Below are positions 1 to 64,000 of a stretch of 64,000 nt of DNA, in pieces; positions within the stretch are counted from its first letter, which is position 1, and every line of letters begins with the position of its first letter. The notes beneath the pieces are model-generated. The model did not search any database and was not told the DNA's origin. It saw nothing but the letters and a program-made list of their open reading frames with translations. The DNA comes from Pleurocapsa sp. FMAR1 (GTDB lineage: Bacteria; Cyanobacteriota; Cyanobacteriia; Cyanobacteriales; Xenococcaceae): assembly GCF_963665995.1 (NCBI RefSeq), contig NZ_OY762512.1, positions 1,302,001 through 1,366,000 on the forward strand, given 5' to 3'. The position numbers and the translations under genes were made by a program.

Positions 1-912
1 TTTGACATAATCAACTCGTCCAGCAGCAATAATTAATTTTTTACCTCCTAATTCTTCTTTGATTTGGTAGAGTCGATTTTTGGTTTCTGTTTTATCTAAA
101 ACGTCTTTAATATGCTGAGGATTTGTACCCACAGGGAAAGCATCAATATTAACGATTTGCCCTTTATAGCTCAATTGCGTAGTCATTTCAGGTTCAGCCA
201 AAGCCGTACCTACAGGAGTCATATGTCCATTTACGGCTTCTTGTTTAAGAATCTTAACAGGCTTGAGACTACGAACTACGTTGACAAAGTTTTCTGAATA
301 ACGGGGAACATGAAAACCAACAATATCACAGCAAAGTAGACTTTCAGCGATCGCATCACGCCACGGTAAAATATTAAAGACATCCACCGAGGGGAAAGGG
401 GTATGATGGAAAAAGGCAATTCGAGCATCGGGCTTTAGTTCTCGAATATACTGCGGTGCCATCCAGAGATTGTAGTCATGAATCCAGATCAAAGCATCGT
501 CGGCAGCTTCTTCACAAGCAGCTTCAGCAAAAAGGCGATTGATATATTTAAAGTTTTCCCATTCAGCCGTCTCGGAAGTAAAATGATAGGGAAAAGAATG
601 CAGAATAGGCCAAAAAGCCTCTTTAGAAGTGATGTGATAAAACTGTTTAACCTGCTCTTCATCTAAAGGGATGCGTCGCACATTATAATTAGCTTCCCCT
701 TCAATATTGACTCGCTCTTCAAAGCTGTCTTTTTGCCCTTCGTTTATTTCTTTCCAAGCAATCCATGTTCCTTGGTTGACATCAGCAAAGAAACTTTTGA
801 GGGTGGGAACAATGCCGTTGGGGCTTTTCTTGGGAACATAATGAATTTTGCCATCTTCTATTACTTCGTCATGAGGTTCGCGATGATAGAGAATAACTAA
901 AGATGATTTCAT
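1..912 (-). CDS. ggpS: Glucosylglycerol-phosphate synthase (C-terminus beyond window)
   Basis: Makes glucosylglycerol phosphate from ADP-glucose and glycerol 3-phosphate, the first step to the compatible solute glucosylglycerol in salt-stressed cyanobacteria. Reading the minus strand from the ATG at 912 gives a trehalose-phosphate-synthase-like GT20 protein starting MKSSLVILYHREPHDEV, followed by KKSPNGIVPTLKSFFAD, WIHDYNLW, AFFHHTPFPS and the GRVDYVK stretch near the window edge. These match my memory of Synechocystis GgpS almost motif by motif. About 304 residues are visible out of the roughly 500 usual for the family, so the C-terminal part lies before position 1. It is divergent from the glucosylglycerol hydrolase gene next door. 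The alternative is a trehalose-phosphate synthase, but the N-terminus resembles GgpS more closely. Confidence 0.9.
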   Translation of the reverse strand, partial: MKSSLVILYHREPHDEVIEDGKIHYVPKKSPNGIVPTLKSFFADVNQGTWIAWKEINEGQKDSFEERVNIEGEANYNVRRIPLDEEQVKQFYHITSKEAFWPILHSFPYHFTSETAEWENFKYINRLFAEAACEEAADDALIWIHDYNLWMAPQYIRELKPDARIAFFHHTPFPSVDVFNILPWRDAIAESLLCCDIVGFHVPRYSENFVNVVRSLKPVKILKQEAVNGHMTPVGTALAEPEMTTQLSYKGQIVNIDAFPVGTNPQHIKDVLDKTETKNRLYQIKEELGGKKLIIAAGRVDYVK

Positions 913-1339
913 AATTTTGGTGGTTAAATTACAGTGTAAAAGGACAATGGATTGACAAGATAAAATGAAAGCCAAATTATCTATGCTATTTGATTTCTAA
1001 CTGCTGACAACTTTTCTATTTGTAATAGTTCTTAGATTTAATATCTAAAAATTAGCTATTTTTTCTTTAGCTAGCAAAATCTTGTGGTCGTTCTGTTTAC
1101 TCTATAAATTAAGCTTCTCCTAACTAATAAAAATGAGACTTATACAATTAAATCCTACACCAACTTCTGTCTTTAACTCAAATCTACCAAGATACAGCAA
1201 ATTTAGAAAATTTATCGATAATCTCTGCTATCCAAATTTAAAGAAGTTTAAAAACTTGGAGTAAACGGTTGCCGTGTTTTCTTCTATACCTCAGAATGGG
1301 TTAAAGAAAGTAAATTATCTATAGTTCAGAGAAAATTGC
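913..1339. promoter_or_regulatory. Divergent intergenic region ggpS / glucosylglycerol hydrolase
   Basis: This 427-base AT-rich gap separates the divergent start codons of ggpS and the hydrolase gene, so it must carry both promoters. I see no RNA gene, strong hairpin or repeat. Promoter boxes were not assigned because AT-rich matches are too frequent to be convincing. Confidence 0.5.
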
Positions 1340-3784
1340 GTGAAAGTAGAAGTAGATACATCAATTAGATTAGTCCCCGAAGCTACTGGGAAATTATTAG
1401 CTTGGGCATCAGGTTTAGAAAGTTCAACCAATAATTATCTAGAACAAGTCAAAGCCTTAGCCCGCAAATTAGGTGCGTATTATCGACCCGATGGCTTGAC
1501 GGAAATTGGTTTTTGGGTGCCTGGGCTAATGAGGGATGTTCTACACGAGCGAGAAATTTACCTAGAAGTTTTTACGCCTATAAAACCTATTGACTGGCAA
1601 CAAACAGAACAAACGATTAAATTTAAACGCGATCGCCTACACTTAGAACAGCAAGGAGAGTTTATCTGGGGTGTAGTGGCAGGAATGCAGCCAGGAAACC
1701 GCGAGCAAGCAGGTTCTTTCTACTGGTTGCGCTACATTGACCGCGCTGAAAAACTGCGGACTATTCGCGATTTGGTTCCTCTTTCCTTACCTTTCGGTAT
1801 TTTTGCCCCTGCTGAACTATATGACATAGATAGCCTTCAGGGAAATAGACAGGATTTAGATTATCTAGAGCGGACAGCTAAATCTGATGATCCCAAAATA
1901 AAAATTCCCCGCGTTAAAGATCCCAGAAATATTTTACAGATTCATGTAGGGACAGCTTCCTCTGAAGGAACGATTGCAGGGTTAACTCATATTTATCAAA
2001 AAATTGCTCATAAAATCAAGGAAAAAGAAGCTTTAACCCCTAGTGAACAAAATTATATTGGCTATGATGCGATCGAATTGTTACCTACCGAACCAACAAT
2101 CGAATATCGCGATGAATACAGCCCCGAAAGCGAATTTTTTGCTTTTATAGGCGAAGAAGACGATCTAATAGAAATAGAGCTATTTAAGCCTAATACCCAA
2201 GATTGGGGCTATGATGTACCCATCCTTGGTTCTAGCACTACTAATCCTGCTTTACTTGATAGTTTGCGTCCTGATGAGGTAGTAGATTTTATTGCTACTT
2301 TGCACAATTTTCCTACCCATCCTATTCAAGTAATTTACGATCTTGTTTATGGACACGCTGATAACCAAAGTGAGCTATTAATTGCTCGCGAATTTCTCAA
2401 AGGACCAAATATGTATGGTCAAGATCTCAACCATCAATTGCCAATGGTCAGGTCAATTCTCTTGGAAATGCAGCGACGCAAAATCAATACGGGGGCTGAC
2501 GGCATTCGTATTGATGGCGGTCAAGATTTTCGCTTTTTTAATCCTCTTTCAGGCAGGGTTGAACAGGATGATGCTTATTTATTAGAAATGAGTAATATTG
2601 TTCAAGAGGTAAAAGGTCACAAGCGACTGCTGTTTACTATTTTTGAAGATGGTCGTCCTTGGCCTGATGAAGGTTGGGAGGAAAAGTCTACCTATCGTGA
2701 GTTAATCGATCTCAAGCCAGAGTCCTATCAGTGGGGACCACTAATTTTTGCTCACAATACCCCCAGTCTTAAAGGGTTTTGGAACAAGAAGTGGTCTAGA
2801 GTCATGGAAATCATGACCATAGGCGATCATTGGATTACAGGCTGTGGTAATCATGATACTGTACGACGGGGTAATCAAATAAATGCTAAAGAAGCAATCA
2901 ACTGGAATCTAGGTACAACCCTGCCAGATGTTTTGCATAATGCTTACGATAACCCTGCGGTGACTTTGTGGGTCAACTGCTTTAGTCCTGGTTTGCCAAT
3001 GGACTTTATTAATGCCACCATGCACGCTCCTTGGCTATTTTTTCGTAATACTGATGAACAGTATGGAGTCAAGGTACTTTCTGAGGAAATGGGCTTTTTA
3101 GACTGGCAAATCAACCCCAGCCTCTATCAACAGTCTCATTGTTTTGTCCACATGAAAACTCTGGGATTTAAACAGCTAAAACAGTTAAACCAGTTTGGTG
3201 CAGCTTTACACCATGCCATGATCCAGCAAAACTATAATTTAGCCGAAGTAGTCGAAGTTCTGCGTGCTTGCACTAGCCCTGAGACACACTGTATTGAGGA
3301 TTTACCGCCCTGTACGGAGTTAATGCGGGTGGGAATGGTACGTTTTTTGAAAAAACTAGACGAAGACCGTTTAAAAAAATTTGCCTTAATGTTTATGGAA
3401 GACTGTTATCAGGTTTGTAATGTCTATAATTATGAATCTATGGTTGATAGCTCAAGAGCCGAATTTAACCTTGCTACGAGAGAGTTTCGTCATCAAAACC
3501 CTTGGCTAGCGCAAAATATTCTCAAAAACGATACTTTTGACAAACTCAAGGATAGTGAAAGAACCGTAGTTTATGGAATTCGGCATAATTCTGACCAAGA
3601 ACCAGCAGTGGCAATAATCGCGAATTTTGAAGGGGAAACAATTGAGCTAGATGTGTCAGAAATATTAGAAACCGATCTATCAGATTGGCAAATTGCGATC
3701 GCAACTCCCAACCTAAAAACAGACGATCTTGCCAACCTTAGCCTAAATAATAGTCAAGGTTTATTATTAACACGATCTGCATAA
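1340..3784 (+). CDS. gghA: Glucosylglycerol hydrolase (GghA-like, GH13-type fold)
   Basis: Predicted to hydrolyse glucosylglycerol to glucose and glycerol when salt stress is relieved. The 814-residue protein has alpha-amylase-superfamily landmarks in order: GADGIRIDGGQDF near residue 385-397 (candidate nucleophile Asp), FEDGRPW near 434 (candidate acid/base Glu) and TGCGNHDTVRRG near 500 (conserved His-Asp). The start is a GTG. Length and composition agree with the Synechocystis Slr1670-type hydrolase as I remember it. Divergence from ggpS places synthesis and breakdown of one osmolyte side by side, which supports the call. Other GH13 enzymes such as sucrose phosphorylase-like proteins are possible but fit the neighbourhood less well. 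Confidence 0.8.
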   Translation: MKVEVDTSIRLVPEATGKLLAWASGLESSTNNYLEQVKALARKLGAYYRPDGLTEIGFWVPGLMRDVLHEREIYLEVFTPIKPIDWQQTEQTIKFKRDRLHLEQQGEFIWGVVAGMQPGNREQAGSFYWLRYIDRAEKLRTIRDLVPLSLPFGIFAPAELYDIDSLQGNRQDLDYLERTAKSDDPKIKIPRVKDPRNILQIHVGTASSEGTIAGLTHIYQKIAHKIKEKEALTPSEQNYIGYDAIELLPTEPTIEYRDEYSPESEFFAFIGEEDDLIEIELFKPNTQDWGYDVPILGSSTTNPALLDSLRPDEVVDFIATLHNFPTHPIQVIYDLVYGHADNQSELLIAREFLKGPNMYGQDLNHQLPMVRSILLEMQRRKINTGADGIRIDGGQDFRFFNPLSGRVEQDDAYLLEMSNIVQEVKGHKRLLFTIFEDGRPWPDEGWEEKSTYRELIDLKPESYQWGPLIFAHNTPSLKGFWNKKWSRVMEIMTIGDHWITGCGNHDTVRRGNQINAKEAINWNLGTTLPDVLHNAYDNPAVTLWVNCFSPGLPMDFINATMHAPWLFFRNTDEQYGVKVLSEEMGFLDWQINPSLYQQSHCFVHMKTLGFKQLKQLNQFGAALHHAMIQQNYNLAEVVEVLRACTSPETHCIEDLPPCTELMRVGMVRFLKKLDEDRLKKFALMFMEDCYQVCNVYNYESMVDSSRAEFNLATREFRHQNPWLAQNILKNDTFDKLKDSERTVVYGIRHNSDQEPAVAIIANFEGETIELDVSEILETDLSDWQIAIATPNLKTDDLANLSLNNSQGLLLTRSA

Positions 3785-3818
3785 TCAATAACGGTATCTA
3801 GATTTAAAGGCTAAAACA

Positions 3819-6800
3819 ATGAAAGACACTGCCCAGAATCAATCTGTAGTCATCATGGCGGGAATGCACCGTTCTGGTAGTTCTTTGACCGCATCCCTAT
3901 TACAAAACGCAGGAATATACATTGGCGATCGCCTAATGGGAGCTACAGAAGCAAATCCCAAAGGTTATTTTGAAGATTGGGACTTTGTAGATTTTCATGC
4001 AAATGTATTGAGATCCCAAGGAATTGCTGATGAAGGATGGACTAAAGAGAATCAAATCAAAGTTCAGCAGCAGTATATGCTTACGGCTCGAAATTTGATT
4101 CTAGGAAGAAAAGAACATTCGATTTGGGGCTGGAAAGATCCTCGTACCACTTTATTTTTAGACTTTTGGGCACGGTTAATTCCCGATGCCAAATATATCT
4201 TTGTTTATCGTTCACCTTGGGAAGTTGTAGACTCCTTATTTCGTCGGGGTGACGTTATTTTTCGGACAAATCCTAATTTTGCTGTTCAGCAGTGGTGTAA
4301 TTATAATCAAGCAGTTTTAAATTTTTATCAACAGCACCAAGAGCGATCTTTTTTAATCGGCATTGAAAGCATCATTCAGAATTCAGATGGCTTTATTGAT
4401 TTAGTCAAGCAAAAATTTTCGTTAAAATTGCGATCGCCAGAATCTCTTTACGAACCAGCTTTATTTAATGCTAATAGTAACATTCACTATCGCCAGGCTT
4501 TAATTACTGAGTTCTTTCCCGAAGCAATAGATCTATATGCTCAACTACAACAAGCAGATAAAAGCAGTTCAGCCCCCGTGGCACATCAGTCGATAGACTT
4601 AACTTGTAAATCATGGATTTTGCAAGATTGGAGTGATTTAAAAGGAACAACAAGAGAAAAAGGCAATCTAGAAACAGAGCTAACAGAAACTCACCAAAAA
4701 CTCCACTCAGCCCAGGTCGAACAAGCTCAGGTTCAACATCAGTTAAACTTAAACACAGAACAACTAACAGAGACTCAACAGCAACTACAGGCAACTCAAA
4801 CAGAGCTAACAGAAACTCACCAAAAGCTCCATTCAGCCCAGGTAGAACAAGCTCAAGCGCAGCATCAGTTAAACTTAACTACAGAACAACTAACAGAGAC
4901 TCAACAGCAACTACAGTCAACTCAACTAGAGCTAACAGAAACTCAACAGCAGCTACAATCAGCCCAGGTAGAACAAGTTCAAGCGCAGCATCAGTTAAAC
5001 TTAACCACAGAACAACTAACAGAAACTCAACAGCAGCTACAATCAGCCCAGGTAGAACAAGTTCAAGCGCAGCATCAGTTAAACTTAACCACAGAACAAC
5101 TAACAGAAACTCAACAGCAACTACAGTCAACTCAACTAGAGCTAACAGAAACTCAACAGCAGCTACAATCAGCCCAGGTAGAACAAGTTCAAGCGCAGCA
5201 TCAGTTAAACTTAACTACAGAACAACTAACAGAGACTCAACAGCAGCTACAGTCAACTCAACCAGAGCTAGAACAAGCAAAGATAATAGAAGTCCAGGTA
5301 GTCCGACAACAAGTTGAAGAACAGTTAAATCAAGCTCAAAAACAGCTACAGATATCTCAAATGCAGGCGGAGCAGTTTAAGAGTTTGGTTGTAGCAATGG
5401 AAAGTAGTAAATTTTGGAAGTTGAGAAGATTGTGGTTTGATTGGAAACAAAAAACCAATCTGGGTGCAACAGATATTGTTTATCAAAATTATCTTTTCTC
5501 TTTAAACAAAGCTGCTCAAATCCCAACTGCTGTTGCGAATGTAAATGTAAATGTAAATACAGATATTCCCATAAGCGGGGATCCTAAATATCAAGTTTGG
5601 CTAGAGCGCAATTACCCTGGGCATAATGAGTTAAAAAAAATCAAAGAAAAAAGTTTGGCATTGGCTTACAAGCCTTTGATCAGCGTGATTGTGCCAGTCT
5701 ATAATCCTGAAGAAAAGTTCTTACGCCAGGCGATCGCCTCAGTAATTGAACAGGCTTATTCTAATTGGGAATTGTGTTTAGCTGATGACTGTTCAACTAA
5801 ACCTTATGTCAGATCGATTTTAGAAGAATATGCAGCACAAGATGAGCGGATCAAAGTCGTTTTTCGCTCAGAAAACGGTCATATTTGTCATACTTCTAAT
5901 TCTGCCTTGGAAATAGCTACAGGAGAATATATTGCCCTATTAGATCACGATGACCTATTGCCACCCCATGCTCTAGCCAGAGTTGCGGAACTACTAAATG
6001 AACATCCAGAGGCCGACTTTATCTATTCTGATGAAGACAAGATAGACGATAACCATATCTATCAAAGTCCCTTTTTTAAGCCAGATTGGTGTCCCGATTC
6101 ATTTCTGGCGCGGATGTATACTTGCCATTTAGGAGTTTACAGGCGATCGCTTGTTCAGTCAGTTGGTAATTTTCGAGTCGGCTTTGAAGGTAGCCAAGAT
6201 TACGATCTGGTGTTGCGGATAACTGAAAAAACTAATAATATCTTTCACATACCCGATATTCTTTATCACTGGCGGATTCATCTTCAGTCTACTGCCTCAG
6301 ATTCTAACGCTAAACCCTACGCTGCTGATGCTGCTAAAAAGGCGATCGCCGAAGCAATTGAACGACGGGGAGAGCCAGGTAAAATTAAGACTCAGGTAAG
6401 TTTTCCAGGGGTGTATCAGGTTCGCTATCAGATCAAAGAACAAAAGTTAGTCAGTATAATTATTCCTACCAAAGATTTAGCGGACACCTTAGACGTTTGC
6501 CTAAAGTCTATTTTTGCTCAAACGACCTATTCCAACTATGAAGTTGTTGTAATCGACAACAATAGCACTGAGGCAAAGACTGCTCAATGTCTGGCAGATT
6601 GGCAAAAGCAACAGCCGCAACGTTTTCGCTCTATTCCCTATCACGTGCCGTTTAATTATTCTCAGATCAATAACTATGCCGTCCAACAGGTGAAAGGGGA
6701 CTATCTGCTGTTTCTCAATAACGACATAGAAGTAATCACCAAGGGCTGGTTAACAGCCATGGTAGAACAGGCACAAAGAAAGTCTATTGGGGCAGTAGGT

Positions 6801-7271
6801 AGCCTGCTGCTTTACCCTGATGACACTATCCAGCACGCGGGTGTAGTGGTGGGCTTAGGTGGTGTGGCAGGACATAGCCATAAACATCTGCATATTTCTC
6901 AGCCTGGCTATATGTTTCAGGTAGTTTCTACCAACAATTATTCGGCGGTTACTGGAGCGTGTTTAATGTGTCGGCGAGAAGTATTTGCAGAAGTGCAGGG
7001 GTTTGAAGAAGATCTGGCGATCGCCTTTAATGATGTTGATTTTTGTCTTAAAATTGCCAAGCTAGGTTACAACAACATTTATCTGCCCCACGTAGTTTTA
7101 TACCACTATGAGTCCAAAAGTCGGGGATATGAAAACACCCCTGAAAAACAGGCTCGCTTTGCCAAAGAGGTCAATTACATGAAGCAAAAATGGCAAAAGG
7201 TTTGTCTGCACGACCCTTGCTATAGCCCTAATTTGACTAAAGATTACGAGAACTACAGCATTAATGTTTAA
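3819..7271 (+). CDS. Sulfotransferase / coiled-coil / double GT2 glycosyltransferase fusion
   Basis: A 1150-residue fusion. Residues 10-240 form a sulfotransferase-like domain: the PAPS-binding P-loop is GMHRSGSSLTASLL, and YIFVYRSPWEVVDSLF resembles the 3'-phosphate-binding helix. Residues about 275-515 are a Gln/Leu/Thr-rich coiled coil built of repeated 14-residue modules. Two family-2 glycosyltransferase domains follow. The first starts at LISVIVPVYNP (about residue 619) with LDHDDLLPP as the nucleotide-binding acidic site. The second starts at LVSIIIPTKD (about 876) with FLNNDIEVI. No signal peptide or membrane helix is evident, so action is expected at the cytoplasmic face, probably on a cell-surface glycan that is both sulfated and glycosylated. 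It follows the hydrolase gene by 34 bases. The substrate is unknown. Confidence 0.8.
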   Translation: MKDTAQNQSVVIMAGMHRSGSSLTASLLQNAGIYIGDRLMGATEANPKGYFEDWDFVDFHANVLRSQGIADEGWTKENQIKVQQQYMLTARNLILGRKEHSIWGWKDPRTTLFLDFWARLIPDAKYIFVYRSPWEVVDSLFRRGDVIFRTNPNFAVQQWCNYNQAVLNFYQQHQERSFLIGIESIIQNSDGFIDLVKQKFSLKLRSPESLYEPALFNANSNIHYRQALITEFFPEAIDLYAQLQQADKSSSAPVAHQSIDLTCKSWILQDWSDLKGTTREKGNLETELTETHQKLHSAQVEQAQVQHQLNLNTEQLTETQQQLQATQTELTETHQKLHSAQVEQAQAQHQLNLTTEQLTETQQQLQSTQLELTETQQQLQSAQVEQVQAQHQLNLTTEQLTETQQQLQSAQVEQVQAQHQLNLTTEQLTETQQQLQSTQLELTETQQQLQSAQVEQVQAQHQLNLTTEQLTETQQQLQSTQPELEQAKIIEVQVVRQQVEEQLNQAQKQLQISQMQAEQFKSLVVAMESSKFWKLRRLWFDWKQKTNLGATDIVYQNYLFSLNKAAQIPTAVANVNVNVNTDIPISGDPKYQVWLERNYPGHNELKKIKEKSLALAYKPLISVIVPVYNPEEKFLRQAIASVIEQAYSNWELCLADDCSTKPYVRSILEEYAAQDERIKVVFRSENGHICHTSNSALEIATGEYIALLDHDDLLPPHALARVAELLNEHPEADFIYSDEDKIDDNHIYQSPFFKPDWCPDSFLARMYTCHLGVYRRSLVQSVGNFRVGFEGSQDYDLVLRITEKTNNIFHIPDILYHWRIHLQSTASDSNAKPYAADAAKKAIAEAIERRGEPGKIKTQVSFPGVYQVRYQIKEQKLVSIIIPTKDLADTLDVCLKSIFAQTTYSNYEVVVIDNNSTEAKTAQCLADWQKQQPQRFRSIPYHVPFNYSQINNYAVQQVKGDYLLFLNNDIEVITKGWLTAMVEQAQRKSIGAVGSLLLYPDDTIQHAGVVVGLGGVAGHSHKHLHISQPGYMFQVVSTNNYSAVTGACLMCRREVFAEVQGFEEDLAIAFNDVDFCLKIAKLGYNNIYLPHVVLYHYESKSRGYENTPEKQARFAKEVNYMKQKWQKVCLHDPCYSPNLTKDYENYSINV
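4680..5275 (+). repeat. In-gene tandem repeats encoding a 14-residue coiled-coil module
   Basis: The landmark AGTTAAACTTA recurs at 4741, 4867, 4993, 5077 and 5203, spaced 126, 126, 84 and 126 bases apart. All spacings are multiples of 42 bases, that is 14 residues or two heptads. The repeats are nearly identical at the DNA level, which points to recent expansion and contraction by recombination or slippage. They lie wholly inside the coiled-coil linker of the fusion gene. Confidence 0.9.
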
Positions 7272-7346
7272 GCAGCCAGACTCTTGACCATATTTAACAG
7301 TTTTCCCTCAAATAAAATTTTATCTAAACGTTTAGCTCCTAATTTT

Positions 7347-7418
7347 AACCTATAACCTGATAACCTATAACTAGTACAAATAACTTGACTATACCTGTTA
7401 TAGGTTAAAGGTTATAGA
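7347..7418. terminator. Candidate bidirectional terminator between convergent genes
   Basis: AACCTATAACCTGATAACC is followed by GTTATAGGTTAAAGGTTATAG, giving a long imperfect inverted repeat. It sits in the 177-base gap between two genes that converge on it, so it could terminate both. The stem is AT-rich, so strength is uncertain. Confidence 0.45.
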
Positions 7419-7448
7419 TTAGAGAGAGAGTCACAGTGGCAAACTTGA

Positions 7449-8222
7449 TTAAGCTCGCTTACGTATTTTACGAGATGGAATTTTTGAGCAGTCTACTTTA
7501 GCTACCAGTTTACTTAAAGGCAGGATGCGAATGCGACCATCCATTGTATTAGCTTGATAAACCTTATGATGATTCAAGTCTAAAGCAGTCATCCAGCCGC
7601 TTTTATGATGATATGCTCCTGTCTCAATACCTAGCCATCCTCTACCTGCTGCAATCTGTCCTGCCTGCACTCCAGGCAAGGTGAAGGTAATAGTATGACC
7701 AGTAATTATTAGTTTTTTAGGAAAAAAGGCTTGATCGCTACTATGAAAGTCTTCTCTAATCCAGCAAAATTGATCGGCACCTTGTTGGGGCAAAGGAACA
7801 TTAGGATCGACTCCTGCGTGAACTAGCCAGTAATCACCCAAATCTAAGTATAAGGGTAGACTCTTGATCCAGTCGATATGCTCTTGAGGAATTTTGCTAT
7901 CGTAGCTAGCTACCGTAGAATGACCACCACTGTATAACCAGCCTTGATACAGATCGATAGATACTTCTCCACGACCAACTACATCGAGCAGCATTTCTTC
8001 GTGGTTGCCTCTCAAGCAAGTGTATTGATTGCGCATTACAAAATCCACAACCTGAGCGCTTTTGGGACCGCGATCGATTAAATCACCCAAAAAATACACT
8101 TTGTCTTCACTAGTAGGTGAAATAGAGTCTAGTAATGCAATTAAAGCGTCATAGTGTCCATGTACGTCACCAATGACAATTCGGCGATTTGTGGTCATGT
8201 TGGCTGTTCTAAGGATGTGCAT
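7449..8222 (-). CDS. PPP-family metallophosphatase (Ser/Thr phosphatase or ApaH-like)
   Basis: A metal-dependent phosphoesterase of the calcineurin-like PPP family. The canonical blocks are visible in order: GDVHGH near residue 18, GDLIDRGP near 46, LRGNHEE near 75, and GHT in the second half. These provide the Asp/His/Asn ligands of the dinuclear metal site. Length of 257 residues fits bacterial PrpA/PrpB-type protein phosphatases and symmetrical Ap4A hydrolases; I cannot separate these by reading. The second ATG at 8198 (MTTNRRIVIGDVHGH) is an equally likely start because the family motif begins close to the N-terminus. It is convergent with the fusion gene on its left. Confidence 0.8.
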   Translation of the reverse strand: MHILRTANMTTNRRIVIGDVHGHYDALIALLDSISPTSEDKVYFLGDLIDRGPKSAQVVDFVMRNQYTCLRGNHEEMLLDVVGRGEVSIDLYQGWLYSGGHSTVASYDSKIPQEHIDWIKSLPLYLDLGDYWLVHAGVDPNVPLPQQGADQFCWIREDFHSSDQAFFPKKLIITGHTITFTLPGVQAGQIAAGRGWLGIETGAYHHKSGWMTALDLNHHKVYQANTMDGRIRILPLSKLVAKVDCSKIPSRKIRKRA

Positions 8223-8433
8223 CCTAAAATTACTTTTTGCGACTCAAAGGTTCTACTGATGATAAAAGTAAATTGTCAACTTATTAATAAGTATTCTCTA
8301 ATAATTATCAATAATGTGTATATCGAATGGTTAATGTTTATTTCTAACAAATAAACATATCGGCAATCAAGAAAATTAACCCTACTAAAGTATAGGAGGA
8401 CAATGACTAAACGAGTAGTCTCATCTGGGGCAA

Positions 8434-8701
8434 TGACCAAAATAAAAATTCGGCAACAGCCATCTAAACCCGCTTGGCTCGATTAGGCGATCGCTAATCT
8501 TTAGATGTAATTTTATTAGATCATTCCCGTTGTGAACGCAAGACAGCAGGAGTGGCAATTAACATAATGTTTCGCTATCCTCTCGATCATCGATTAGCCC
8601 GTTAGTCAACGGCGATCGCCAAACAAGAATTAGAGCATTTTGAAGTGGATCAGTGGTTAAAAAAATGTTATATTCCCTTTGCATCTCTAAATTCTCTTTA
8701 G
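8434..8701 (+). pseudogene. miaE: Decayed miaE (tRNA-(ms2io6A)-hydroxylase) remnant
   Basis: Reading through stops gives RQQPSKPAWLD*AIANL and then, after a frameshift near 8502, DVILLDHSRCERKTAGVAI, MFRYPLDHRLAR*STAIA and KQELEHFEVDQWLKK. The DHSRCERKTAGVA block and the QELEHFE block are characteristic of MiaE, a diiron tRNA hydroxylase, and together supply metal-ligand carboxylates and His residues. At least three in-frame stops and one frameshift are present, and both ends are missing (the intact protein is about 200 residues). The product cannot be functional. An intact copy elsewhere in the genome is possible. Confidence 0.8.
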
Positions 8702-8803
8702 TTAGAACTGTAATGTAAGTTTGCCATGAGTTGATGTAAAACACATTTTTGGATATGAAAACAAAAGTGATCGATCACTGGGCGTGGAATAGCGGTACGA
8801 CCC

Positions 8804-8864
8804 TGCGGATTGAGCGAGAGAGAGGCTTCTGGTTAAGAAGCATCTCTCGCTCGTGAAAATCCGC
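8804..8864. repeat. Strong inverted repeat (hairpin)
   Basis: GCGGATT, then GAGCGAGAGAGAGGCTTC, a short loop, GAAGCATCTCTCGCTC and finally AATCCGC. The inner arms pair over about 16 positions and the outer arms over 7 more. It lies between the miaE remnant and the zinc-protease gene. No T-run follows on either strand, so it looks more like a small palindromic repeat element than a classical terminator. Confidence 0.6.
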
Positions 8865-8905
8865 CCACTAGAATCCATAATTTAAACCTTTTGCCTTTGC
8901 CAAAC

Positions 8906-9358
8906 ATGAGGAAAGCTAAACAACCATTGACTATTGGTTGGCGAGAAATTCTATCGTTGCCAGCGTTAAATGTCGCTCGCCTCAAAGCCAAAATTGATAC
9001 AGGAGCGCGCACTTCTGCCCTGCACGCTTTTAATTGCCAGGAATTTAAACTAGAAGGCAGAGCGATGATTCGCTTTGAGATTCATCCTGTGCAGCGTAAT
9101 AATAAAAAAACTGTATTGGCTGAGGCGCAATTATTAGAATATCGTCAAGTACGTAGTTCGGGAGGACACGCGCAAACTAGACCCGTCATTCTTACTGATG
9201 TAAGACTGGGTGAACAACAATGGCAAATAGAACTAACTTTAACCAACCGTGATGTGATGGGATTTCGGATGCTATTAGGTAGACAAGCTGTACGCGATCG
9301 CTTTTTAGTCAATCCTGGTAAATCCTATTTACAAAGTGACAACCACGAACATTCATAA
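8906..9358 (+). CDS. RimK-associated aspartyl/zinc protease-like protein (COG4067)
   Basis: A 150-residue protein of the putative ATP-dependent zinc protease family, a retropepsin-like fold commonly encoded next to ATP-grasp ligases. The active-site-like block KAKIDTGARTSALHA lies near residues 28-42, with RMLLGRQAVRDRF near the C-terminus as the second half-site typical of single-domain aspartic protease folds. I chose the ATG at 8906 rather than an in-frame TTG at 8891. It lies 20 bases before rimK and is presumably co-transcribed, which suggests it processes or counteracts RimK-made glutamate tails. That role is inferred. Confidence 0.8.
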   Translation: MRKAKQPLTIGWREILSLPALNVARLKAKIDTGARTSALHAFNCQEFKLEGRAMIRFEIHPVQRNNKKTVLAEAQLLEYRQVRSSGGHAQTRPVILTDVRLGEQQWQIELTLTNRDVMGFRMLLGRQAVRDRFLVNPGKSYLQSDNHEHS

Positions 9359-9378
9359 TTTAATAAAAAAACAAGCAA

Positions 9379-10284
9379 ATGAAAATTGCTATTTTGTCTC
9401 AAGATGGTTCTTTATACTCCACTAGAAGATTAAGAGAAGCTGGAGAAGAACAAGGTCACCAAATGCGGATCATTCCCTATTTGCGTTGCTATATGAATAT
9501 TACATCTAGTCGTCCTGGTATCATTTTTAACGGCAATCCTTTAGAAAATTTTGATGCCATCATTCCTCGTATTGGTGCATCAAGAACCTTTTACGGTACT
9601 GCTGTAGTCAGACAATTTGAAGTTATGGGGGTATTTAGCTGCAACGAATCCCAGGCAATCTCCCGTAGTCGTGATAAGCTGCGCTGTTTGCAAATTCTCG
9701 CCAAGGAAGGGATTGGGCTGCCGATAACTGGTTTTGCCCATGCAACCCAAGACATAGATGGTTTGATCGAAACAGTAGGAGGCGCACCATTAGTAATCAA
9801 ACTTTTGGAAGGAACTCAAGGAATTGGAGTAGTCTTAGCCGAAACCTATCAGGCTGCTAAGTCTGTGATTGAAGCTTTTAGAGGATTAGATGCCAATATC
9901 TTAGTCCAAGAATATATTAAAGAAGCTGGAGGGGCGGATCTACGTTGCTTTGTAATTGGAGGCAAAGTGATTGCAGCCATGAAGCGTCAGGGGGTAAAAG
10001 GCGAATTTCGCTCTAATCTCCACCGAGGCGGAAAAGCAGAAAAGATACAGCTTTCTGAGGAGGAGGAAGCAACGGCACTTAGAGCAGCTAAAGCCATGGG
10101 TTTAAATGTCGCTGGGGTTGACTTACTCCGCTCAAATCATGGACCTGTACTGATGGAAGTAAATTCTTCACCTGGTTTAGAAGGAATTGAAAAGGCTACA
10201 GGTATAGATGTAGCGGGGGAAGTTATTAACTACATTGTCAAAAATGCAGCTAATGCAGATACCAAAGATAATATTAAATACTAA
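9379..10284 (+). CDS. rimK: RimK-type ATP-grasp ligase (ribosomal protein S6 glutamate ligase)
   Basis: An ATP-dependent carboxylate-amine ligase that adds glutamates to the C-terminus of ribosomal protein S6 in the bacteria where it has been studied. The 301-residue length matches E. coli RimK. The ATP-grasp features are present: [17 protein letters not shown] (lysine and glycine-rich loop, about residues 140-157), [20 protein letters not shown] (about 178-198) and [17 protein letters not shown] near the end, with Glu/Asn metal ligands. The N-terminal pre-ATP-grasp region begins [18 protein letters not shown]. Its pairing with the protease-like gene is a recurrent arrangement. The exact acceptor in cyanobacteria is not established from sequence. 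Confidence 0.9.
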
Positions 10285-10451
10285 TAGTGTTTAAGTCAAA
10301 AATTTGACAATTATATTTTTGTGATCGACTGATACTTTATCATTTTTTTTGGGCAATATATAACTAGCTTATAAACTGGCTCATATGCTTGGAAAGACAA
10401 CTATCTTTTTTTGTAAAATTAAAAGTTACATACTGGTAGGAAAATCTCTCG

Positions 10452-11240
10452 ATGGCTGAAAGAGTTCAAAAAGTTTTGTCCCAATGGGGTATTGCCTCGC
10501 GACGCAAAGCAGAAAAAATGATTTTAGCAGGTAGAATCCAGGTCAACGGTCAAATAGCTAAAGTAGGAGACAAAGTCGATCTAGCTACGGATAGCTTATA
10601 TGTAGATGGAAAGCCTATTAAAATGGCCGACCGCCCTCAATTAATTTATTTACTATTGAATAAACCACCAGGAGTAGTCTGTACTTGTTCTGACCCTCAC
10701 AATCGCTCTACCGTCATTGATTTATTACCTGCAAAACTAAAACAGGGAACAGGAATTCATCCAGTAGGTAGATTGGATTTTGCCTCTAGTGGTGCTTTGA
10801 TTTTGACTAATGATGGCGAGTTAACTCTCAGTTTGACTCACCCCCGTTACCATTTACCCAAGACTTATGTTGTCGAATTGGATCGTTCTCCAAGGCAAAA
10901 AGACTTGGCTTTGTGGCGTAAGGGAATTATATTAGATGACAGAAAAACTTTGCCTGCCAAAATTAAACAGATAGAGCATAATCAACCACAAAAAATCATA
11001 GAGATAATTTTAACAGAAGGAAGAAATCGCCAAATACGTCGTGTAGCCGAACAACTTGGTTATCAAGTACAAAAGCTACACCGCACAGCAATTGGTTCGA
11101 TAACTTTAAAATCTTTGGGCAACGTAGAACTTCCTCAAGGAAAATGTAGACATTTAGAACAAGCTGAAATCAACTTTCTTAAAAATTCGTTAAACTTAGA
11201 ATCCTCAATAGCTGCACAGTCTGGGAGCGCAGTGATATGA
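10452..11240 (+). CDS. RsuA/RluB-family pseudouridine synthase
   Basis: Isomerises a specific uridine in ribosomal RNA to pseudouridine. An S4 RNA-binding domain opens the protein ([20 protein letters not shown], residues 3-25), followed by the catalytic domain with [18 protein letters not shown] near residue 113, whose Asp is the catalytic residue of the RsuA/RluB/RluE/RluF branch. The [14 protein letters not shown] block near 205 is also diagnostic. At 262 residues it is of usual length for the RluB branch. Its stop overlaps the start of the following RodZ-like gene (ATGA), indicating translational coupling. Whether the target is 23S or 16S rRNA cannot be decided here. Confidence 0.9.
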
Positions 11241-12010
11241 CCAACAATAATCTTAATGCCGAGCAACAAAAGCAACTTCAAGAAATTGGTATTAAACTAC
11301 ATAATCTTCGTGTGGCTAAAAATATCTCTCTAGATACTGTAGCAGCTAATACCAGAATTGGTAAACGGCTTTTGTTAGCTATCGAGGCTGGGGATCTAGA
11401 AGAATTGCCTGAAGCTTTTTATATTCAAGCCTTGGTCGCCAAATTTGCTCGGGAGATTGATGCTGAGGGAGTAAATTTTGTTGTTCCACCATCTGCCGAC
11501 TCAAACGTGGTAGATACTGCTAGTCCTAAAGCCACTCGTCGATACGGGTTTAATTTTCAATTGCGATCGCTTCATTTATACTTACTTTACGTTTTTTTGG
11601 TAGTTGTATCCGTTAAAGGGATCACGATGCTGGTAGAACGTCCAGTAATTATCAATCAAACACCTAAAGAACAGCCTACTTTGGATGCTGAAGTGACGCA
11701 ATCTGCCAATCCTCTCAAAACAGAGAAGCCTCAATCTGTTCCTCAATTTGTTTCTCAATCGAGTGATTCCAATTCAGTCAGCGTCGGTATTAATTTACAA
11801 GAGCGTTGCTGGCTCAAAGTTATGGTAGATGGCAAACTTGCTTTTGAGGGGACTTTACCCCAGGGTACACAGCGTCAATGGACTGGCAAAAAAGAAGTGA
11901 CAATTAAAGCAGGTAATGCAGGAGGGGTAGCTATTAGCTTTAATAACGAACAGCAAAAGGTTTTGGGCGCACCTGGAGAAGTAGAAGAGATTACCTATAC
12001 GGTTAATTAG
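11237..12010 (+). CDS. RodZ-like helix-turn-helix membrane protein (DUF4115 C-terminus)
   Basis: A bitopic inner-membrane protein of the RodZ type. Residues about 8-72 form an HTH_25 domain ([20 protein letters not shown]). One transmembrane helix follows near residue 115-135 ([18 protein letters not shown]). The C-terminal part, about 165-257, is the beta-rich periplasmic DUF4115 domain, including [17 protein letters not shown]. RodZ anchors MreB to the membrane and helps set cell shape. In cyanobacteria related proteins are common, but their link to MreB is assumed. It overlaps the pseudouridine synthase by four bases and is followed by a good terminator. Confidence 0.8.
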
Positions 12011-12105
12011 ATAAGTAGTTGGACAAAATTAAATTTAACGTTGATGCTTAAAGTCAAAGGTCAGGAAGTTGATAACTACCTTTGTCAATCGGATTTAGTA
12101 TAACT

Positions 12106-12146
12106 ATCCCTCTCTAAAAGCTTTATTTTAGAGAGGGATGCTTTTT
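12106..12146 (+). terminator. Rho-independent terminator after the RodZ-like gene
   Basis: A perfect inverted repeat: ATCCCTCTCTAAAA, loop GCTTTA, TTTTAGAGAGGGAT, followed shortly by CTTTTTG. It lies 96 bases past the RodZ-like stop codon and before the EamA transporter gene, so it separates the two transcription units. Confidence 0.75.
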
Positions 12147-12192
12147 GCAGCCATGTCAAACAAATCCAAATCATTTAGATTACAGAGGTTTT

Positions 12193-13068
12193 ATGCCCAA
12201 GCTAAAGCTAAATTTAGCATTACCGCCTCCTAATATTTTGGTATTGGTGTCTATAGCCTCAACTCAACTAGGTTCGGCATTCGCCAAAACTATCATTCAA
12301 GAAATAGGTTCAACAACTACAGTGCTGTTACGAGTTGGCTTAGGTGCGATCGCTTTATTACTGTTGCAAAGACCTCAGCTAAAAGGTTATACCCGTGCCA
12401 ACTATTTACTCATGATTTTGTTTGGCTTGAGCATGGCAGCCATGAATCTAAGCTTTTATGGGGCAATCGAGCGTATTCCTTTAGGTATTGCCGTTACTTT
12501 AGAATTTATCGGACCTTTAGGCGTTGCTTGCGCTAATTCCCGTAGAATTTTGGACTTGCTCTGGATATTTTTCGCAGGAGTAGGAATTTTCTTATTAGCT
12601 CCAGTACAAGGATCTTCTCTCGATCCCCTTGGTGTGGCTTTAGCTTTCTCGGCAGCATTTTTTTGGGGCGCCTATATTCTGCTTTCTGCCAAAATAGGTA
12701 AAGTGTTTGCTGATGTAAATGGACTAGGGCTAATGTCGGCAGTTTTGATGGTAGGAACATTAGCACTTTTACCATTGAGTATCTTATCTGGAGGTTTGAC
12801 CAGACTAGAACCCAAGTTTTTAGCAATAGGAATGGTAGTAGCAATTCTCTCCTCGGCAATTCCTTATACTTTTGAACTTGAAGCACTTAAAAAACTTCCT
12901 ATTCGTGTATTTGGGGTGCTGATGAGTTTAGAACCTGCGATCGCTACTTTTTTGGGCTTTATTATTCTGCGAGAAAAACTAGAGCTTCGCGCCCTTGTTG
13001 CCATTACACTAGTTAGTTTCGCTTCGGTTGGAGCTTCCGCTTTTGAAAAACGTTCTCGTTTGAAGTAA
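12193..13068 (+). CDS. EamA/RhtA-family inner-membrane transporter
   Basis: A ten-helix drug/metabolite-superfamily exporter of about 291 residues containing two EamA repeats. Hydrophobic segments run almost continuously from ILVLVSIASTQLGSAFAKT to LVAITLVSFASVGASA. The sequences SLEPAIATFLGFIILREKL and LEFIGPLGVACANSRRILD are typical of RhtA/threonine-homoserine exporter relatives. I chose the ATG at 12193, which has AGAGG just upstream, over the in-frame TTG at 12145 that falls beside the upstream terminator. The substrate is likely an amino acid or related metabolite but is not determined by sequence. Confidence 0.8.
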   Translation: MPKLKLNLALPPPNILVLVSIASTQLGSAFAKTIIQEIGSTTTVLLRVGLGAIALLLLQRPQLKGYTRANYLLMILFGLSMAAMNLSFYGAIERIPLGIAVTLEFIGPLGVACANSRRILDLLWIFFAGVGIFLLAPVQGSSLDPLGVALAFSAAFFWGAYILLSAKIGKVFADVNGLGLMSAVLMVGTLALLPLSILSGGLTRLEPKFLAIGMVVAILSSAIPYTFELEALKKLPIRVFGVLMSLEPAIATFLGFIILREKLELRALVAITLVSFASVGASAFEKRSRLK

Positions 13069-13201
13069 AAACTGTTCAACTTTTTCAATTCATTGTTCTA
13101 TGGCAAACATTAAACTGCCTGCTTTAGAGATAATAATCTCTATTCAGTGATTATCATTATGTTTATTCTTAGAGAAAACAATATTAAACAAACAGATAAT
13201 T

Positions 13202-15103
13202 ATGAATACAGCAGCTACAAAAATCGCCTTTGACTATATTAATCTTGATTCTTTACCTGACGTATGGAAGATAGCAGCCGAAAAGTTTGGCAATACTGTC
13301 GCGTTGCAAGATCCCCACGCTAAACCAGAAGTTATTATCACTTATCAACAGTTACATCAGCAGATTCAGCAGTTTGCTAATGGCTTACAGGCTTTAGATA
13401 TTCAGCCTCAAGAAAAGATAGCTTTGTTTGCCGATAATAGCCCCCGTTGGTTTATTGCCGACCAGGGAATTATGATGGCAGGGGCGGTAGATGTGGTGCG
13501 CTCTTCTGGAGCAGAACAGCAAGAACTAACATATATTTTAGAAAATAGCGATAGTAAGAGCCTAGTGGTCGAGAATTTGAAAACTTTAGACAAGTTACGC
13601 TCGAACTTGGCAGATTTACCTATTAAGCTAGTTGTTTTGTTAAGCGACGAGACACCAGACAATGAACAGCAGATTAAAATTATTAACTTTCCGCAGTTGA
13701 TGGAATTGGGCAAAGATACACAGCTAAAGCCTGTTGAGCAAAATAAAGACACTTTGGCAACCTTACTTTACACTTCTGGCACTACAGGAAAACCCAAGGG
13801 AGTAATGCTAAGTCATGGCAATTTATTGCATCAGGTCAACTACATTAAAACTGTATTTCAACCTCAACCAGGGGACATAACTCTTTCTATTTTACCTAGC
13901 TGGCACGCTTACGAACGGGCTGGGGAATATTTTTTCATAACTCATGGGACAACACAAATTTACACCAGTATTCGTTACTTTAAGCAAGATTTGAAAAAAT
14001 TTAAGCCTACCTATATGGTTGGTGTACCTCGTCTTTGGGAATCGCTATACGATGGTGTGCAAAAGCTTTTAGGTGAGCAATCAAAGTCGCAACAAAAGTT
14101 AGTTAAATTCTTTCTTAAGCAGTCAGAAAAATACATCATGGCAAAACGAATTGCCGAGGATACCAGCCTAGAACATTTTAAGGCTTCTGCTACAGAGCGA
14201 TCGCTTGCCAAATTTAAAGCAGCTTCTCTCTATCCTGTTCACGCTTTGGCAGACAAACTTGTTTATCACAAAATTCGCGCTGGCGTGGGTAATATTAAGG
14301 CTGTATGTAGCGGTGGTGGTTCTTTGGCTAAATATCTCGATGATTTTTATCAAACCGTAGGTATTGATGTCTTTGTCGGCTATGGATTAACCGAAACTTC
14401 GCCGATTACAAATGCTCGTACTCCTAAACATAATGTCAGAGGTTCAGCAGGACAACCTTTACCAGAAACGGAAATCAAAATTGTTGACCCCGAAACTCGC
14501 CAAAAATTGCCCCAGGGAGAAACGGGATCGGTTTTAATTCGTGGCGCTCAAGTAATGCAGGGCTATTATGAAAACCCCGAAGCCACAGCCAAGGCAATTG
14601 ATGCCGAAGGCTGGTTTGATAGTGGTGACTTGGGCTGGCTGTCTCCCTATGATGATTTGGTGCTTACAGGGCGTTCCAAAGATACTATTGTCTTGAGCAA
14701 TGGCGAAAATATTGAACCTCAGCCTATCGAAGATGCCTGTGTCCGTAGCGTTTATATCGATCAAATTATGCTAGTTGGTCAGGATCAGCGAGCTTTGGGG
14801 GCGTTAATCGTACCTAACTTAGAAACCCTGCAACAGTGGATCACAGAACAAAAATTAGACTTACAGCTTCCGAATCAAAGTAGTTTATCTGAACCAGCGA
14901 TCGCCAATTTATACCGTAATGAGTTAAACCGTGAGGTCAAAAATCGCCCAGGTTATCGCTCAGATGACCGTATTGGCGATTTTCGCTTTGTTATCGAGCC
15001 TTTTTCTCAGGCTAATGGCACTATGACCCAGACTTTCAAAGTCAAGCGTCCTGTTGTTAGGGATAAATATCAAAGTTTAATCGACGAAATGTTTACTAAT
15101 TAA
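13202..15103 (+). CDS. aas: Long-chain acyl-ACP/acyl-CoA synthetase
   Basis: Activates free fatty acids through an acyl-adenylate. In cyanobacteria this enzyme recycles fatty acids released from membranes onto ACP. The 633-residue protein has the AMP-binding P-loop YTSGTTGKPKGVMLSHG near residue 190, GYGLTETSP near 393, GWFDSGDLG near 470 and the adenylation-domain hinge LTGRSKDTIVLSNGENI near 485. The N-terminus (YINLDSLPDVWKIAAEKFG) resembles Synechocystis Slr1609. A hairpin-bearing 133-base gap precedes it. Substrate preference for ACP over CoA is taken from the cyanobacterial family, not from the sequence. Confidence 0.9.
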   Translation: MNTAATKIAFDYINLDSLPDVWKIAAEKFGNTVALQDPHAKPEVIITYQQLHQQIQQFANGLQALDIQPQEKIALFADNSPRWFIADQGIMMAGAVDVVRSSGAEQQELTYILENSDSKSLVVENLKTLDKLRSNLADLPIKLVVLLSDETPDNEQQIKIINFPQLMELGKDTQLKPVEQNKDTLATLLYTSGTTGKPKGVMLSHGNLLHQVNYIKTVFQPQPGDITLSILPSWHAYERAGEYFFITHGTTQIYTSIRYFKQDLKKFKPTYMVGVPRLWESLYDGVQKLLGEQSKSQQKLVKFFLKQSEKYIMAKRIAEDTSLEHFKASATERSLAKFKAASLYPVHALADKLVYHKIRAGVGNIKAVCSGGGSLAKYLDDFYQTVGIDVFVGYGLTETSPITNARTPKHNVRGSAGQPLPETEIKIVDPETRQKLPQGETGSVLIRGAQVMQGYYENPEATAKAIDAEGWFDSGDLGWLSPYDDLVLTGRSKDTIVLSNGENIEPQPIEDACVRSVYIDQIMLVGQDQRALGALIVPNLETLQQWITEQKLDLQLPNQSSLSEPAIANLYRNELNREVKNRPGYRSDDRIGDFRFVIEPFSQANGTMTQTFKVKRPVVRDKYQSLIDEMFTN

Positions 15104-15277
15104 TATAGTAATATAGCTGTCTTATCTTGAAGAATTTCCCCAAAAACAATCTAAAAGTAATTTTTTAAGGTACAACTAAAAAGATTAAAAATTCAGGAAT
15201 AAAACTTAGCTAGACTAAGAAACTGCCTTTAATATTTAAGCTGCAATCAAAATTTAAGAATTTAAGGAGTCAAAATC

Positions 15278-15727
15278 ATGGATTACACAAATGCTAGCTT
15301 GCTTTTAAAACGTCCTGTCACCATTAAAGCAATAGTAACGGCTCAGTGGAAAGAAGAAGTAAATCAACAGTTACAACAGCAATTAACTCAGCTAGACCAG
15401 CAAATGCAGCAGTTAGAAATGCAGGGCAAAAGAACAATTGAAGAGATTTCTAAGCAAGCCCAAGATCCTGCTAATCTTCAGATGAAAAAACAGGTAGAAA
15501 ATATTCAGGGGCAAGTCAATCAAAAAAAAGCAGAGATGCTAGAAAAGAAAAATAACTTTTTGCAGCAGCTACAGCAGATTCAGCTATTAGATTTAGACCA
15601 AGAGGTAGTTCAAGCTCAAATGGAAAGCTTTTTTCGTCTAGAAAAAGGCGATAACCTAGTTAGAAAACTAAACGTAGAGGTTGTACTACGAGATGGAGTA
15701 GTTGAAGACATTAGAGGCGATCTATAA
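15278..15727 (+). CDS. YlqD-family protein
   Basis: A 149-residue cytoplasmic protein with a central Gln/Glu/Lys-rich coiled coil (about residues 28-105: QQLQQQLTQLDQQMQQLEMQ) between an N-terminal beta strand region (LLLKRPVTIKAIVTAQWK) and a C-terminal short beta region ending VVLRDGVVEDIRGDL. This layout is the YlqD family, widespread in Firmicutes and cyanobacteria and of unknown function. AAGGAG lies eight bases before the ATG and fixes the start. It stands alone between aas and the sugar kinase gene. Confidence 0.75.
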   Translation: MDYTNASLLLKRPVTIKAIVTAQWKEEVNQQLQQQLTQLDQQMQQLEMQGKRTIEEISKQAQDPANLQMKKQVENIQGQVNQKKAEMLEKKNNFLQQLQQIQLLDLDQEVVQAQMESFFRLEKGDNLVRKLNVEVVLRDGVVEDIRGDL

Positions 15728-15985
15728 ACAATGATCAACCTCGACAGTTTACTCAACGGGTCATAGACCCGCAACGTAACTGTCTCGCAATTACCAATTA
15801 CCAATTACCAATAAATGATCAATGACTAATAAATGATGAATAGCCAACAAAACCTTTACTTCATAAAACAAAATAAGATGATAGTGAAAGCAGCCAGAAA
15901 ATTAAACTTTTCTAAAGACTCTTGTTTTCAATAGACGATACCCTGAAAATTAAGAAAGAGAATTGGTACGTATTGAGGAAGCAAG

Positions 15986-16978
15986 TTGAGTAATAAAGCG
16001 ATCGCCCGTCGCCCTGCAAGAGTTATATGTTTAGGGGAAATATTGTTTGATTGTCTTGCTGACGAGCTAGGAAAGTCGATGTCTGAAGTCACATCTTGGA
16101 CTCCTTATCCAGGAGGCGCACCTGCAAATGTTGCCTGCGCCTTGACTAAGTTGGGAACTCCTTCGGCTTTTGTGGGCTGCGTAGGCAAAGATGCTGAGGG
16201 TGAAGAACTAGTTCAATTGCTTCAGTCTATAGGAGTTAATACTTCTGGCATTCAATATAGTGAGCAAGCTCCTACTCGACAAGTATACGTCACTCGTACC
16301 GCTCAAGGCGATCGCACTTTTGCTGGCTTTGGAGACAAGAAAGCAGATCGCTTTGCCGATGCCTATCTGCAAGCTCAACATTTACCCCCAAAATTATTCT
16401 TAGAGGCTGAATATTTAGTTTTAGGTACTTTAGAATTAGCTTATCCCCAAACTAGAGCAGCCGTATTTCGCGCTTTAGAATTGGCAGAAGAATATCACCT
16501 CAAGATTGTTCTAGATGTTAATTGGCGACCGATGTTTTGGCTCGATGAACAAGAGGCACTGCCTTTGATCGAAGAACTGTGGCAATATGTGGACTTTCTC
16601 AAGCTGGCTGAGGAAGAAGCCCAATGGTTGTTTGACACGGCTGATGCAGGGGCAATTTCTGCTCGTCTTAGCTCGGTTGAAGGGGTTCTAGTCAGCAATG
16701 GTGATGCTGAAGTTAGCTACTGCATCAGTGACAATGAAGGGACTGTAAAACCAATAAAGGTATCAGTTAAAGATACTACTGGAGCAGGAGATGCTTTTTT
16801 GGCTGGCTTTATTCATCAATTGTGTTTGCAAGGTATGCAAAAGCTAAATAGTCCCCAGGTTGCTCAAGAAATCGTGCGCTACGCCTGTGCCGTTGGGGGA
16901 TTGACTGCTACCAAATCAGGAGCGATCGCTGCTCAACCCAGCGCACAAGAAGTAGAGGCTCTTCTACAAAAAATATAG
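15986..16978 (+). CDS. PfkB-family carbohydrate kinase (probable fructokinase)
   Basis: A ribokinase-fold kinase of 330 residues that phosphorylates a sugar with ATP. Signature PfkB blocks are visible: GEILFDCLADELG near residue 17, YPGGAPANVACALTKLG near 42 and VKDTTGAGDAFLAGFIHQL near 262, which carries the catalytic Asp in the anion-hole motif. The best functional guess is fructokinase, since the N-terminal GEILFDC and GGAPANVA forms are typical of that branch. The start is an unusual TTG. It is supported by GAGGAA at 15975-15980, five bases upstream, and there is no suitable ATG before the conserved core. Confidence 0.85.
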   Translation: MSNKAIARRPARVICLGEILFDCLADELGKSMSEVTSWTPYPGGAPANVACALTKLGTPSAFVGCVGKDAEGEELVQLLQSIGVNTSGIQYSEQAPTRQVYVTRTAQGDRTFAGFGDKKADRFADAYLQAQHLPPKLFLEAEYLVLGTLELAYPQTRAAVFRALELAEEYHLKIVLDVNWRPMFWLDEQEALPLIEELWQYVDFLKLAEEEAQWLFDTADAGAISARLSSVEGVLVSNGDAEVSYCISDNEGTVKPIKVSVKDTTGAGDAFLAGFIHQLCLQGMQKLNSPQVAQEIVRYACAVGGLTATKSGAIAAQPSAQEVEALLQKI

Positions 16979-17001
16979 GCTTGACAGCTAAATAAAAAGG
17001 C

Positions 17002-18003
17002 TTACAAACTAGTAGGTGCAGCAACCTTTAATTTTTCGAGTAATATTCTTTGCAGCCAATACTGCGCCATCGCCATTAATCCCAGACGAGCGATCGCTTT
17101 TTGAGGAGTTTCGCGCTTTACCAATCCCAAAAAACGACATTCTGCCAAAAAAACTTCGACTGTTTTAGCCAAATTAAAAGCTAATTTAAGCCAATCGTTT
17201 GATTTTGAGGCAAAAGCATCGCTCACCATGAGCAACTGACGCAACAGGCTATATTCTGCTTCTTGGATGAACCATAAGTTTTGCTTTTCATCTAACCAAG
17301 ATATAGTTTGGGGTTTTTCCAACTGCCAACCTACATGACTAAAACTTTCGTCTTTAAGAGCGATTAATCTTTCTCTAGCTGCTAAACGTAATAGAGAGCA
17401 ACAACGAGCATGAACATATTGTATAGAAAACAATTCTGCCGTAGTTTGCTCTAACTGATAATTTTCCGAACCAATTGGGGGATAATCTTGACTAGTCTGG
17501 CTATTATTCAACAAAGCCAATGATTTCTCTAGCCAGCTTGCCAAAGCTCGATCTAAATAAAAATTGATCCAACCAGAGTTAATTATTTCGACTTTTAACT
17601 CTAAATAGGATTCGGACACAAAATTATTTTGCTCAAAAACTGATAAACGTAGCAAATTTTCGGCAATTATTTGTGCAGGAAGTAAAAAGTAGGGAGCTAA
17701 GACAAAAGTAATAGGACAGCTATAGGCAATTGACGTTGATTGTGATTTGGAGAAAAACCGCTCCCCCTGGTTTTTTGATAATAATTTCCTATGAGTAGGT
17801 TGGAAAAGAACAATTTTGCGCTCAAGGATGGTAGAAATAAATTTAAGATCGAGCTGTACTTTTGTTTGTTGCTGATATAGATCGAGGGTTTGCAGTAATT
17901 CTTGTTTTAATAACTTTTTGATCGAAATAGATGTTTTTTCCTTGGTAAATCGAAGTTTAAAAAACTTATGTGAAAAAGTGTTTTTTGATACATTGTTATC
18001 CAT
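17002..18003 (-). CDS. Arginyl-tRNA synthetase paralogue lacking the catalytic core (DALR protein)
   Basis: The 333-residue protein looks like the two tRNA-binding ends of ArgRS joined without the enzyme. Residues about 22-165 resemble the ArgRS N-terminal additional domain: SIKKLLKQELLQTL, then LPAQIIAENLL, then KVEIINSGWINFYLD, which parallels the ArgRS consensus KVEIAGPGFINFFL. Residues about 190-333 resemble the DALR anticodon-binding domain, with SIQYVHARCCSLLR and an Arg/Leu-rich C-terminal helix. No HIGH or KMSKS motif and no Rossmann fold lie between them. It may bind tRNA-Arg or act as a regulator; this is inference. It is divergent from a Crp/Fnr-type regulator 42 bases away. Confidence 0.75.
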   Translation of the reverse strand: MDNNVSKNTFSHKFFKLRFTKEKTSISIKKLLKQELLQTLDLYQQQTKVQLDLKFISTILERKIVLFQPTHRKLLSKNQGERFFSKSQSTSIAYSCPITFVLAPYFLLPAQIIAENLLRLSVFEQNNFVSESYLELKVEIINSGWINFYLDRALASWLEKSLALLNNSQTSQDYPPIGSENYQLEQTTAELFSIQYVHARCCSLLRLAARERLIALKDESFSHVGWQLEKPQTISWLDEKQNLWFIQEAEYSLLRQLLMVSDAFASKSNDWLKLAFNLAKTVEVFLAECRFLGLVKRETPQKAIARLGLMAMAQYWLQRILLEKLKVAAPTSL

Positions 18004-18045
18004 GTAAAATCAAATATGCCTTAATGTTCTACTTTGACTCCCACT

Positions 18046-18741
18046 ATGGAATTTTCTGAACACTCGTCCGAGAAATCTTGTCCAAGTTTAGCTTGGCAAA
18101 ATGTTGTTGACTGGGCGCAAAGCCATTATCGCGATCGCATTTTTCGTAAAGACGAACAAATTCCCACACGTCCACAATTAATTTACTTGGTAAATAAAGG
18201 TGCAGTACGTTTAATTAGTGAAATTCAAACTCAGCACCATGATAATTCGACCATTGAACCACCAAAAACCGATGAGGACTCAGAAGAAGTTTTTTTAGGT
18301 TTTGTTGGTGCCAAGAAACCCTTTGAGATTCTAACTCAATCTTCTTTTAAGGTTCATGCCTATGCTCACGTCGATCGGACTCAGGTTGCGTGGCTATATT
18401 GGCAAGATTTAGACAATTGGTCTGATTTTCGCCAAGAAATATACGAAGCTTTTCGCTATCAGCACCAACGTAAACTACTATGGCTTAGTGCTTTGGGTCA
18501 AAGAAGAACCATAGATCGTCTGACCAGTTTTTTGACTTTGTTAGCAGAAGAATATGGTCACGACAACGAGCAAAGCTACTGTTTACCTTACACTCTTACC
18601 CATGCTCAAATAGGTAGTGCGATCGGCTCTACAAGGGTCACTGTAACTAGATTAATGGGTAAGTTACGTCGGCAAGGAATAATTTCAATTAAAAAGGATA
18701 ATTCTATTTGCGTCAATATTTTTGAAACTATAGAACAATAG
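18046..18741 (+). CDS. Crp/Fnr-family transcriptional regulator
   Basis: About 231 residues with a cyclic-nucleotide-binding-like beta region in the first two thirds and a winged helix-turn-helix near the C-terminus. THAQIGSAIGSTRVTVTRLM at about residues 185-205 is the recognition HTH, followed by GKLRRQGIISIKKDN. The beta domain lacks an obvious canonical cAMP phosphate-binding cassette, so the effector is uncertain. I prefer the ATG at 18046 to the in-frame TTG at 18034. It is not NtcA by sequence. It shares a very short divergent promoter region with the DALR protein and could control it. Confidence 0.8.
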   Translation: MEFSEHSSEKSCPSLAWQNVVDWAQSHYRDRIFRKDEQIPTRPQLIYLVNKGAVRLISEIQTQHHDNSTIEPPKTDEDSEEVFLGFVGAKKPFEILTQSSFKVHAYAHVDRTQVAWLYWQDLDNWSDFRQEIYEAFRYQHQRKLLWLSALGQRRTIDRLTSFLTLLAEEYGHDNEQSYCLPYTLTHAQIGSAIGSTRVTVTRLMGKLRRQGIISIKKDNSICVNIFETIEQ

Positions 18742-19048
18742 TTTAACGTGAACGATATCAATTTTTCATATATTTCTTAACTTATTATTTATAATAATTA
18801 TCAAAAAATAGACTAAATTAACGATCTTATTAGAAGAAATTAACAAATTAAATTAGTGTAAATGTAAAAAATATCTTAAGATTGACAAGTAAGAAGTTTA
18901 ACCGCAAAATGCGGTCAGCGCAGCCAAAGCCGTTTTCCCTCAATTAATTTAATTCCGTCAAGCGGAATAACCAGGGCAAGCGTCGGTGTATCGCTGGCTT
19001 TCTTAAAAACTTAATATTTGACACAGATATAAATTTAGGAGAATATAT
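18742..19048. promoter_or_regulatory. Leader / promoter region of fbaA with small hairpins
   Basis: This 307-base gap upstream of fbaA contains the hairpin ACCGCAAAATGCGGT at about 18900 and TTCCGTCAAGCGGAA at about 18957. A clear ribosome binding site (AGGAGAA) precedes the fbaA ATG. The hairpins could be part of a transcribed leader or of a small intergenic repeat; the sequence does not decide. Confidence 0.4.
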
Positions 19049-20128
19049 ATGGCGCTCGTACCCATGCGTTTGCTTTTAGAACACGCGGCTGAGAATGGTT
19101 ATGGTATTCCTGCCTACAACGTTAATAATATGGAGCAAATCATCTCCATTATGGAAGCTGCTAACGAAGCTGATAGCCCTGTAATTCTACAGGCTTCTCG
19201 TGGCGCTCGCAAATATGCTGGAGAAAATTTTCTACGTCACCTAGTATTAGCAGCAGCAGAAAGCTATCCTCATCTTCCTATTGCTATGCACCAGGATCAC
19301 GGAAATAGCCCCGCGACTTGCTATTCGGCGATTCGCAATGGTTTTACTAGCGTCATGATGGATGGCTCTTTAGAAGCAGATGCTAAAACTCCCGCTAGCT
19401 TTGAATACAATGTCAACGTAACAGCAGAAGTAGTCAAAGTGGCTCACGCTGTTGGTGCTAGTGTTGAAGGTGAACTTGGTTGTTTAGGTTCACTAGAAAC
19501 TGGTAAAGGCGAAGCAGAAGATGGTCATGGTTTTGAAGGCGCTCTCAGCAAAGAGCAGCTATTGACCGATCCTGATGAAGCAGTAGAATTTGTAGAACGC
19601 ACTCAAGTAGATGCTTTGGCTGTAGCTATTGGTACTAGCCACGGTGCCTATAAGTTTACTCGCAAGCCTACTGGCGAAATTCTGGCTATTAGCAGAATTG
19701 AAGAAATTCACCGTCGTCTACCTAACGTTCACATCGTCATGCACGGTTCTTCTTCCGTACCTAAGGAGTGGATCGACATTATTAACGCTAATGGTGGTAA
19801 TATTCCTGAAACCTATGGTGTACCCGTAGAGGAAATTCAAAAAGGTATCAAGAGTGGTGTACGTAAAGTAAACATCGATACGGATAATCGTTTAGCAATC
19901 ACTGCCGCTATCCGTGAAGCAGCTTATAAAGATCCTGCTAACTTTGACCCCCGTCACTTCCTCAAGCCTTCTATTGCCTACATGAAAACTGTATGCCTCA
20001 GACGTTATGAAGCTTTTGGTACTGCTGGTAACGCTAGTAAAATCAAGCAGGTTTCGCTTGAAGATTACGCTGCTAAATACGCTAAAGGCGAGTTGTCTAC
20101 TAGCAATAAAAAAGCTGTTTCCGTTTAG
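19049..20128 (+). CDS. fbaA: Class II fructose-bisphosphate aldolase (Calvin-cycle type)
   Basis: Zinc-dependent aldolase that joins dihydroxyacetone phosphate with glyceraldehyde 3-phosphate or erythrose 4-phosphate, serving the Calvin cycle and gluconeogenesis. The 359-residue protein has [13 protein letters not shown] near residue 80 (catalytic Asp and zinc His), [16 protein letters not shown] near 140 (zinc Glu), [11 protein letters not shown] near 193 (zinc His), VMHGSSSVP near 230 and [13 protein letters not shown] near 273. This order and length match the cyanobacterial CbbA/Fda subtype. It has a strong ribosome binding site and its own terminator, so it is probably monocistronic and well expressed. 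Confidence 0.95.
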
Positions 20129-20172
20129 ATTTAGTTAGACGAATCGACAATCTAAATTAAATTTGAAGCAGA

Positions 20173-20205
20173 ATGAGTAGCAATAAACAGCTACTCATTT
20201 TTTTT
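20173..20205 (+). terminator. Rho-independent terminator of fbaA
   Basis: ATGAGTAGC, loop AATAAACA, GCTACTCAT, then a run of eight T. A textbook intrinsic terminator, 45 bases after the fbaA stop codon. Confidence 0.9.
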
Positions 20206-20382
20206 GTCTGATTGTCTCTCTTTTGTGTTTAAGGTTGGAGTAGCATTGTTAACAGAGTGGGCAAAAAGCAAAAAGGTAAAACCGCATTTCCAGAAAAAGC
20301 TTTGCCCACCAAATAAAAAAAAGGGTCTTGCAATAACTCTAATTACTACATAAACCCCTCTAATAAATCACCGTTTGTTTCA

Positions 20383-20805
20383 TTAAACCGTTGCTGCTGC
20401 TTCTTTTTTTGCCGATCCTTGCGTTCCTAGCTGAATCAATTCAATTTTGTAGCCGTCTGGATCTTCTACAAAAGCAATTACGGTACTACCGTGTTTCATT
20501 GGCCCTGGTTCTCGGCTAACCTTACCGCCTTGAGCTTTAATGCGATCGCAAGTACCATATATATCATCAACTCCCAGGGCAATATGTCCGTAACCTTTGC
20601 CCAGGTCATATTCTTCTACGCCCCAGTTATAGGTAAGTTCAATGACGGTGTTGTCTTTCTCTTCGCCATAGCCCACAAAGGCCAAGGTAAATTCTCCTCC
20701 TGGGTAGTCTTTGCGTCGCAAAAGCTTCATGCCCAAAATATCGCAATAAAACTTAATAGATTTGTCTAAATCTCCGACCCTGAGCATTGTGTGTAGCATA
20801 CGCAT
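20383..20805 (-). CDS. gloA: Lactoylglutathione lyase (glyoxalase I)
   Basis: Converts the hemithioacetal of methylglyoxal and glutathione to S-lactoylglutathione. The 140-residue protein is the usual single-domain bacterial length. The four metal ligands are visible in context: His in MLHTMLRV (residue 5), Glu in NTVIELTYN (about 56), His in GYGHIALGV (about 75) and Glu in GYKIELIQ (about 122). The first block reads [20 protein letters not shown], which is classical GloA. It is convergent with fbaA, fitting a role in detoxifying a by-product of triose phosphates. Confidence 0.95.
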
Positions 20806-21061
20806 ATTTTTAATTCTCCTTTTTAATCAAATAAGCTATTTATTTACATTGCTTGTGGAACAATAGTTCAATCCACTTAATATAAAACTATCTAAAATTC
20901 GGCGATCGTGGCAAAAATCTTTCTATAGAAGGAAGTGAATATCCATAAATCAAGTTAGTTTATTGACTTATTTTATTCAACTTAAACTGCTCCAACTATT
21001 GTTTATTGTTACTTGTTTGTATTTCTGGTGTCGTAGCCATACCAGCATTTAAAATTAAAAA

Positions 21062-24000
21062 ATGACTAAATCTATTGACCAACCTCCTAATCCCGAACCC
21101 GAAAAGCCAAATCCCGTGAAGCGATTGATATATAAACTAAAATCATCCCCAAAAAAAGTAGCAACAGGGGCAATTGCGATCGCAGCTTTTGGTAGTTTAG
21201 GCTATTGGGGGACGCAAGTGTTAGTTAAAAAGAAATTACCGCCGTTTCTAGAAAGTCAAATTGGTAAGTTTATTCAACGTCCCATTGACTTGGGTGAAGT
21301 TAAAGGCTTTTCTCTGGGTGGAATAGAGTTTGGCAAAACGGTTATTCCTGCTACTGCTAGCGATCCTGACAAAGTAGAAGTAGAGGGGGTTAAGGTCGGA
21401 TTTAATATCTTTCCTGTTTTATTTCGCCGTACCTTGCCTATAGACGTGGCTTTAATTCACCCTAATATTTATTTGGAACAAGACAAGGATGGGCAATGGA
21501 TTAATCTAGATTTTCTCAATAAAGATAAAAAAAAGCTCCCAATTTATTTTGATGTGGATTTAGATGTTGACCAAGCCGACATTACCGCCGTACCTTACAA
21601 GCAAAATCCTCTCAAGGCGCAGCTAGACGGTAGCGGAAGATTTAATCAAAAGCAAGAAATTCTGACTTATGATTTAGATGCAGGAATTGAAAAGGCAAAA
21701 GCGACTATAAAAGGTGAAACTAAGTTAAAAACTGTCACAACCGATACAAAAGTGCTGGTTAAAGACTTAGCTTTAGCTGATGTTGCTACTCTTTTACCTA
21801 ATTCCCCTGTAAAACTTAACAGCGGTTTACTTAATGCCAACTTAGATATTAATATTCCTTCCTGGTCAGAGATTAATACCGCCAACGTCAAAGGAATGGT
21901 CAATCTGCAAAACGTGGAGGGGAAAGCTACCGATTTAAATGCCCCTGTTTCAGCAGAATCTAAACTAAACTTTAGTGGTCGTAATGCTGATGTTAAGCAA
22001 ACTCAAGCTAGTCTGGGTGACATTACTGCCCAGGTAGGAGGAAAGGTTAACTTAGATAGTGGCTATAACCTGAACTTAAATGTCTTGCCTTTTCAGTTAG
22101 CTAGTATACCTAGTAATCTTATTAAACAAGTACCTGTCGATTTAGCAGGAGAAGTAGAAGCACAGGTTAAAGTGCGGGGTGCGATTAAAGATCCTCAACT
22201 GATGGGAAATATTAATAATACTCAACCTGTAAGAATAGATAAAACTTCCTTTAAACAAATAAATGCTGACTTCCAGGCTAATCTAGATCAGGTTGTTCTA
22301 AACAATGTACAGATAAATCCTGTGGCGGGAGGGAACGTTACCGCTAAAGGTACGATTGAAACAAATCTGAGACAGGCTTTAGAAAACAATAAGGCTATAG
22401 ACGCAATTAAAATGCCTTTGGATTTTAGTTTTCAAGCAAATTTACCAACTCAGGAATTAGTTACCCCTTATTATCAACTGCCTGAAAAAGTTGCAGTGGG
22501 TAATCTTAGGGCAAAAGGACAGGTAAACGGCACGGTAGATAATCCTAATGCCCTAGTTAACTGGAGTATACCCCAAGCCAACGTCAATAATTTAGAGGAT
22601 ATTGCAGGATCGGGAGAACTAGCTTTTGCCAACAATAAATTATCTCTGCGGGATACGGAAATTACCTATGGTGATGGCAAGGTCGATGTAGAGGCGGATG
22701 CTAATTTAGACAATAAGCAGTGGCAAGCAAGCTTAGATGCCAACTCACTGAATTTAACGCCTTTTCTGGCACAGGTTAAGAACCCTAACCTGAACTTAAA
22801 TCGTCCCGTGGCGGTTAATACCGCTAAAGCTAATTTTAATGGCAGATTAGATCGGCTTGATTTAGAGAAGATTAACGGTACGGCTGATTTAAACTTAAAT
22901 GTTGACGGTGGCGATGTTGTAGTCAACAGTCAGCTAAATTCGGGTAATGTCAAAGCTAAGGCAGTTACTAATAATATCCAGCTAGATCGTTTTGTAACTA
23001 GTTTACCTGTTGCTGCCTCTGTGCAGTCAGGGACAGTAAATGCCTCTGGTAAATTGAAACAATTGCTGGCATTTAAAGATAACCCTAATTTAAGTAGTGT
23101 TAAAGCCGATGCAGATTTAAATTTAAGCGTTGATGGCGAAGCAGTAGCGGTTAATAGTCAGATAGATTCAGGTAGAGTTCTGGCAAATGCTAACACCAGT
23201 CAGATTAACTTAAACCGCATTGTCCCTAATTTACCAATTCCCGCCAACATAAGATCTAGTCAGGTGAGGGCTTCTGGGGAATTAAAACAGCTATTAACCT
23301 TTGCCAAAAACCCTGACTTAAGTACTGTAGATGCCCGTGTTAATGCGGATTTAGGTGTGGCTGACGGCACAGTAAAAGCGATCGCAAGTCTCCAAAACAA
23401 CCAGTGGCAGGCAAACGTCAACGCGACGGATGTTAATTCTCAATTACTGATAAATAAGTTTGCCCCTAAAAAGTTTACTTCGGTAGAACTAGATAACGTA
23501 AATGCCCAGGCGGATTTGTCAGGAGACATCAAGCCTGTACTCAACAAAGATATTAATGTTCCTGTGGCGATAAACAACTTTACCGCTAATTCTGGCGCGC
23601 AAAATATTGATGCCAAGGGGAATTTAACCCTGTCCAACGTTACCAGTAATTTAGACATTGCCAAGACTAACCTTGATGTTCGGGCTAACCTCGACTTTGA
23701 TCGGCTACCTATCGATCAGGTAATTGCTGCTGCTAGCCAAAATGATCAGTTGATTGCTGAAAACGTCAATGTTGCGGGAAAAGCCGCTTTTAACGGACAA
23801 TTTCAAGGAAAACAGCTAATTTCTGCCCCTAGCGTTCCAGGCAATATTAATCTAACAGGAGATTTACAGTTACAGAATTTCGCCTTTAATGACATTGCCT
23901 TCGATCCTGTGATGGCGGGTAGAGTTAATGTCGAGACAGGTAAGGAAATCGCTCTTAATCTTAAAGGTGAACAGGATGTAATTGCTGCTAGTGCTGTTCC

Positions 24001-26845
24001 CTGTACCGCTAGTGACTGTAAACTGCCCTACTTACCTAATAGCTTAGAATTACGTCAGGGAGAAGATACAGATAACCCAGTAATCGCTACAGGCGATCGC
24101 AACGGTGATATATTTTCTCTAGATATTAATAATTTCCCCCTCGCCTTACTCAATCTTGCCCCCGCTAAAGCAGCAGGAATTGACGGGGCTTTGCAGGGTA
24201 AAACTTCAGGGAAAATTGCTCTCAATCTTTATACCTTAGCAACCAAAGGTAATATTGCAATTAATAAGCCAGGGGTAGGCTATATTCAGGCAAAACAGCT
24301 TGATGCTAATTTCGACTACGATCCAGCTAAAAATATTGCTAAGTTAACAAATTCTTCTCTGGAGTTAGGCAAAAGTCAATACAACCTCAACGCTGCTTTA
24401 AATCTAAAGTCGGGGGCAATTGACGGGAAGTTAGATATTCCCCAAGCTTACATTCAAGATGCTTTGACTACTCTGCGCTGGTTTACGATTGCAGACGTGA
24501 CCGACTTATTTAATATTCCCGATTATGGTGAAGCTGCTGTGGTTAAACCTGCCCCAGATAAAGAAACCGTCGATCAATCAATCGCCCGTAAACTAAATCA
24601 GTTACGTAATGTAAATAAAAAAATTCAGGCAAATGCAGCCGCAAAAGAAACAGGCAATGTTCCTACAGAATTAAATATTGAGGGTAAATATGTGGGGCAA
24701 ATAACTTTAGGCGGAACGATTCAAACACCTAAAGCAAACTTTAACGTAGAAGGAGATAACTGGCAGTGGCAAACCATTCCAGCCTATCCCAATATAGTTC
24801 CTCCTTTGGGTCTAGTGATCGAAGAGTCGCAAGCTATAGATATACCCAAACTGTCAGTCGCAGGAAATCTACTAGGAACAACGGTAGATTTAGATGAAGC
24901 AAAAATACAGGTGCAAGAAGCGGTTTTATCTTTAAAAGGTAAGCTATCTCCAGGACAAGAAGATGCTACATTTGCGGTCAACAATTTAACCGTAGATAAT
25001 ATTGGTAATTTTGTTAAGATTCCCGTGGATATAGCAGGAGAAATTAATGCCACAGGCACAATTAAAGGCACGCCTAAAAATCCTCAGCTAGCAGGAAAAG
25101 TTGCTTTTACAGATGGAGCGTTTAACGGCAACGTCTTACCTGAAAAGCTAGCGGGAGATTTTGACTACGACGGTAGCAAACTAGCATTTAATACTACTGC
25201 ACCTGAATCAATTCGCGTAGAAGCCAGCGTCCCCTATCCGATTATCCCTGGTAAAAGCGATCGCCTTACAGCTAAAGCCGATGTAGACAAAGAAGCATTT
25301 GTCTTTTTAGGTGCCTTTAGCCAGAATTACTTAAACTGGATTGGTGGCGATGGAAATGCCAAATTAAATGCTAATGCCCGCCTAGACTTAAACAAAAAAG
25401 GCATCATTTATGATTTGGATGCCAAAGGAGTAGTTAACCTCAAAGATGCTAATGTCGCGGTAGAAACGCCTTTCTTTACTGAACCATTTGTCGGTACAGG
25501 TAAAATTACCATAAATAATCAGATAGTTAACGTTGAGAATTTAGACGCTACCTTTGCCCAAAAAGATTTATCCGTTACGGGTAAGCTACCGATTCTTACC
25601 GCAGTTAATAACTTAGACAAGCCCCTAACTATCAATCTTCCCGAAGGCGATATTGATATTAGAAAGTTATATAAAGGCGGAGTCGAAGGCAAAGTTACAG
25701 TTACAGGAGCATCTTTAGAACCTGTAATAGGCGGAAAAGTTACTTTAGAAGATGGTAAGGTATCTCTTCCTAAAACGGAAGCTCCTACCCAAGAGGAAAC
25801 CGTTCAATTAACCAAAAGCAAGGTTAGCAATACGGTTTCAGGCGCAAAGGCACTGTCTACTCAAGGAAATAATCAACAACCCACTGCTGCTAAATCCTCT
25901 GGTTTTGTTACCGCCCTAAACAACCTCAAGGTCAACCTCAAAGACTTCAGCTTTGAACAAAATCCTGTATATGAATTCAAACTCGATGGTGGTTTAACTC
26001 TTAATGGTACGGTTGATAAACCGAGTAACATTATTCCCAAAGGAACTTTAACGTTGACTCGCGCCGACGTAAACTTATTTAGCAATAAATTTGATTTAGA
26101 TCGTAGTCGAGAAAATACGATAATTTTTACCCCAGGTGCTGGAGTATTCGATCCTGCCCTTGATATTATTTTAGTAACCGAAGTTGAAGATATTAAGCAA
26201 CAACAATTTAATAGTTTACGTTCAGTTGATGCTAACTCTAATGAAATAGACGATCCACTTTCACAAGGTAATGACAGCGAAACTATTAGAATTAGTTTGG
26301 TAATTGATGGCGAAACCGCAGAAATATTACCAAACTTGGCTGAGAACAGCACCGACTGTAGTACTAGTACTGTTCGTCCTAACGATGCTCCTTTAGTTGA
26401 AAACAAAAAATACTATAGTCAAACAGAACTAAATCAATTAACAAAATGTTTTAACAACGTGTCCCTAACGGGTGGCGATCGCAACTTAATTAATTCTCCA
26501 GCAGTACAATTGACGAGCATTCCTTCTCTGAGTCAAGGAGAAATTGTCAGTTTGTTGAGCGGTCGATTCATAGATTTTGCTAGCAATTTGGGTCAAGGCA
26601 ACGATAGTCAATCGCAATTATTTAATATGGGAGTGAACACGTTTATAGTTACTCCTCTCTTAAACAACGTGTTATACAAAATAGATGATACAACAGTAAA
26701 ATTGGGTAAAAAAATTGGTTTAGATTATTTAACTCTGTATCCCAATTTAGAAGGTATTTATAACATTAATCGAAATTCATCGCTGCGTTCTACCTACAAT
26801 TACACATTTAACGAAGTCAGGGTGGAGTACCAAAAAAGTTTTTAA
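21062..26845 (+). CDS. TamB-like AsmA/DUF490 giant envelope protein
   Basis: A 1927-residue protein with an N-terminal cytoplasmic stretch, one transmembrane anchor near residues 34-52 (VATGAIAIAAFGSLGYWGTQ) and then an extremely long beta-rich periplasmic region. The C-terminal 300 residues form the TamB/DUF490 domain, ending in the aromatic terminus YQKSF that resembles a beta-barrel interaction signal. Members form a hydrophobic groove bridging inner and outer membranes and take part in outer-membrane protein or lipid delivery. Internal duplications are visible around residues 615-760, where DLNLNVDGG and DLNLSVDGE blocks repeat about every 80 residues. It appears as a single gene without an Omp85 partner adjacent. 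Confidence 0.85.
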   Translation: MTKSIDQPPNPEPEKPNPVKRLIYKLKSSPKKVATGAIAIAAFGSLGYWGTQVLVKKKLPPFLESQIGKFIQRPIDLGEVKGFSLGGIEFGKTVIPATASDPDKVEVEGVKVGFNIFPVLFRRTLPIDVALIHPNIYLEQDKDGQWINLDFLNKDKKKLPIYFDVDLDVDQADITAVPYKQNPLKAQLDGSGRFNQKQEILTYDLDAGIEKAKATIKGETKLKTVTTDTKVLVKDLALADVATLLPNSPVKLNSGLLNANLDINIPSWSEINTANVKGMVNLQNVEGKATDLNAPVSAESKLNFSGRNADVKQTQASLGDITAQVGGKVNLDSGYNLNLNVLPFQLASIPSNLIKQVPVDLAGEVEAQVKVRGAIKDPQLMGNINNTQPVRIDKTSFKQINADFQANLDQVVLNNVQINPVAGGNVTAKGTIETNLRQALENNKAIDAIKMPLDFSFQANLPTQELVTPYYQLPEKVAVGNLRAKGQVNGTVDNPNALVNWSIPQANVNNLEDIAGSGELAFANNKLSLRDTEITYGDGKVDVEADANLDNKQWQASLDANSLNLTPFLAQVKNPNLNLNRPVAVNTAKANFNGRLDRLDLEKINGTADLNLNVDGGDVVVNSQLNSGNVKAKAVTNNIQLDRFVTSLPVAASVQSGTVNASGKLKQLLAFKDNPNLSSVKADADLNLSVDGEAVAVNSQIDSGRVLANANTSQINLNRIVPNLPIPANIRSSQVRASGELKQLLTFAKNPDLSTVDARVNADLGVADGTVKAIASLQNNQWQANVNATDVNSQLLINKFAPKKFTSVELDNVNAQADLSGDIKPVLNKDINVPVAINNFTANSGAQNIDAKGNLTLSNVTSNLDIAKTNLDVRANLDFDRLPIDQVIAAASQNDQLIAENVNVAGKAAFNGQFQGKQLISAPSVPGNINLTGDLQLQNFAFNDIAFDPVMAGRVNVETGKEIALNLKGEQDVIAASAVPCTASDCKLPYLPNSLELRQGEDTDNPVIATGDRNGDIFSLDINNFPLALLNLAPAKAAGIDGALQGKTSGKIALNLYTLATKGNIAINKPGVGYIQAKQLDANFDYDPAKNIAKLTNSSLELGKSQYNLNAALNLKSGAIDGKLDIPQAYIQDALTTLRWFTIADVTDLFNIPDYGEAAVVKPAPDKETVDQSIARKLNQLRNVNKKIQANAAAKETGNVPTELNIEGKYVGQITLGGTIQTPKANFNVEGDNWQWQTIPAYPNIVPPLGLVIEESQAIDIPKLSVAGNLLGTTVDLDEAKIQVQEAVLSLKGKLSPGQEDATFAVNNLTVDNIGNFVKIPVDIAGEINATGTIKGTPKNPQLAGKVAFTDGAFNGNVLPEKLAGDFDYDGSKLAFNTTAPESIRVEASVPYPIIPGKSDRLTAKADVDKEAFVFLGAFSQNYLNWIGGDGNAKLNANARLDLNKKGIIYDLDAKGVVNLKDANVAVETPFFTEPFVGTGKITINNQIVNVENLDATFAQKDLSVTGKLPILTAVNNLDKPLTINLPEGDIDIRKLYKGGVEGKVTVTGASLEPVIGGKVTLEDGKVSLPKTEAPTQEETVQLTKSKVSNTVSGAKALSTQGNNQQPTAAKSSGFVTALNNLKVNLKDFSFEQNPVYEFKLDGGLTLNGTVDKPSNIIPKGTLTLTRADVNLFSNKFDLDRSRENTIIFTPGAGVFDPALDIILVTEVEDIKQQQFNSLRSVDANSNEIDDPLSQGNDSETIRISLVIDGETAEILPNLAENSTDCSTSTVRPNDAPLVENKKYYSQTELNQLTKCFNNVSLTGGDRNLINSPAVQLTSIPSLSQGEIVSLLSGRFIDFASNLGQGNDSQSQLFNMGVNTFIVTPLLNNVLYKIDDTTVKLGKKIGLDYLTLYPNLEGIYNINRNSSLRSTYNYTFNEVRVEYQKSF

Positions 26846-26981
26846 TGACGTTGTTAATTTACAGTCCGAGACTACTGAAAATATTCGTGGCTTTTATATT
26901 CTTGCTTAGAGACTAAACCAATTTCGGAATCTAGTAGAGAGATAGTTTAATATCGATTTAATCCACTTTCAATATAGTCGA

Positions 26982-27686
26982 ATGCAGATTAAACTTTCTC
27001 TTTCTCCTGGCGCAGTTGTTAGGTATTTAATGATCGCAGTTGTTTTCTTTACTGTTGTAAGCACGGGAATTCAAATTGCCAAGTATGTTTTCGACTATCG
27101 TCAGGATTGGATGAGTCTGTGGAATCTAGATAGAGAGTTAAATTTCCCAAGCTGGTTTTCTACTTTTATGATTGGCTTTTGCTCAATTTTGCTCAAGATT
27201 ATTGCCACAGGCAAAAAAGAACAGGGCGATCGCTATACTAAAGACTGGCAGTTATTATCCTTAATTTTTTTCTGGATGGCGATCGATGAATTAGTGAGTA
27301 TTCACGAGATTCTCATTATTCCTCAACTCAGCGATGATCTCCATCTTCCTTGGTTTCTTCATTCCCTATGGGTTATTCCTGGGATGGTTTTTGTTGCCTG
27401 GTTTGCCAGACGCTACATTAGATTCGTGCGCCATTTACCACCAAAAACTAAAAAACACTTTGTGTCCGCAGCCTGTGTCTATATTGGTGGTGCATTAGTT
27501 ATGGAAATGGTGGGTAGTTATTTTGCTGAATTACAAGGACAACAACATTTGACCTATGCTTTAGTTGCTACGGTTGAGGAGTTGATGGAGATGGTTGGCA
27601 TGGTGATGTTTATCTATGGTTTACTTTATTATCTGGGTGAATGGGCAAAAACCTTAGATCTGCGAATTGATATTTTGAATCTGTAG
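26982..27686 (+). CDS. Unidentified polytopic membrane protein
   Basis: I do not recognise a named family. The 234-residue protein has about six hydrophobic segments, starting YLMIAVVFFTVVSTGIQIA. Notable are charged residues inside predicted helices: FFWMAIDELVSIHE (about residues 100-113) and ATVEELMEMVGMVMF (about 202-217). Acidic and His residues spaced like this could bind a metal or a headgroup, reminiscent of ceramidase-like or haemolysin III-like membrane hydrolases, but the match is not strong enough to assign. It is the last apparently ordinary gene before insertion-sequence debris and accessory genes. Confidence 0.6.
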   Translation: MQIKLSLSPGAVVRYLMIAVVFFTVVSTGIQIAKYVFDYRQDWMSLWNLDRELNFPSWFSTFMIGFCSILLKIIATGKKEQGDRYTKDWQLLSLIFFWMAIDELVSIHEILIIPQLSDDLHLPWFLHSLWVIPGMVFVAWFARRYIRFVRHLPPKTKKHFVSAACVYIGGALVMEMVGSYFAELQGQQHLTYALVATVEELMEMVGMVMFIYGLLYYLGEWAKTLDLRIDILNL

Positions 27687-27696
27687 AGAACTATTA

Positions 27697-27915
27697 GACC
27701 TCTTACACGAATCAGAAATATTGGTTAAGAATGAGGTTTTTTGCCAGAGGTCAGAGGTCAGAAATTCAAATAATATGTTCAACGGCAATTCTTAATCGAT
27801 TTAATTGACGATTATATTGTTTTTGTTCTTTGGTTATTTTTTTAACTTTTTGCTTCTTGATTGGAGTTTGGCTCAGAAGATAAATTTTAGCGATTCCTTA
27901 ATATCCTTTGTCTGC
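27697..27915 (-). mobile_element. IS5-like insertion-sequence remnant (transposase C-terminus and one end)
   Basis: On the minus strand from 27915 the frame reads ADKGY*GIAKIYLLSQTP, then KKQKVKKITKEQKQYNRQLN and RLRIAVEHI before a stop at 27776. The block N-R-x-L-N-R-L-R-I-A-V-E-H-I is typical of the C-terminus of IS5-type DDE transposases. One in-frame stop replaces the expected Gln of KGYQG. At the left, GACCTCTTACACGAATC at 27697 resembles an IS end. The rest of the element is missing, so it is inactive. Confidence 0.7.
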
Positions 27916-28170
27916 TTAATTGACTACTCTTGGTATGGTTCAAACTGCGATTTTTCTGCACTAGCACTACATTGAGGACGTGACCAATCATCGGCAATAT
28001 CGCGCTTTGGGCGTGCCAGGTTCGATTCCCGAGTCGGGATCGCAAATGTAATTGTAGTTGTCACAAAAATACTATAAAACTTAACCAATCTTTAGGATAA
28101 ATTTTTCTAAGCTTTAGTAACATACTAATAACACCTCAATTTAAGTGCTTATAAAAAGGATTCAAAAAAG

Positions 28171-29754
28171 ATGAAGGAAAATTTAGCAAATACTAACTTA
28201 ACCGAGCTTTCAGTACCTGCAATCGACTTATTTGAAGACCTGCAAGAGGGGCTACTGACAAATGACATAATTTCTACTGACGAGGTTCGGCAAATAGAAT
28301 CTGCTGTTGTAGACCTTACACCCCGTCCTAGCCCTGGTCGAATTGTTGGGACATTAGAGGACGATCTTCTCACTGGAACCCCCCAGAGCGACCAAATTTT
28401 TGCCCTGGATGGCAACGATATTGTGATTGCTCTGTCTGGCAGCGATCGCATTTTTGGCGGCTCTGGGGCTGACTTGATTGTGGCTGGAGGAGGAAACGAC
28501 TTTATTGACGGTGAGGCGGGAAATGACCAAATCTTTGGTGACGCAGGCAACGACGACATCAAAGGTGGCGGTGGAGTTGACGTGATTAATGGTGGTGGCG
28601 GTAGCGATCTGATCAGCGGAAACCAAGGGGGCGATCGAATCTCTGGAGAAGCTGGCAATGACATCATCAATGGCAATGGCGGACAAGACATTCTCAACGG
28701 TGGAAATGACGCAGATATTATTTCTGGCGGCGGCGACAATGACCGCGCTTTTGGAGGTGCTGGCAACGATGACATATTTGGTGACGGTGGTAACGATGCC
28801 CTTAATGGTGATGCTGGAGACGATTTAGTTGAAGGCGGGGCTGGCAATGATACCGTCTTTGGCGGTACGAATAATGATACCGTAGCTGGAGGCAATGGTG
28901 CAGATGAAGTTATTGGTGGTGCAGGTGATGATTCGCTGTCTGGGGGGAGCGGAAACGATACGCTGATTGGTGTCGATCCTTTTGTTGGTGCTTTCGGGTT
29001 TGGTAGTGGCGAACTCGATACTCTAGACGGTGGTGCTGAAAATGACACTTTTGTTTTAGGAGAAGGCGATCGCGTCTATTACCTGGGCGAAGGAAATGAT
29101 GACTTTGCTTTAATTACTGATTTTGAAAGCCAAGACACTATTCAACTTCCAGAAGCTTTCAACTCTACCAATAATGTGGCTACTGAAATTGATGATGCGG
29201 GTCAGAGTCTTGCTACTGCCCAAGTAATTTCTGGTGGAACTGAGGCGCTAGATAGAATTACAGGAACTATTGCTTCTGAAAATGATGTCGATCTGTTCCA
29301 AATCGACATAACTGGCGGGGGGAATTTTTCTGCTACTACCGTCGGTGGGGCTGATTTTGATACTCAGTTGTTTCTGTTTGATGGAGATGGCTTTTCGGTG
29401 CTGGAAAACGACGATGATGGAGGGCTTCAATCGACAATTTCAGATGATTTCGCTCCGCTAACTCCTGGCACTTACTTCTTAGCTATTTCTAGCTTTGATA
29501 ACGATCCAACTGGCTCTCCTCTAGATGGTTTCACAGGCAATGGAGGTTCGACTGGAAATTATACCATCGACTTAACTGGAGTTGAAGCTGACTCTAGTGA
29601 AATAGAAGCGGTTTCTGCGTTTAGTTTGGGAGCGTCCCCTGCTGCACTTCCCCCAGGAACGGCAATAAGTTTTGAAGATGACCTAATTGCTATCGTGCAA
29701 GGGGTTTCACCTTCAGACTTAAGTTTAAACGGCGACGACTTTGCTTTTGCTTAA
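28171..29754 (+). CDS. RTX-type calcium-binding secreted protein with a PPC-like domain
   Basis: A 527-residue acidic protein. Residues about 65-275 contain a run of nonapeptide GGxGxDxLx repeats (for example GGSGADLIV, GEAGNDQIF, GGAGNDTVF), which fold as a calcium-loaded parallel beta roll. Residues about 335-470 form a pre-peptidase C-terminal-like beta domain (AGQSLATAQVISGG, DVDLFQIDI, DTQLFLFDGDGF, GTYFLAISSFD). No N-terminal signal peptide is present, as expected for type I secretion substrates. The function is probably at the cell surface or extracellular. AAGGA lies about ten bases before the ATG. No dedicated type I secretion genes are adjacent. Confidence 0.85.
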   Translation: MKENLANTNLTELSVPAIDLFEDLQEGLLTNDIISTDEVRQIESAVVDLTPRPSPGRIVGTLEDDLLTGTPQSDQIFALDGNDIVIALSGSDRIFGGSGADLIVAGGGNDFIDGEAGNDQIFGDAGNDDIKGGGGVDVINGGGGSDLISGNQGGDRISGEAGNDIINGNGGQDILNGGNDADIISGGGDNDRAFGGAGNDDIFGDGGNDALNGDAGDDLVEGGAGNDTVFGGTNNDTVAGGNGADEVIGGAGDDSLSGGSGNDTLIGVDPFVGAFGFGSGELDTLDGGAENDTFVLGEGDRVYYLGEGNDDFALITDFESQDTIQLPEAFNSTNNVATEIDDAGQSLATAQVISGGTEALDRITGTIASENDVDLFQIDITGGGNFSATTVGGADFDTQLFLFDGDGFSVLENDDDGGLQSTISDDFAPLTPGTYFLAISSFDNDPTGSPLDGFTGNGGSTGNYTIDLTGVEADSSEIEAVSAFSLGASPAALPPGTAISFEDDLIAIVQGVSPSDLSLNGDDFAFA

Positions 29755-29863
29755 ACACTTTTTTTCTGAGAATTTAAGCAACTTCCAATAGAACAGGATT
29801 TAGATACATAAATCTTGATGAGAGCGTTTCACGAAATGCCTCTACACACAATTCTTACTTATT

Positions 29864-30011
29864 AGAACTCTTGCAAAAGTTTTTTAGGATATGGTCGAGG
29901 GTTTATTTTTTTATATTAGACCTCCTGCAAAAATAAATTAGAAATCAAAATTAATCCTTTTTACCGAGTCCCTAAACTCGATCAAGGCTTATCGGACTTA
30001 TGCAAGAGGTC
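29864..30011. mobile_element. MITE-like / IS-end debris with inverted termini
   Basis: GACCTCCTGCAAAAATAAA at 29919 is inverted relative to TTATGCAAGAGGTC ending at 30011, enclosing a 93-base segment with no coding capacity. A third related end, TTAGAACTCTTGCAAAAG, starts at 29864. All three resemble the end of the transposase remnant at 27697, so they probably belong to one IS family. The 316-base gap between the RTX and P450 genes contains nothing else that I can identify. Confidence 0.6.
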
Positions 30012-30070
30012 TAGTATCTAATTGTAAGGCTTCTAAGATCTACTAATGCTGGATTTATTTACGCCCACGT

Positions 30071-31414
30071 CTACTGGTGTAGTTTTATTTCTAGCTGGTC
30101 TTGTATTTTGGAAGGTTCGTACACGGGCGCGATCGCACTTTTTTCAGGAGTTATTTGCCAGTCATAGTGACGCAGTAGCAAAGACATAAATATTTTCATT
30201 TCCATCTGGGCGAACTGATAACCCAGACACACATGAGAACCGCCTCCAAAACCAACTAGGGAAAAGGGATGCTGTTTGTCTTCTTCGCGGGGAGGGGCAA
30301 AACGATCTGGATCGAAAGAATCTGGGTTGGCATATATTTCTGGTAAGCGGTGAGTCAGCATGGGAGATACATCCACCATCCAGCCAGCAGGAATACGATA
30401 GCCATCGTACTCAATATCTTTGACTACACCGCGAGATATATTTTGTACTGGAGGATAAAGTCTTTCTACTTCTTTAAGAGCATAACCCAGGTTAGTAAAC
30501 TGTTTTAAATGAGATAGATGCAAAGGTTCATCGCCGACAACCTCTTTTTGTTCGTTAAGCAAACGTTCTTTCCATTCGGGATTAGCATTTAGTTCCAACA
30601 GTAACCAAGAAATTAAGACGGCAGGGTTTTCGTGTCCTGCAAACAAAACCATCAATAACTGGTCGATAATTTCCGTATCGCTTAATGGATCGCCATCTTC
30701 GGTAACAGAAGCCAAGAATAAGCCTAAAAAGTCTTGAGACTCTTTGAGATCGCCATTTTGTCTGCGAGTGGCTATTTTTTGCTGTAAAAATGTTTTCAGT
30801 TTACGACGCGCTGACTGAGAACGCCCATAAATAGTAAAGGGTAAGTCCAGATGTAATTTTGCTCTACGCCCAACCAACATAGTTAGAAAGTATTGAAGAG
30901 ATTCTGCAAACTCGGCTTTTGTTTCTGTACCCAAAACTAGCTGAAGTGCTACGGTTAGGGAAAATTCTGTAAAAGCGTCGATCGCGGGTAAAATTCCTTC
31001 AGTGGCTTTTTCTTGTAGGAAATTCTCGGCAAGCAGATGGATGGTATCAAAATAATTATTAAGTGCCTGTCCGTGCATTGCAGGATGGATCAGGCGACGA
31101 ATGGCTTTATGTCTTTTGCCATCTTGAAGCAGTACCCCGCTACCAAAAATCGGTTTGAGAAATATCCAACCTTGTTCTGCCGACAGATGATCTGCTTGAT
31201 CCATCAACACTAATTTATTGGCTTGGGTGCCGATCAAAAAAGCAAACTTTTTCCCAAATATGCGTGATTTGAAAACTGAACCATGACGCTGAAAACGCTG
31301 GCGATAAAACATTTCCTCTCCAGCAAAGAGTTCTTTGGTTTCGCCTTTAGAACCACCAAAACTTCCTGGCATTTCTTCGGCGGATTTTAGCTGCGATCTT
31401 TGTTGTAATACCAT
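30071..31414 (-). CDS. Cytochrome P450 monooxygenase
   Basis: A 447-residue soluble P450. The haem-thiolate loop is FSLVGFGGGSHVCLGYQFA near residues 380-398 with the axial Cys. The ExxR motif is LKEVERLYPP near 310 and the PERF-like segment is DPDRFAPP. It resembles the CYP120/CYP110-like cyanobacterial groups in general layout. The I-helix reads LFAGHENPAV, where the usual oxygen-activating Thr is Asn followed by Pro. It is the last gene of a minus-strand unit (ABM monooxygenase, two methyltransferases, P450), so it probably tailors the same aromatic product. No ferredoxin or reductase gene is adjacent. Confidence 0.9.
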   Translation of the reverse strand: MVLQQRSQLKSAEEMPGSFGGSKGETKELFAGEEMFYRQRFQRHGSVFKSRIFGKKFAFLIGTQANKLVLMDQADHLSAEQGWIFLKPIFGSGVLLQDGKRHKAIRRLIHPAMHGQALNNYFDTIHLLAENFLQEKATEGILPAIDAFTEFSLTVALQLVLGTETKAEFAESLQYFLTMLVGRRAKLHLDLPFTIYGRSQSARRKLKTFLQQKIATRRQNGDLKESQDFLGLFLASVTEDGDPLSDTEIIDQLLMVLFAGHENPAVLISWLLLELNANPEWKERLLNEQKEVVGDEPLHLSHLKQFTNLGYALKEVERLYPPVQNISRGVVKDIEYDGYRIPAGWMVDVSPMLTHRLPEIYANPDSFDPDRFAPPREEDKQHPFSLVGFGGGSHVCLGYQFAQMEMKIFMSLLLRHYDWQITPEKSAIAPVYEPSKIQDQLEIKLHQ

Positions 31415-31484
31415 TTATAGTTGTATTTATTAATTTTTACACGAGCGGTAATAAAAGTTACCCTCATTCTTGGTTAAAAGCTAC

Positions 31485-31530
31485 AAGCTAATAGCGGTGA
31501 GGCGACGCGGGGTCTCACCGCTATTAGCTT
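31485..31530. repeat. Long perfect hairpin between methyltransferase and P450 genes
   Basis: AAGCTAATAGCGGTGAG pairs perfectly with CTCACCGCTATTAGCTT across a 12-base loop: 17 base pairs. It lies in the 152-base gap between the methyltransferase stop codon and the P450 start. On the minus strand no T-run follows, so it may attenuate or stabilise the transcript rather than end it. Confidence 0.7.
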
Positions 31531-31566
31531 TATCAATACCGATTAATGTAAATTGAAGTAAATGTA

Positions 31567-32628
31567 TCAAACAGGTACAGCTTCAATAATGCTGTTTGCT
31601 GTTTGGGTGGGAATGATTCGGGCAATTTTAAAACCTGCTTTGACTAACAAATCCCGATATTCATCTTCTTTGCGTTCGCGCCCCCCTGGAGTAGTCAGTA
31701 GAGATTCTAGATCGATTAATTTACCCACAAAAGGTTCATTACCTTCAGGCATAATCATTTCTACTAGTAAAAGCTTTCCTGTGTCTGTCATCGCTTCGCG
31801 ACAGTTCTGAAGAATTTTTATTGCTTGTTCATCGTCCCAATTATGAATAACGAACATCAAAATGTAGGTGTCACCCCCACTAGGAACTGTCTCGACACAG
31901 TTGCCTGAAACTAGCTGACAGCGTTCTGTTAGCCCAGCTTGCTCGATCGCGGGTTGAGCAACAGCGATCGCACTTTCAAAGTCTAATAAGATTCCCTTCA
32001 TTTCTGGATAAGCTTTGAGCAAGGGAATAATTGTACTTCCCGCACCGGCAAAGATTCCTAGTTCTACTAATGTAGATGTGCTAGAAAAATCGTAGTTATC
32101 CATTAAAGAATTAGAGGCGCGACTAGAAATACTAACTTTAGAATTGCTGGCAGTTTCGGCTGCTTCGGGATTTAAATAATATTCAAACAAACCCTGTCCA
32201 AAAAGGCGATCGAATGCTGGCTTTCCAGTCTTAATACTGTAGGGAAGTTCTCCCCATACCTGCCAATGCCAGTCTTGTCCGAGGAATTTAATCGCATCGC
32301 GAAGTGAACCTGGGGTGTCACCAGCTAAATATTCAGCAGAAGGAGTTAGTTTAAACTTACCGTCATCGTCTTGGGCAAATATGCCGACACTTGCAAGCGA
32401 TCGCAATACTCGGTAAAGAGATGATTCGTGGGTTTGGGTAGCCTCTGCCAATTCTGCGCTGGTTTTTGCCCCATCGACCAATAAATCGGCAATGCCTAAC
32501 TCGGCTACCACATAAATGATTCTGGCGATACGAAACCCGCCCAAAAAACGTAACATGGCGATCGCAGGTGGTACATGGGACAATGCGCTAGGCTGTCTTG
32601 CCTTGGGAGTACTAGTCGTAGTTGTCAT
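31567..32628 (-). CDS. SAM-dependent O-methyltransferase-family protein (copy 1, altered motif I)
   Basis: A 353-residue member of the small-molecule O-methyltransferase family (dimerisation winged helix plus class I SAM fold). The N-terminal domain is seen in ARIIYVVAELGIADLL and LAEATQTHESSLYRVLRSLA; the C-terminal domain carries VIHNWDDEQAIKIL with the catalytic-type His, and VEMIMPEGNEPFVGKLIDL. The SAM motif I, normally DVGGGxG, reads ELGIFAGAGSTI, so cofactor binding may be altered. Start at ATG 32628 rather than an in-frame TTG at 32640. It follows copy 2 by 69 bases and belongs to the same transcription unit. The substrate is likely a phenolic ring. Confidence 0.85.
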   Translation of the reverse strand: MTTTTSTPKARQPSALSHVPPAIAMLRFLGGFRIARIIYVVAELGIADLLVDGAKTSAELAEATQTHESSLYRVLRSLASVGIFAQDDDGKFKLTPSAEYLAGDTPGSLRDAIKFLGQDWHWQVWGELPYSIKTGKPAFDRLFGQGLFEYYLNPEAAETASNSKVSISSRASNSLMDNYDFSSTSTLVELGIFAGAGSTIIPLLKAYPEMKGILLDFESAIAVAQPAIEQAGLTERCQLVSGNCVETVPSGGDTYILMFVIHNWDDEQAIKILQNCREAMTDTGKLLLVEMIMPEGNEPFVGKLIDLESLLTTPGGRERKEDEYRDLLVKAGFKIARIIPTQTANSIIEAVPV

Positions 32629-32673
32629 GTTTTGCTCCAATTAAAATTATTTTTTATACACACACATCATTCT

Positions 32674-32701
32674 GTAAGGGCGGTTTCAAAACCGCCCCTA
32701 C
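32674..32701. repeat. GGGCGGT-type palindrome
   Basis: AGGGCGGTTT, short loop CAA, AACCGCCCCT: a ten-base-pair GC-rich hairpin overlapping the stop codon of the copy 2 methyltransferase gene. It is one of a family of similar palindromes scattered through the accessory half of the window. Confidence 0.7.
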
Positions 32702-33756
32702 GGAATTGGTACAGCTTCAATAATGCTCATTGGCGACTTGGTGGGAATAATTCGCTTCACTTCAAAACCAGACTGGGCAAATAGTTCCTTGTATTCTTCG
32801 GCAGTGCGTTCGATCGCGCCTGGAGTCATAATCATTGCTTCCACGTCCAAGATTTTGGCTAAGGATGGTTCATTGCCTGGAGGTACAATCATCTCCACGA
32901 CTAAAAGCTTACCGTCACTGGCTATGGCTTGATGTATGTTGCTCAAAATCTGACCAGCCTTGGCATCGTCATAATCGTGAATCAAATTTTTGACTAGATA
33001 GGCATCTGCTTGGTCAGGAACAGACTGCCAAAAGTCACCAGCTATTAGTTCGCAGCGATCGCCTAAAGAATTCTCTTCAGCTACCGCTTCGGCTTTAGAT
33101 ATGCGGGATGCAGTATCAAAATGAATCCCCTTCAAGTCCTGATTTTTACGCAGGATAGAGGCAATCAGTTCGCCATCTCCTTGACCACCTGTGGCAATAT
33201 CCACCACCTGTTTAAAATTAGAAAAATCATAGCCTCCTAAGATAGAGCGATCGCTTAGAGTTAAAGCTCCCTTCATAGCTGCATCAAAGTCTTGGGCTAC
33301 ATCAGGATTTTGTTGATAATATTCTTCAAAATCCATGCCATGTATCTTTTCAAATGCCGAACCACCAGTTTTGACGCTGTGCAAAACATCTTGCCACATC
33401 TGCCAATGCCATGGAGTCCCCATGACTCTAGCATAGCCGTTTAGTGAACCAGGAGCATCAGACTTTAGTAAAGATGCTCTGGGGGTCAACTTAAAAGTGC
33501 GATCGTCTAATTCTTGAAAAATTTCAAAGCTAGCTAAGGTTCTTAATAGCCTATATAGGGATTGAGGATGGGTTGAAGTTTCTTCTGCTAATTCAGCGAC
33601 GCTTTTGGGCTTATCTTTTAATAAATCGGCAATACCAAGCTGCGCTGCTACTGAAATGCTCTGGGAAAGACGGTAAGCATTCATCATTTGCAGAATCATG
33701 ATCTGCGGTGGCATTCCCTTCTCTTTCGGTGGTTTGGTCTGTTGGTTTGTAGTCAT
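32698..33756 (-). CDS. SAM-dependent O-methyltransferase-family protein (copy 2, altered motif I)
   Basis: A 352-residue paralogue of its neighbour. The dimerisation domain reads QSISVAAQLGIADLLKDKP and the catalytic domain has NLIHDYDDAKAGQIL, VEMIVPPGNEPSLAKILD and a C-terminal RIIPTKSPMSIIEAVPI that is shared with the other copies. Motif I is VVDIATGGQGDGELI, containing an extra residue pair relative to the classic DVGGGxGxL. I set the start at ATG 33756: the stop of the upstream ABM gene and this ATG are separated by a single base, so the two are translationally coupled. This makes joint action on one substrate likely. Confidence 0.85.
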   Translation of the reverse strand: MTTNQQTKPPKEKGMPPQIMILQMMNAYRLSQSISVAAQLGIADLLKDKPKSVAELAEETSTHPQSLYRLLRTLASFEIFQELDDRTFKLTPRASLLKSDAPGSLNGYARVMGTPWHWQMWQDVLHSVKTGGSAFEKIHGMDFEEYYQQNPDVAQDFDAAMKGALTLSDRSILGGYDFSNFKQVVDIATGGQGDGELIASILRKNQDLKGIHFDTASRISKAEAVAEENSLGDRCELIAGDFWQSVPDQADAYLVKNLIHDYDDAKAGQILSNIHQAIASDGKLLVVEMIVPPGNEPSLAKILDVEAMIMTPGAIERTAEEYKELFAQSGFEVKRIIPTKSPMSIIEAVPIP

Positions 33757-33757
33757 A

Positions 33758-34102
33758 TTATGCGTTTTTGGTGTAGCAAACTTCGTAGAGTACGGGAGAA
33801 GATTCAGCGATCGCACCTATCTTAGGCATATGTTCTCGAGCTTCGGGATTTTGGAAAATGCCACGGAAGTCTTCAACGCTTTTCCATTGGGCATAGTTTG
33901 TTACCCATTCCCCATCTAAGCTTTTATGAATGTTGGCACTTATAAACCCTGGTAGTTTCCCCATAGTTTCTTCAGTGGCATCGACTAGCATATCTACTAA
34001 CTGCTGCTGATTCTCTGGCTTGACCTTGAAAACGTTAACTAAAGTAACTAAGTCTGCGTCTAGAGAAATTGTAGTTTTTGATTCTGATGAAATTACACTC
34101 AT
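33758..34102 (-). CDS. Antibiotic biosynthesis monooxygenase (ABM) domain protein
   Basis: A 114-residue single-domain protein with the dimeric ferredoxin-like ABM fold: VTLVNVFKVKPENQQQLVDM at residues about 20-40, GKLPGFISANIHKSLDG at about 50-66 and WVTNYAQWKSVEDFRG after that. Such cofactor-free monooxygenases (ActVA-Orf6, TcmH) oxidise phenolic or anthrone rings to quinones in aromatic polyketide pathways. Here it opens a minus-strand unit with two O-methyltransferases and a P450, which strengthens that reading. The ATG at 34102 is preferred over an upstream in-frame codon at 34144. Some ABM proteins instead degrade haem or act as stress proteins. Confidence 0.8.
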   Translation of the reverse strand: MSVISSESKTTISLDADLVTLVNVFKVKPENQQQLVDMLVDATEETMGKLPGFISANIHKSLDGEWVTNYAQWKSVEDFRGIFQNPEAREHMPKIGAIAESSPVLYEVCYTKNA

Positions 34103-34993
34103 TATATTTTTTCGGATAACTAATAGATTTAGATCGAGGGACATTTTTTTGGTTCATAATCATTAGTCAATGATTTACTAATAAAATGCCCAGAAATTAT
34201 TTAAATGTATTGACCAACTGTTTGAGAAGGAGGCGATGCTAGAGCGTGTATCTAGCACTTCAGCCGTCCATCAGGCTTCGTCCGTTTAAAGCGGAGTAAT
34301 CTCTGACTTGAGTTTGGCATACAACAACTTTCATCATGTATAAATAATCGAGTCTTTATGTTTAAATTCTGTTTGAGTTTTGTTCAAAGACATAAATATA
34401 ATATTTAAACCTGATATTTTATTGCTTACAAATTAGTAGCTTGTCAAAATACATTTGTATTTTTATGTACATGATAAAAGCGATCGCGATTTAAAAATCA
34501 TAAGCTGGTAAAAAATGCAAGCCAACAGCCTATGAAGCTGGTAAAATTTGCAAGATAAAGGCTACAGGGAAAATAATAGATAAGATTAAATCGCTAAATA
34601 CTGTTGCTAGCTTATGATAGTTAAATGTGATAATCTTAATTTAAGCTATTGGTAAACAGAGTTTTATGGCAAGATTTTCTTTATGTACGCAATAGGACAT
34701 AGGCTTATGTACGTAATAGAACATAAATCTAAATTTGAAATAGAACCTAACTTTTTTCAGCAATAATTACTGTGTTTAAACAGACTGTTTAAGTATTTGT
34801 AGGTAACTATGATTCATGAAGGAGAAAGAAATCTCTTTGGTTAATTAAGCAGCATTTTTGATATATAAATTTAATAAAAATAAAATATATTACCTATGCT
34901 ATTTTGTTGAATTTTAAACTGTAATAGTGTAATTATTAAGATAGATTAAGTAACCAAATAATTAAAGATAAATAGCTAACCACAGCAAAAAAG
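34103..34993. promoter_or_regulatory. Large divergent regulatory region (ABM unit / NACHT gene)
   Basis: An AT-rich gap of 891 bases with no convincing gene. It contains a small hairpin TGCTAGA-GCGTGTA-TCTAGCA at 34237-34257, a 33-base-spaced repeat of AAGCTGGTAAAA at 34502 and 34535, and three 24-base tandem repeats at 34681-34752. The size and the repeats suggest complex control of the tailoring-gene unit, the NACHT gene, or both. Confidence 0.5.
34681..34752. repeat. Three tandem 24-base imperfect repeats upstream of the NACHT gene
   Basis: TTATGTACGCAATAGGACAT at 34681, TTATGTACGTAATAGAACAT at 34705 and a diverged copy containing AATAGAACCTA from 34729. The shared core is AATAGRACMTA at exact 24-base intervals. 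Iterated sites of this kind often bind regulators; the NACHT protein's own N-terminal helix-turn-helix is one candidate. Confidence 0.6.
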
Positions 34994-37522
34994 ATGGTAC
35001 ATATTTCCAAGAGATCCTTAAAGGCTTCAAAAGAGGGAATTCAGTTGGCTAGTCGAGCAATACTTAGATTTCCTACAAAAATAGATTTTGCAGCAGAACT
35101 AGAAATTTCCCGTTCTACCGTACAGAACTTTTTTGCAGGTAAACCTGTGGGTAGAGAAAATTTCCATAAAATTTGTCAAGAACTCGATCTGCTTTGGCAA
35201 GAAGTGGCGGAACTTCCCCCAGAAGTAGCAAAATTACCAAAACCAACAGCAATAAGTAATGAAGTAACTGAAAATAACAAGATCGCTGTTAATATCGATC
35301 GACAGGGCGATGGCTTTAGTCCCATTCCATCATCCATGAGTGCAGATTTAAACGGCGCAGTTGAAACAATCTCTGACTCTGTAGTCGAGCAATTTCGGAA
35401 TTTGGCTAGAGGTAGAATTTGGTCAATGTGTGGGACGATGCGAGTATTAGATATGTCTTATCCTAAACTTACTGAGGATATATATGTTGATACTAAGGTC
35501 TACTTAAAAATAAAAGGTAGGCGGAGGCTGAAAGTTGACGATCTCCATTTATCTCAGCTTGTTGTTAATCCTCAGTCTTGTGATTTTAAGTTCAATGACG
35601 AGCAGCCAAAACAGGTAGAAATACTTGGTGACAAAGCAGCAATATGCTATTCCAAGTTAATTGTTTTGGGTAAGCCTGGTTCTGGGAAAACCATGTTTTT
35701 AAAACATTTGACTTTACAATGTCTTGAAGGTGGATTTCAAAGCGATCGCATTCCTATATTTGTTCCCTTAAGAGATTTTGTAGCTTACACATCATCTTTA
35801 AATTTGGTTGACTATATATCTAGTCAGTTAGCTGAAGGTTGTCAAATAGAAATTAATTTGGTTAGACAGTTATTAAATCGAGGCAAATTTCTAATCGTTC
35901 TCGATGGACTAGATGAAGTCCAAATTTCCAATCGTAGTGTCGTTTGCCAGCATTTACGCAGATTTACGAAATGGTTTCCCCACAATTATTACATCATTAG
36001 CTGTCGTCACGGCGTACAGTGCTGCAATTTTGAACAGTTTACCGAAGTAGAAATTGCTGATTTTGAACCCAAGCAAATTCAAGATTTTGCCGTTAAATGG
36101 TTCGATCCTGAAGATACTCAACTAAGTTACGACTTTCTAGCCAAAGTAATCAAGAATAATTCAATTCAAGAGTTTGCGACTAACCCACTATTATTGGTTC
36201 TGTTGTGCATTGTGTTTGAAGAATCAGCCGATTTTCCCATTAGCCGTGCTGAAATATATGGGGAAGCTTTGGATATCATGCTCAGACAGTGGGATGCAGA
36301 GCGGGCGATAGAAAGGGAGCAAGCGGGGGGATTGACTATAGAACAAGAAAAAGAATTACTTTGTAAAGTTGCTCGCAGAACTTTTGAGCGCAAAGAATAT
36401 TTCTTCAAAGAAATAGAGCTAAAATTTTATATTGCCGACTATGCAAGTAACCTGAGCCAATTAGATATATCCCGAATTGATGCCCAGAAAGTTCTCAAAT
36501 CGATTGAAGCCAAACATGGTTTGTTAGTAGAACAAGCCAAAAAGGTTTATTCATTTTCTCATTTAGCATTTCAAGAATATTTAACAGCTAAAGAATTTGT
36601 TTCTCCCTGCGATTTAGCTGTATCTATAGCGATGTTAAATCATTTGGTTAGCCACCTAACAGACGAGAGATGGCGCGAAATCTTCTTGTTGGTGGCAGAA
36701 ATGTCACCTCAAGCAGATCGATTATTTACCCTAATAAGTCAACAAATCGATGACTTTGGCGATCGCTGTCCCCAGATTGCAGCGTTTTTGGAATGGGTAA
36801 ACTGTAAAGCTGAGTCGATAATTATTCCCAGATTAGAGCATTCTCAAGAGAGAGTCGATCTAGCCAAAGTTCCTGGCGGTTTAAAAGTAACTGGATGCCA
36901 AAAAGAAGTATTTCGAGCATTTTACTTTAGTTTGGGATTAGGTCAGATTTCAGATAGTATCGGCACTAACTTTTCTTTAATGTTAAAGCTCGATCCCCAC
37001 TTTGGTGAGGGGATCGCTGTCAATGCAGACTTAGCGTTAGATTTGAGCTTATTTAATCTTTTGAACTTGATGCCCATTTTAGAATCAATACATAATCCCG
37101 CACTAATTTTGCAACGTTCGCTCAAGCGAGCAATTAGTCATGCTATAAAAATTGAGCCAGAGCTAACTAAAGAATTACAAAGAATGAAACAAAAAATTAC
37201 TACTTCTCAAGAAAATGCAACTCAGTTTTGGCTGTGGTGGCATCAAGAGGGAAAAGCTTGGTTTAGCGATCTCAACTCCATGGCAATGAAGTATCGTAAT
37301 ATAGCTCATCAATGGAATTTTAATTCTCAGCAGCAACAAGTTCTCCAACAATATTTTCAGGCTAATATATTGTTATTGGATTGTCTCGATCACAGTAGCT
37401 ATGTAAGTTCTGAAGTTAGAGACAGTATTGGGCATCAATTATTAAAGCCTCCTAAAAGCAAAACAAATAACCTGCAAGACACCCAACAAATGTTGCAACC
37501 AAACATGGCTTATATTGTCTAG
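34994..37522 (+). CDS. NACHT-domain NTPase with N-terminal helix-turn-helix
   Basis: An 842-residue STAND ATPase of a cyanobacterial type. Residues 10-65 resemble a helix-turn-helix (DFAAELEISRSTVQNFFAGK). Residues about 135-195 contain the conserved linker GRIWSMCGTMRVLDMSYPKL and KGRRRLKVDDL that precedes NACHT in many cyanobacterial homologues. NACHT follows: Walker A GKPGSGKTMFLKH near residue 225 and Walker B FLIVLDGLDEV near 300. The remaining 400 residues are helical with no WD40 or TPR repeats that I recognise. Such proteins are signal-sensing switches, either regulators or anti-phage conflict proteins. It is 22 bases upstream of the AcpS-like gene and divergent from the tailoring genes. 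Confidence 0.85.
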   Translation: MVHISKRSLKASKEGIQLASRAILRFPTKIDFAAELEISRSTVQNFFAGKPVGRENFHKICQELDLLWQEVAELPPEVAKLPKPTAISNEVTENNKIAVNIDRQGDGFSPIPSSMSADLNGAVETISDSVVEQFRNLARGRIWSMCGTMRVLDMSYPKLTEDIYVDTKVYLKIKGRRRLKVDDLHLSQLVVNPQSCDFKFNDEQPKQVEILGDKAAICYSKLIVLGKPGSGKTMFLKHLTLQCLEGGFQSDRIPIFVPLRDFVAYTSSLNLVDYISSQLAEGCQIEINLVRQLLNRGKFLIVLDGLDEVQISNRSVVCQHLRRFTKWFPHNYYIISCRHGVQCCNFEQFTEVEIADFEPKQIQDFAVKWFDPEDTQLSYDFLAKVIKNNSIQEFATNPLLLVLLCIVFEESADFPISRAEIYGEALDIMLRQWDAERAIEREQAGGLTIEQEKELLCKVARRTFERKEYFFKEIELKFYIADYASNLSQLDISRIDAQKVLKSIEAKHGLLVEQAKKVYSFSHLAFQEYLTAKEFVSPCDLAVSIAMLNHLVSHLTDERWREIFLLVAEMSPQADRLFTLISQQIDDFGDRCPQIAAFLEWVNCKAESIIIPRLEHSQERVDLAKVPGGLKVTGCQKEVFRAFYFSLGLGQISDSIGTNFSLMLKLDPHFGEGIAVNADLALDLSLFNLLNLMPILESIHNPALILQRSLKRAISHAIKIEPELTKELQRMKQKITTSQENATQFWLWWHQEGKAWFSDLNSMAMKYRNIAHQWNFNSQQQQVLQQYFQANILLLDCLDHSSYVSSEVRDSIGHQLLKPPKSKTNNLQDTQQMLQPNMAYIV

Positions 37523-37544
37523 CGATTTTATAAATTAAATATAA

Positions 37545-37943
37545 ATGCACTTAGGCAAATTCTCACAATTAATTATTATTGAGCAGGAAATATATTTTAT
37601 CGAAGAAATGCAGTTGCGATCGCTCCAAAATCGAACTGATATATTTTCTGCTTACGAACAAAATTATTGCCTCAACAAGCCAAGTCCTTTATTATCTGTT
37701 GCTGGTTTATGGTGCGCCAAACAAGCCTTCATCAAAGCTACCAATAGATTAAACTTAAACTTTCCCGATTTTAACTACCTGGACTTAGAAGTTAGACATC
37801 GTGATAGTGGTCAACCCAAAATGCTGCTTCAGAATAAATTAAGACAGCAGTTGGGAGAAAATATCAATGTAGAAATAGCGATCGCCCACGAGAAAACTTT
37901 AGCTGTAGCCAGCGTCGTTTTTTGGCGTAATGACAGAATTTAA
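37545..37943 (+). CDS. AcpS-like 4'-phosphopantetheinyl transferase with altered metal site
   Basis: A 132-residue protein of the AcpS/ACPS fold, which transfers 4'-phosphopantetheine from CoA to carrier-protein serines. Recognisable blocks are DIFSAYEQNYC (family FTxxExxYC), LLSVAGLWCAKQAFIKATN (family AGxxAAKEAxxKA), DLEVRHRDSGQPKM and VEIAIAHEKTLAVASV. Two metal-binding features differ: the N-terminal GIDxxE signature is not conserved, and the Glu of AAKEA is Gln. It is downstream of the NACHT gene and inside the aromatic cluster, so it may serve a dedicated ACP, but catalytic competence is in doubt. It is unlikely to be the sole housekeeping AcpS. Confidence 0.75.
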   Translation: MHLGKFSQLIIIEQEIYFIEEMQLRSLQNRTDIFSAYEQNYCLNKPSPLLSVAGLWCAKQAFIKATNRLNLNFPDFNYLDLEVRHRDSGQPKMLLQNKLRQQLGENINVEIAIAHEKTLAVASVVFWRNDRI

Positions 37944-38408
37944 TTAATTTGCAAACGATACAAATGTAAAACCTTTAGTAAGGGCTGTTCGCCCTTACAC
38001 AAACGAGCTGTTGCCTTTTTAATTTAAAATAGTACGTTTGATGTACATTGAATTTTTAAAAGTTTAATTCTTGAAAGTACTAATAATTCATGAGGGAAGA
38101 GAATTTTTTATAAAGCTCAACTCTAATAAATTTAATTTTCTATAGAACCCTTAGAAATTCTCTGAAAAAGAGGAAACCAGATTTTAAGTTTTACGTCAGA
38201 CGGCACTTAAAGGGGCGAAGAGGTTCGCCCCTCGTGTCCTCCCCAATGGGACGGCGCTTATAAAGGGGCGAATGCATTCGCCCCACAGCACCTTGGGTCT
38301 GGGGAGTTAAGCCCCCAGTATTAGATTCTGGTTTTTACAGATATTTAGATAGAACGAGAAGATTAAACAGTTTTAATTCACACTAATAATGTTATATCTT
38401 CGCCTACA
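37944..38408. repeat. Intergenic region with three GGGCGAA-type palindromes
   Basis: The 465-base gap between convergent genes holds TAAGGGCTGTTCGCCCTTA at about 37979, AGGGGCGAA-GAGG-TTCGCCCCT at 38211-38232 and the perfect palindrome GGGGCGAATGCATTCGCCCC at 38265-38284. The spacer after them includes a further GC-rich stretch. No gene is evident. They may act as bidirectional terminators for the converging NACHT/AcpS and Rieske units. Confidence 0.7.
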
Positions 38409-39434
38409 TTAAACATTCGTGTGGGTTTTTTCAGCTATGCTTTTGTCAAAATGTTGAAAGGATGTACCAGAAGATTGAGCCGCAAATTCTCTTTCCAGGC
38501 GATCGTACCATTGACGGTAGCGTAGAGAAAGCAAATCTGCCTTAACAGTACATTTCCAGTCTCCATAACCTTTTTCGTGCCATTCCTGCTGCATCATCAA
38601 GATGGGAAAATCTTCTTCCAATATTTTGCTAGCTTTCTTCTTCAGTCCAAAGGTAACTAACGGATTCCAAACTAGCCAGTCGCGACACTCAAAGACAAAT
38701 ATTCTAGTTTTGTTTTCTGTCAGTGGAACAAAGTAATCATTAGCAATCAGCTTCCAACCTGGTTTTGGTTCAATCAAAACTTTAACTAAGCAGGGTGGCT
38801 CAAAAAAGTAGACAAAATCATTATATTCGCCGTCAGGATTTTTCACCTTCATATTCATCCCGTGTTCGTATTTCTCTAAACTAACGTCCAACGGGCGCAA
38901 ATAATTTCGCTGCTCTTTCTTAGCAATGGTTTGGGTATGCAGGAAGGGAAAATGAGCAAAATCCAATGCTCCAGCAATCATGAGCTTATGGGAGGCATCT
39001 AATTCTTTAATAATTACTTCGTGTCTCCAACCCTCTTCGGTTGTCCCTTCTGGCAGACGTAAAGGTGTCATCGCAGCGCGATCGCCAGCAAATACCCATA
39101 CTACCCCCAGCTTTTCTTCTGTAGGATAGGCAAAGTTACATTTAGCACCTTTGGGCATAGGAGCATCTTCTGCCATTGAGGGAATTTTTTTACATTCTCC
39201 TCCCTCGCCAAATTGCCAGCCGTGATAAGGGCATTCTACGTTGCCATTTTTAACTTGACCGCGAGATAGAGGAACACCTTGATGAGGGCAAGAGTCGTAA
39301 AGACAAATAACCTGATTATCTCCGTCTCGGAACAGCACCAATGGTTCATTCAATAGTGAAGTACTATAAGGCTTGTCGGCGGGTACTTCTGATGATAAAG
39401 CTAAAGGATACCAATAATTTTTGAGAAATTCCAT
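38409..39434 (-). CDS. Rieske non-haem iron oxygenase (PaO-like)
   Basis: A 341-residue oxygenase component. The Rieske [2Fe-2S] motif CPHQGVPLSRGQVKNGNVEC followed by PYHGW is near residues 45-70 (two Cys, two His). The mononuclear iron site is ALDFAHFPFLHTQ near residue 155, giving the Asp and two His ligands. The whole resembles the pheophorbide-a-oxygenase/Lls1-like and choline-monooxygenase-like cyanobacterial branch but lacks the two C-terminal membrane helices of plant PaO. In this setting, ring hydroxylation, cleavage or demethylation of an aromatic product is plausible. No reductase is adjacent. It is followed upstream by the third O-methyltransferase on the same strand. Confidence 0.9.
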   Translation of the reverse strand: MEFLKNYWYPLALSSEVPADKPYSTSLLNEPLVLFRDGDNQVICLYDSCPHQGVPLSRGQVKNGNVECPYHGWQFGEGGECKKIPSMAEDAPMPKGAKCNFAYPTEEKLGVVWVFAGDRAAMTPLRLPEGTTEEGWRHEVIIKELDASHKLMIAGALDFAHFPFLHTQTIAKKEQRNYLRPLDVSLEKYEHGMNMKVKNPDGEYNDFVYFFEPPCLVKVLIEPKPGWKLIANDYFVPLTENKTRIFVFECRDWLVWNPLVTFGLKKKASKILEEDFPILMMQQEWHEKGYGDWKCTVKADLLSLRYRQWYDRLEREFAAQSSGTSFQHFDKSIAEKTHTNV

Positions 39435-39570
39435 AATTTACGTTCCAATATATATATTTGAGGATTTGGGGATTAGAAGACTCGTTATTCGCTTCCTACT
39501 TCTGTACGGACGATTCGTGAGACAGTTGCGGTGGGCGGTTTTACCGACATAAGCAAACTGTCGAACCCGA

Positions 39571-39586
39571 AGGGCGAATCGCCCCT
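39571..39586. repeat. GGGCGAA-type palindrome
   Basis: AGGGCGAATCGCCCCT, a short GC-rich inverted repeat that overlaps the stop codon of the copy 3 methyltransferase gene, 150 bases before the Rieske start. It belongs to the scattered palindrome family. Confidence 0.6.
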
Positions 39587-40619
39587 ACTTAACTCCTTCA
39601 ATAATGCTGACGTTAGAGCGAGTAGGAATAATTTTATTTAAGCTAAAGCCAGATGCTTCTAGAAGCGATTGATATTCGGCTGCGGTACGTTCGCGACCGC
39701 CCAACGTTACCAACATATGTAAATCGATTAGTTTGCCCGAAAATGGCTCATTACCAGGAGGAATAACCTGTTCGACTATCAGCAGCTTACCGTTGGCTGG
39801 CATTGCTTGATAACAGTTGCGTAAAATAGCGATCGCCTGGTCGTCATCCCAATTGTGCAGTATGTATTTTAAAAAATAAGCATCGGCACCACTAGGTACA
39901 GACTCAAAAAAATCTCCTTCGACTGTTTCACAGCGATCTTGTATTTGATCGGCGTTTAAGAGTGACTCAGCAGTAGCGATCGCATCTGGCTGATCGAACA
40001 AAGTCCCTTGAAGATGAGGATTGGCTTTGAGTATAGCTGCAATTAGACTACCGTTACCACCACCAACATCTACCAAAGTTGTAATTTCTGAAAAGTCATA
40101 GCCATTGACAATAGCAGGTTTAATTGCTTCGGAGATATTGTCCATGGCGCGATCAAATACTTCCCCAGACTCGGCATTTTGACTGTAATAGTCAAATACG
40201 GGCATCCCATACTCTCGCTCAAATGCGTTTTCGCCTGTTTTTAAGCTATAAAGTAAATTACTCCAAGCGTGGTAGTATTCTTCTCCTCCTAATAGAATTG
40301 AGTCTCGCATCGATTCTGGAATATCACTACGAAGTCCTTGGGCGATCTCAGTTAGGGTAAAATTACCAGATTCCTCTTCGGCAAAAATGCCCACGCTTGC
40401 TAATGCCCGTAATAATCGATAGAGAGATTGAGAATCTGTATCTGTAATCTTGGCTAGTTGTTTGTAATTTTCCGCACCGTCTTTGAGTAAATCTGCAATT
40501 CCCAATTTGGCAACAGCATAAAGCGATTGTGAAATCCAGTAACCGCTTGACATTTGTAGCAATGCCATTTTTGCCTTGATGTCTAAACGAGGCTGTACAT
40601 TCTTTTGCTGTAATTGCAT
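39585..40619 (-). CDS. SAM-dependent O-methyltransferase (copy 3, canonical)
   Basis: A 344-residue small-molecule O-methyltransferase. The dimerisation domain reads SQSLYAVAKLGIADLL and DSQSLYRLLRALASVGIFAE. The SAM motif I is canonical, LVDVGGGNGSLIAAIL near residue 184, and the catalytic region is KYILHNWDDDQAIAIL with the general-base His. The tail SGFSLNKIIPTRSNVSIIEG mirrors copies 1 and 2, showing common ancestry. The start is uncertain: alignment with the other copies favours ATG 40619, but in-frame codons exist up to 40694. Of the three paralogues in the window this one most clearly retains full methyltransferase chemistry. Confidence 0.85.
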   Translation of the reverse strand: MQLQQKNVQPRLDIKAKMALLQMSSGYWISQSLYAVAKLGIADLLKDGAENYKQLAKITDTDSQSLYRLLRALASVGIFAEEESGNFTLTEIAQGLRSDIPESMRDSILLGGEEYYHAWSNLLYSLKTGENAFEREYGMPVFDYYSQNAESGEVFDRAMDNISEAIKPAIVNGYDFSEITTLVDVGGGNGSLIAAILKANPHLQGTLFDQPDAIATAESLLNADQIQDRCETVEGDFFESVPSGADAYFLKYILHNWDDDQAIAILRNCYQAMPANGKLLIVEQVIPPGNEPFSGKLIDLHMLVTLGGRERTAAEYQSLLEASGFSLNKIIPTRSNVSIIEGVK

Positions 40620-41294
40620 GACCAGAACCACTTTATTTTTTTTAGTCGCTTTACCCATATTTAGCATTTGTGAATCAAAGTATGGGTATAACAAAAGCAG
40701 AAGATGTTAGCAACTTTTGTTCTTTTTATGTTGAAAAAAATTATGCTTGGGTATTGAGCTATACCAAAACTATTGGTAAATTATTTGTTATAAATCCGAT
40801 TCGGCTTGTTAATTAATAGTATTTAAAATGGTTATTTTAAATGTTTATAGTACTTTTATAAATCTAGAATTATAAATTTCAGATATAGCTCAAAAAAAAT
40901 TAGACGTTTGAATATAAATATTAGGTAAACCAGAGCAAAAACCTTGCTTATAAATGATAGATATGCGATGATTCAACGAAGCTTTAAATTAAAGCAGCTA
41001 AAATCAGTTTTAAATAGACTAAAGTTTTATCTAAAACTGGTATTAACCGCTCAATTTTTATTTATGGTTACCTACTGCATTTAGACATTTTGACGATCTT
41101 TAGTTTTAATTACCGATATTCTTGGCATAATTTGAGTTGCTCTAAATATTAGACATACTTTAATACCGTAAAAATTATTTGTTTGCCAAAGCTGTTCGAG
41201 ATTTTTATTAGCTAAATAAACTGTCTTAAAGTCAAATTGTAATAGTGCTATAAAATAGCGTCGAATAATTGTCATATCTCTATCTTTATCAACC
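40620..41294. promoter_or_regulatory. Divergent intergenic region, AT-rich
   Basis: About 675 bases between the copy 3 methyltransferase and the second RTX gene. It must hold promoters for both directions. A 71-codon minus-strand frame at 41081-41296 is present but looks like chance. I see no RNA gene or strong repeat. Confidence 0.4.
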
Positions 41295-42881
41295 ATGAAT
41301 AGCTTTAACTTTACACAACTATCCGATACTATTGCACCGCCCTATACATCTTTTGCTAATCCTGCAATCAACGCAAAAGGTGATATTGCTTTTGAAGGTT
41401 TTCTCAGTTCAGATTTACCTCCAACTGGTATTTTCTATGCTAATAATTTTCAAGACAATTTTGAAAGTAGAACTGTTGTAGACAATAGCGAAATATTCCT
41501 AGATACGGGAGCTTTTCAGCCTGTTTTTGACCCATCAATTAACGACTGGGGGCAAGTTGCTTTTATTCAGAATGAAACGAGCATTTTAACTGATGAAAAT
41601 GGCGCACCGATTTTTGATGAGAATGGCGCACCAATAATACAGTTGGATAGAGCTTCGATTCAAGTTGGCAACGGCGAACAAGAACCATCTACCTTGATTG
41701 AAAGTACCGAACCATTTAATTCTTTTGCTGGTGCTAATTTAAACAATCGCGGTACGGTTGTCTACGTTGCAGGGAATCTATTAGATGTACCAGTGGATTT
41801 TCCAGTCACAAGCACAATCTCTACCGTGAGCGATGGACAGATCGCAGAAATTGCTTCGACTGACGGTATTTTTAGTGGCTTTAATGTAAGTTTAGATACG
41901 ATTGGTGGTGATGGGCCAATAACAGCTTTAGACATATCGCCCTCGATTAATGAGAATGACGAGGTAGCATTTAATGCAGGTTTAGATGCAGGGGGACGAG
42001 GTATTTTTGTCGGTGATGGGGAAACAATTACCGAAGTTGCCAACAGTAAGGGAAAGTTCGATCTATTTAGCAACCCAAATATCAATGATGAAGGTGCAAC
42101 GGCATTTTTAACCCAGCGAGATGATGGTAGTCGTGGTATTTATCTCAATGGTTATGGGGAAACTGAATTACTAGTAGATGATGGTGGGCGTTTTAGCTTT
42201 TTTAATTCTGAACCTGCTCTTAACAACAATGGAGAGGTAGCTTTCTACGCTGAATTAGACGACGGCAGTGCAGGTATTTATGTTGCCTCGGAGTTGGGAA
42301 GCAGTCTAGTTGCTTCTGTAGGAGATGAAGTCGCTGGAGTCAAAATCGAAGAATTAGTGATTGTTCAAGATGGACTGAACGATTCAGGTCAAGTTGCTTT
42401 TCAAGCTCAACTCGAAGATGGTACTTTCGCTATTCTCCGCGCCGATCCTATTTCCAATCCTACCCATAATAACGATCGCCTGTACGGCGATGTCGGGAAT
42501 AACTATATTGATGGTTGTACTGGAAACGACCTAATTGTAGGCGGGAAAGGAAACGACACCCTATTGGGTGGAAAAGGAAATGATATTCTGCGAGGTGGAG
42601 AAGGATATGACATTCTCACTGGTGGAGCAGGTCATGATACCTTGGTTGGTGGCGATAATGCCGATATATTTGAGCTTGCGTCTGATAGTGGAATAGACCA
42701 AATTCTTGATTACTCTGATGGAATAGATAAGTTTTCTTTAGATAGTCATTTACAATTTGATTGTTTAGTAGTGTCGCAGCAAGATAACAATACCGAAATT
42801 AGTTTGTCTTCCACAGGAGATGTACTGGCTTCACTGTACGATATAGATGCCCAGGAGATCGACATATTAGATTTTGTCTAG
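41295..42881 (+). CDS. Repeat-containing extracellular protein with C-terminal RTX repeats
   Basis: A 528-residue acidic protein without a signal peptide. Residues about 20-370 contain seven or more degenerate repeats of about 45 residues with the core INxxGxVAFxAxLxDGxxGIY (for example LNNNGEVAFYAELDDGSAGI and INENDEVAFNAGLDAGGRGI), likely blades or strands of a beta-propeller-like fold. Residues about 395-460 hold RTX calcium-binding nonapeptides (GGKGNDTLLGGKGNDIL), followed by a typical RTX C-terminal segment with DILDFV at the end, consistent with a type I secretion signal. Function is unknown; extracellular location is likely. It has its own terminator. Confidence 0.8.
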   Translation: MNSFNFTQLSDTIAPPYTSFANPAINAKGDIAFEGFLSSDLPPTGIFYANNFQDNFESRTVVDNSEIFLDTGAFQPVFDPSINDWGQVAFIQNETSILTDENGAPIFDENGAPIIQLDRASIQVGNGEQEPSTLIESTEPFNSFAGANLNNRGTVVYVAGNLLDVPVDFPVTSTISTVSDGQIAEIASTDGIFSGFNVSLDTIGGDGPITALDISPSINENDEVAFNAGLDAGGRGIFVGDGETITEVANSKGKFDLFSNPNINDEGATAFLTQRDDGSRGIYLNGYGETELLVDDGGRFSFFNSEPALNNNGEVAFYAELDDGSAGIYVASELGSSLVASVGDEVAGVKIEELVIVQDGLNDSGQVAFQAQLEDGTFAILRADPISNPTHNNDRLYGDVGNNYIDGCTGNDLIVGGKGNDTLLGGKGNDILRGGEGYDILTGGAGHDTLVGGDNADIFELASDSGIDQILDYSDGIDKFSLDSHLQFDCLVVSQQDNNTEISLSSTGDVLASLYDIDAQEIDILDFV

Positions 42882-42918
42882 TTTTGAATTTTAATTAGGA
42901 ATAATTTTGCTCTTTGAG

Positions 42919-42952
42919 AAAAGGTTCTAGTACACGCTAGAACCTTTTTTTT
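42919..42952 (+). terminator. Rho-independent terminator after the second RTX gene
   Basis: AAAAGGTTCTAG, loop TACACG, CTAGAACCTT followed by a T-run. A clear intrinsic terminator 38 bases past the stop codon. Confidence 0.9.
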
Positions 42953-43222
42953 AAATACCAAATAGAAAATAGAATGCGACACATCTTGTCAGGGCGAACA
43001 ACCCTTCGGGTGAGGTAGCCCCTACCCAAAAATTATTTGTTGCCAACTTTATTTGACTTAATATAACTACAAACCTTTCTTCAACATTACTCGTACATAA
43101 TCTGTACCCATAGCTTTAATTTCAAAGATAGAATTTAAAAATTGCGATCGGCTATGTACAGCTTATAGTTCCGCGCTAAAAGCATTCAACAAAGATCGAC
43201 CATTTGTCCCAAACTAAAATTA
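42953..43222. promoter_or_regulatory. Upstream region of the MFS/yjdF pair
   Basis: Holds one GGGCGAA-type imperfect palindrome near 42991-43025 and then about 190 AT-rich bases leading to the MFS gene. GTACCCATAGC near 43107 and GCTATGTAC near 43151 could pair, suggesting a structured leader, but nothing here convincingly matches a known riboswitch. Confidence 0.35.
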
Positions 43223-44404
43223 ATGAAGCGACACAACCCTGATTCATTTTTGATCAAAGCGACTCTGTTGCTAATTAGTACCTTAACTGTGATGGCTGGC
43301 GCAGCGATCGCACCATCCTTACCAGCAATGGAAAAGCATTTTGCCGATGTGGAGAATGCCGAATATTTAGTCAAATTGGCTTTAACTATCCCCGCTTTGT
43401 TTATTGCTCTTTTTAGCTTCATAGTCGGAATGTCAATCAACCGCATTGGACGTAAGCGATTGCTGTTGTTTTCAACTCTGCTTTTTGCCTGTGCGGGGAG
43501 TGCGGGTTTTATTTTAAATTCCTTATGGGCTATTATCTTGAGCCGAGCCTTACTTGGTATGTCGGCAGCAGGTACAATGACTGGGGTAATGACAATTATT
43601 AGCGACTACTATCCAGGTCAAAAGCGTGCCAGCTTTATGGGTCTACAAGCTGCTGCAATGGGTTTGGGAGGGATGGTATTTGCTGCTGTAGGGGGAATAA
43701 GTGCCGATTTTAACTGGCGTTTTCCTTTTTTAATTTATATATTGGCTTTTTTCGTTTTTATTTTAACGGCGATCGCTCTATACGAACCCGAAGAAGATAA
43801 GCATGAGAATAATAAAAAGCTGGCTTTTGTATTGCCTAAAGAATCAATCGGCATAATCTATGGTTTGGGACTGATTTATATGGTTGCGTACTACTTAATT
43901 TTTGTACAGCTACCGTTTTATCTGCTAGAAATTAGTAATGCCAGCGCAGCCCAAAGCGGTATCGCCCTAGCGGTTTCTACTCTAGCAGGGGCGATCGCTT
44001 CTTCTCAATATGGTGCAATTAAAAAACGTCTCGATTTCAGCATCATCATAATTATTGCCTTTGCATTGACGGCAGTTGGTCAATTTATTATGGGTTTTGG
44101 AGACAGCTATCGAGTAGAGTTGTGCGGTTTGATTATCGCAGGAGTGGGATTTGGTCTAGTTATGCCCAACTTTAGCAACTGGCTAGCGACTATTGTACCT
44201 AATCATTTTCGTGGTCGAGTTTTGGGCGGATTAACTACTTTCTTATTTCTAGGTCAGTTTATTTCACCAATTATCAGTCAACCGATCGTCAACGTTGTCG
44301 GCTTTAGTAATACCTATAGTTTGAGTGCTATTTTACTGCTACAGCTAGCCATAACTCTTTTGGTAGTCAAAATTTCCACGGCATTTATCGCCGAGAAAAT
44401 TTGA
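43223..44404 (+). CDS. MFS efflux transporter
   Basis: A 393-residue, twelve-helix major facilitator. The cytoplasmic loop 2-3 motif reads GMSINRIGRKRLLLFST (family A motif), and helix 5 carries AAAMGLGGMVFAAVGG similar to the antiporter motif C region of drug exporters, where conserved Gly/Pro residues mark proton-driven efflux. The N-terminal membrane helix is ATLLLISTLTVMAGAAIAPSLPAM. The substrate cannot be read from sequence. It is followed after ten bases by a yjdF-type gene, and both are inside the aromatic gene cluster, which suggests export or self-resistance for an aromatic compound. Confidence 0.85.
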   Translation: MKRHNPDSFLIKATLLLISTLTVMAGAAIAPSLPAMEKHFADVENAEYLVKLALTIPALFIALFSFIVGMSINRIGRKRLLLFSTLLFACAGSAGFILNSLWAIILSRALLGMSAAGTMTGVMTIISDYYPGQKRASFMGLQAAAMGLGGMVFAAVGGISADFNWRFPFLIYILAFFVFILTAIALYEPEEDKHENNKKLAFVLPKESIGIIYGLGLIYMVAYYLIFVQLPFYLLEISNASAAQSGIALAVSTLAGAIASSQYGAIKKRLDFSIIIIIAFALTAVGQFIMGFGDSYRVELCGLIIAGVGFGLVMPNFSNWLATIVPNHFRGRVLGGLTTFLFLGQFISPIISQPIVNVVGFSNTYSLSAILLLQLAITLLVVKISTAFIAEKI

Positions 44405-44414
44405 AATCAGAGAC

Positions 44415-44828
44415 ATGAAACTCTCAATTTTATTTGAATCTCCTTTTTGGATTGCCTTACTCGAAAAAGAAAGTGACGGCTTATTATATGCAGCGCGTCA
44501 TGTTTTTGGTTCCGAACCAAGTTCAGAAAACGTTTATGAATTTATTTTGAGTGGGGAATATAAAAATTTAGTTGAGGGTATGACTGTAGGCTTACTGAAT
44601 AAGCGATCGCGCCAACGCAGTATCAATCCCAAACGTCTGCAACGTCAAATTAGACAAGAAAAAGAGCGATCGGGTATTTCTAATCAATCGCGAGAAGTTA
44701 TGCGACTTCAGCAAGAGCAAAATAAAAAAGAGCGTGCTTCAACATCTAAAGAAGAACGAGAAAGGAAACGCAACTATAAACGTGAATTAGCCACAAACAA
44801 AAGAAAACAGAAACATCGTGGCAGATAA
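44415..44828 (+). CDS. YjdF-family protein (DUF2992)
   Basis: A 137-residue basic protein. The N-terminal half, MKLSILFESPFWIALLEKE and FGSEPSSENVYEFILSG, is the compact YjdF domain. The C-terminal half is an Arg/Lys/Glu-rich helix (residues about 70-137), also typical of the family. In Firmicutes, yjdF genes lie behind a riboswitch that binds azaaromatic compounds, so the family is linked to tolerance of planar aromatic molecules, although its biochemistry is unknown. Here it forms a two-gene unit with an MFS exporter. I could not identify the riboswitch itself. Confidence 0.8.
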   Translation: MKLSILFESPFWIALLEKESDGLLYAARHVFGSEPSSENVYEFILSGEYKNLVEGMTVGLLNKRSRQRSINPKRLQRQIRQEKERSGISNQSREVMRLQQEQNKKERASTSKEERERKRNYKRELATNKRKQKHRGR

Positions 44829-45224
44829 TATCGCAGTACGTTAATTGGTTAGGAAAGAATTAACTGCCCGTGAGTAGTGAGTAGTAAGTAGTGAATAATT
44901 AAGTATCTGAATACAATCACCTATTGCTTATTTGGATAGAAGCGAATGGCTATTCGTCCTTGCAGAATATACTATTCTACGATCAACAAAAAACAGACAT
45001 AAATTAAGCAGTTTTGAAACCTTTCCTCGTCTCGTTTATAGCTTTTAAATGCCATACTAAAAGCTAGAATGCTTTAATCGTTCGTGCCGACAGCAATTAT
45101 TCCCATTTGAATAAAGAATTTTATATTTCTAATTTGAGCTTGGACAAACTACGTTGAGCGAACAAAACTATTTTAGCAAAAGTCCTCTATATAATAATTC
45201 TGTTGAACGGAGCAATCAAATAAT
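44829..45224. promoter_or_regulatory. Upstream region of the DevBCA-like operon
   Basis: A 396-base gap. It contains a short degenerate tandem array (GTGAGTAGTGAGTAGTAAGT at about 44872) and the palindrome GCGAATGGCTATTCGTCC near 44943. The devB promoter must lie here. No GTA-N8-TAC site for NtcA was found by reading. Confidence 0.4.
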
Positions 45225-46412
45225 ATGACAGGACAAACTGTAAACAAAGGTCGCATAGCGGTCTCTCTGGCTGCATTAGCTTCGTTGATCCCAGGTCTAG
45301 CTGCACTATATTTTTGGCGACTTCAGGCTAACCCGCCCGTGGCAACTACCGCTCCTGAAGCTGTTCCTGTTCCTCAAGTACCAGTTGCCAGAAACGTAAC
45401 TTCTTTGGGTCGTGTTGAACCAAAGGGGGAAGTTATTACAGTTAGCGGGACTGTTGGTAGTCGCATTAGCCAATTGTTGGTCGATGAAGGTGAGCAGTTA
45501 GAAAAAGGGCAGGAGATCGCTTATTTAGAAGATCATGACGAAAAACAAGCTGAGAAGAACCTAGCTGCTAGTAAGTTAGCAGAAGCTCGTACGCGTTATG
45601 ATAGCGTCACAAAATTTACCAATGCTCAAATTGAAGAAGCGATGACTCGTATCGAGCAGATCAAAACACCTCAATCTTTTGAAGTTGCTGCTCAAAAAGC
45701 TACAGTCAAGCAATTATCAGCCGAGTCAGAGATTGCCCAGAAAAATTATCAACGCAACCAGTATTTAGTCAAAGAAGGGGCAGTTTCTCAAGAAATTTTG
45801 GATGAAAAAGCAGTCGATTACTTTAGTAAAAAAGGTGAACTAGAAAATGCTAAAGCGCAGTTATCACAGTTCACTGATACACGCCAAAGAGATTTAAGCA
45901 ATGCTGAAGCCCAATTACAGTCTGCCAAAGCTTCTCAAGCTCAAGCTCAAAGTGAAATCGAAGTTCAGTCTTCACAAAGTAATTTGGAACTAGCAGAAGC
46001 AAGTTTAGAGCGTACCATAATTCGCGCACCGCGATCGGGTGAAGTTTTGGACGTAGTGACTCGTTCAGGGGAGGTTATTGCCGACAAAGGCATTTTGCAG
46101 CTTGGTGATGTCGATCAAATGTATGTGGTTGCAGAAATTTATGAAAGCGATATTGGCAAGATTAAACTAGGTCAACAAGCAATTATTAGCGATCCAAGTT
46201 TGCCCAGAAAGCTTACAGGTACAGTAGAGCGAATTAGTTCGCAGATCAATAAAAAAGACATTTTAGATACCGATCCTGCTGCCGATATAGATTCGAGGAT
46301 AATTGAAGCCAAAATTCGTTTAAACCCTAAAGATAGTTCTGTAGTCTCAGGTTTAATTAATTTACAGGTTGATGTAGAAATCAAATCAGCCGATGTTGCC
46401 ATAAAGTCTTAA
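45225..46412 (+). CDS. devB: DevB-type membrane fusion protein
   Basis: The 395-residue periplasmic adaptor of a tripartite ABC exporter. One N-terminal transmembrane helix (AVSLAALASLIPGLAALYFW) is followed by the split biotinyl-lipoyl domain (VTSLGRVEPKGEVITVSGTV at about residue 60, and TIIRAPRSGEVLDVVTRSGE at about 265), a long alpha-helical hairpin between them and a beta-barrel domain (GQQAIISDPSLPRKLTGTV). The RVEPKGEV block is typical of cyanobacterial DevB. The next genes are the permease, the ATPase and a TolC-like channel in the order of the devBCA-hgdD system, which exports glycolipids in heterocyst formers. The cargo here is unknown. Confidence 0.9.
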   Translation: MTGQTVNKGRIAVSLAALASLIPGLAALYFWRLQANPPVATTAPEAVPVPQVPVARNVTSLGRVEPKGEVITVSGTVGSRISQLLVDEGEQLEKGQEIAYLEDHDEKQAEKNLAASKLAEARTRYDSVTKFTNAQIEEAMTRIEQIKTPQSFEVAAQKATVKQLSAESEIAQKNYQRNQYLVKEGAVSQEILDEKAVDYFSKKGELENAKAQLSQFTDTRQRDLSNAEAQLQSAKASQAQAQSEIEVQSSQSNLELAEASLERTIIRAPRSGEVLDVVTRSGEVIADKGILQLGDVDQMYVVAEIYESDIGKIKLGQQAIISDPSLPRKLTGTVERISSQINKKDILDTDPAADIDSRIIEAKIRLNPKDSSVVSGLINLQVDVEIKSADVAIKS

Positions 46413-46441
46413 TCCATTCCAGCTTTTGGCTGAATTTTAAT

Positions 46442-47602
46442 ATGCGTAGTCTAATTCCACCCTTGGCATGGTTGCAATTAACTAGAGAGAAAACTCGTTT
46501 GTTAGTGGCATTAGCAGGTATTGCCTTTGCAGTAATTTTGATGCTGATGCAGCTAGGTTTTCGCGATGCTCTTTTTGATAGTGCAGTCAGAATACATCAT
46601 CAGTTAAAGAGCGATATATTTATTCTCAACTCCGAGTCCCTTTCTCTGATTGAATTAAAAGAGTTTTCTCAAAGACGCTTATATCAAACTCTAGGGATAC
46701 CTGGAGTTGAGTCTGTTAGTCCCATATATATTGGTTACGGTTCTTGGAAAAATCCCCAAACGGGAGGAAAACGTAGTCTGATGACTATTGGGATCGATCT
46801 TGAGCATAATGTCTTGGACTTGCCCGCAGTTAAGCGAAATTTGCCTGCACTCAGAGAAGACGACTCAGTTTTATTCGATAGCGAATCGCGACCAGAATTT
46901 GGCGATATTGCTAAGCTATTGAAGCAAAAATCTAGGGTCACGGTTGAATTGGAAGACCGCCGTGTTACCGTAAAAGGTTTGTTTAATCTTGGAGCTTCTT
47001 TTGGTTCTGATGGTACTGCGATCACTAGCGATCTTAACTTTATTCGTATTTTTAATCAACAACGCTCAAAGGGTTTAATCGATATAGGTGCAATATCGCT
47101 CAAAAAAGGTGCATCAACCGCCCAAACTATTCAAGAAATACAAAAGAGTTTACCCCAGGACATTCAAGTATTGTCAAAAGCTCAGTTTATCGAGTTAGAG
47201 AAAAGTTACTGGCGAGGCAGTACTGCTATTGGCTTTATCTTTACCATAGGCGCAATACTGGGTTTTGTCGTGGGTACGGTAATTGTCTATCAAATTCTTT
47301 ATGCTGATGTTACCGACCAACTAGTTGAGTATGCCACTCTCAAGGCAATAGGCTATAGCAACTTTTATTTATCTAAACTTGTATTTCAAGAAGCAGTACT
47401 GCTCTCTATTCTAGGATTTATTCCTGGATTCGCTATATGCTTACAGCTTTACCAAGGTGCTAGGGAAGGGTCTGGTCTACCTCTGGAAATGACTTTAAAA
47501 CGAAGCCTAACGGTTTTTTTCCTGACTATATTAATGTGTGCCATTTCAGGATTAATTGCTATGCGTAAAACTCGCTCTGCCGATCCTGCCGATATTTTTT
47601 AA
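46442..47602 (+). CDS. devC: DevC-type ABC transporter permease
   Basis: A 386-residue MacB/FtsX-fold permease. Its N-terminal helix is LLVALAGIAFAVILMLMQLGF, then a large periplasmic domain (residues about 45-250), then three more helices: FIFTIGAILGFVVGTVIVYQ, AVLLSILGFIPGFAICLQLY and TVFFLTILMCAISGLIA. The short N-terminal LAWLQLTREKTRLL matches DevC proteins. It starts 29 bases after devB and ends four bases before devA, so the three genes form one operon. The permease works mechanically with the fusion protein and TolC-like channel instead of moving substrate through the membrane itself. Confidence 0.9.
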   Translation: MRSLIPPLAWLQLTREKTRLLVALAGIAFAVILMLMQLGFRDALFDSAVRIHHQLKSDIFILNSESLSLIELKEFSQRRLYQTLGIPGVESVSPIYIGYGSWKNPQTGGKRSLMTIGIDLEHNVLDLPAVKRNLPALREDDSVLFDSESRPEFGDIAKLLKQKSRVTVELEDRRVTVKGLFNLGASFGSDGTAITSDLNFIRIFNQQRSKGLIDIGAISLKKGASTAQTIQEIQKSLPQDIQVLSKAQFIELEKSYWRGSTAIGFIFTIGAILGFVVGTVIVYQILYADVTDQLVEYATLKAIGYSNFYLSKLVFQEAVLLSILGFIPGFAICLQLYQGAREGSGLPLEMTLKRSLTVFFLTILMCAISGLIAMRKTRSADPADIF

Positions 47603-47606
47603 AACC

Positions 47607-48293
47607 ATGAAATCATCAAAGACAGTTGTGGCGATCGAGCGGCTTAACTATCATCTCGGTAAGGGGAAGCTACGTAAGCAAATTTTGTTTGATATCGATG
47701 CCAAGATTGAGCCAGGCGAAATTGTTTTTCTGACTGGCCCTTCAGGTTCTGGTAAAACTACCTTGCTGACCTTAATTGGGGGACTGCGATCGCCCCAGTC
47801 GGGAAGTCTTCAAGTTTTAGGAGAAGAGCTAACCCAGGCATCGTCCAAGCAGCTAAGATATCTACGGCGCGATATCGGCTATATTTTTCAAAGCCACAAC
47901 TTACTCAATTCTCTGACTGCTCGACAAAACGTACAAATGGCAATGGGTTTGCACTCAGATATTTCTCGCCGTGAAGGAATTAAAAGAGCCGAAGAAATTT
48001 TAACTAAAGTTGGTTTGGGTGAGCTTATTAACGCCTACCCCAATAAGCTTTCGGTTGGTCAACAACAGCGTGTGGCGATCGCTCGCGCCTTGGCTTCTCA
48101 TCCTAAAATTGTTCTAGCCGACGAACCTACCGCATCTCTTGATAAAAAATCGGGTTTGGAGGTGATTGAGTTGATGCAGGATTTAGCCAAAAAGCAAAGC
48201 TGCACCGTAGTCTTGGTAACCCATGACGTACGCATCTTCGATTATGCAGACCGCCGACTTAATCTCGAAGATGGGCGTTTATCACAACAATAG
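47607..48293 (+). CDS. devA: DevA-type ABC transporter ATP-binding protein
   Basis: A 228-residue ATPase that drives the exporter. Walker A is TGPSGSGKTTLLTLIGGL near residue 43, the signature motif is KLSVGQQQRVAIARALA near 150, Walker B VLADEPTASLDKKSG near 170 and the H-loop VTHDVRIFDYAD near 207. All key residues are intact. The ATG at 47607 is chosen because it lies four bases after the devC stop and begins the conserved AIERLNYHLG strand; a longer frame would overlap devC. The pattern is that of DevA/LolD-type ATPases. Confidence 0.95.
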   Translation: MKSSKTVVAIERLNYHLGKGKLRKQILFDIDAKIEPGEIVFLTGPSGSGKTTLLTLIGGLRSPQSGSLQVLGEELTQASSKQLRYLRRDIGYIFQSHNLLNSLTARQNVQMAMGLHSDISRREGIKRAEEILTKVGLGELINAYPNKLSVGQQQRVAIARALASHPKIVLADEPTASLDKKSGLEVIELMQDLAKKQSCTVVLVTHDVRIFDYADRRLNLEDGRLSQQ

Positions 48294-48347
48294 ATTGATT
48301 ATTGGTCACATATTCAAAGCTACAAAAATTACTACAGAAAATTAATC

Positions 48348-50387
48348 ATGAATTATAAAGAAAAATTCCTCTGCGCCTTTGGTGTCTATTCGGCAATCCT
48401 ATTTGGTAATAATACTTCAGCTACGGCAGAAAATATACCTACTAACATTAAAGTCAAGCAGCCAGAGCGATCGCATTCGGGCGTAACAAGATTGAAAACC
48501 AACCTCACCACGCCCTTGCTGCCGAATTCGCAGCAGTTTGCCACAGGCGATACTCAACGATTTTTAACTGCTAGCCAATGGGATTTTTTACTGAATAACA
48601 AATTATCTCAGTCAACTCAATTGCCCGAGCAAAAAGATTCAGAACCTATGCCATCAATTTTGAATCAGGGCGAATTTAGTACTAATGCCGACGATCTTCG
48701 ACTAGCTCCTACCCAACCCAACCAAGTAACTACCGATTTAGGACAACTTATTACAATTGAACAAGATGCGACGATTACTACAGCAGAAAATATACCTACT
48801 GACACTGAAGCCAAGCAGCCAGAGCGATCGCCTTCTAATGAGAAAGGATTGAAAACCGCCCTTGCCACGCCCTTTCTGCCAAATTCACAGCAGTTTGCTA
48901 TAAACGATCCTCAACGATTTTTAACTGCTACCCAATGGGATTTTTTACCTGCGAATAATAAATTATCTCAGTTAACTCCACTATCCGAGCAAGGAGACTC
49001 AAAATCTAACCTGCCAGCAATGTTGAATTTGGGAGCATTTGGTGATAGTAGCGACAATCCCCTACTACTTCCTACTCAACCCAAGCAAGTAACTATCGAT
49101 CTAGAAAAACCGATTACGATTAAACAAGCCGTATCGGTAGCTATAAACCGCAATCAAGATATCGAGATATCTCGATTAAATGTCAATACTGCTTTAGAAC
49201 AGCTACAGGAAGCTAAGGCAGCACGATTCCCTACTCTAAGCGCATCAACTGGTTTTGACAATGTACGACCTGCTGCTGCAATCGGAGGTGCTAGTACAGT
49301 CGGAGGTACTGGTACACTTGGAAGCACAGGTGTAATTAATCAGTCACAAGCATCTGATATTTCCACCACGACCAACACATTTAGTAGTTCATTATCTCTT
49401 AATTACGATATTTATACAGGCGGAAGTATTGGAGCGACTATTGGTAGTGCCGAAAAACAAGTCCGCGTCAACCAGCTAGCTTTACAGCAGACTATTGAAG
49501 AGACTACTTTACTGGTTGCTACTAACTACTATGATTTACAGGCTGCTAATGCCCAGGTAGATATCGAAAAAGCTGCCGTAGAAGATGCTCAACAAACCTT
49601 AAACGATGCCGATGTTCTCCAACGTGCGGGAACAGGCACAAAATTTGAGGTGTTGCAGGCTAAGGTGGCGTTAGCTGATGCCAAACAACTATTAAATATC
49701 GAACAGGCTAATCAAGTTATTGCCCAAAGAACTCTAGCAGATACCCTAAATATAGGGCAAAGAGTCGAGCTAAAGACTGCTGATGCAATTGAGGTTGCTG
49801 GTTCGTGGAAACCTTCTTTGCCAAAAACTATTGTTATGGCGTATAAAAATCGCGCCGAACTAAAACAATTTTTGCTAGATAGAGAAATTAACCGCGATCT
49901 GCGTCAAGTTGCTTTGGCTGAAAATCGACCTCAAGTCAGCTTGGTTGCTAGTTACGATCTTCAAGATCAGTTAGATGATAATACAGATCTTGCCGATGGC
50001 TATTCTGTTGGCGCAAGCGTACTATGGAATTTCTTTGATGGTGGCGCAGCACGCTCTAGAGCCAGACAGGCAGCTACAGATATTGAGATTAACAATGCAG
50101 AATTTGCCAATCAACGGGATGCAGTTCGTTTAGAAGTAGAGAATGCCTATTATACCCTCAATGCCAACCAAGAAAACATCGGTACAGCAGGTCAATCCGT
50201 TGAGCTAGCTACAGAAAGTCTAAGGTTAGCTAGGTTGAGATTTCAGGCAGGAGCTGGCACGCAAACTGAAGTAATTGATGCTCAAGCAAGTTTGACTACT
50301 GCTCGTGGCAATTTGCTAACCGCCATTATTGACTACAATCAGTCTTATGCCCAACTTCAGCGAGCCGTTAGTAATTTACCTACTTAA
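48348..50387 (+). CDS. TolC-family outer-membrane efflux channel with duplicated N-terminal extension
   Basis: A 679-residue outer-membrane factor, far longer than the 430-500 usual for the family. A signal peptide is plausible at the N-terminus (FLCAFGVYSAILFGNNTSATA). Residues about 25-265 are a low-complexity extension made of two copies of a 119-residue unit. The TolC domain follows from ITIKQAVSVAINRNQDIEIS to the end, with the repeated helical hairpins (DAQQTLNDADVLQRAGTGT and ATESLRLARLRFQAGAGTQT). Position directly behind devBCA indicates that it is the channel of that exporter, as HgdD is in Anabaena. Confidence 0.9.
   Translation: MNYKEKFLCAFGVYSAILFGNNTSATAENIPTNIKVKQPERSHSGVTRLKTNLTTPLLPNSQQFATGDTQRFLTASQWDFLLNNKLSQSTQLPEQKDSEPMPSILNQGEFSTNADDLRLAPTQPNQVTTDLGQLITIEQDATITTAENIPTDTEAKQPERSPSNEKGLKTALATPFLPNSQQFAINDPQRFLTATQWDFLPANNKLSQLTPLSEQGDSKSNLPAMLNLGAFGDSSDNPLLLPTQPKQVTIDLEKPITIKQAVSVAINRNQDIEISRLNVNTALEQLQEAKAARFPTLSASTGFDNVRPAAAIGGASTVGGTGTLGSTGVINQSQASDISTTTNTFSSSLSLNYDIYTGGSIGATIGSAEKQVRVNQLALQQTIEETTLLVATNYYDLQAANAQVDIEKAAVEDAQQTLNDADVLQRAGTGTKFEVLQAKVALADAKQLLNIEQANQVIAQRTLADTLNIGQRVELKTADAIEVAGSWKPSLPKTIVMAYKNRAELKQFLLDREINRDLRQVALAENRPQVSLVASYDLQDQLDDNTDLADGYSVGASVLWNFFDGGAARSRARQAATDIEINNAEFANQRDAVRLEVENAYYTLNANQENIGTAGQSVELATESLRLARLRFQAGAGTQTEVIDAQASLTTARGNLLTAIIDYNQSYAQLQRAVSNLPT
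48426..49139 (+). repeat. In-frame tandem duplication of 357 bases in the TolC-like gene
   Basis: GCAGAAAATATACCTACT occurs at 48426 and again at 48783, exactly 357 bases (119 codons) apart. Matching blocks continue for the whole unit: PERS, LPNSQQFA, QRFLTA, QWDF, KLSQ and PTQP recur in the same order. Divergence of roughly a third at protein level shows it is not a sequencing artefact. Confidence 0.85.
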
Positions 50388-50727
50388 TTCAACCGATTTT
50401 CCAGAAATTAAGAAAAAGAGTTAAATAAAGAATAGTTATTAGTCCCTGCGAGAAAAGTGTACTCACCGCATCTATTACCACGCTTGCTGGTTATTTAGTC
50501 ATTAAAAGGGTTTTGCTAAACTAAAAACTAACGACACACGCTGCGGAGCGCGAAAAAGCGTTGCGGGGGTTCCCCCCGTTGAGCTTATTGAGCAAGAATG
50601 CAGCGAAGTCGTACATGCGGACAAGTCCTTTGTCCAAGGGGCGACGAACTGGGCGCTTCGCCCTGTTACTAACGACTAAAAACTTTTTGATAAACAGAAC
50701 TTAAATCTAAAACCTTGACAATTCAAA
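50388..50727. repeat. Intergenic palindrome-rich region
   Basis: This 340-base gap has CGGGGGTTCCCCCCG at 50564-50578, preceded by GCGCGAAAAAGCG, and further on AAGGGGCGACGAACTGGGCG and CTTCGCCCTG near 50637. These GC-rich hairpins contrast with the AT-rich surroundings. No gene is evident; the region may terminate the devBCA-tolC and DUF2164 units, which converge here. Confidence 0.5.
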
Positions 50728-50976
50728 TTACTTTTTCCAATAGCCAAATTCTGGTTCATAGCAAGTACCATCGAGATCGTTAACCCAATCGTTTATATAA
50801 GATTTTGCATCAATAATTGCTTGGTTGTAGACACTAGGACAAATTTCTTGCAAGCAAAAGTTTAGAAGCAGTGAAGCTTTTAGATCGCCGATTTCTTCGC
50901 CCATTTCTGCTTCAAAATATCGTTTGATTGATTCGATTGACTTTTGTTTTGCTTCTTTTGATAGTTTGATCGTCAT
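50728..50976 (-). CDS. DUF2164-family small protein
   Basis: An 82-residue soluble protein reading MTIKLSKEAKQKSIESIKRY, then EMGEEIGDLKASLLLNF and a C-terminal DAKSYINDWVNDLDGTCYEP. This is the DUF2164 layout, a small helical family of unknown function found in many bacteria, occasionally linked to toxin-antitoxin-like or phage regulation but without proof. Nothing adjacent on its strand suggests a partner. Confidence 0.75.
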   Translation of the reverse strand: MTIKLSKEAKQKSIESIKRYFEAEMGEEIGDLKASLLLNFCLQEICPSVYNQAIIDAKSYINDWVNDLDGTCYEPEFGYWKK

Positions 50977-51103
50977 AATTATTTGTTATTTGGCTTACTT
51001 TTTTTCGCATTTCGATCCAGACTGATTAGCTAGTTTTCTTGGTATAGCAATACGTACTTATATTAGGACATCTGCTACTCTGATTCGAGCATTCCCTTGC
51101 GCC

Positions 51104-51186
51104 AAGCTCTGGAGAGCTTCGACTCGCTTTGAGCGAGGCGGCAGACTCCAGTCTGCGCGACGCGGGCAGATGCGGGGGGTACCCCT
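51104..51186. repeat. Four consecutive short perfect hairpins
   Basis: In 83 bases: AAGCTCT-GG-AGAGCTT, CTCGCT-TTG-AGCGAG, GCAGAC-TCCA-GTCTGC and GGGGTACCCC. The 358-base gap at 50977-51334 around it is otherwise unremarkable. This is a compact multi-hairpin intergenic element, with no known function that I can name. Confidence 0.7.
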
Positions 51187-51334
51187 TTCTCGAATCTACT
51201 TGTTACTTGTTACTTACGAGCAGTTCATTTTTCTGTCCTAACCAATCAACGTACTGCGATATGTCCAATACTGTAGCCGATTGCCCCAAAATGTTAGCTT
51301 CGCGATCGCGATTGTTCAATTATTCCTGATGTAA

Positions 51335-51841
51335 ATGGCAAAAAACACTTCTGGTTCAACCTCAATTCGGAGTGAGGCGAGACTGCTATCAGGCGATCGC
51401 CTCAATCTTTACCTCGATCTCGGTATCTTTTTACTTTCTATCGTCTTGTCAGCACCCTTGGTTACGGGCATTGCTGCTCACGAATGGTTGAGCATTATTT
51501 TTATCATACCGATTGTGACCCATCTATTGCTCCACTGGCGTTGGATTGTTAATGTTACCCGTCGGTTTTTCCTAACCCTACCAAGAGAAACCCGTTTTAA
51601 TCATTTTTGGGACGTACTGCTATTTGTGGTAATGACTTTGATTATTTTTTCTGGACTGCTTGTTTCTCAAGAAGCACTGCCGTTTCTAGGCATTTCTATT
51701 AAAGTCGATCCGTTTTGGCAAGCCATTCACAATATTACTGCCAATCTTTTCTTAATCCTGCTAGGGATTCATATCGCCATGCACTGGAACTGGCTATTGC
51801 GGGTATTACGTTTGAGAAAGGCTAGTGAGGGCGAACGATAA
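51335..51841 (+). CDS. DUF4405 cytochrome b-like membrane protein
   Basis: A 168-residue protein with four transmembrane helices: LGIFLLSIVLSAPLVTGIAA, LSIIFIIPIVTHLLLHWRWI, VLLFVVMTLIIFSGLLVSQE and ANLFLILLGIHIAMHWNWLL. The His residues in THLLLHWRWI and in IHNITANL / GIHIAMHWNW are placed as in DUF4405 proteins, which are thought to bind b-type haem and take part in transmembrane electron transfer. Its stop overlaps the start of the next small gene by one base (TAATG), so the two are coupled. Electron supply for the cluster oxygenases is a speculative role. Confidence 0.75.
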   Translation: MAKNTSGSTSIRSEARLLSGDRLNLYLDLGIFLLSIVLSAPLVTGIAAHEWLSIIFIIPIVTHLLLHWRWIVNVTRRFFLTLPRETRFNHFWDVLLFVVMTLIIFSGLLVSQEALPFLGISIKVDPFWQAIHNITANLFLILLGIHIAMHWNWLLRVLRLRKASEGER

Positions 51842-52107
51842 TGAAGACGATCGAGACGATCAAGCGAACTGGTGTAATTTTTTCGGCAGCAGGGATGATA
51901 ATTTTAGTCGCCTTGCCCTTAGCTAAAACCAATTGGGCAGAAGCTATCCGCACTGGATTTGCCGAACACCATCAACCAGAACTGAAAACAAACGATACTG
52001 GTTCGTTTAAGGCGATCGCACCTTCACTACTGAAAGCGACGATGTTAATCGGTGTTCCTGGAGCGATCGCGATATTTGCTCGAAAAGTTAAACGTAAATC
52101 CCGTTAA
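51841..52107 (+). CDS. Small two-helix membrane protein coupled to the DUF4405 gene
   Basis: I do not recognise a family. The 88-residue product has a hydrophobic helix near each end (VIFSAAGMIILVALPLA and ATMLIGVPGAIAIFAR), joined by a hydrophilic stretch of about 40 residues with FAEHHQPELK. The overlap with the upstream stop codon makes it a real gene and a likely partner of the DUF4405 protein. Its own stop codon overlaps the stop of the convergent MFS gene. Confidence 0.6.
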   Translation: MKTIETIKRTGVIFSAAGMIILVALPLAKTNWAEAIRTGFAEHHQPELKTNDTGSFKAIAPSLLKATMLIGVPGAIAIFARKVKRKSR

Positions 52108-53342
52108 CTGCTTAATACTCGCTGAATAGTTTTAAGCTGTCGAATAAAGAGCATCGAACCACCCAAACAAACTAAACCATTAAAAACAAAGGTGTTAGTT
52201 ACTCCAATCTGACTGGCTAACCAACCAGAAAATAAATTGCCAAAAGGAACTACACCCATAAAGGCCATAGAAACCAGGCTCATTAATCTGCCCATTTTGT
52301 CATCATCGACTATGGTTTGCAGCACTGTATTAGTGGAAGCTAGCTGTAAAATGACGCTAAAGCCAATCAGCACCATAACTGGGAGAGAAAACAATAAAAC
52401 ATTAGATAAAGAAAAAATAATAAAGCCAGTTCCCAGTAGCATAGGCGCGATCGCGATCGCCTTTTCTAAACCATATATATTCGACCTGGAACTAAGATAA
52501 ACGCTGGCAAATAAAGCCCCCAGTGCCGAAGCACCCATTAGTAATCCTAAAGTTTGGGAACCTCCTTTAAGAATATCAGCAGCAAAAATAGGAATCAAAA
52601 TTACATAAGGTAAGCCGAAAAATCCTAGCAAGGATAGCAATAGCAGCATCGAACGAATTGCCGAATTGTCATAAGCATAGTCAAATCCTTCTTTCAGCTT
52701 TTGGATGGTGGAGGTAGTGCTGGGGACGATTTTAGTCGCGGGAACTTTCATCACCAAAAAAGCAGCAATTACCGCTATATAACTAAGACCGTCGAGCAAA
52801 AAGCAAATCCCCGCACCCACGCTAGCGACTAAAAAACCAGCTACCGCAGGGCCAATTAATCTAGCGCTACTAATCAAAGAAGAATTAAGGGCGATCGCAT
52901 TTCCTAAATCTTCTGGCTGTTCGATAATTTCCTTAACAAAAGCCTGGAGTGTCGGCATATACAAAGCATTAACTATACCTTGGAACAGCCCCAAAACGAT
53001 AATTTGCCAAACGTTAATTATGCCCGTCAAAGCCAATACTGCTAAGAGTAAGGACTGCACCATCGATAAAATCTGAGTGATAATTACAATTCGATGGCGC
53101 GAACCGCGATCGGCAATTACCCCAGCTATGGGAGAAATAAATAAAGTAGGAATACGACTGGCAAACCCGACTACACCCAGTAACCAAGCTGATTCGGTTA
53201 ATTGATAAACTAACCAACTAGTAGCCAGAATAGTACTCCAGTTGCCAATCTGGGAAATCCCTTGACCAACAAAATAAAGACAAAAATTTCGATAGCGAAA
53301 GGCACGTAAAATTGGGAGTTTTTTTTTGATTTTTAGCTTCAA
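52104..53342 (-). CDS. MFS transporter (EntS-like, MFS_3 branch)
   Basis: A 412-residue, twelve-helix major facilitator. Its N-terminal helix region FRYRNFCLYFVGQGISQIGN and the loop motif GVIADRGSRHRIVIITQ are typical of the MFS_3 branch, which includes the enterobactin exporter EntS. A salicylate-derived or other aromatic product would be a reasonable cargo by context, but that is inference. It is convergent with and just overlaps the small membrane protein gene. A GGGCGGT-like palindrome lies just upstream of its start near 53374-53398. Confidence 0.8.
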   Translation of the reverse strand: MKLKIKKKLPILRAFRYRNFCLYFVGQGISQIGNWSTILATSWLVYQLTESAWLLGVVGFASRIPTLFISPIAGVIADRGSRHRIVIITQILSMVQSLLLAVLALTGIINVWQIIVLGLFQGIVNALYMPTLQAFVKEIIEQPEDLGNAIALNSSLISSARLIGPAVAGFLVASVGAGICFLLDGLSYIAVIAAFLVMKVPATKIVPSTTSTIQKLKEGFDYAYDNSAIRSMLLLLSLLGFFGLPYVILIPIFAADILKGGSQTLGLLMGASALGALFASVYLSSRSNIYGLEKAIAIAPMLLGTGFIIFSLSNVLLFSLPVMVLIGFSVILQLASTNTVLQTIVDDDKMGRLMSLVSMAFMGVVPFGNLFSGWLASQIGVTNTFVFNGLVCLGGSMLFIRQLKTIQRVLSS

Positions 53343-53394
53343 AAGTTGTATTCCAATTGGTTAATTAATTGCAGAAGCGGATCGTGAACCGCCC

Positions 53395-54294
53395 TTACAG
53401 CATTAGAAATGCAATTAATCGCTGCCATTCAGTAAGATCGCCTTTTTTATCAGCCAGAATTTGATTTAGATCGTCGAAATCTCGGTGGATACTATCTTTT
53501 AACTGGCTAGTCTTCTGTTCATAAGCTTGAACCTGCTGAATATTTGACTCTTTCCGCAGTAGATATCGCCTGAAATAATCAAACAGATCTACTAATACTC
53601 GAAAAGGAAAAGGTGCATTGTCATAATCTAGACTAGCTAAATATGCTTCATATTCGCTATCCATCCCCCGAATGATTAGATACTCTAGATAGTTGAGTTT
53701 GACAAAAGGGCTTTTAGGGAATTGCGAGAGTGGAGTCTGCATCATCTTTAAAGATTTCTCTGTTTGCCCTTGTTTGAGCAGAAATAGAGCATAGCGTTTA
53801 ATCGCCCAAGTGTAAGCAGAATTGAGTTCTAAAACCCGTTCGTAACAACTTTGTGCTGCCTCTGTCCGTTCGTATTTTTCCAGAAAATAGGCGTAGTGAG
53901 AAAGAGTCCAAAGATCTTTATCGTATCCGTTGTTCAATGCTCGTTCGTACCATTTAGCAGCACGCTCCATCTGGAAATTTCTTTCGAGAATATAGGCATA
54001 ATAATTTGCTCCCGAACGATCTTCTTGTAGCTTAAAGGCTTTATCTAAGTGCCACAGAGCCAGACTGTAATTATAAATTTTGCCGTGACACTGACCGATT
54101 CCAAAATGGTAATCAGAGACTTCTTTCTCTCTGAGTAAATAGCGATACAAAGACATTGCCACATTGTAAACATCTTCTTCTCTGAGAAAATCTGCTACTT
54201 CGGTTACGGTTTCCAAAGGATAGTGCTGATGATTATCGAGAATTTGCTGATATTTTTTCTCGCGTGCTAATTCCAGTAATTTATTGTTAGTCAT
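53395..54294 (-). CDS. Tetratricopeptide-repeat protein
   Basis: A 299-residue helical protein with several TPR units, for example NVAMSLYRYLLREKEVSDYH, YAYILERNFQMERAAKWYER and AQSCYERVLELNSAYTWAIK, together about residues 40-190. No signal peptide or membrane helix is visible. TPR proteins act as scaffolds. It lies beside the alpha/alpha-barrel protein and the cellulose-synthase gene on the same strand, so it might assist the polysaccharide machinery, though nothing in the sequence proves it. Confidence 0.75.
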   Translation of the reverse strand: MTNNKLLELAREKKYQQILDNHQHYPLETVTEVADFLREEDVYNVAMSLYRYLLREKEVSDYHFGIGQCHGKIYNYSLALWHLDKAFKLQEDRSGANYYAYILERNFQMERAAKWYERALNNGYDKDLWTLSHYAYFLEKYERTEAAQSCYERVLELNSAYTWAIKRYALFLLKQGQTEKSLKMMQTPLSQFPKSPFVKLNYLEYLIIRGMDSEYEAYLASLDYDNAPFPFRVLVDLFDYFRRYLLRKESNIQQVQAYEQKTSQLKDSIHRDFDDLNQILADKKGDLTEWQRLIAFLML

Positions 54295-54296
54295 TA

Positions 54297-54325
54297 GTTA
54301 TTAGTTATTAGTTATTAGTTATTAG
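54297..54325. repeat. Seven-base microsatellite (TTATTAG)n
   Basis: About four copies of TTATTAG in a row between the TPR gene and the alpha/alpha-barrel gene. The array touches the 3' end of the latter, so length changes could alter its last codons. Confidence 0.8.
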
Positions 54326-55662
54326 TTGTTATCTTCCCTACTTCCTAGCCAAAAAGGATTAACTCCCCGCTCGGCTAATACTGCCCAGGCGGTTGCACCA
54401 ACATGGAGACTGCGAAAGTAAAGCCAAGGATTGCCGTCAGGCTGAATAAAACCCGTAGTCAAGGTAGTTTTATCGGTAGTGGGCATTCCTCCTGATGGCT
54501 CTTGTCCAGCTTCAAGCATTGCCAAGACAGCCTCAGCTTTTCGGGGTTGATTTATTGCCTGATATGCCAATGCCATTTGTGCCGTACCTTCATACCAAAT
54601 ACCGTCTCTGTCTTGGTTGAAATCAAAACCCCCTGCAACTTTTTGATGCTGTTCGGCATATTTAAGACATTGCCAATAGGGTTTAGAGGCTGCTTTTAAA
54701 GCTAAAGGTGTCCAGGCTTGGGCATCTAAAGGAATAACTTCTCGGTAAATAGTTGCTCCATCATCTTCTGTTCCCGTCCAAAAGTTACCCCCATCGCTAT
54801 TCCACATAGCAAAGACAAACTGTTGAGCATAATTGGCTCGTTCTTGCCAAGCGGGTTCTTTAGTAAGCAGATAAAGCCGTGTAAAAGCTGCATAAAGATC
54901 GAGATTATGTTCGGTAGACTTGTAGCTTAACTTTGTCTGTTGTGCTTCCCAACCTGTGTAGCCCCCTGTATATCCTCCCGCACCCCTTGCATCACGACAG
55001 TTCTGTTCGATCCACTGCCCAAGTGCGATCGCCGATTCTAAATATTCTTCTCCTCCATAGCTTTGGTAATATCCCAGTAATGCCAGCATTGCCCAGGCAA
55101 CATTACCCGTATGAGTACTGACGTTAAATTCGCTTTCTTGCCAGCTTTTGGTAGACTCGTCATATCTGCCAGGAAGTAAAAAATAAGTTGAGTCAGGATC
55201 GAATTTGCCAGCTTTGTAGGCATTACGAATTCGTCCATCCTGAAAAAAGCGATCGCCTTTTTGGGCTGCGACTAGAGTATCGACTATTTGTTTGGCTCGT
55301 TCTTGGTCATCTGAGGCGATAAAAGCCAAAGCAGCGACGGCGTTATCATAGGTAAAAGCTACCTTCTCGGAGATTGAATCGAATTCAGGACTATTATCAA
55401 TTGCTGCATAGCTAACCATAAAACCAAGGTCGTTTTTGCTGCTTTGTTTACTGCTATTCTTATCAGTTTGGGTTGTTGCCAAAGAGCGATCAAATACTTC
55501 TGCTAGATAGCTATAGCTGCTGTTTTTCACTGTGGAATTAACATAAACATTATTGAAAGCTATCAAAACAGTAATCGTAATTAAAACCAGACAAGAAAAT
55601 TGAATAAACAAGCGCGATCGCCTGTAGGTAGCTTTCTTAGAATTATTAGTTAATAAAAACAT
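54322..55662 (-). CDS. Alpha/alpha-barrel protein, putative glycoside hydrolase
   Basis: About 446 residues with an N-terminal membrane anchor or signal (LFIQFSCLVLITITVLIAF). The mature part is a (alpha/alpha)6-barrel-like protein: TYDNAVAALAFIASDDQERA, GNVAWAMLALLGYYQSYGG, STEHNLDLYAAFTRLYLLT, LDAQAWTPLALKA and GTAQMALAYQAI recur at intervals like the inner helices of such barrels. YDNA and EHNLD carry acidic residues where catalytic groups could sit. Next to cellulose synthase, a periplasmic glucanase or glycan-trimming role is likely. I chose ATG 55662, which begins just before the hydrophobic segment. Confidence 0.65.
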   Translation of the reverse strand: MFLLTNNSKKATYRRSRLFIQFSCLVLITITVLIAFNNVYVNSTVKNSSYSYLAEVFDRSLATTQTDKNSSKQSSKNDLGFMVSYAAIDNSPEFDSISEKVAFTYDNAVAALAFIASDDQERAKQIVDTLVAAQKGDRFFQDGRIRNAYKAGKFDPDSTYFLLPGRYDESTKSWQESEFNVSTHTGNVAWAMLALLGYYQSYGGEEYLESAIALGQWIEQNCRDARGAGGYTGGYTGWEAQQTKLSYKSTEHNLDLYAAFTRLYLLTKEPAWQERANYAQQFVFAMWNSDGGNFWTGTEDDGATIYREVIPLDAQAWTPLALKAASKPYWQCLKYAEQHQKVAGGFDFNQDRDGIWYEGTAQMALAYQAINQPRKAEAVLAMLEAGQEPSGGMPTTDKTTLTTGFIQPDGNPWLYFRSLHVGATAWAVLAERGVNPFWLGSREDNN

Positions 55663-55701
55663 TATTATCAATTGTCCATTGATAAAAGGTGACAAACTAT
55701 G

Positions 55702-55959
55702 TAGGGCGTGTCATCAACATGGCGATTGCACAAGCTGCTTGCGAAGCAGCGTGCCTCGCCATCAATTAGAAAAAAGCACTTTTTTCGCCATTTTAACGAC
55801 CTACTGCGTCGAAAAATAACGGGCGACACAAGGTCTTGAAATGAATTCAAGACACGCGCCCTCACCTCCGTAGCCCTGCTATGCAGAACATTTTTCTCCT
55901 TGTATCTCGCTAAAATTAGCTTCAAAAGCATTCTTCCCTCCAAATGATGACACGCCCTA
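55702..55959. mobile_element. 258-base MITE with perfect 15-base terminal inverted repeats
   Basis: TAGGGCGTGTCATCA at 55702-55716 is the exact inverse of TGATGACACGCCCTA at 55945-55959. If the terminal TA is a target duplication, the inverted ends are GGGCGTGTCATCA. The interior has palindromes (CAAGCTGCTTGCGAAGCAGC) and no conserved frame; a 91-codon minus-strand frame runs across it and out of the end, so it is chance. It sits between the alpha/alpha-barrel and cellulose-synthase genes. Confidence 0.85.
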
Positions 55960-55960
55960 G

Positions 55961-58135
55961 CTAATTATTAAAATTTCTAGTTAAAGGATAAATACGAAAG
56001 ATTGAGCTAATCAAAGACCAGACAGATTTAACTTCACTGATTGATTGTTTTTGCCATCGATTTGGTTGACCAAAAATAAAGCTGACTAATTTTCTTTGTC
56101 TGAGCAGATCTAATTCAATAAAATCGATTTCTGCTAATAAGTTGCTTTGTCGATCTAAATTAACTTTCTCGATTAAAACAGGAGCATTAAATAAGCCAAT
56201 CTCAGGAATGTCTAAAATAGCAATTCGCTCTACAGCACTCAAAGAAGTGAGATTATTAAGATCAAAAGAAGTTGTTGCGCCATGCTCAGATAAGCTCTGG
56301 GTAGTGCCGTCAAGTATTCTATCCTCAAACATTAGTTGACAATTTAGCTGACAGGGAAAGCGAATTGCTAAAACTTTTTGGGGTACGTCGATCGCAATCA
56401 AGATTGCAATAAATAAAATGGCGGTGTTATAAATAGCCCAAAACAAACCAATACCAATTGAATCTGAATCTTGTTGCCATTGCCAGTTAAGAAACTGAGT
56501 GCCAATAGTTACTAAATAAAGCAGAAACAAGATTATTAAAGGGCTGGCAGCTTGCCAATTTAAGACGGCTTTTTTTGATAATACTCCTTTAGGAGTGACT
56601 TTAAAACCTTTACCAAAAGGATTAATTAAAGTATTGATCACCATAAAAGCGATGGGAAAGGCAATAATTGCTCCGTATACTTCCGCCCAAAAAAACGAAC
56701 GTCTGCTACCATTTAGCCAAGCGAAAACTACGGCAAAAGTAAAGTAATAAGGCATGAAAAAGAACACCAGTTCGCTAAAGCTAGCTCGAATAGGTGCAAT
56801 TCCCCACCAAAAGTACGCTAGAGGTAAACACAGAAAAAGGACATAGGCAGCAGATTGAAACCAGTAGAGAATGCCCAAGCCGTGAATAAAACGCTGTAAC
56901 CAGTTTAAACCAGGTAAGGTAAAAGGATTAGCTCGACAAAATAAAGTTTGAATCGTTCCCTGTCCCCAACGTAAACGCTGGTCAATATAGCCACCAATAT
57001 TTTCCGCTGCTAGTCCTGCTGAGAGAGATTCATTTAGATAAATAACGCGATCGCCTATTGCCTGAATTTTGAGAGAGGTTACAAAGTCTTCAGTTAGGGT
57101 TTCGGTAGGAATACCGCCGATCTTGTCTAAAACTTGACGACGCACCACAAAAGAAGAACCACAGCAGATAACTGAATTAGCCGCATCACGACCTGAAAGA
57201 ATCGCCCCAAAAAAGATATCTTCGTCGTTGGTAATAACGCTTTGTAAGCCCAAATTGTGTCGGATGGGGTCGCTATTATAATAAGCTTTATTAGTTTGTA
57301 CTAGAGCAATATCTGACTGTTGAAAAAAGCCAATGGTGCGGGTCAGAAAATTGCGTGTAGGTACAAAATCGCAGTCAAACACAGCTACTAATTCGCTCTG
57401 AATTTGTCCTAGAGCGTGATTAATATTACCTGCTTTAGCGTGACGGTTATCGGGACGAGTAATATAATAACAGCCCAATTCTTGAGCCAAATCTCTCATT
57501 TCCCTTCGGCGGAGGTCATCGAGGAGATAAATTCGCTTATGAGCATAGTCCATTCCCTGACAGCCAATAATTGTTCGGCGCAGCATAGCAGCAGGCTCGT
57601 TATAGGTAGGAACGAGAACATCTACCCAGGGTGTATATTCCCCTTGCAATACTGCTTGAGACCTAAAATCTGCCTCAATAGTGCGATCGCGTTCAAAAAC
57701 AGCCAGCAACAGCGAAGAAATGCCCAAAATCCAGCCAAAAATCTCTAAGACCAAGAGCAAAATACTGAGGGTGCCGTTGAGCAAGTTATCTAAATTGAGG
57801 GTGGCAAACAGTCGCCATAAGAAATAGCGTCCAAGTAACAATAGCAAAATGCCCATTACCAGCAATCGCAACCATTTTGGCGGATTGACTGGATATAGCT
57901 GAATAATGAGAAAAGTAACTGCAATCCCAACCAAACTAGGTAAAAGCAAAGAACTGGTTTCAGGTGCAACGCTGCCAAAAGTTAGCTGATTACCCTGCCA
58001 AAAACTAGACAGTTCGGCAGTTGTTCCCCACCAATTTATTTTTGTCAACAGCAGAAACAAAATTCCTCCTGTCGCCATAACTATTATTCCCTGTTCGATC
58101 AATGTCCACCAACTAGCTTTTAGTTTATTTGTCAC
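55961..58135 (-). CDS. Cellulose synthase catalytic subunit-like GT2 (BcsA-type)
   Basis: A processive glycosyltransferase of 724 residues, inner-membrane bound. After two N-terminal helices comes the GT2 domain: LVPTYNEPAAML near residue 172, VFDCDFVPTRNFL (DxD) near 255, the TED general base in ETLTEDFVTSLKIQ near 345 and QRLRWGQGTIQ (QxxRW) near 385. Further membrane helices and a PilZ-like domain (about 585-680) follow. In the PilZ region the first Arg of RxxxR is missing and DLSxGG reads SLSEHG, so cyclic-di-GMP control may be weak or lost. No bcsB is present. Its start overlaps the upstream HlyD gene by eleven bases. Confidence 0.9.
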   Translation of the reverse strand: MTNKLKASWWTLIEQGIIVMATGGILFLLLTKINWWGTTAELSSFWQGNQLTFGSVAPETSSLLLPSLVGIAVTFLIIQLYPVNPPKWLRLLVMGILLLLLGRYFLWRLFATLNLDNLLNGTLSILLLVLEIFGWILGISSLLLAVFERDRTIEADFRSQAVLQGEYTPWVDVLVPTYNEPAAMLRRTIIGCQGMDYAHKRIYLLDDLRRREMRDLAQELGCYYITRPDNRHAKAGNINHALGQIQSELVAVFDCDFVPTRNFLTRTIGFFQQSDIALVQTNKAYYNSDPIRHNLGLQSVITNDEDIFFGAILSGRDAANSVICCGSSFVVRRQVLDKIGGIPTETLTEDFVTSLKIQAIGDRVIYLNESLSAGLAAENIGGYIDQRLRWGQGTIQTLFCRANPFTLPGLNWLQRFIHGLGILYWFQSAAYVLFLCLPLAYFWWGIAPIRASFSELVFFFMPYYFTFAVVFAWLNGSRRSFFWAEVYGAIIAFPIAFMVINTLINPFGKGFKVTPKGVLSKKAVLNWQAASPLIILFLLYLVTIGTQFLNWQWQQDSDSIGIGLFWAIYNTAILFIAILIAIDVPQKVLAIRFPCQLNCQLMFEDRILDGTTQSLSEHGATTSFDLNNLTSLSAVERIAILDIPEIGLFNAPVLIEKVNLDRQSNLLAEIDFIELDLLRQRKLVSFIFGQPNRWQKQSISEVKSVWSLISSIFRIYPLTRNFNN

Positions 58136-59501
58136 CGAACAACCCCCCTCTCATGTCACGCTTAAAAACTACTTCCGCACTACGTCCTACGTCACAGAAC
58201 TGTGTCGAATTAACCTCAAGCGGTCGATCTAGCTTGACTCTTACTGCTACCTGACGGCGGAGGCTATCTGGTGGCGGTACGGCAATATCTCCTCCTGTTT
58301 GCACTCGTCCCGAACCTGCCCGAACCGACTCAACTTTTCCACTGACCAAATCACCATTTTCTGCACCCAATAAACGCACCTTGACAGGTTTACCTGGATA
58401 AATTTTTCCTGCATCCCGTTCGGAGAAAAAGGCTTCTACCCAAAGGTTTTGACAGTTTAATACCTCCAAAATGGGAACACTCGCTTCAGCGTATTCGCCC
58501 GATTTCGATTCCACCGACCAAATAGGACCACTAGTGGGACTAGGAATCTTAGCCTGTTGATTGAGTGATAACTGGCGATCGATCTTGACTAATTCGGCTT
58601 CAGTAGTTTGCTGGCGCACCTTTGCTTCGGCAAGTTGCTGCTGCATATCATTGATGTCTGTACTAAGTTCTCGCTGGCGAATCTCTGAATATCCTAGAGT
58701 ACGAGAACCATCCAACTGTAATCCTGCTTGGGCAGCTTTTACCTTTTGTTCGGCTTGATTTACCTGCGATCGCGCATTTTTTACTTCGTTTTGGGCGCGA
58801 TTAAAACTCAACTGCGATCTTTCTAACTTATCTTGAGAAATCACTCCCTGTTTAGCTAAATTAGCGATCCGTTCTAGCTCTTTTTTGGCAGTTTTGGCAG
58901 CAAATAAAGTTTGATCTAGCTGATTTTTAGCAATATCTATTTGTTGACCTTCATAATCCACTCCCAAGTCTTTTTGACTATTAGCTTCCTGGTTTAATTT
59001 AGCGATGGATTGACGGCGATCGCCAATTTGTGCCTCAACACCGAGTACAGTTTGTTTTGCCTGTTCGATCTGGGAAATAAGATTTTGCTTGTTTACTTCA
59101 AGTTCACTGCTTTGACGTAAATTTTTTACCGTACCGATGTTTTCCCCGACAGAAATAGACTGACCTGGTTGGAGATTTTTTAGCTGTAAATCACCAGCCA
59201 GAGGATTACGAACTTTGACAATTTCGGCATTAATAAATGCCTGACGACTACGCACATTTGAATAGTGCTGTTGTAGCATAAGTCCAACTGCTGTGGCTAC
59301 ACCCAATGCCATCACTAAACGTAAAGCTCGAAATGCTTTTACCTGAACGGGAACTGATGTAGGTGGTAAAGGTTGGTATGCAACCAGAGGTAGTTCCTCT
59401 AATCTGGCTAGAGATCTCTTAGACTCTGATTCGGGCAATTCGGGTAATTTCTTGGATGATTTACGATCTGACAAACTTTCTTTTCTCCACAAATAATTCA
59501 A
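58125..59501 (-). CDS. HlyD-family periplasmic adaptor of the polysaccharide module
   Basis: A 458-residue membrane fusion protein. One transmembrane helix (ALRLVMALGVATAVGLMLQQ) is followed by a lipoyl half-domain (VRNPLAGDLQLKNLQPGQSI), a long coiled-coil hairpin of about 200 residues and the second half-domain (IPSPTSGPIWSVESKSGEYA), then a beta domain (YPGKPVKVRLLG). It overlaps the cellulose-synthase gene, so the pair is co-translated. Cyanobacterial cellulose systems are known that use an HlyD-type protein with a TolC channel in place of BcsB/BcsC. This pair fits that design. Confidence 0.85.
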   Translation of the reverse strand: MNYLWRKESLSDRKSSKKLPELPESESKRSLARLEELPLVAYQPLPPTSVPVQVKAFRALRLVMALGVATAVGLMLQQHYSNVRSRQAFINAEIVKVRNPLAGDLQLKNLQPGQSISVGENIGTVKNLRQSSELEVNKQNLISQIEQAKQTVLGVEAQIGDRRQSIAKLNQEANSQKDLGVDYEGQQIDIAKNQLDQTLFAAKTAKKELERIANLAKQGVISQDKLERSQLSFNRAQNEVKNARSQVNQAEQKVKAAQAGLQLDGSRTLGYSEIRQRELSTDINDMQQQLAEAKVRQQTTEAELVKIDRQLSLNQQAKIPSPTSGPIWSVESKSGEYAEASVPILEVLNCQNLWVEAFFSERDAGKIYPGKPVKVRLLGAENGDLVSGKVESVRAGSGRVQTGGDIAVPPPDSLRRQVAVRVKLDRPLEVNSTQFCDVGRSAEVVFKRDMRGGLFGDK

Positions 59502-59519
59502 AAAAAATTCCAGTCAGCG

Positions 59520-60512
59520 TTACACTGCCGTAAAACGACGGTGTCTGCGCTGACTGCCTTCCTCGGACAAACAATAATGTGCATCAAAAAACTTTAGTTG
59601 TCGATAGAGCATTGATACCTGGGGCATCTGTACCCCTGCCTGCCAAGCGGTTCGTAGGGGGTTGCCAAAAATAGCCTCTACCTCTAGCGATCGCCCTTGA
59701 TTGAAATCGATTTTCATGCTGGTTTCGTAGTCTTTCATGGCAGCACTTTGCTTGATTCGTTTTTGAACAAACAGTTCGGGAATATAGCGACCATAAGCCT
59801 TGGCTGCGATAACTATTTCCTGCATTAACTGTTCGATAGAAGTACGAACGTGAGCATCATCAAACATTTCTTGATTGGTAGAATTTAGAACTACCGAAAG
59901 ACCATTAACAGGGATATTGCAGATTAACTTTTGCCAACGAGCCAAAAATAAGTCTTCATGTAGCTGAATCATCACGCCAGCAAGAGCAAAGTCGGCTGCA
60001 ATCTGAGACATTCTAATACTGACTCCCGCAGCACGATAGCCAGTCACATAATCTGCTAAAGTAATCAAACCGTAGTCAAGGTGGCGAATATGTCCCGCAC
60101 CTAGCTTATAATTCAAGGTAAAACAAACGCCACCCATCACGCGATCGCTACCTACAATCTCAGCAATCTCCTCTTCCATACCCCAACCATTTTGCAGCAC
60201 TAGCACCACGCCGTTATCTTTAAGAACTTGAGGCAAGATTTGGGGCAATAAATGATTACTGGTAGTTTTGAGAGCAACAATAACTACATCGCACGGAGGC
60301 ATCTGGCTAGCTTCGTTGTAAGCTTTGACAGAGGGTAAAGCGAAATCGCCGTCGGGAGATTCAATAATCAATCCGTGTTGACAAACGTGGTCAAAATCAC
60401 GATTTAACAGAAAATGTACGTCAAAGCCCGCTCTTTGTAAGCAAGCACCGTAGAAAGCGCCGATCGCCCCAGCACCAATAATGGCGTAGCTACGTCTAAA
60501 GTCATTTATCAT
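59520..60512 (-). CDS. Ketopantoate reductase (PanE/ApbA)-like NADPH oxidoreductase
   Basis: A 330-residue protein with an N-terminal Rossmann fold, YAIIGAGAIGAFYGACLQRA (GxGxxG), and VIVALKTTSNHL as the second nucleotide-contacting strand. The C-terminal helical domain contains ICNIPVNGLSVVLN, corresponding to the family's catalytic Lys/Asn region (RWQKLICN). PanE reduces 2-dehydropantoate to pantoate for CoA synthesis; paralogues serve as ketoreductases in other pathways. Two ATG options exist; 60512 avoids a repeat-rich leader. It is between the HlyD and alpha/beta-hydrolase genes in a same-strand run, so a tailoring role is possible but unproven. Confidence 0.75.
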   Translation of the reverse strand: MINDFRRSYAIIGAGAIGAFYGACLQRAGFDVHFLLNRDFDHVCQHGLIIESPDGDFALPSVKAYNEASQMPPCDVVIVALKTTSNHLLPQILPQVLKDNGVVLVLQNGWGMEEEIAEIVGSDRVMGGVCFTLNYKLGAGHIRHLDYGLITLADYVTGYRAAGVSIRMSQIAADFALAGVMIQLHEDLFLARWQKLICNIPVNGLSVVLNSTNQEMFDDAHVRTSIEQLMQEIVIAAKAYGRYIPELFVQKRIKQSAAMKDYETSMKIDFNQGRSLEVEAIFGNPLRTAWQAGVQMPQVSMLYRQLKFFDAHYCLSEEGSQRRHRRFTAV

Positions 60513-60554
60513 TGAACATTTACCATTGATCATTGAGCATCTAACGCTTATTCC

Positions 60555-61343
60555 CTACTTTTTACTTCCCAATGACACGCCCAAGCAAAATTCTTCAATC
60601 TCTCGCGCTACTTTAGCTGGTTGTTCTACGTGTAAATAGTGACCTGCATCGGCAATATTTACCAAATGGGCATTAGGCATCTGTTTGGCTAACAATTTTC
60701 CCTTGCGGGGAGAAATTATTACATCATCACCGCCAGTTAAAATTAAGGTAGGGATTTGCACAGAAGCGATCGCACTACCTAAATCGATTTCACTAATACC
60801 CATAAAGTCATTTGCATCCTGGCTCAAACGAGTGTGTTTAAACTCATTTAAAACCAAATTTTTAACCTCTTCTGGTATTTTGGGGGCAAAACTTTGCCCT
60901 AGGGTTGCCAAATCCCATTCTCCACTAGTTGCCGCTGCCCAAAAGTCGGGATGAAGCTGAATCTTGGCTGCTGTGGTCATCAAGATTAGTCGTTTAACCT
61001 GCTGAGGATAAGACAAGGCAAACTGTAGCCCGATCAAACCGCCCAATGATTGACCCACATAGCAAATTGGCTGTTCGATATTTATTGCCGTCAAGAAAGC
61101 TGCTAAAAAATCGGCAACTTCTGTCAGGGAATTAGGAACTGTTCCAGATGTGTCTCCATGTCCTGGCAAGTCTACGGCTATAGAACAAATACTACTATCT
61201 AATTGAGACATCATTGGCAACCAATGACGGCTACTGCCCCCTGCCCCGTGTACCAGCAACATCAAAGATTTTGTATCAGGACTAGGAAATCCTTGAGGAA
61301 TTTGATAATTGACGTTGTAATCTGCAACTTTAATTATTGGCAT
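60555..61343 (-). CDS. Alpha/beta-hydrolase
   Basis: A 262-residue hydrolase with the full catalytic machinery: LVHGAGGSSRHWLPM (oxyanion HG motif) near residue 30, nucleophile elbow CYVGQSLGGLIGLQF near 95, acid ILTGGDDVIIS near 210 and His in ADAGHYLHVEQP near 237. No cap-domain feature allows the substrate to be named. It follows the salicylate synthase gene on the same strand and could act as a thioesterase, esterase or C-C hydrolase in the aromatic pathway. ATG 61343 is preferred to an in-frame TTG 30 bases upstream. Confidence 0.8.
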   Translation of the reverse strand: MPIIKVADYNVNYQIPQGFPSPDTKSLMLLVHGAGGSSRHWLPMMSQLDSSICSIAVDLPGHGDTSGTVPNSLTEVADFLAAFLTAINIEQPICYVGQSLGGLIGLQFALSYPQQVKRLILMTTAAKIQLHPDFWAAATSGEWDLATLGQSFAPKIPEEVKNLVLNEFKHTRLSQDANDFMGISEIDLGSAIASVQIPTLILTGGDDVIISPRKGKLLAKQMPNAHLVNIADAGHYLHVEQPAKVAREIEEFCLGVSLGSKK

Positions 61344-61451
61344 AACAATGAAAGGATGAGGGATAAAGGACAAAGGCGCACTTCCGTATGTATAAGGAAA
61401 GAAGTGCAGCTATGGCAAGAAAGCTAAGAAAACTACCCACTACTCCCGTAC

Positions 61452-61471
61452 GGGCGAACGGCCGTTCGCCC
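61452..61471. repeat. Perfect 20-base GGGCGAA palindrome
   Basis: GGGCGAACGGCCGTTCGCCC is self-complementary over its full 20 bases. It lies between the salicylate synthase stop and the alpha/beta-hydrolase start and belongs to the scattered family of palindromes. Confidence 0.8.
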
Positions 61472-61498
61472 CTAATTTATCTTCTGACTCCCTACTCA

Positions 61499-62830
61499 CT
61501 ACTTCTCTTCAGATTCCATCACGATGTTAGACAAGATAGTGTTCATTTTGTTGACTGATTCAATGTATTCTTTTTCGGGAACAGATTCACCGACGATACC
61601 CGCCCCAGCATTTAGATACACGCTGTCACCATATTGATAAGCAGAGCGAATGGCGATCGCAATATCTGCTGTACCGTCGCTATCTACCCAGCCAATACCA
61701 CCTGCATAGATTCCTCTAGGTCGATCTTCAAGGCGATCAATCCACTCTAAAGCCAGTTTTTTATTAATTCCTGAAACGGTAATCCCAGGAAATAGCACCT
61801 TCAAAGCATCCCACAGAGATTTGTCAGTTTTAAGCTGTCCGCCAACCCGCGAGGAAAGATGTTGAACGGTACGATATTTTTTAACTTCCATGAAGTCAAA
61901 TACCTGTACGGTTTCTGGTTGACAAACTTGCGCTACCTCGTTTTGGGCTAGCCAAACAGATAAGGCGTGTTCTTTAACTTCTTTAGCATCGGTAAACAGT
62001 TCATCATGCAGCAAAGCATCTTTGGCAGGATCGGCCTCGCGATGTCTGGTTCCCGCTAAAGGATTAGTAATTACAAATCCGCTAGCATTGACCTCCATCA
62101 AAATCTCAGGACTAAAACCAACCGAACGCACATCTCCTAACTTAAAACAGTAAGAACGAGCCGAGTTGTTGATCGCAGCACCGACATTATAAGTACCTAG
62201 TACATCTAAGTTACCTTTGACCTCTACCGAACGAGAAATAATAGCTTTGTGTAATTCGCCCCGTTGAATTGCCGAAACTAGATCGCCGACTCTTGATTCA
62301 TATTCGTGGTTGTCCCCTGGTTCTACCTTTGGAGGGGTTACTTTGTATTCTGGCTGTTGAACTTCAACAGATATTGCCTCTAATAATTTCGAGGGAGATT
62401 TGATGCTACGAATATGTACTCCTTTATCTGTAATTCGTAGCTCAATTTCTGGCACAAAAAAGTACAGCATTGGCTGCTTGATCGCCTTTGAATATGCCGA
62501 ATAGAACCGAGCAATATCAAAACCGACATAGCCATAGGCAGTCCAATTTTCTATGGGTAGATGACTCAACACCGACTCTACCTGCTTGAGCGGATCGCTT
62601 ACTGTTTCAGAATAAGTTTCACCTAAATAGGTACTGTAGATTGTGTCCGTTCCTACTGCCACATCAGCTAAGGGATTGGCAACAATACGCACCTCGCTTT
62701 CCTGCTCATACAGCATATAGTCAGTAAATATACCAGCTGCGATCGCATTTCTAAGCAGCATTTGGGGGTCAGTTTTACCTGGAACAAAGACTTCGTGATA
62801 GGTCTGTAAATTATCGGCTAGTAAATACAT
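61499..62830 (-). CDS. Salicylate synthase (MbtI/Irp9-type chorismate enzyme)
   Basis: A 443-residue chorismate-utilising enzyme. LHKAIISRSVEV near residue 195 carries the Lys that activates water in isochorismate-forming members. NPLAGTRHREAD, DAKEVKEHALSV, YRTVQHLSSRVGGQL, FPGITVSGINK and RPRGIYAGGIGW follow in the order and form seen in MbtI and Irp9, which convert chorismate through isochorismate to salicylate. Mg-binding Glu residues are present in KEVKEHAL and ESVPEKEYIESVNK. The NPLAGTR and VQHL forms distinguish it from TrpE and PabB. No amidotransferase is adjacent, which fits. Next to an aromatase/cyclase it likely makes a starter unit or siderophore precursor. Confidence 0.85.
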   Translation of the reverse strand: MYLLADNLQTYHEVFVPGKTDPQMLLRNAIAAGIFTDYMLYEQESEVRIVANPLADVAVGTDTIYSTYLGETYSETVSDPLKQVESVLSHLPIENWTAYGYVGFDIARFYSAYSKAIKQPMLYFFVPEIELRITDKGVHIRSIKSPSKLLEAISVEVQQPEYKVTPPKVEPGDNHEYESRVGDLVSAIQRGELHKAIISRSVEVKGNLDVLGTYNVGAAINNSARSYCFKLGDVRSVGFSPEILMEVNASGFVITNPLAGTRHREADPAKDALLHDELFTDAKEVKEHALSVWLAQNEVAQVCQPETVQVFDFMEVKKYRTVQHLSSRVGGQLKTDKSLWDALKVLFPGITVSGINKKLALEWIDRLEDRPRGIYAGGIGWVDSDGTADIAIAIRSAYQYGDSVYLNAGAGIVGESVPEKEYIESVNKMNTILSNIVMESEEK

Positions 62831-62883
62831 GGTTGGTTGGTTAGTTGTTAGTTGTTAGTCGTTAATTAAGGAAAAAAATATTA

Positions 62884-63378
62884 TTAAACGGCAACTGTTT
62901 CTGGTTTTGATTCTTCGACACTCCAAGCTTCAACTGCTTCTTTAATTGCCTGCATCTGAACTTTGGTGTTGCGATTAAGGAATGACTCCATTTTTTCTAC
63001 TGGCCATGCACCTTCTGCTGGCGCGAATTTCTGCTCCCAGGTCATAACTGTACCGACGTTTTGTGGTAGCTCCTCATAAGTCCAGTGGATCTTCATCATC
63101 TCAAATGGAAAAGCCTGCTTGACTCGTTGCGCTTCGGCTTTTTTGCCTGGTTTATCGATGATGCGGGTGGAAACCCACGTGCGAGAAGGATGATCTTCTT
63201 CTGGAAAAGTAGTTAGCTGAAATGTTACTTTGTTGCCGTCTCTTTCTAAAACTTTGGCTTCTTCATACTCAGTAAATAGCTGAGGCCATAGTTCTATATT
63301 ATTAGTCAAATCAAAAACAGTATCAAAGTCTTTGAGGATGACAATGGTATTGTGAGTGTATCCTGGTAATTCTGACAT
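62884..63378 (-). CDS. Polyketide aromatase/cyclase (SRPBCC, WhiE/TcmN-type)
   Basis: A 164-residue START/Bet v 1-fold protein. The sequence GYTHNTIVILKDFDTVFDLT, NNIELWPQLFTEYEEAKVLE, TWVSTRIID and LNRNTKVQMQAIKEAVE follows the pattern of aromatic polyketide aromatase/cyclases: NxVExWPxLFxEYxxAEVLER and the C-terminal NRNSRVQMxxIKE are their hallmark. These enzymes fold and dehydrate poly-beta-keto chains on the ACP in type II polyketide synthases. The gene lies between the salicylate synthase and the PF04199 cyclase on the same strand. Single-domain size fits the monodomain aromatases. I consider this the strongest single clue to the pathway. Confidence 0.85.
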   Translation of the reverse strand: MSELPGYTHNTIVILKDFDTVFDLTNNIELWPQLFTEYEEAKVLERDGNKVTFQLTTFPEEDHPSRTWVSTRIIDKPGKKAEAQRVKQAFPFEMMKIHWTYEELPQNVGTVMTWEQKFAPAEGAWPVEKMESFLNRNTKVQMQAIKEAVEAWSVEESKPETVAV

Positions 63379-63496
63379 TATATTAATTACTCCAGTTTAA
63401 AATTTATTAATTGAAAAAAAGCAGAGGTTTGGGGGACTTAGGAAATGGGGTAGGGGTAAAGGTAAAACTTCCTACTTTCTACTCCCTACTCCCTAC

Positions 63497-64000
63497 TTAG
63501 GGAACTATTCCTACCGCCCGAACCCAGCTAGCGTCTAGGTCTTTGATCTTCAAGGGAAAACAGGATACTTGAAAGCCAGTAGAGGGCAAACTATCTAGAT
63601 TTGCCAAGCGTTCGATCTGGATGTATTCCCGTTCTCGTCCGTAAAAGTGAGCGGGCCAAAGGTTAGAGCGATCGCCTGTTTTCCAGAAGTCTTCAAGCAT
63701 GGTTACAAAGGGGCGATCAAACCCATAGGTGTCGATGCCGATCACTTTGATTTCTTGTTTTACCAGCCACTCGGTAGCCTCACGGCTCATCCCAGGAGCG
63801 TCGCTAAAGTATTCTCGTTTGCCCCACAGCTTATCTGTTCCCGTCCAAAGTAAAACTATATCTAAGGGTTTTAGTTCGTGCTGGGCTTGCTGGAGAGCCT
63901 TTTGAATATCCTCAACGGTGATAAATTCTCCCGCTTTTTTGTGAGTCAGATCCAAACGGACTCCAGGACGATAAAACCAATCTAGCGGTAACAGGTCTAC
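63497..64000 (-). CDS. PF04199-type cyclase (N-terminus beyond window)
   Basis: The frame stays open from the stop at 63497 to the window edge, so the gene starts beyond 64,000; a TTG at 63955 is internal. The visible 167 residues include PLDWFYRPGVRLDLTHK, PLDIVLLWTGTDKLWG, FSDAPGMSREATEWLV and VIGIDTYGFDRPF, which match the metal-dependent cyclase/kynurenine formamidase fold, where GVRLDLTH and the GxD segment form part of the active site. Members are found in aromatic polyketide clusters as well as in tryptophan breakdown. The neighbouring aromatase favours the polyketide role. Confidence 0.8.
   Translation of the reverse strand, partial: VDLLPLDWFYRPGVRLDLTHKKAGEFITVEDIQKALQQAQHELKPLDIVLLWTGTDKLWGKREYFSDAPGMSREATEWLVKQEIKVIGIDTYGFDRPFVTMLEDFWKTGDRSNLWPAHFYGREREYIQIERLANLDSLPSTGFQVSCFPLKIKDLDASWVRAVGIVP

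Follow-up and report, generated by a model that had tools for sequence, protein, structure and literature searches.

Type II aromatic polyketides are known mostly from actinomycetes. The question raised by the locus studied here, a 64-kb stretch of DNA (the window) spanning positions 1302001-1366000 of a 5.43 Mb cyanobacterial chromosome, was whether it belongs to such a pathway and whether salicylate is its starter. The first-pass annotation had placed a salicylate synthase (SalS), an aromatase and a PF04199 cyclase consecutively on one strand at the right edge, and had proposed that a minimal type II PKS and a salicyl-activating enzyme would lie past position 64,000. All three families were confirmed, and KS-alpha, CLF, ACP and aryl ligase genes were found 1.0-6.0 kb beyond the edge. 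These genes, together with the in vitro salicyl priming of a Gloeocapsa homologue (PMC11744666), support the salicylate-primed aromatic polyketide reading proposed at that time. Judged from its genes, this cyanobacterial locus would encode a thermorubin-type pathway, a type II polyketide route primed with salicylate (probability about 0.92), and the window very probably carries part of a cluster building an aromatic compound from salicylate. The pathway is close to both the thermorubin antibiotic route and the cyanobacterial route already rebuilt in vitro (Gloeocapsa).

Genes of the PKS run

The predicted genes of the run and its neighbours were as follows (coordinates past 64,000 are window-equivalent and lie past the window edge).

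71323-72276, plus strand: malonyltransferase-like gene
68680-69987, minus strand: KS-alpha
67439-68650, minus strand: CLF
67114-67392, minus strand: ACP, 92 residues, LDSTE motif
66642-67196, minus strand: AcpS, between ACP and ligase
65050-66621, minus strand: salicyl ligase, benzoate-CoA-ligase family (TIGR02262, over cut-off)
64599-65036, minus strand: cupin
64263-64598, minus strand: CMD
63497..64000, whole gene to 64318, minus strand: PF04199 cyclase, 3' part (E 2.9e-36)
62884..63378, minus strand: single-domain aromatase/cyclase, SRPBCC, WhiE/TcmN-like (PF03364, E 9.4e-10; Laceyella gene 58% identical)
61499..62830, minus strand: SalS, chorismate to salicylate (TIGR03494, 351 bits, above the cut-off of 325)
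60555..61373, minus strand: alpha/beta hydrolase, last gene of the run (PF00561/PF12697)
59520..60533, minus strand: ketopantoate-reductase-like gene (PF02558/PF08546)

The run has the order KSα-CLF-ACP-AcpS-ligase-cupin-CMD-PF04199-aromatase-salicylate synthase-α/β hydrolase; its genes past 64,000 share one strand with the others, and the end of KS-alpha is 6.0 kb beyond the edge. KS-alpha kept the active-site Cys (STGCTAG) and both His motifs (NAHGSSTP and TKSMIGH), and Arg replaces the catalytic Cys of CLF (DRASGA). A KS-alpha with Cys-His-His next to a CLF without Cys is a feature of membership in the thermorubin-type PKS. At the CLF Cys place Arg was found in all 11 CLFs compared and also in Priestia, Lys in Apilactobacillus, and Gln in the act CLF (1tqy_B) and one Streptomyces plasmid CLF. 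Gln is typical there in actinobacterial aromatic PKS (act, tcm), from which the window CLF differs by its Arg. The discrete ACP has the phosphopantetheine Ser (S34 in LDSTE), as do the ACPs of related loci; it matched no Pfam family and its NCBIfam ACP matches were weak.

Both SalS (TIGR03494) and the aryl ligase (TIGR02262) scored above their cut-offs within this one run, and SalS was the only one of four TIGR03494 matches in the genome to do so. Its closest solved structures are the MbtI/Irp9 salicylate synthases. The SalS motifs HKAI(I/L)SR and FSPEI, as well as the cyclase motif HMGTH(I/V)DAPIH, were conserved in 10/10 compared sequences; ligase motifs were compared without the G531 row, which was a wrong paralogue. 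The hydrolase was counted in the run because it directly follows SalS in Laceyella and eight other cyanobacterial loci. The ketopantoate-reductase-like gene, possibly a tailoring reductase, follows the hydrolase in seven cyanobacterial loci and was not matched in the stretches from Laceyella and G530; within the genus, a search at E <= 1e-20 found it in the decayed G488 and the three cluster genomes and nowhere else.

Conservation and distribution of the core

KS-CLF clusters were found in 3 of the 386 genomes drawn from the phylum and in 10 of the 388 drawn from the order. The earlier remark that such systems are rare in cyanobacteria holds for these genomes, though one has been published for another cyanobacterium. 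The run order is common to the window genome, eight other cyanobacterial genomes and Laceyella sacchari DSM 43356, and the run is not a product of chance, because this order is kept in two phyla. Among the nine other loci from cyanobacteria, eight have the hydrolase next after SalS, and the remaining contig, of 5.6 kb, stops short of SalS. AcpS stands between ACP and ligase at the window locus, in Laceyella and in the eight other full cyanobacterial loci. An MTHFR-like gene 5' of KS-alpha, present in seven genomes, is absent at the window locus, whose orthologues at 89% come from Myxosarcina and Pleurocapsales records. A congener, G488, carries a decayed copy with a broken PKS core, and orthologues of the P450 and O-methyltransferase 2 described below were not found in that genome. 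To thin out near relatives, G430, G419 and G453, three of the nine further cyanobacterial clusters, were omitted from the KS/CLF tree, the outer joins of which were flagged for long branches.

Probable tailoring module and neighbouring genes

The left half of the stretch contains the following genes.

30071..31414, minus strand: cytochrome P450 (PF00067, E 2.1e-69)
31567..32640, minus strand: O-methyltransferase 1 (PF00891 + PF08100)
32698..33816, minus strand: O-methyltransferase 2 (PF00891 + PF08100)
33758..34144, minus strand: ABM (antibiotic biosynthesis monooxygenase) protein (PF03992, E 7.1e-10)
34994..37522, plus strand: NACHT NTPase, candidate regulator, membership uncertain (PF05729 + PF22727)
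37545..37943, plus strand: second AcpS-like (phosphopantetheinyl transferase) ORF, putative (PF01648, E 6.6e-9)
39585..40694, minus strand: O-methyltransferase 3, membership uncertain (PF00891)
45225..50387, plus strand: HlyD, FtsX-type permease, ABC ATPase and TolC-like export set, DevBCA-like (PF16576, PF02687, PF00005, PF02321)

The ABM, P450, Rieske, AcpS-like and three O-methyltransferase genes listed by the first-pass annotation all exceeded the Pfam cut-offs. A second module seems to occupy the left half, with the P450, two O-methyltransferases, ABM and the exporter. O-methyltransferase 1 adjoins the P450 in seven other cluster genomes; ABM counterparts (67-85% identical) lie beside O-methyltransferase 2 in seven, and the first three export genes are near the tailoring genes in seven. 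In the genus search, O-methyltransferase 2 had matches of 72-73% only in two other cluster genomes, the remaining ones being of 42-45%. The tailoring genes occur in two orders across the cluster genomes.

It is improbable that two unrelated clusters simply adjoin here, with the P450, OMT and ABM genes of the left half serving a pathway of their own apart from the PKS core at the right. The distance between P450 and KS-alpha is 20-37 kb, with the exporter, a glycosyltransferase and other genes between them, and in two draft genomes both genes are on different contigs. However, the P450 was 67-82% identical in seven of the nine other KS-CLF genomes, and its best identity in the 378 genomes without KS-CLF was 59% among the matches listed. 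A P450 of at least 65% was thereby present in 8/10 KS-CLF genomes and 0/378 others, again among the matches listed, with up to four candidates scored per listed genome, a cut-off picked after the list was seen, and related genomes that are not independent. Within the genus (13 genomes), P450 and KS-CLF were both present in 3 and both missing in 10 at the cut-offs used.

Other genes are not tied to the cluster in this way. O-methyltransferase 3 and the Rieske gene are not conserved with it: the nearest relative seen of the former (81%) is in G454, where KS-CLF was not found at E <= 1e-85, and the membership of the latter is unsupported because it had no match in ten related stretches. The NACHT NTPase, possibly a regulator, has counterparts in eight other cluster genomes, close to either the PKS run or the tailoring genes; it was set aside as a cluster-specific regulator since its family is widespread (51 of the 388 order genomes). 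The second AcpS-like ORF has a counterpart beside NACHT only in G531 and G070, and as the cluster PPTase it yields to the stronger candidate between ACP and ligase. The earlier count of four export systems is on the high side: two MFS genes and the HlyD/permease/ATPase/TolC-like set are exporters, but the second HlyD gene (58125-59501) adjoins a cellulose-synthase-like glycosyltransferase.

Proposed pathway

SalS would convert chorismate to salicylate, which the benzoate-CoA-ligase-family enzyme would activate with ATP and load onto the phosphopantetheine arm of ACP. The cluster AcpS would install this arm on Ser34, a role kept as a prediction because, in the Gloeocapsa study, the cognate PPTase did not turn wild-type gloACP into the holo form (PMC11744666). 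KS-alpha/CLF would then add about 11 malonyl units to give a C29 poly-beta-ketone; for the window locus, priming and 11-fold extension are proposed by analogy with the in vitro gloPKS result (PMC11744666). Later steps are suggested by protein families: folding, aromatisation and release by the SRPBCC aromatase, PF04199 cyclase, cupin, CMD protein and hydrolase, oxidation by ABM and P450, methylation by the O-methyltransferases, and export via the HlyD/ABC/TolC set or an MFS pump.

A cassette primed by acetate or another aryl starter, with salicylate as side substrate or accessory only, is very unlikely. Salicylate is not proven as the in vivo starter, because gloPKS given only malonate also makes C24/C26 products in vitro, namely dodeca- and tridecaketides (PMC11744666), and the Priestia and Apilactobacillus plasmid cassettes keep the gene order with no salicylate synthase in the stretches examined. 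However, SalS is kept in Laceyella and in each of the eight other cyanobacterial loci whose contigs reach far enough, and gloSCL loads salicylate onto an altered ACP (PMC11744666). It is barely credible that SalS feeds an anachelin-like (NRPS/type I PKS) siderophore and stands beside the polyketide cyclases incidentally: synthases 60-65% identical and ligases of the same family do lie beside NRPS-type genes on Pseudanabaena and Chroococcidiopsis plasmids, as annotated, and probably in G554 (1005-aa and ketosynthase-like ORFs named by eye and from weak matches), an arrangement published for anachelin (PMC4247773), but here SalS is inside a type II run whose order is kept in nine other loci of two phyla, no condensation domains were detected within the window and the next 37 kb, and the nearest of the four such matches in the genome is about 100 kb from SalS, which is not flanked by the siderophore NRPS genes named earlier as the alternative.

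Implications

If the salicyl-primed type II reading is right, the conserved cyanobacterial clusters and their core-tied tailoring module point to a compound class not reported as isolated in the literature examined. We give even odds to a broader proposal: this class of thermorubin-like polyketides, oxidised and carrying several O-methyl groups, would be common to two or more cyanobacterial families; the SalS and ligase pair would have passed between type II PKS clusters and siderophore clusters of the anachelin type; and the tailoring module with ABM and P450 would convert a common C29 core to an end product that differs from thermorubin. With one homologue active in vitro and a culturable Gloeocapsa host (PMC11744666), the question of the product is directly testable. 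The class would be related to thermorubin, a ribosome-binding antibiotic.

Comparison with known systems

The thermorubin cluster of Laceyella sacchari, the published producer species, was reportedly treated by McCord et al. in 2022. In strain DSM 43356, 11 genes have the same order as at the window locus, with 34-64% identity (CLF 61%, KS-alpha 64%). It differs by an extra ORF between ACP and AcpS (by eye a methyltransferase) and by other upstream genes, and counterparts of the P450, O-methyltransferases and ABM were not matched within the 21 kb examined. As the tailoring genes differ, the end product is likely other than thermorubin, to judge from the sequences.

Plasmids (pPKS, PMC9648514) of Priestia megaterium and Apilactobacillus kunkeei carry KS-alpha, CLF, ACP, methyltransferase, ligase, cupin, CMD and cyclases in the same order, with CLFs 51% and 43.5% identical, respectively, to that of the window. 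Anachelin-type clusters, the salicyl-capped siderophore clusters of cyanobacteria (PMC4247773), resemble the window locus in SalS (60-65%) and ligase (59-63%), but differ by their NRPS and type I PKS assembly and gave no CLF match in the stretches examined. In the SalS tree of cyanobacterial type II and anachelin-type enzymes, 6/11 inner branches were open; among the ligases, the two plasmid enzymes group together (84/84), nested in a set of 11 rows from cyanobacteria (83/91).

The genome G441, which we take to be Gloeocapsa PCC 7428, carries the run too (CLF 75%, KS-alpha 81%), and its ACP has 80 residues, as gloACP does. The window locus differs from it in having no MTHFR-like gene 5' of KS-alpha and in the Rieske gene and second AcpS-like ORF, unmatched in the 80 kb of G441. 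Both genera fall into separate families in the grouping used, and NCBI places PCC 7428 in Chroococcidiopsidaceae and Myxosarcina in Pleurocapsaceae. Identity of the window with the published PCC 7428 locus was ruled out by its 89% orthologues in Myxosarcina/Pleurocapsales, another family, and by the ACP length (92 residues against 80 in gloACP).

Li et al. (2025) reconstituted the Gloeocapsa PCC 7428 homologue in vitro with salicyl priming and 11 malonyl units, obtained products of m/z 529/547 and noted its likeness to thermorubin (PMC11744666). It shares with the window locus the cyanobacterial phylum, KS-CLF, ACP, an in-cluster PPTase and a salicylate:CoA ligase, and residues Q31/S34/T35 of the present ACP match the gloACP numbering. 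The co-occurrence of the tailoring module, the decayed congener copy and the SalS/ligase pair common with anachelin-like clusters go beyond the available part of that text. Salicyl-primed type II PKS in cyanobacteria has its precedent in gloPKS (PMC11744666), and the window locus is a further member.

Gene content of the PKS run

The genome of Pleurocapsa sp. FMAR1 is one contig of 5,429,540 bases with the window at positions 1302001-1366000 (G000:C1), and its continuation past the right edge of the window (L009) matched the window end letter for letter over the overlap by script comparison. At this edge a PF04199 cyclase, an SRPBCC aromatase, the salicylate synthase (SalS) and an alpha/beta hydrolase follow one another on the minus strand, from upstream to downstream, confirming that the first three are consecutive on one strand as the first-pass annotation had observed. 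The rest of the run lies upstream of the PF04199 cyclase on the same strand, in the continuation. The KS-alpha, chain-length factor (CLF), ACP and ligase predicted by that annotation just past position 64,000 were all found within 6.0 kb of the edge.

Genes past the right edge (window numbering run on past 64,000)
64263-64598, minus strand, CMD protein, L009 continuation
64599-65036, minus strand, cupin, L009 continuation
65050-66621, minus strand, benzoate-CoA-ligase-family enzyme, L009 continuation
66642-67196, minus strand, AcpS, L009 continuation
67114-67392, minus strand, ACP, L009 continuation
67439-68650, minus strand, CLF (L009:6440-7651), L009 continuation
68680-69987, minus strand, KS-alpha, L009 continuation
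71323-72276, divergent from the run, malonyltransferase-like gene (PF00698)

SalS exceeds the TIGR03494 cut-off (351 versus 325 bits), as none of the other three matches to this model in the genome does, and the ligase exceeds that of TIGR02262 (496 versus 375 bits). The Cys and both His motifs are retained in the KS-alpha. This Cys is present in all 11 KS-alpha orthologues compared, with changed neighbouring residues in that of genome G641, and Arg occupies the Cys position in 11 of 11 CLFs, that of this run included. Residues Q31, S34 and T35 of the ACP bear the same numbers as those printed for gloACP, the ACP of the Gloeocapsa sp. PCC 7428 type II PKS; no Pfam family was assigned to this protein and NCBIfam gave weak ACP matches. 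A SalS flanked by siderophore NRPS genes, the alternative contemplated at first, was not found: of the four condensation-domain matches in the genome, none comes closer to SalS than about 100 kb. The interpretation as a salicyl-primed type II PKS is supported.

Residues 113, 116 and 120 of the CLF of this run, aligned to the act CLF (1tqy_B), are Trp-Cys-Phe, which is kept in 10 of the 11 CLFs compared and also in Priestia. We take F109/T112/F116 to be the chain-length gate of the act CLF. Small residues at the gate generally allow longer chains, so a bulky Trp there together with a long product fits this rule oddly.

Occurrence and gene order

A CLF orthologue was present in 3 of 386 genomes sampled from the phylum (74-100% identity; next listed match 38%) and in 10 of 388 from the order (E <= 1e-85; 69-100%), the two samples overlapping. 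Three of the ten, counting the window's own, belong to the same genus; another family contributes six and a third family the last one. When named genomes were scanned, a procedure that picks up close relatives only and may leave out entries for this genome or one near it, the matches were a Myxosarcina MAG and Pleurocapsales LEGE 10410 (89%), a Chroococcidiopsidaceae MAG (76%), Gloeocapsopsis crepidinum LEGE 06123 (75%) and, from another phylum, Laceyella sacchari DSM 43356 (61%). The order KSα-CLF-ACP-AcpS-ligase-cupin-CMD-PF04199-aromatase-SalS-hydrolase is common to the window genome and the eight other cyanobacterial loci with sufficient contig; on a ninth contig (5.6 kb) the first four genes are present.

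Tailoring genes

The P450, two O-methyltransferases (OMT1, OMT2) and the ABM monooxygenase recur in G531, G430, G419, G441 and G453 at a P450-KS-alpha distance of 20-27 kb (37 kb in the window genome), near HlyD/permease/ATPase export genes and an RTX-repeat gene. In the draft genomes G070 and G005 they lie on contigs separate from KS-alpha. The order P450-OMT1-OMT2-ABM is shared by the window, G531 and G070; in the five from the other family it reads P450-OMT1-further OMT-ABM-OMT2. With at most four candidates scored per listed genome, 8 of the 10 KS-CLF genomes of the order had a P450 at 65% identity or above, versus none of the 378 others (best 59%), a co-occurrence with Fisher p ~4e-15 for a cut-off set afterwards and uncorrected for phylogeny. 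In G530 nothing matched the P450 at E <= 1e-110; in G641 the only relative is 47% identical. Of 13 genomes in the genus, 3 had both KS-CLF and P450 at the cut-offs applied and 10 had a match to neither; two of these 10 are only 81-82% complete. The Rieske gene and the third O-methyltransferase (OMT3) are not counted as core because the former was unmatched in the ten related stretches and the closest relative seen of the latter is in G454, a genome without KS-CLF match.

Other neighbours were also observed. A 171-aa ORF (L009:9620-10135) with a Type ISP C-terminal domain (PF18135) occurs near cluster or tailoring genes in seven other cluster genomes; within the genus, only the two further cluster genomes reached identities of at least 56%, and matches elsewhere were at 43-46%. 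An MTHFR-like gene, PF02219 in the G430 copy, adjoins KS-alpha on the upstream side in seven other cluster genomes (L062:16149-17057 and six other loci) and may have to do with supplying methyl groups to the OMTs. The window genome has none directly upstream of KS-alpha, its one PF02219 match being elsewhere. Finally, window positions 54322-59501, between the TPR and KPR genes, hold a CesA-like gene, an HlyD gene and one that looks glycosidase-like by eye but matched no Pfam family; all keep this place in the congener G488 and are unmatched in the related cluster loci compared, and they are taken as a neighbour of the cluster and not as part of it.

A decayed copy in a congener

G488 keeps the flanks in window order (MFS, TPR, glycosidase-like, CesA-like, HlyD, KPR, hydrolase). 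In the decayed copy (L134:12093-15444) what is left of SalS spans about residues 140-440 and of KS-alpha residues 118-338; a DDE transposase gene separates the two, and the genes expected there were unmatched in that stretch. An MTHFR-like fragment is retained, and a NACHT piece remains at a contig end. No match to CLF (E <= 1e-85), P450 (E <= 1e-110) or OMT2 (E <= 1e-60) was found in this genome. Joint loss of core and tailoring genes is what a shared pathway predicts, in this one case.

Proposed pathway

SalS would provide salicylate, which the ligase would load onto holo-ACP for KS-CLF to add malonyl units. Judging from their families, the cyclases and the aromatase would fold the chain, the ABM, P450 and OMTs would decorate it and the pumps would export the product. 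Working in vitro with the Gloeocapsa proteins and an ACP bearing two changes, Li et al. (2025; PMC11744666) showed that the cognate ligase primes the system and that 11 malonyl units are added, giving C29H20O10 and C29H22O11; wild-type gloACP was not activated by the cognate PPTase in their hands. When salicylate was omitted, the same proteins used malonate as sole substrate and gave products of the C24 and C26 classes, and salicylate as the in vivo starter consequently stays a proposal.

Comparison with known systems

Cyanobacteria are among 14 phyla with KS-CLFs in the consulted part of a catalogue (PMC10132072). A 2014 phylum-wide survey deals with PKSs of types I and III, and its "type II" passages mention no PKS of that type; the portion consulted of a 2025 review gives salicylate as the thermorubin starter and contains neither "cyanobacteri-" nor "Gloeocapsa". 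Among the matches listed, no other title or abstract opening reports a cyanobacterial type II PKS primed with salicylate. Novelty is limited by Li et al. (2025; PMC11744666), who themselves point out the likeness of the Gloeocapsa cluster to thermorubin. Their main text lacks the words "methyltransferase" and "P450", although supplementary Figure S1 may show tailoring genes; the co-occurrence of the tailoring module, the decayed copy and the shared SalS-ligase pair were not found in the literature examined, supplementary figures aside. The window ACP has 92 residues and that of G441 80, where the gloACP numbering also ends (PMC11744666); the window is therefore another locus.

Pseudanabaena and Chroococcidiopsis have NRPS/type I PKS clusters that contain a SalS and ligase 59-65% identical to those of this run, and in G554 such a pair stands next to NRPS-like ORFs, settings that resemble the published anachelin cluster (PMC4247773). 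The anachelin-like clusters (L114, L115, L135; SalS 60-65%) are on plasmids in Pseudanabaena and Chroococcidiopsis, and G554 probably has one too. Plasmid cassettes of Priestia megaterium and Apilactobacillus kunkeei have the gene order of the window run, with no SalS in the stretches examined. The latter has been published as a putative polyketide plasmid (PMC9648514). The former (L111:8659-20712; CLF 51%) is thermorubin-type, on a plasmid typed as mobilizable.

The thermorubin cluster of Laceyella, seen here in L. sacchari DSM 43356, has a gene order identical to that of the window run, with its own extra ORF (a methyltransferase by eye) after the ACP. Thermorubin was reportedly studied by McCord et al. 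in 2022. Given the conserved tailoring module, the end product of the cyanobacterial cluster is likely other than thermorubin.
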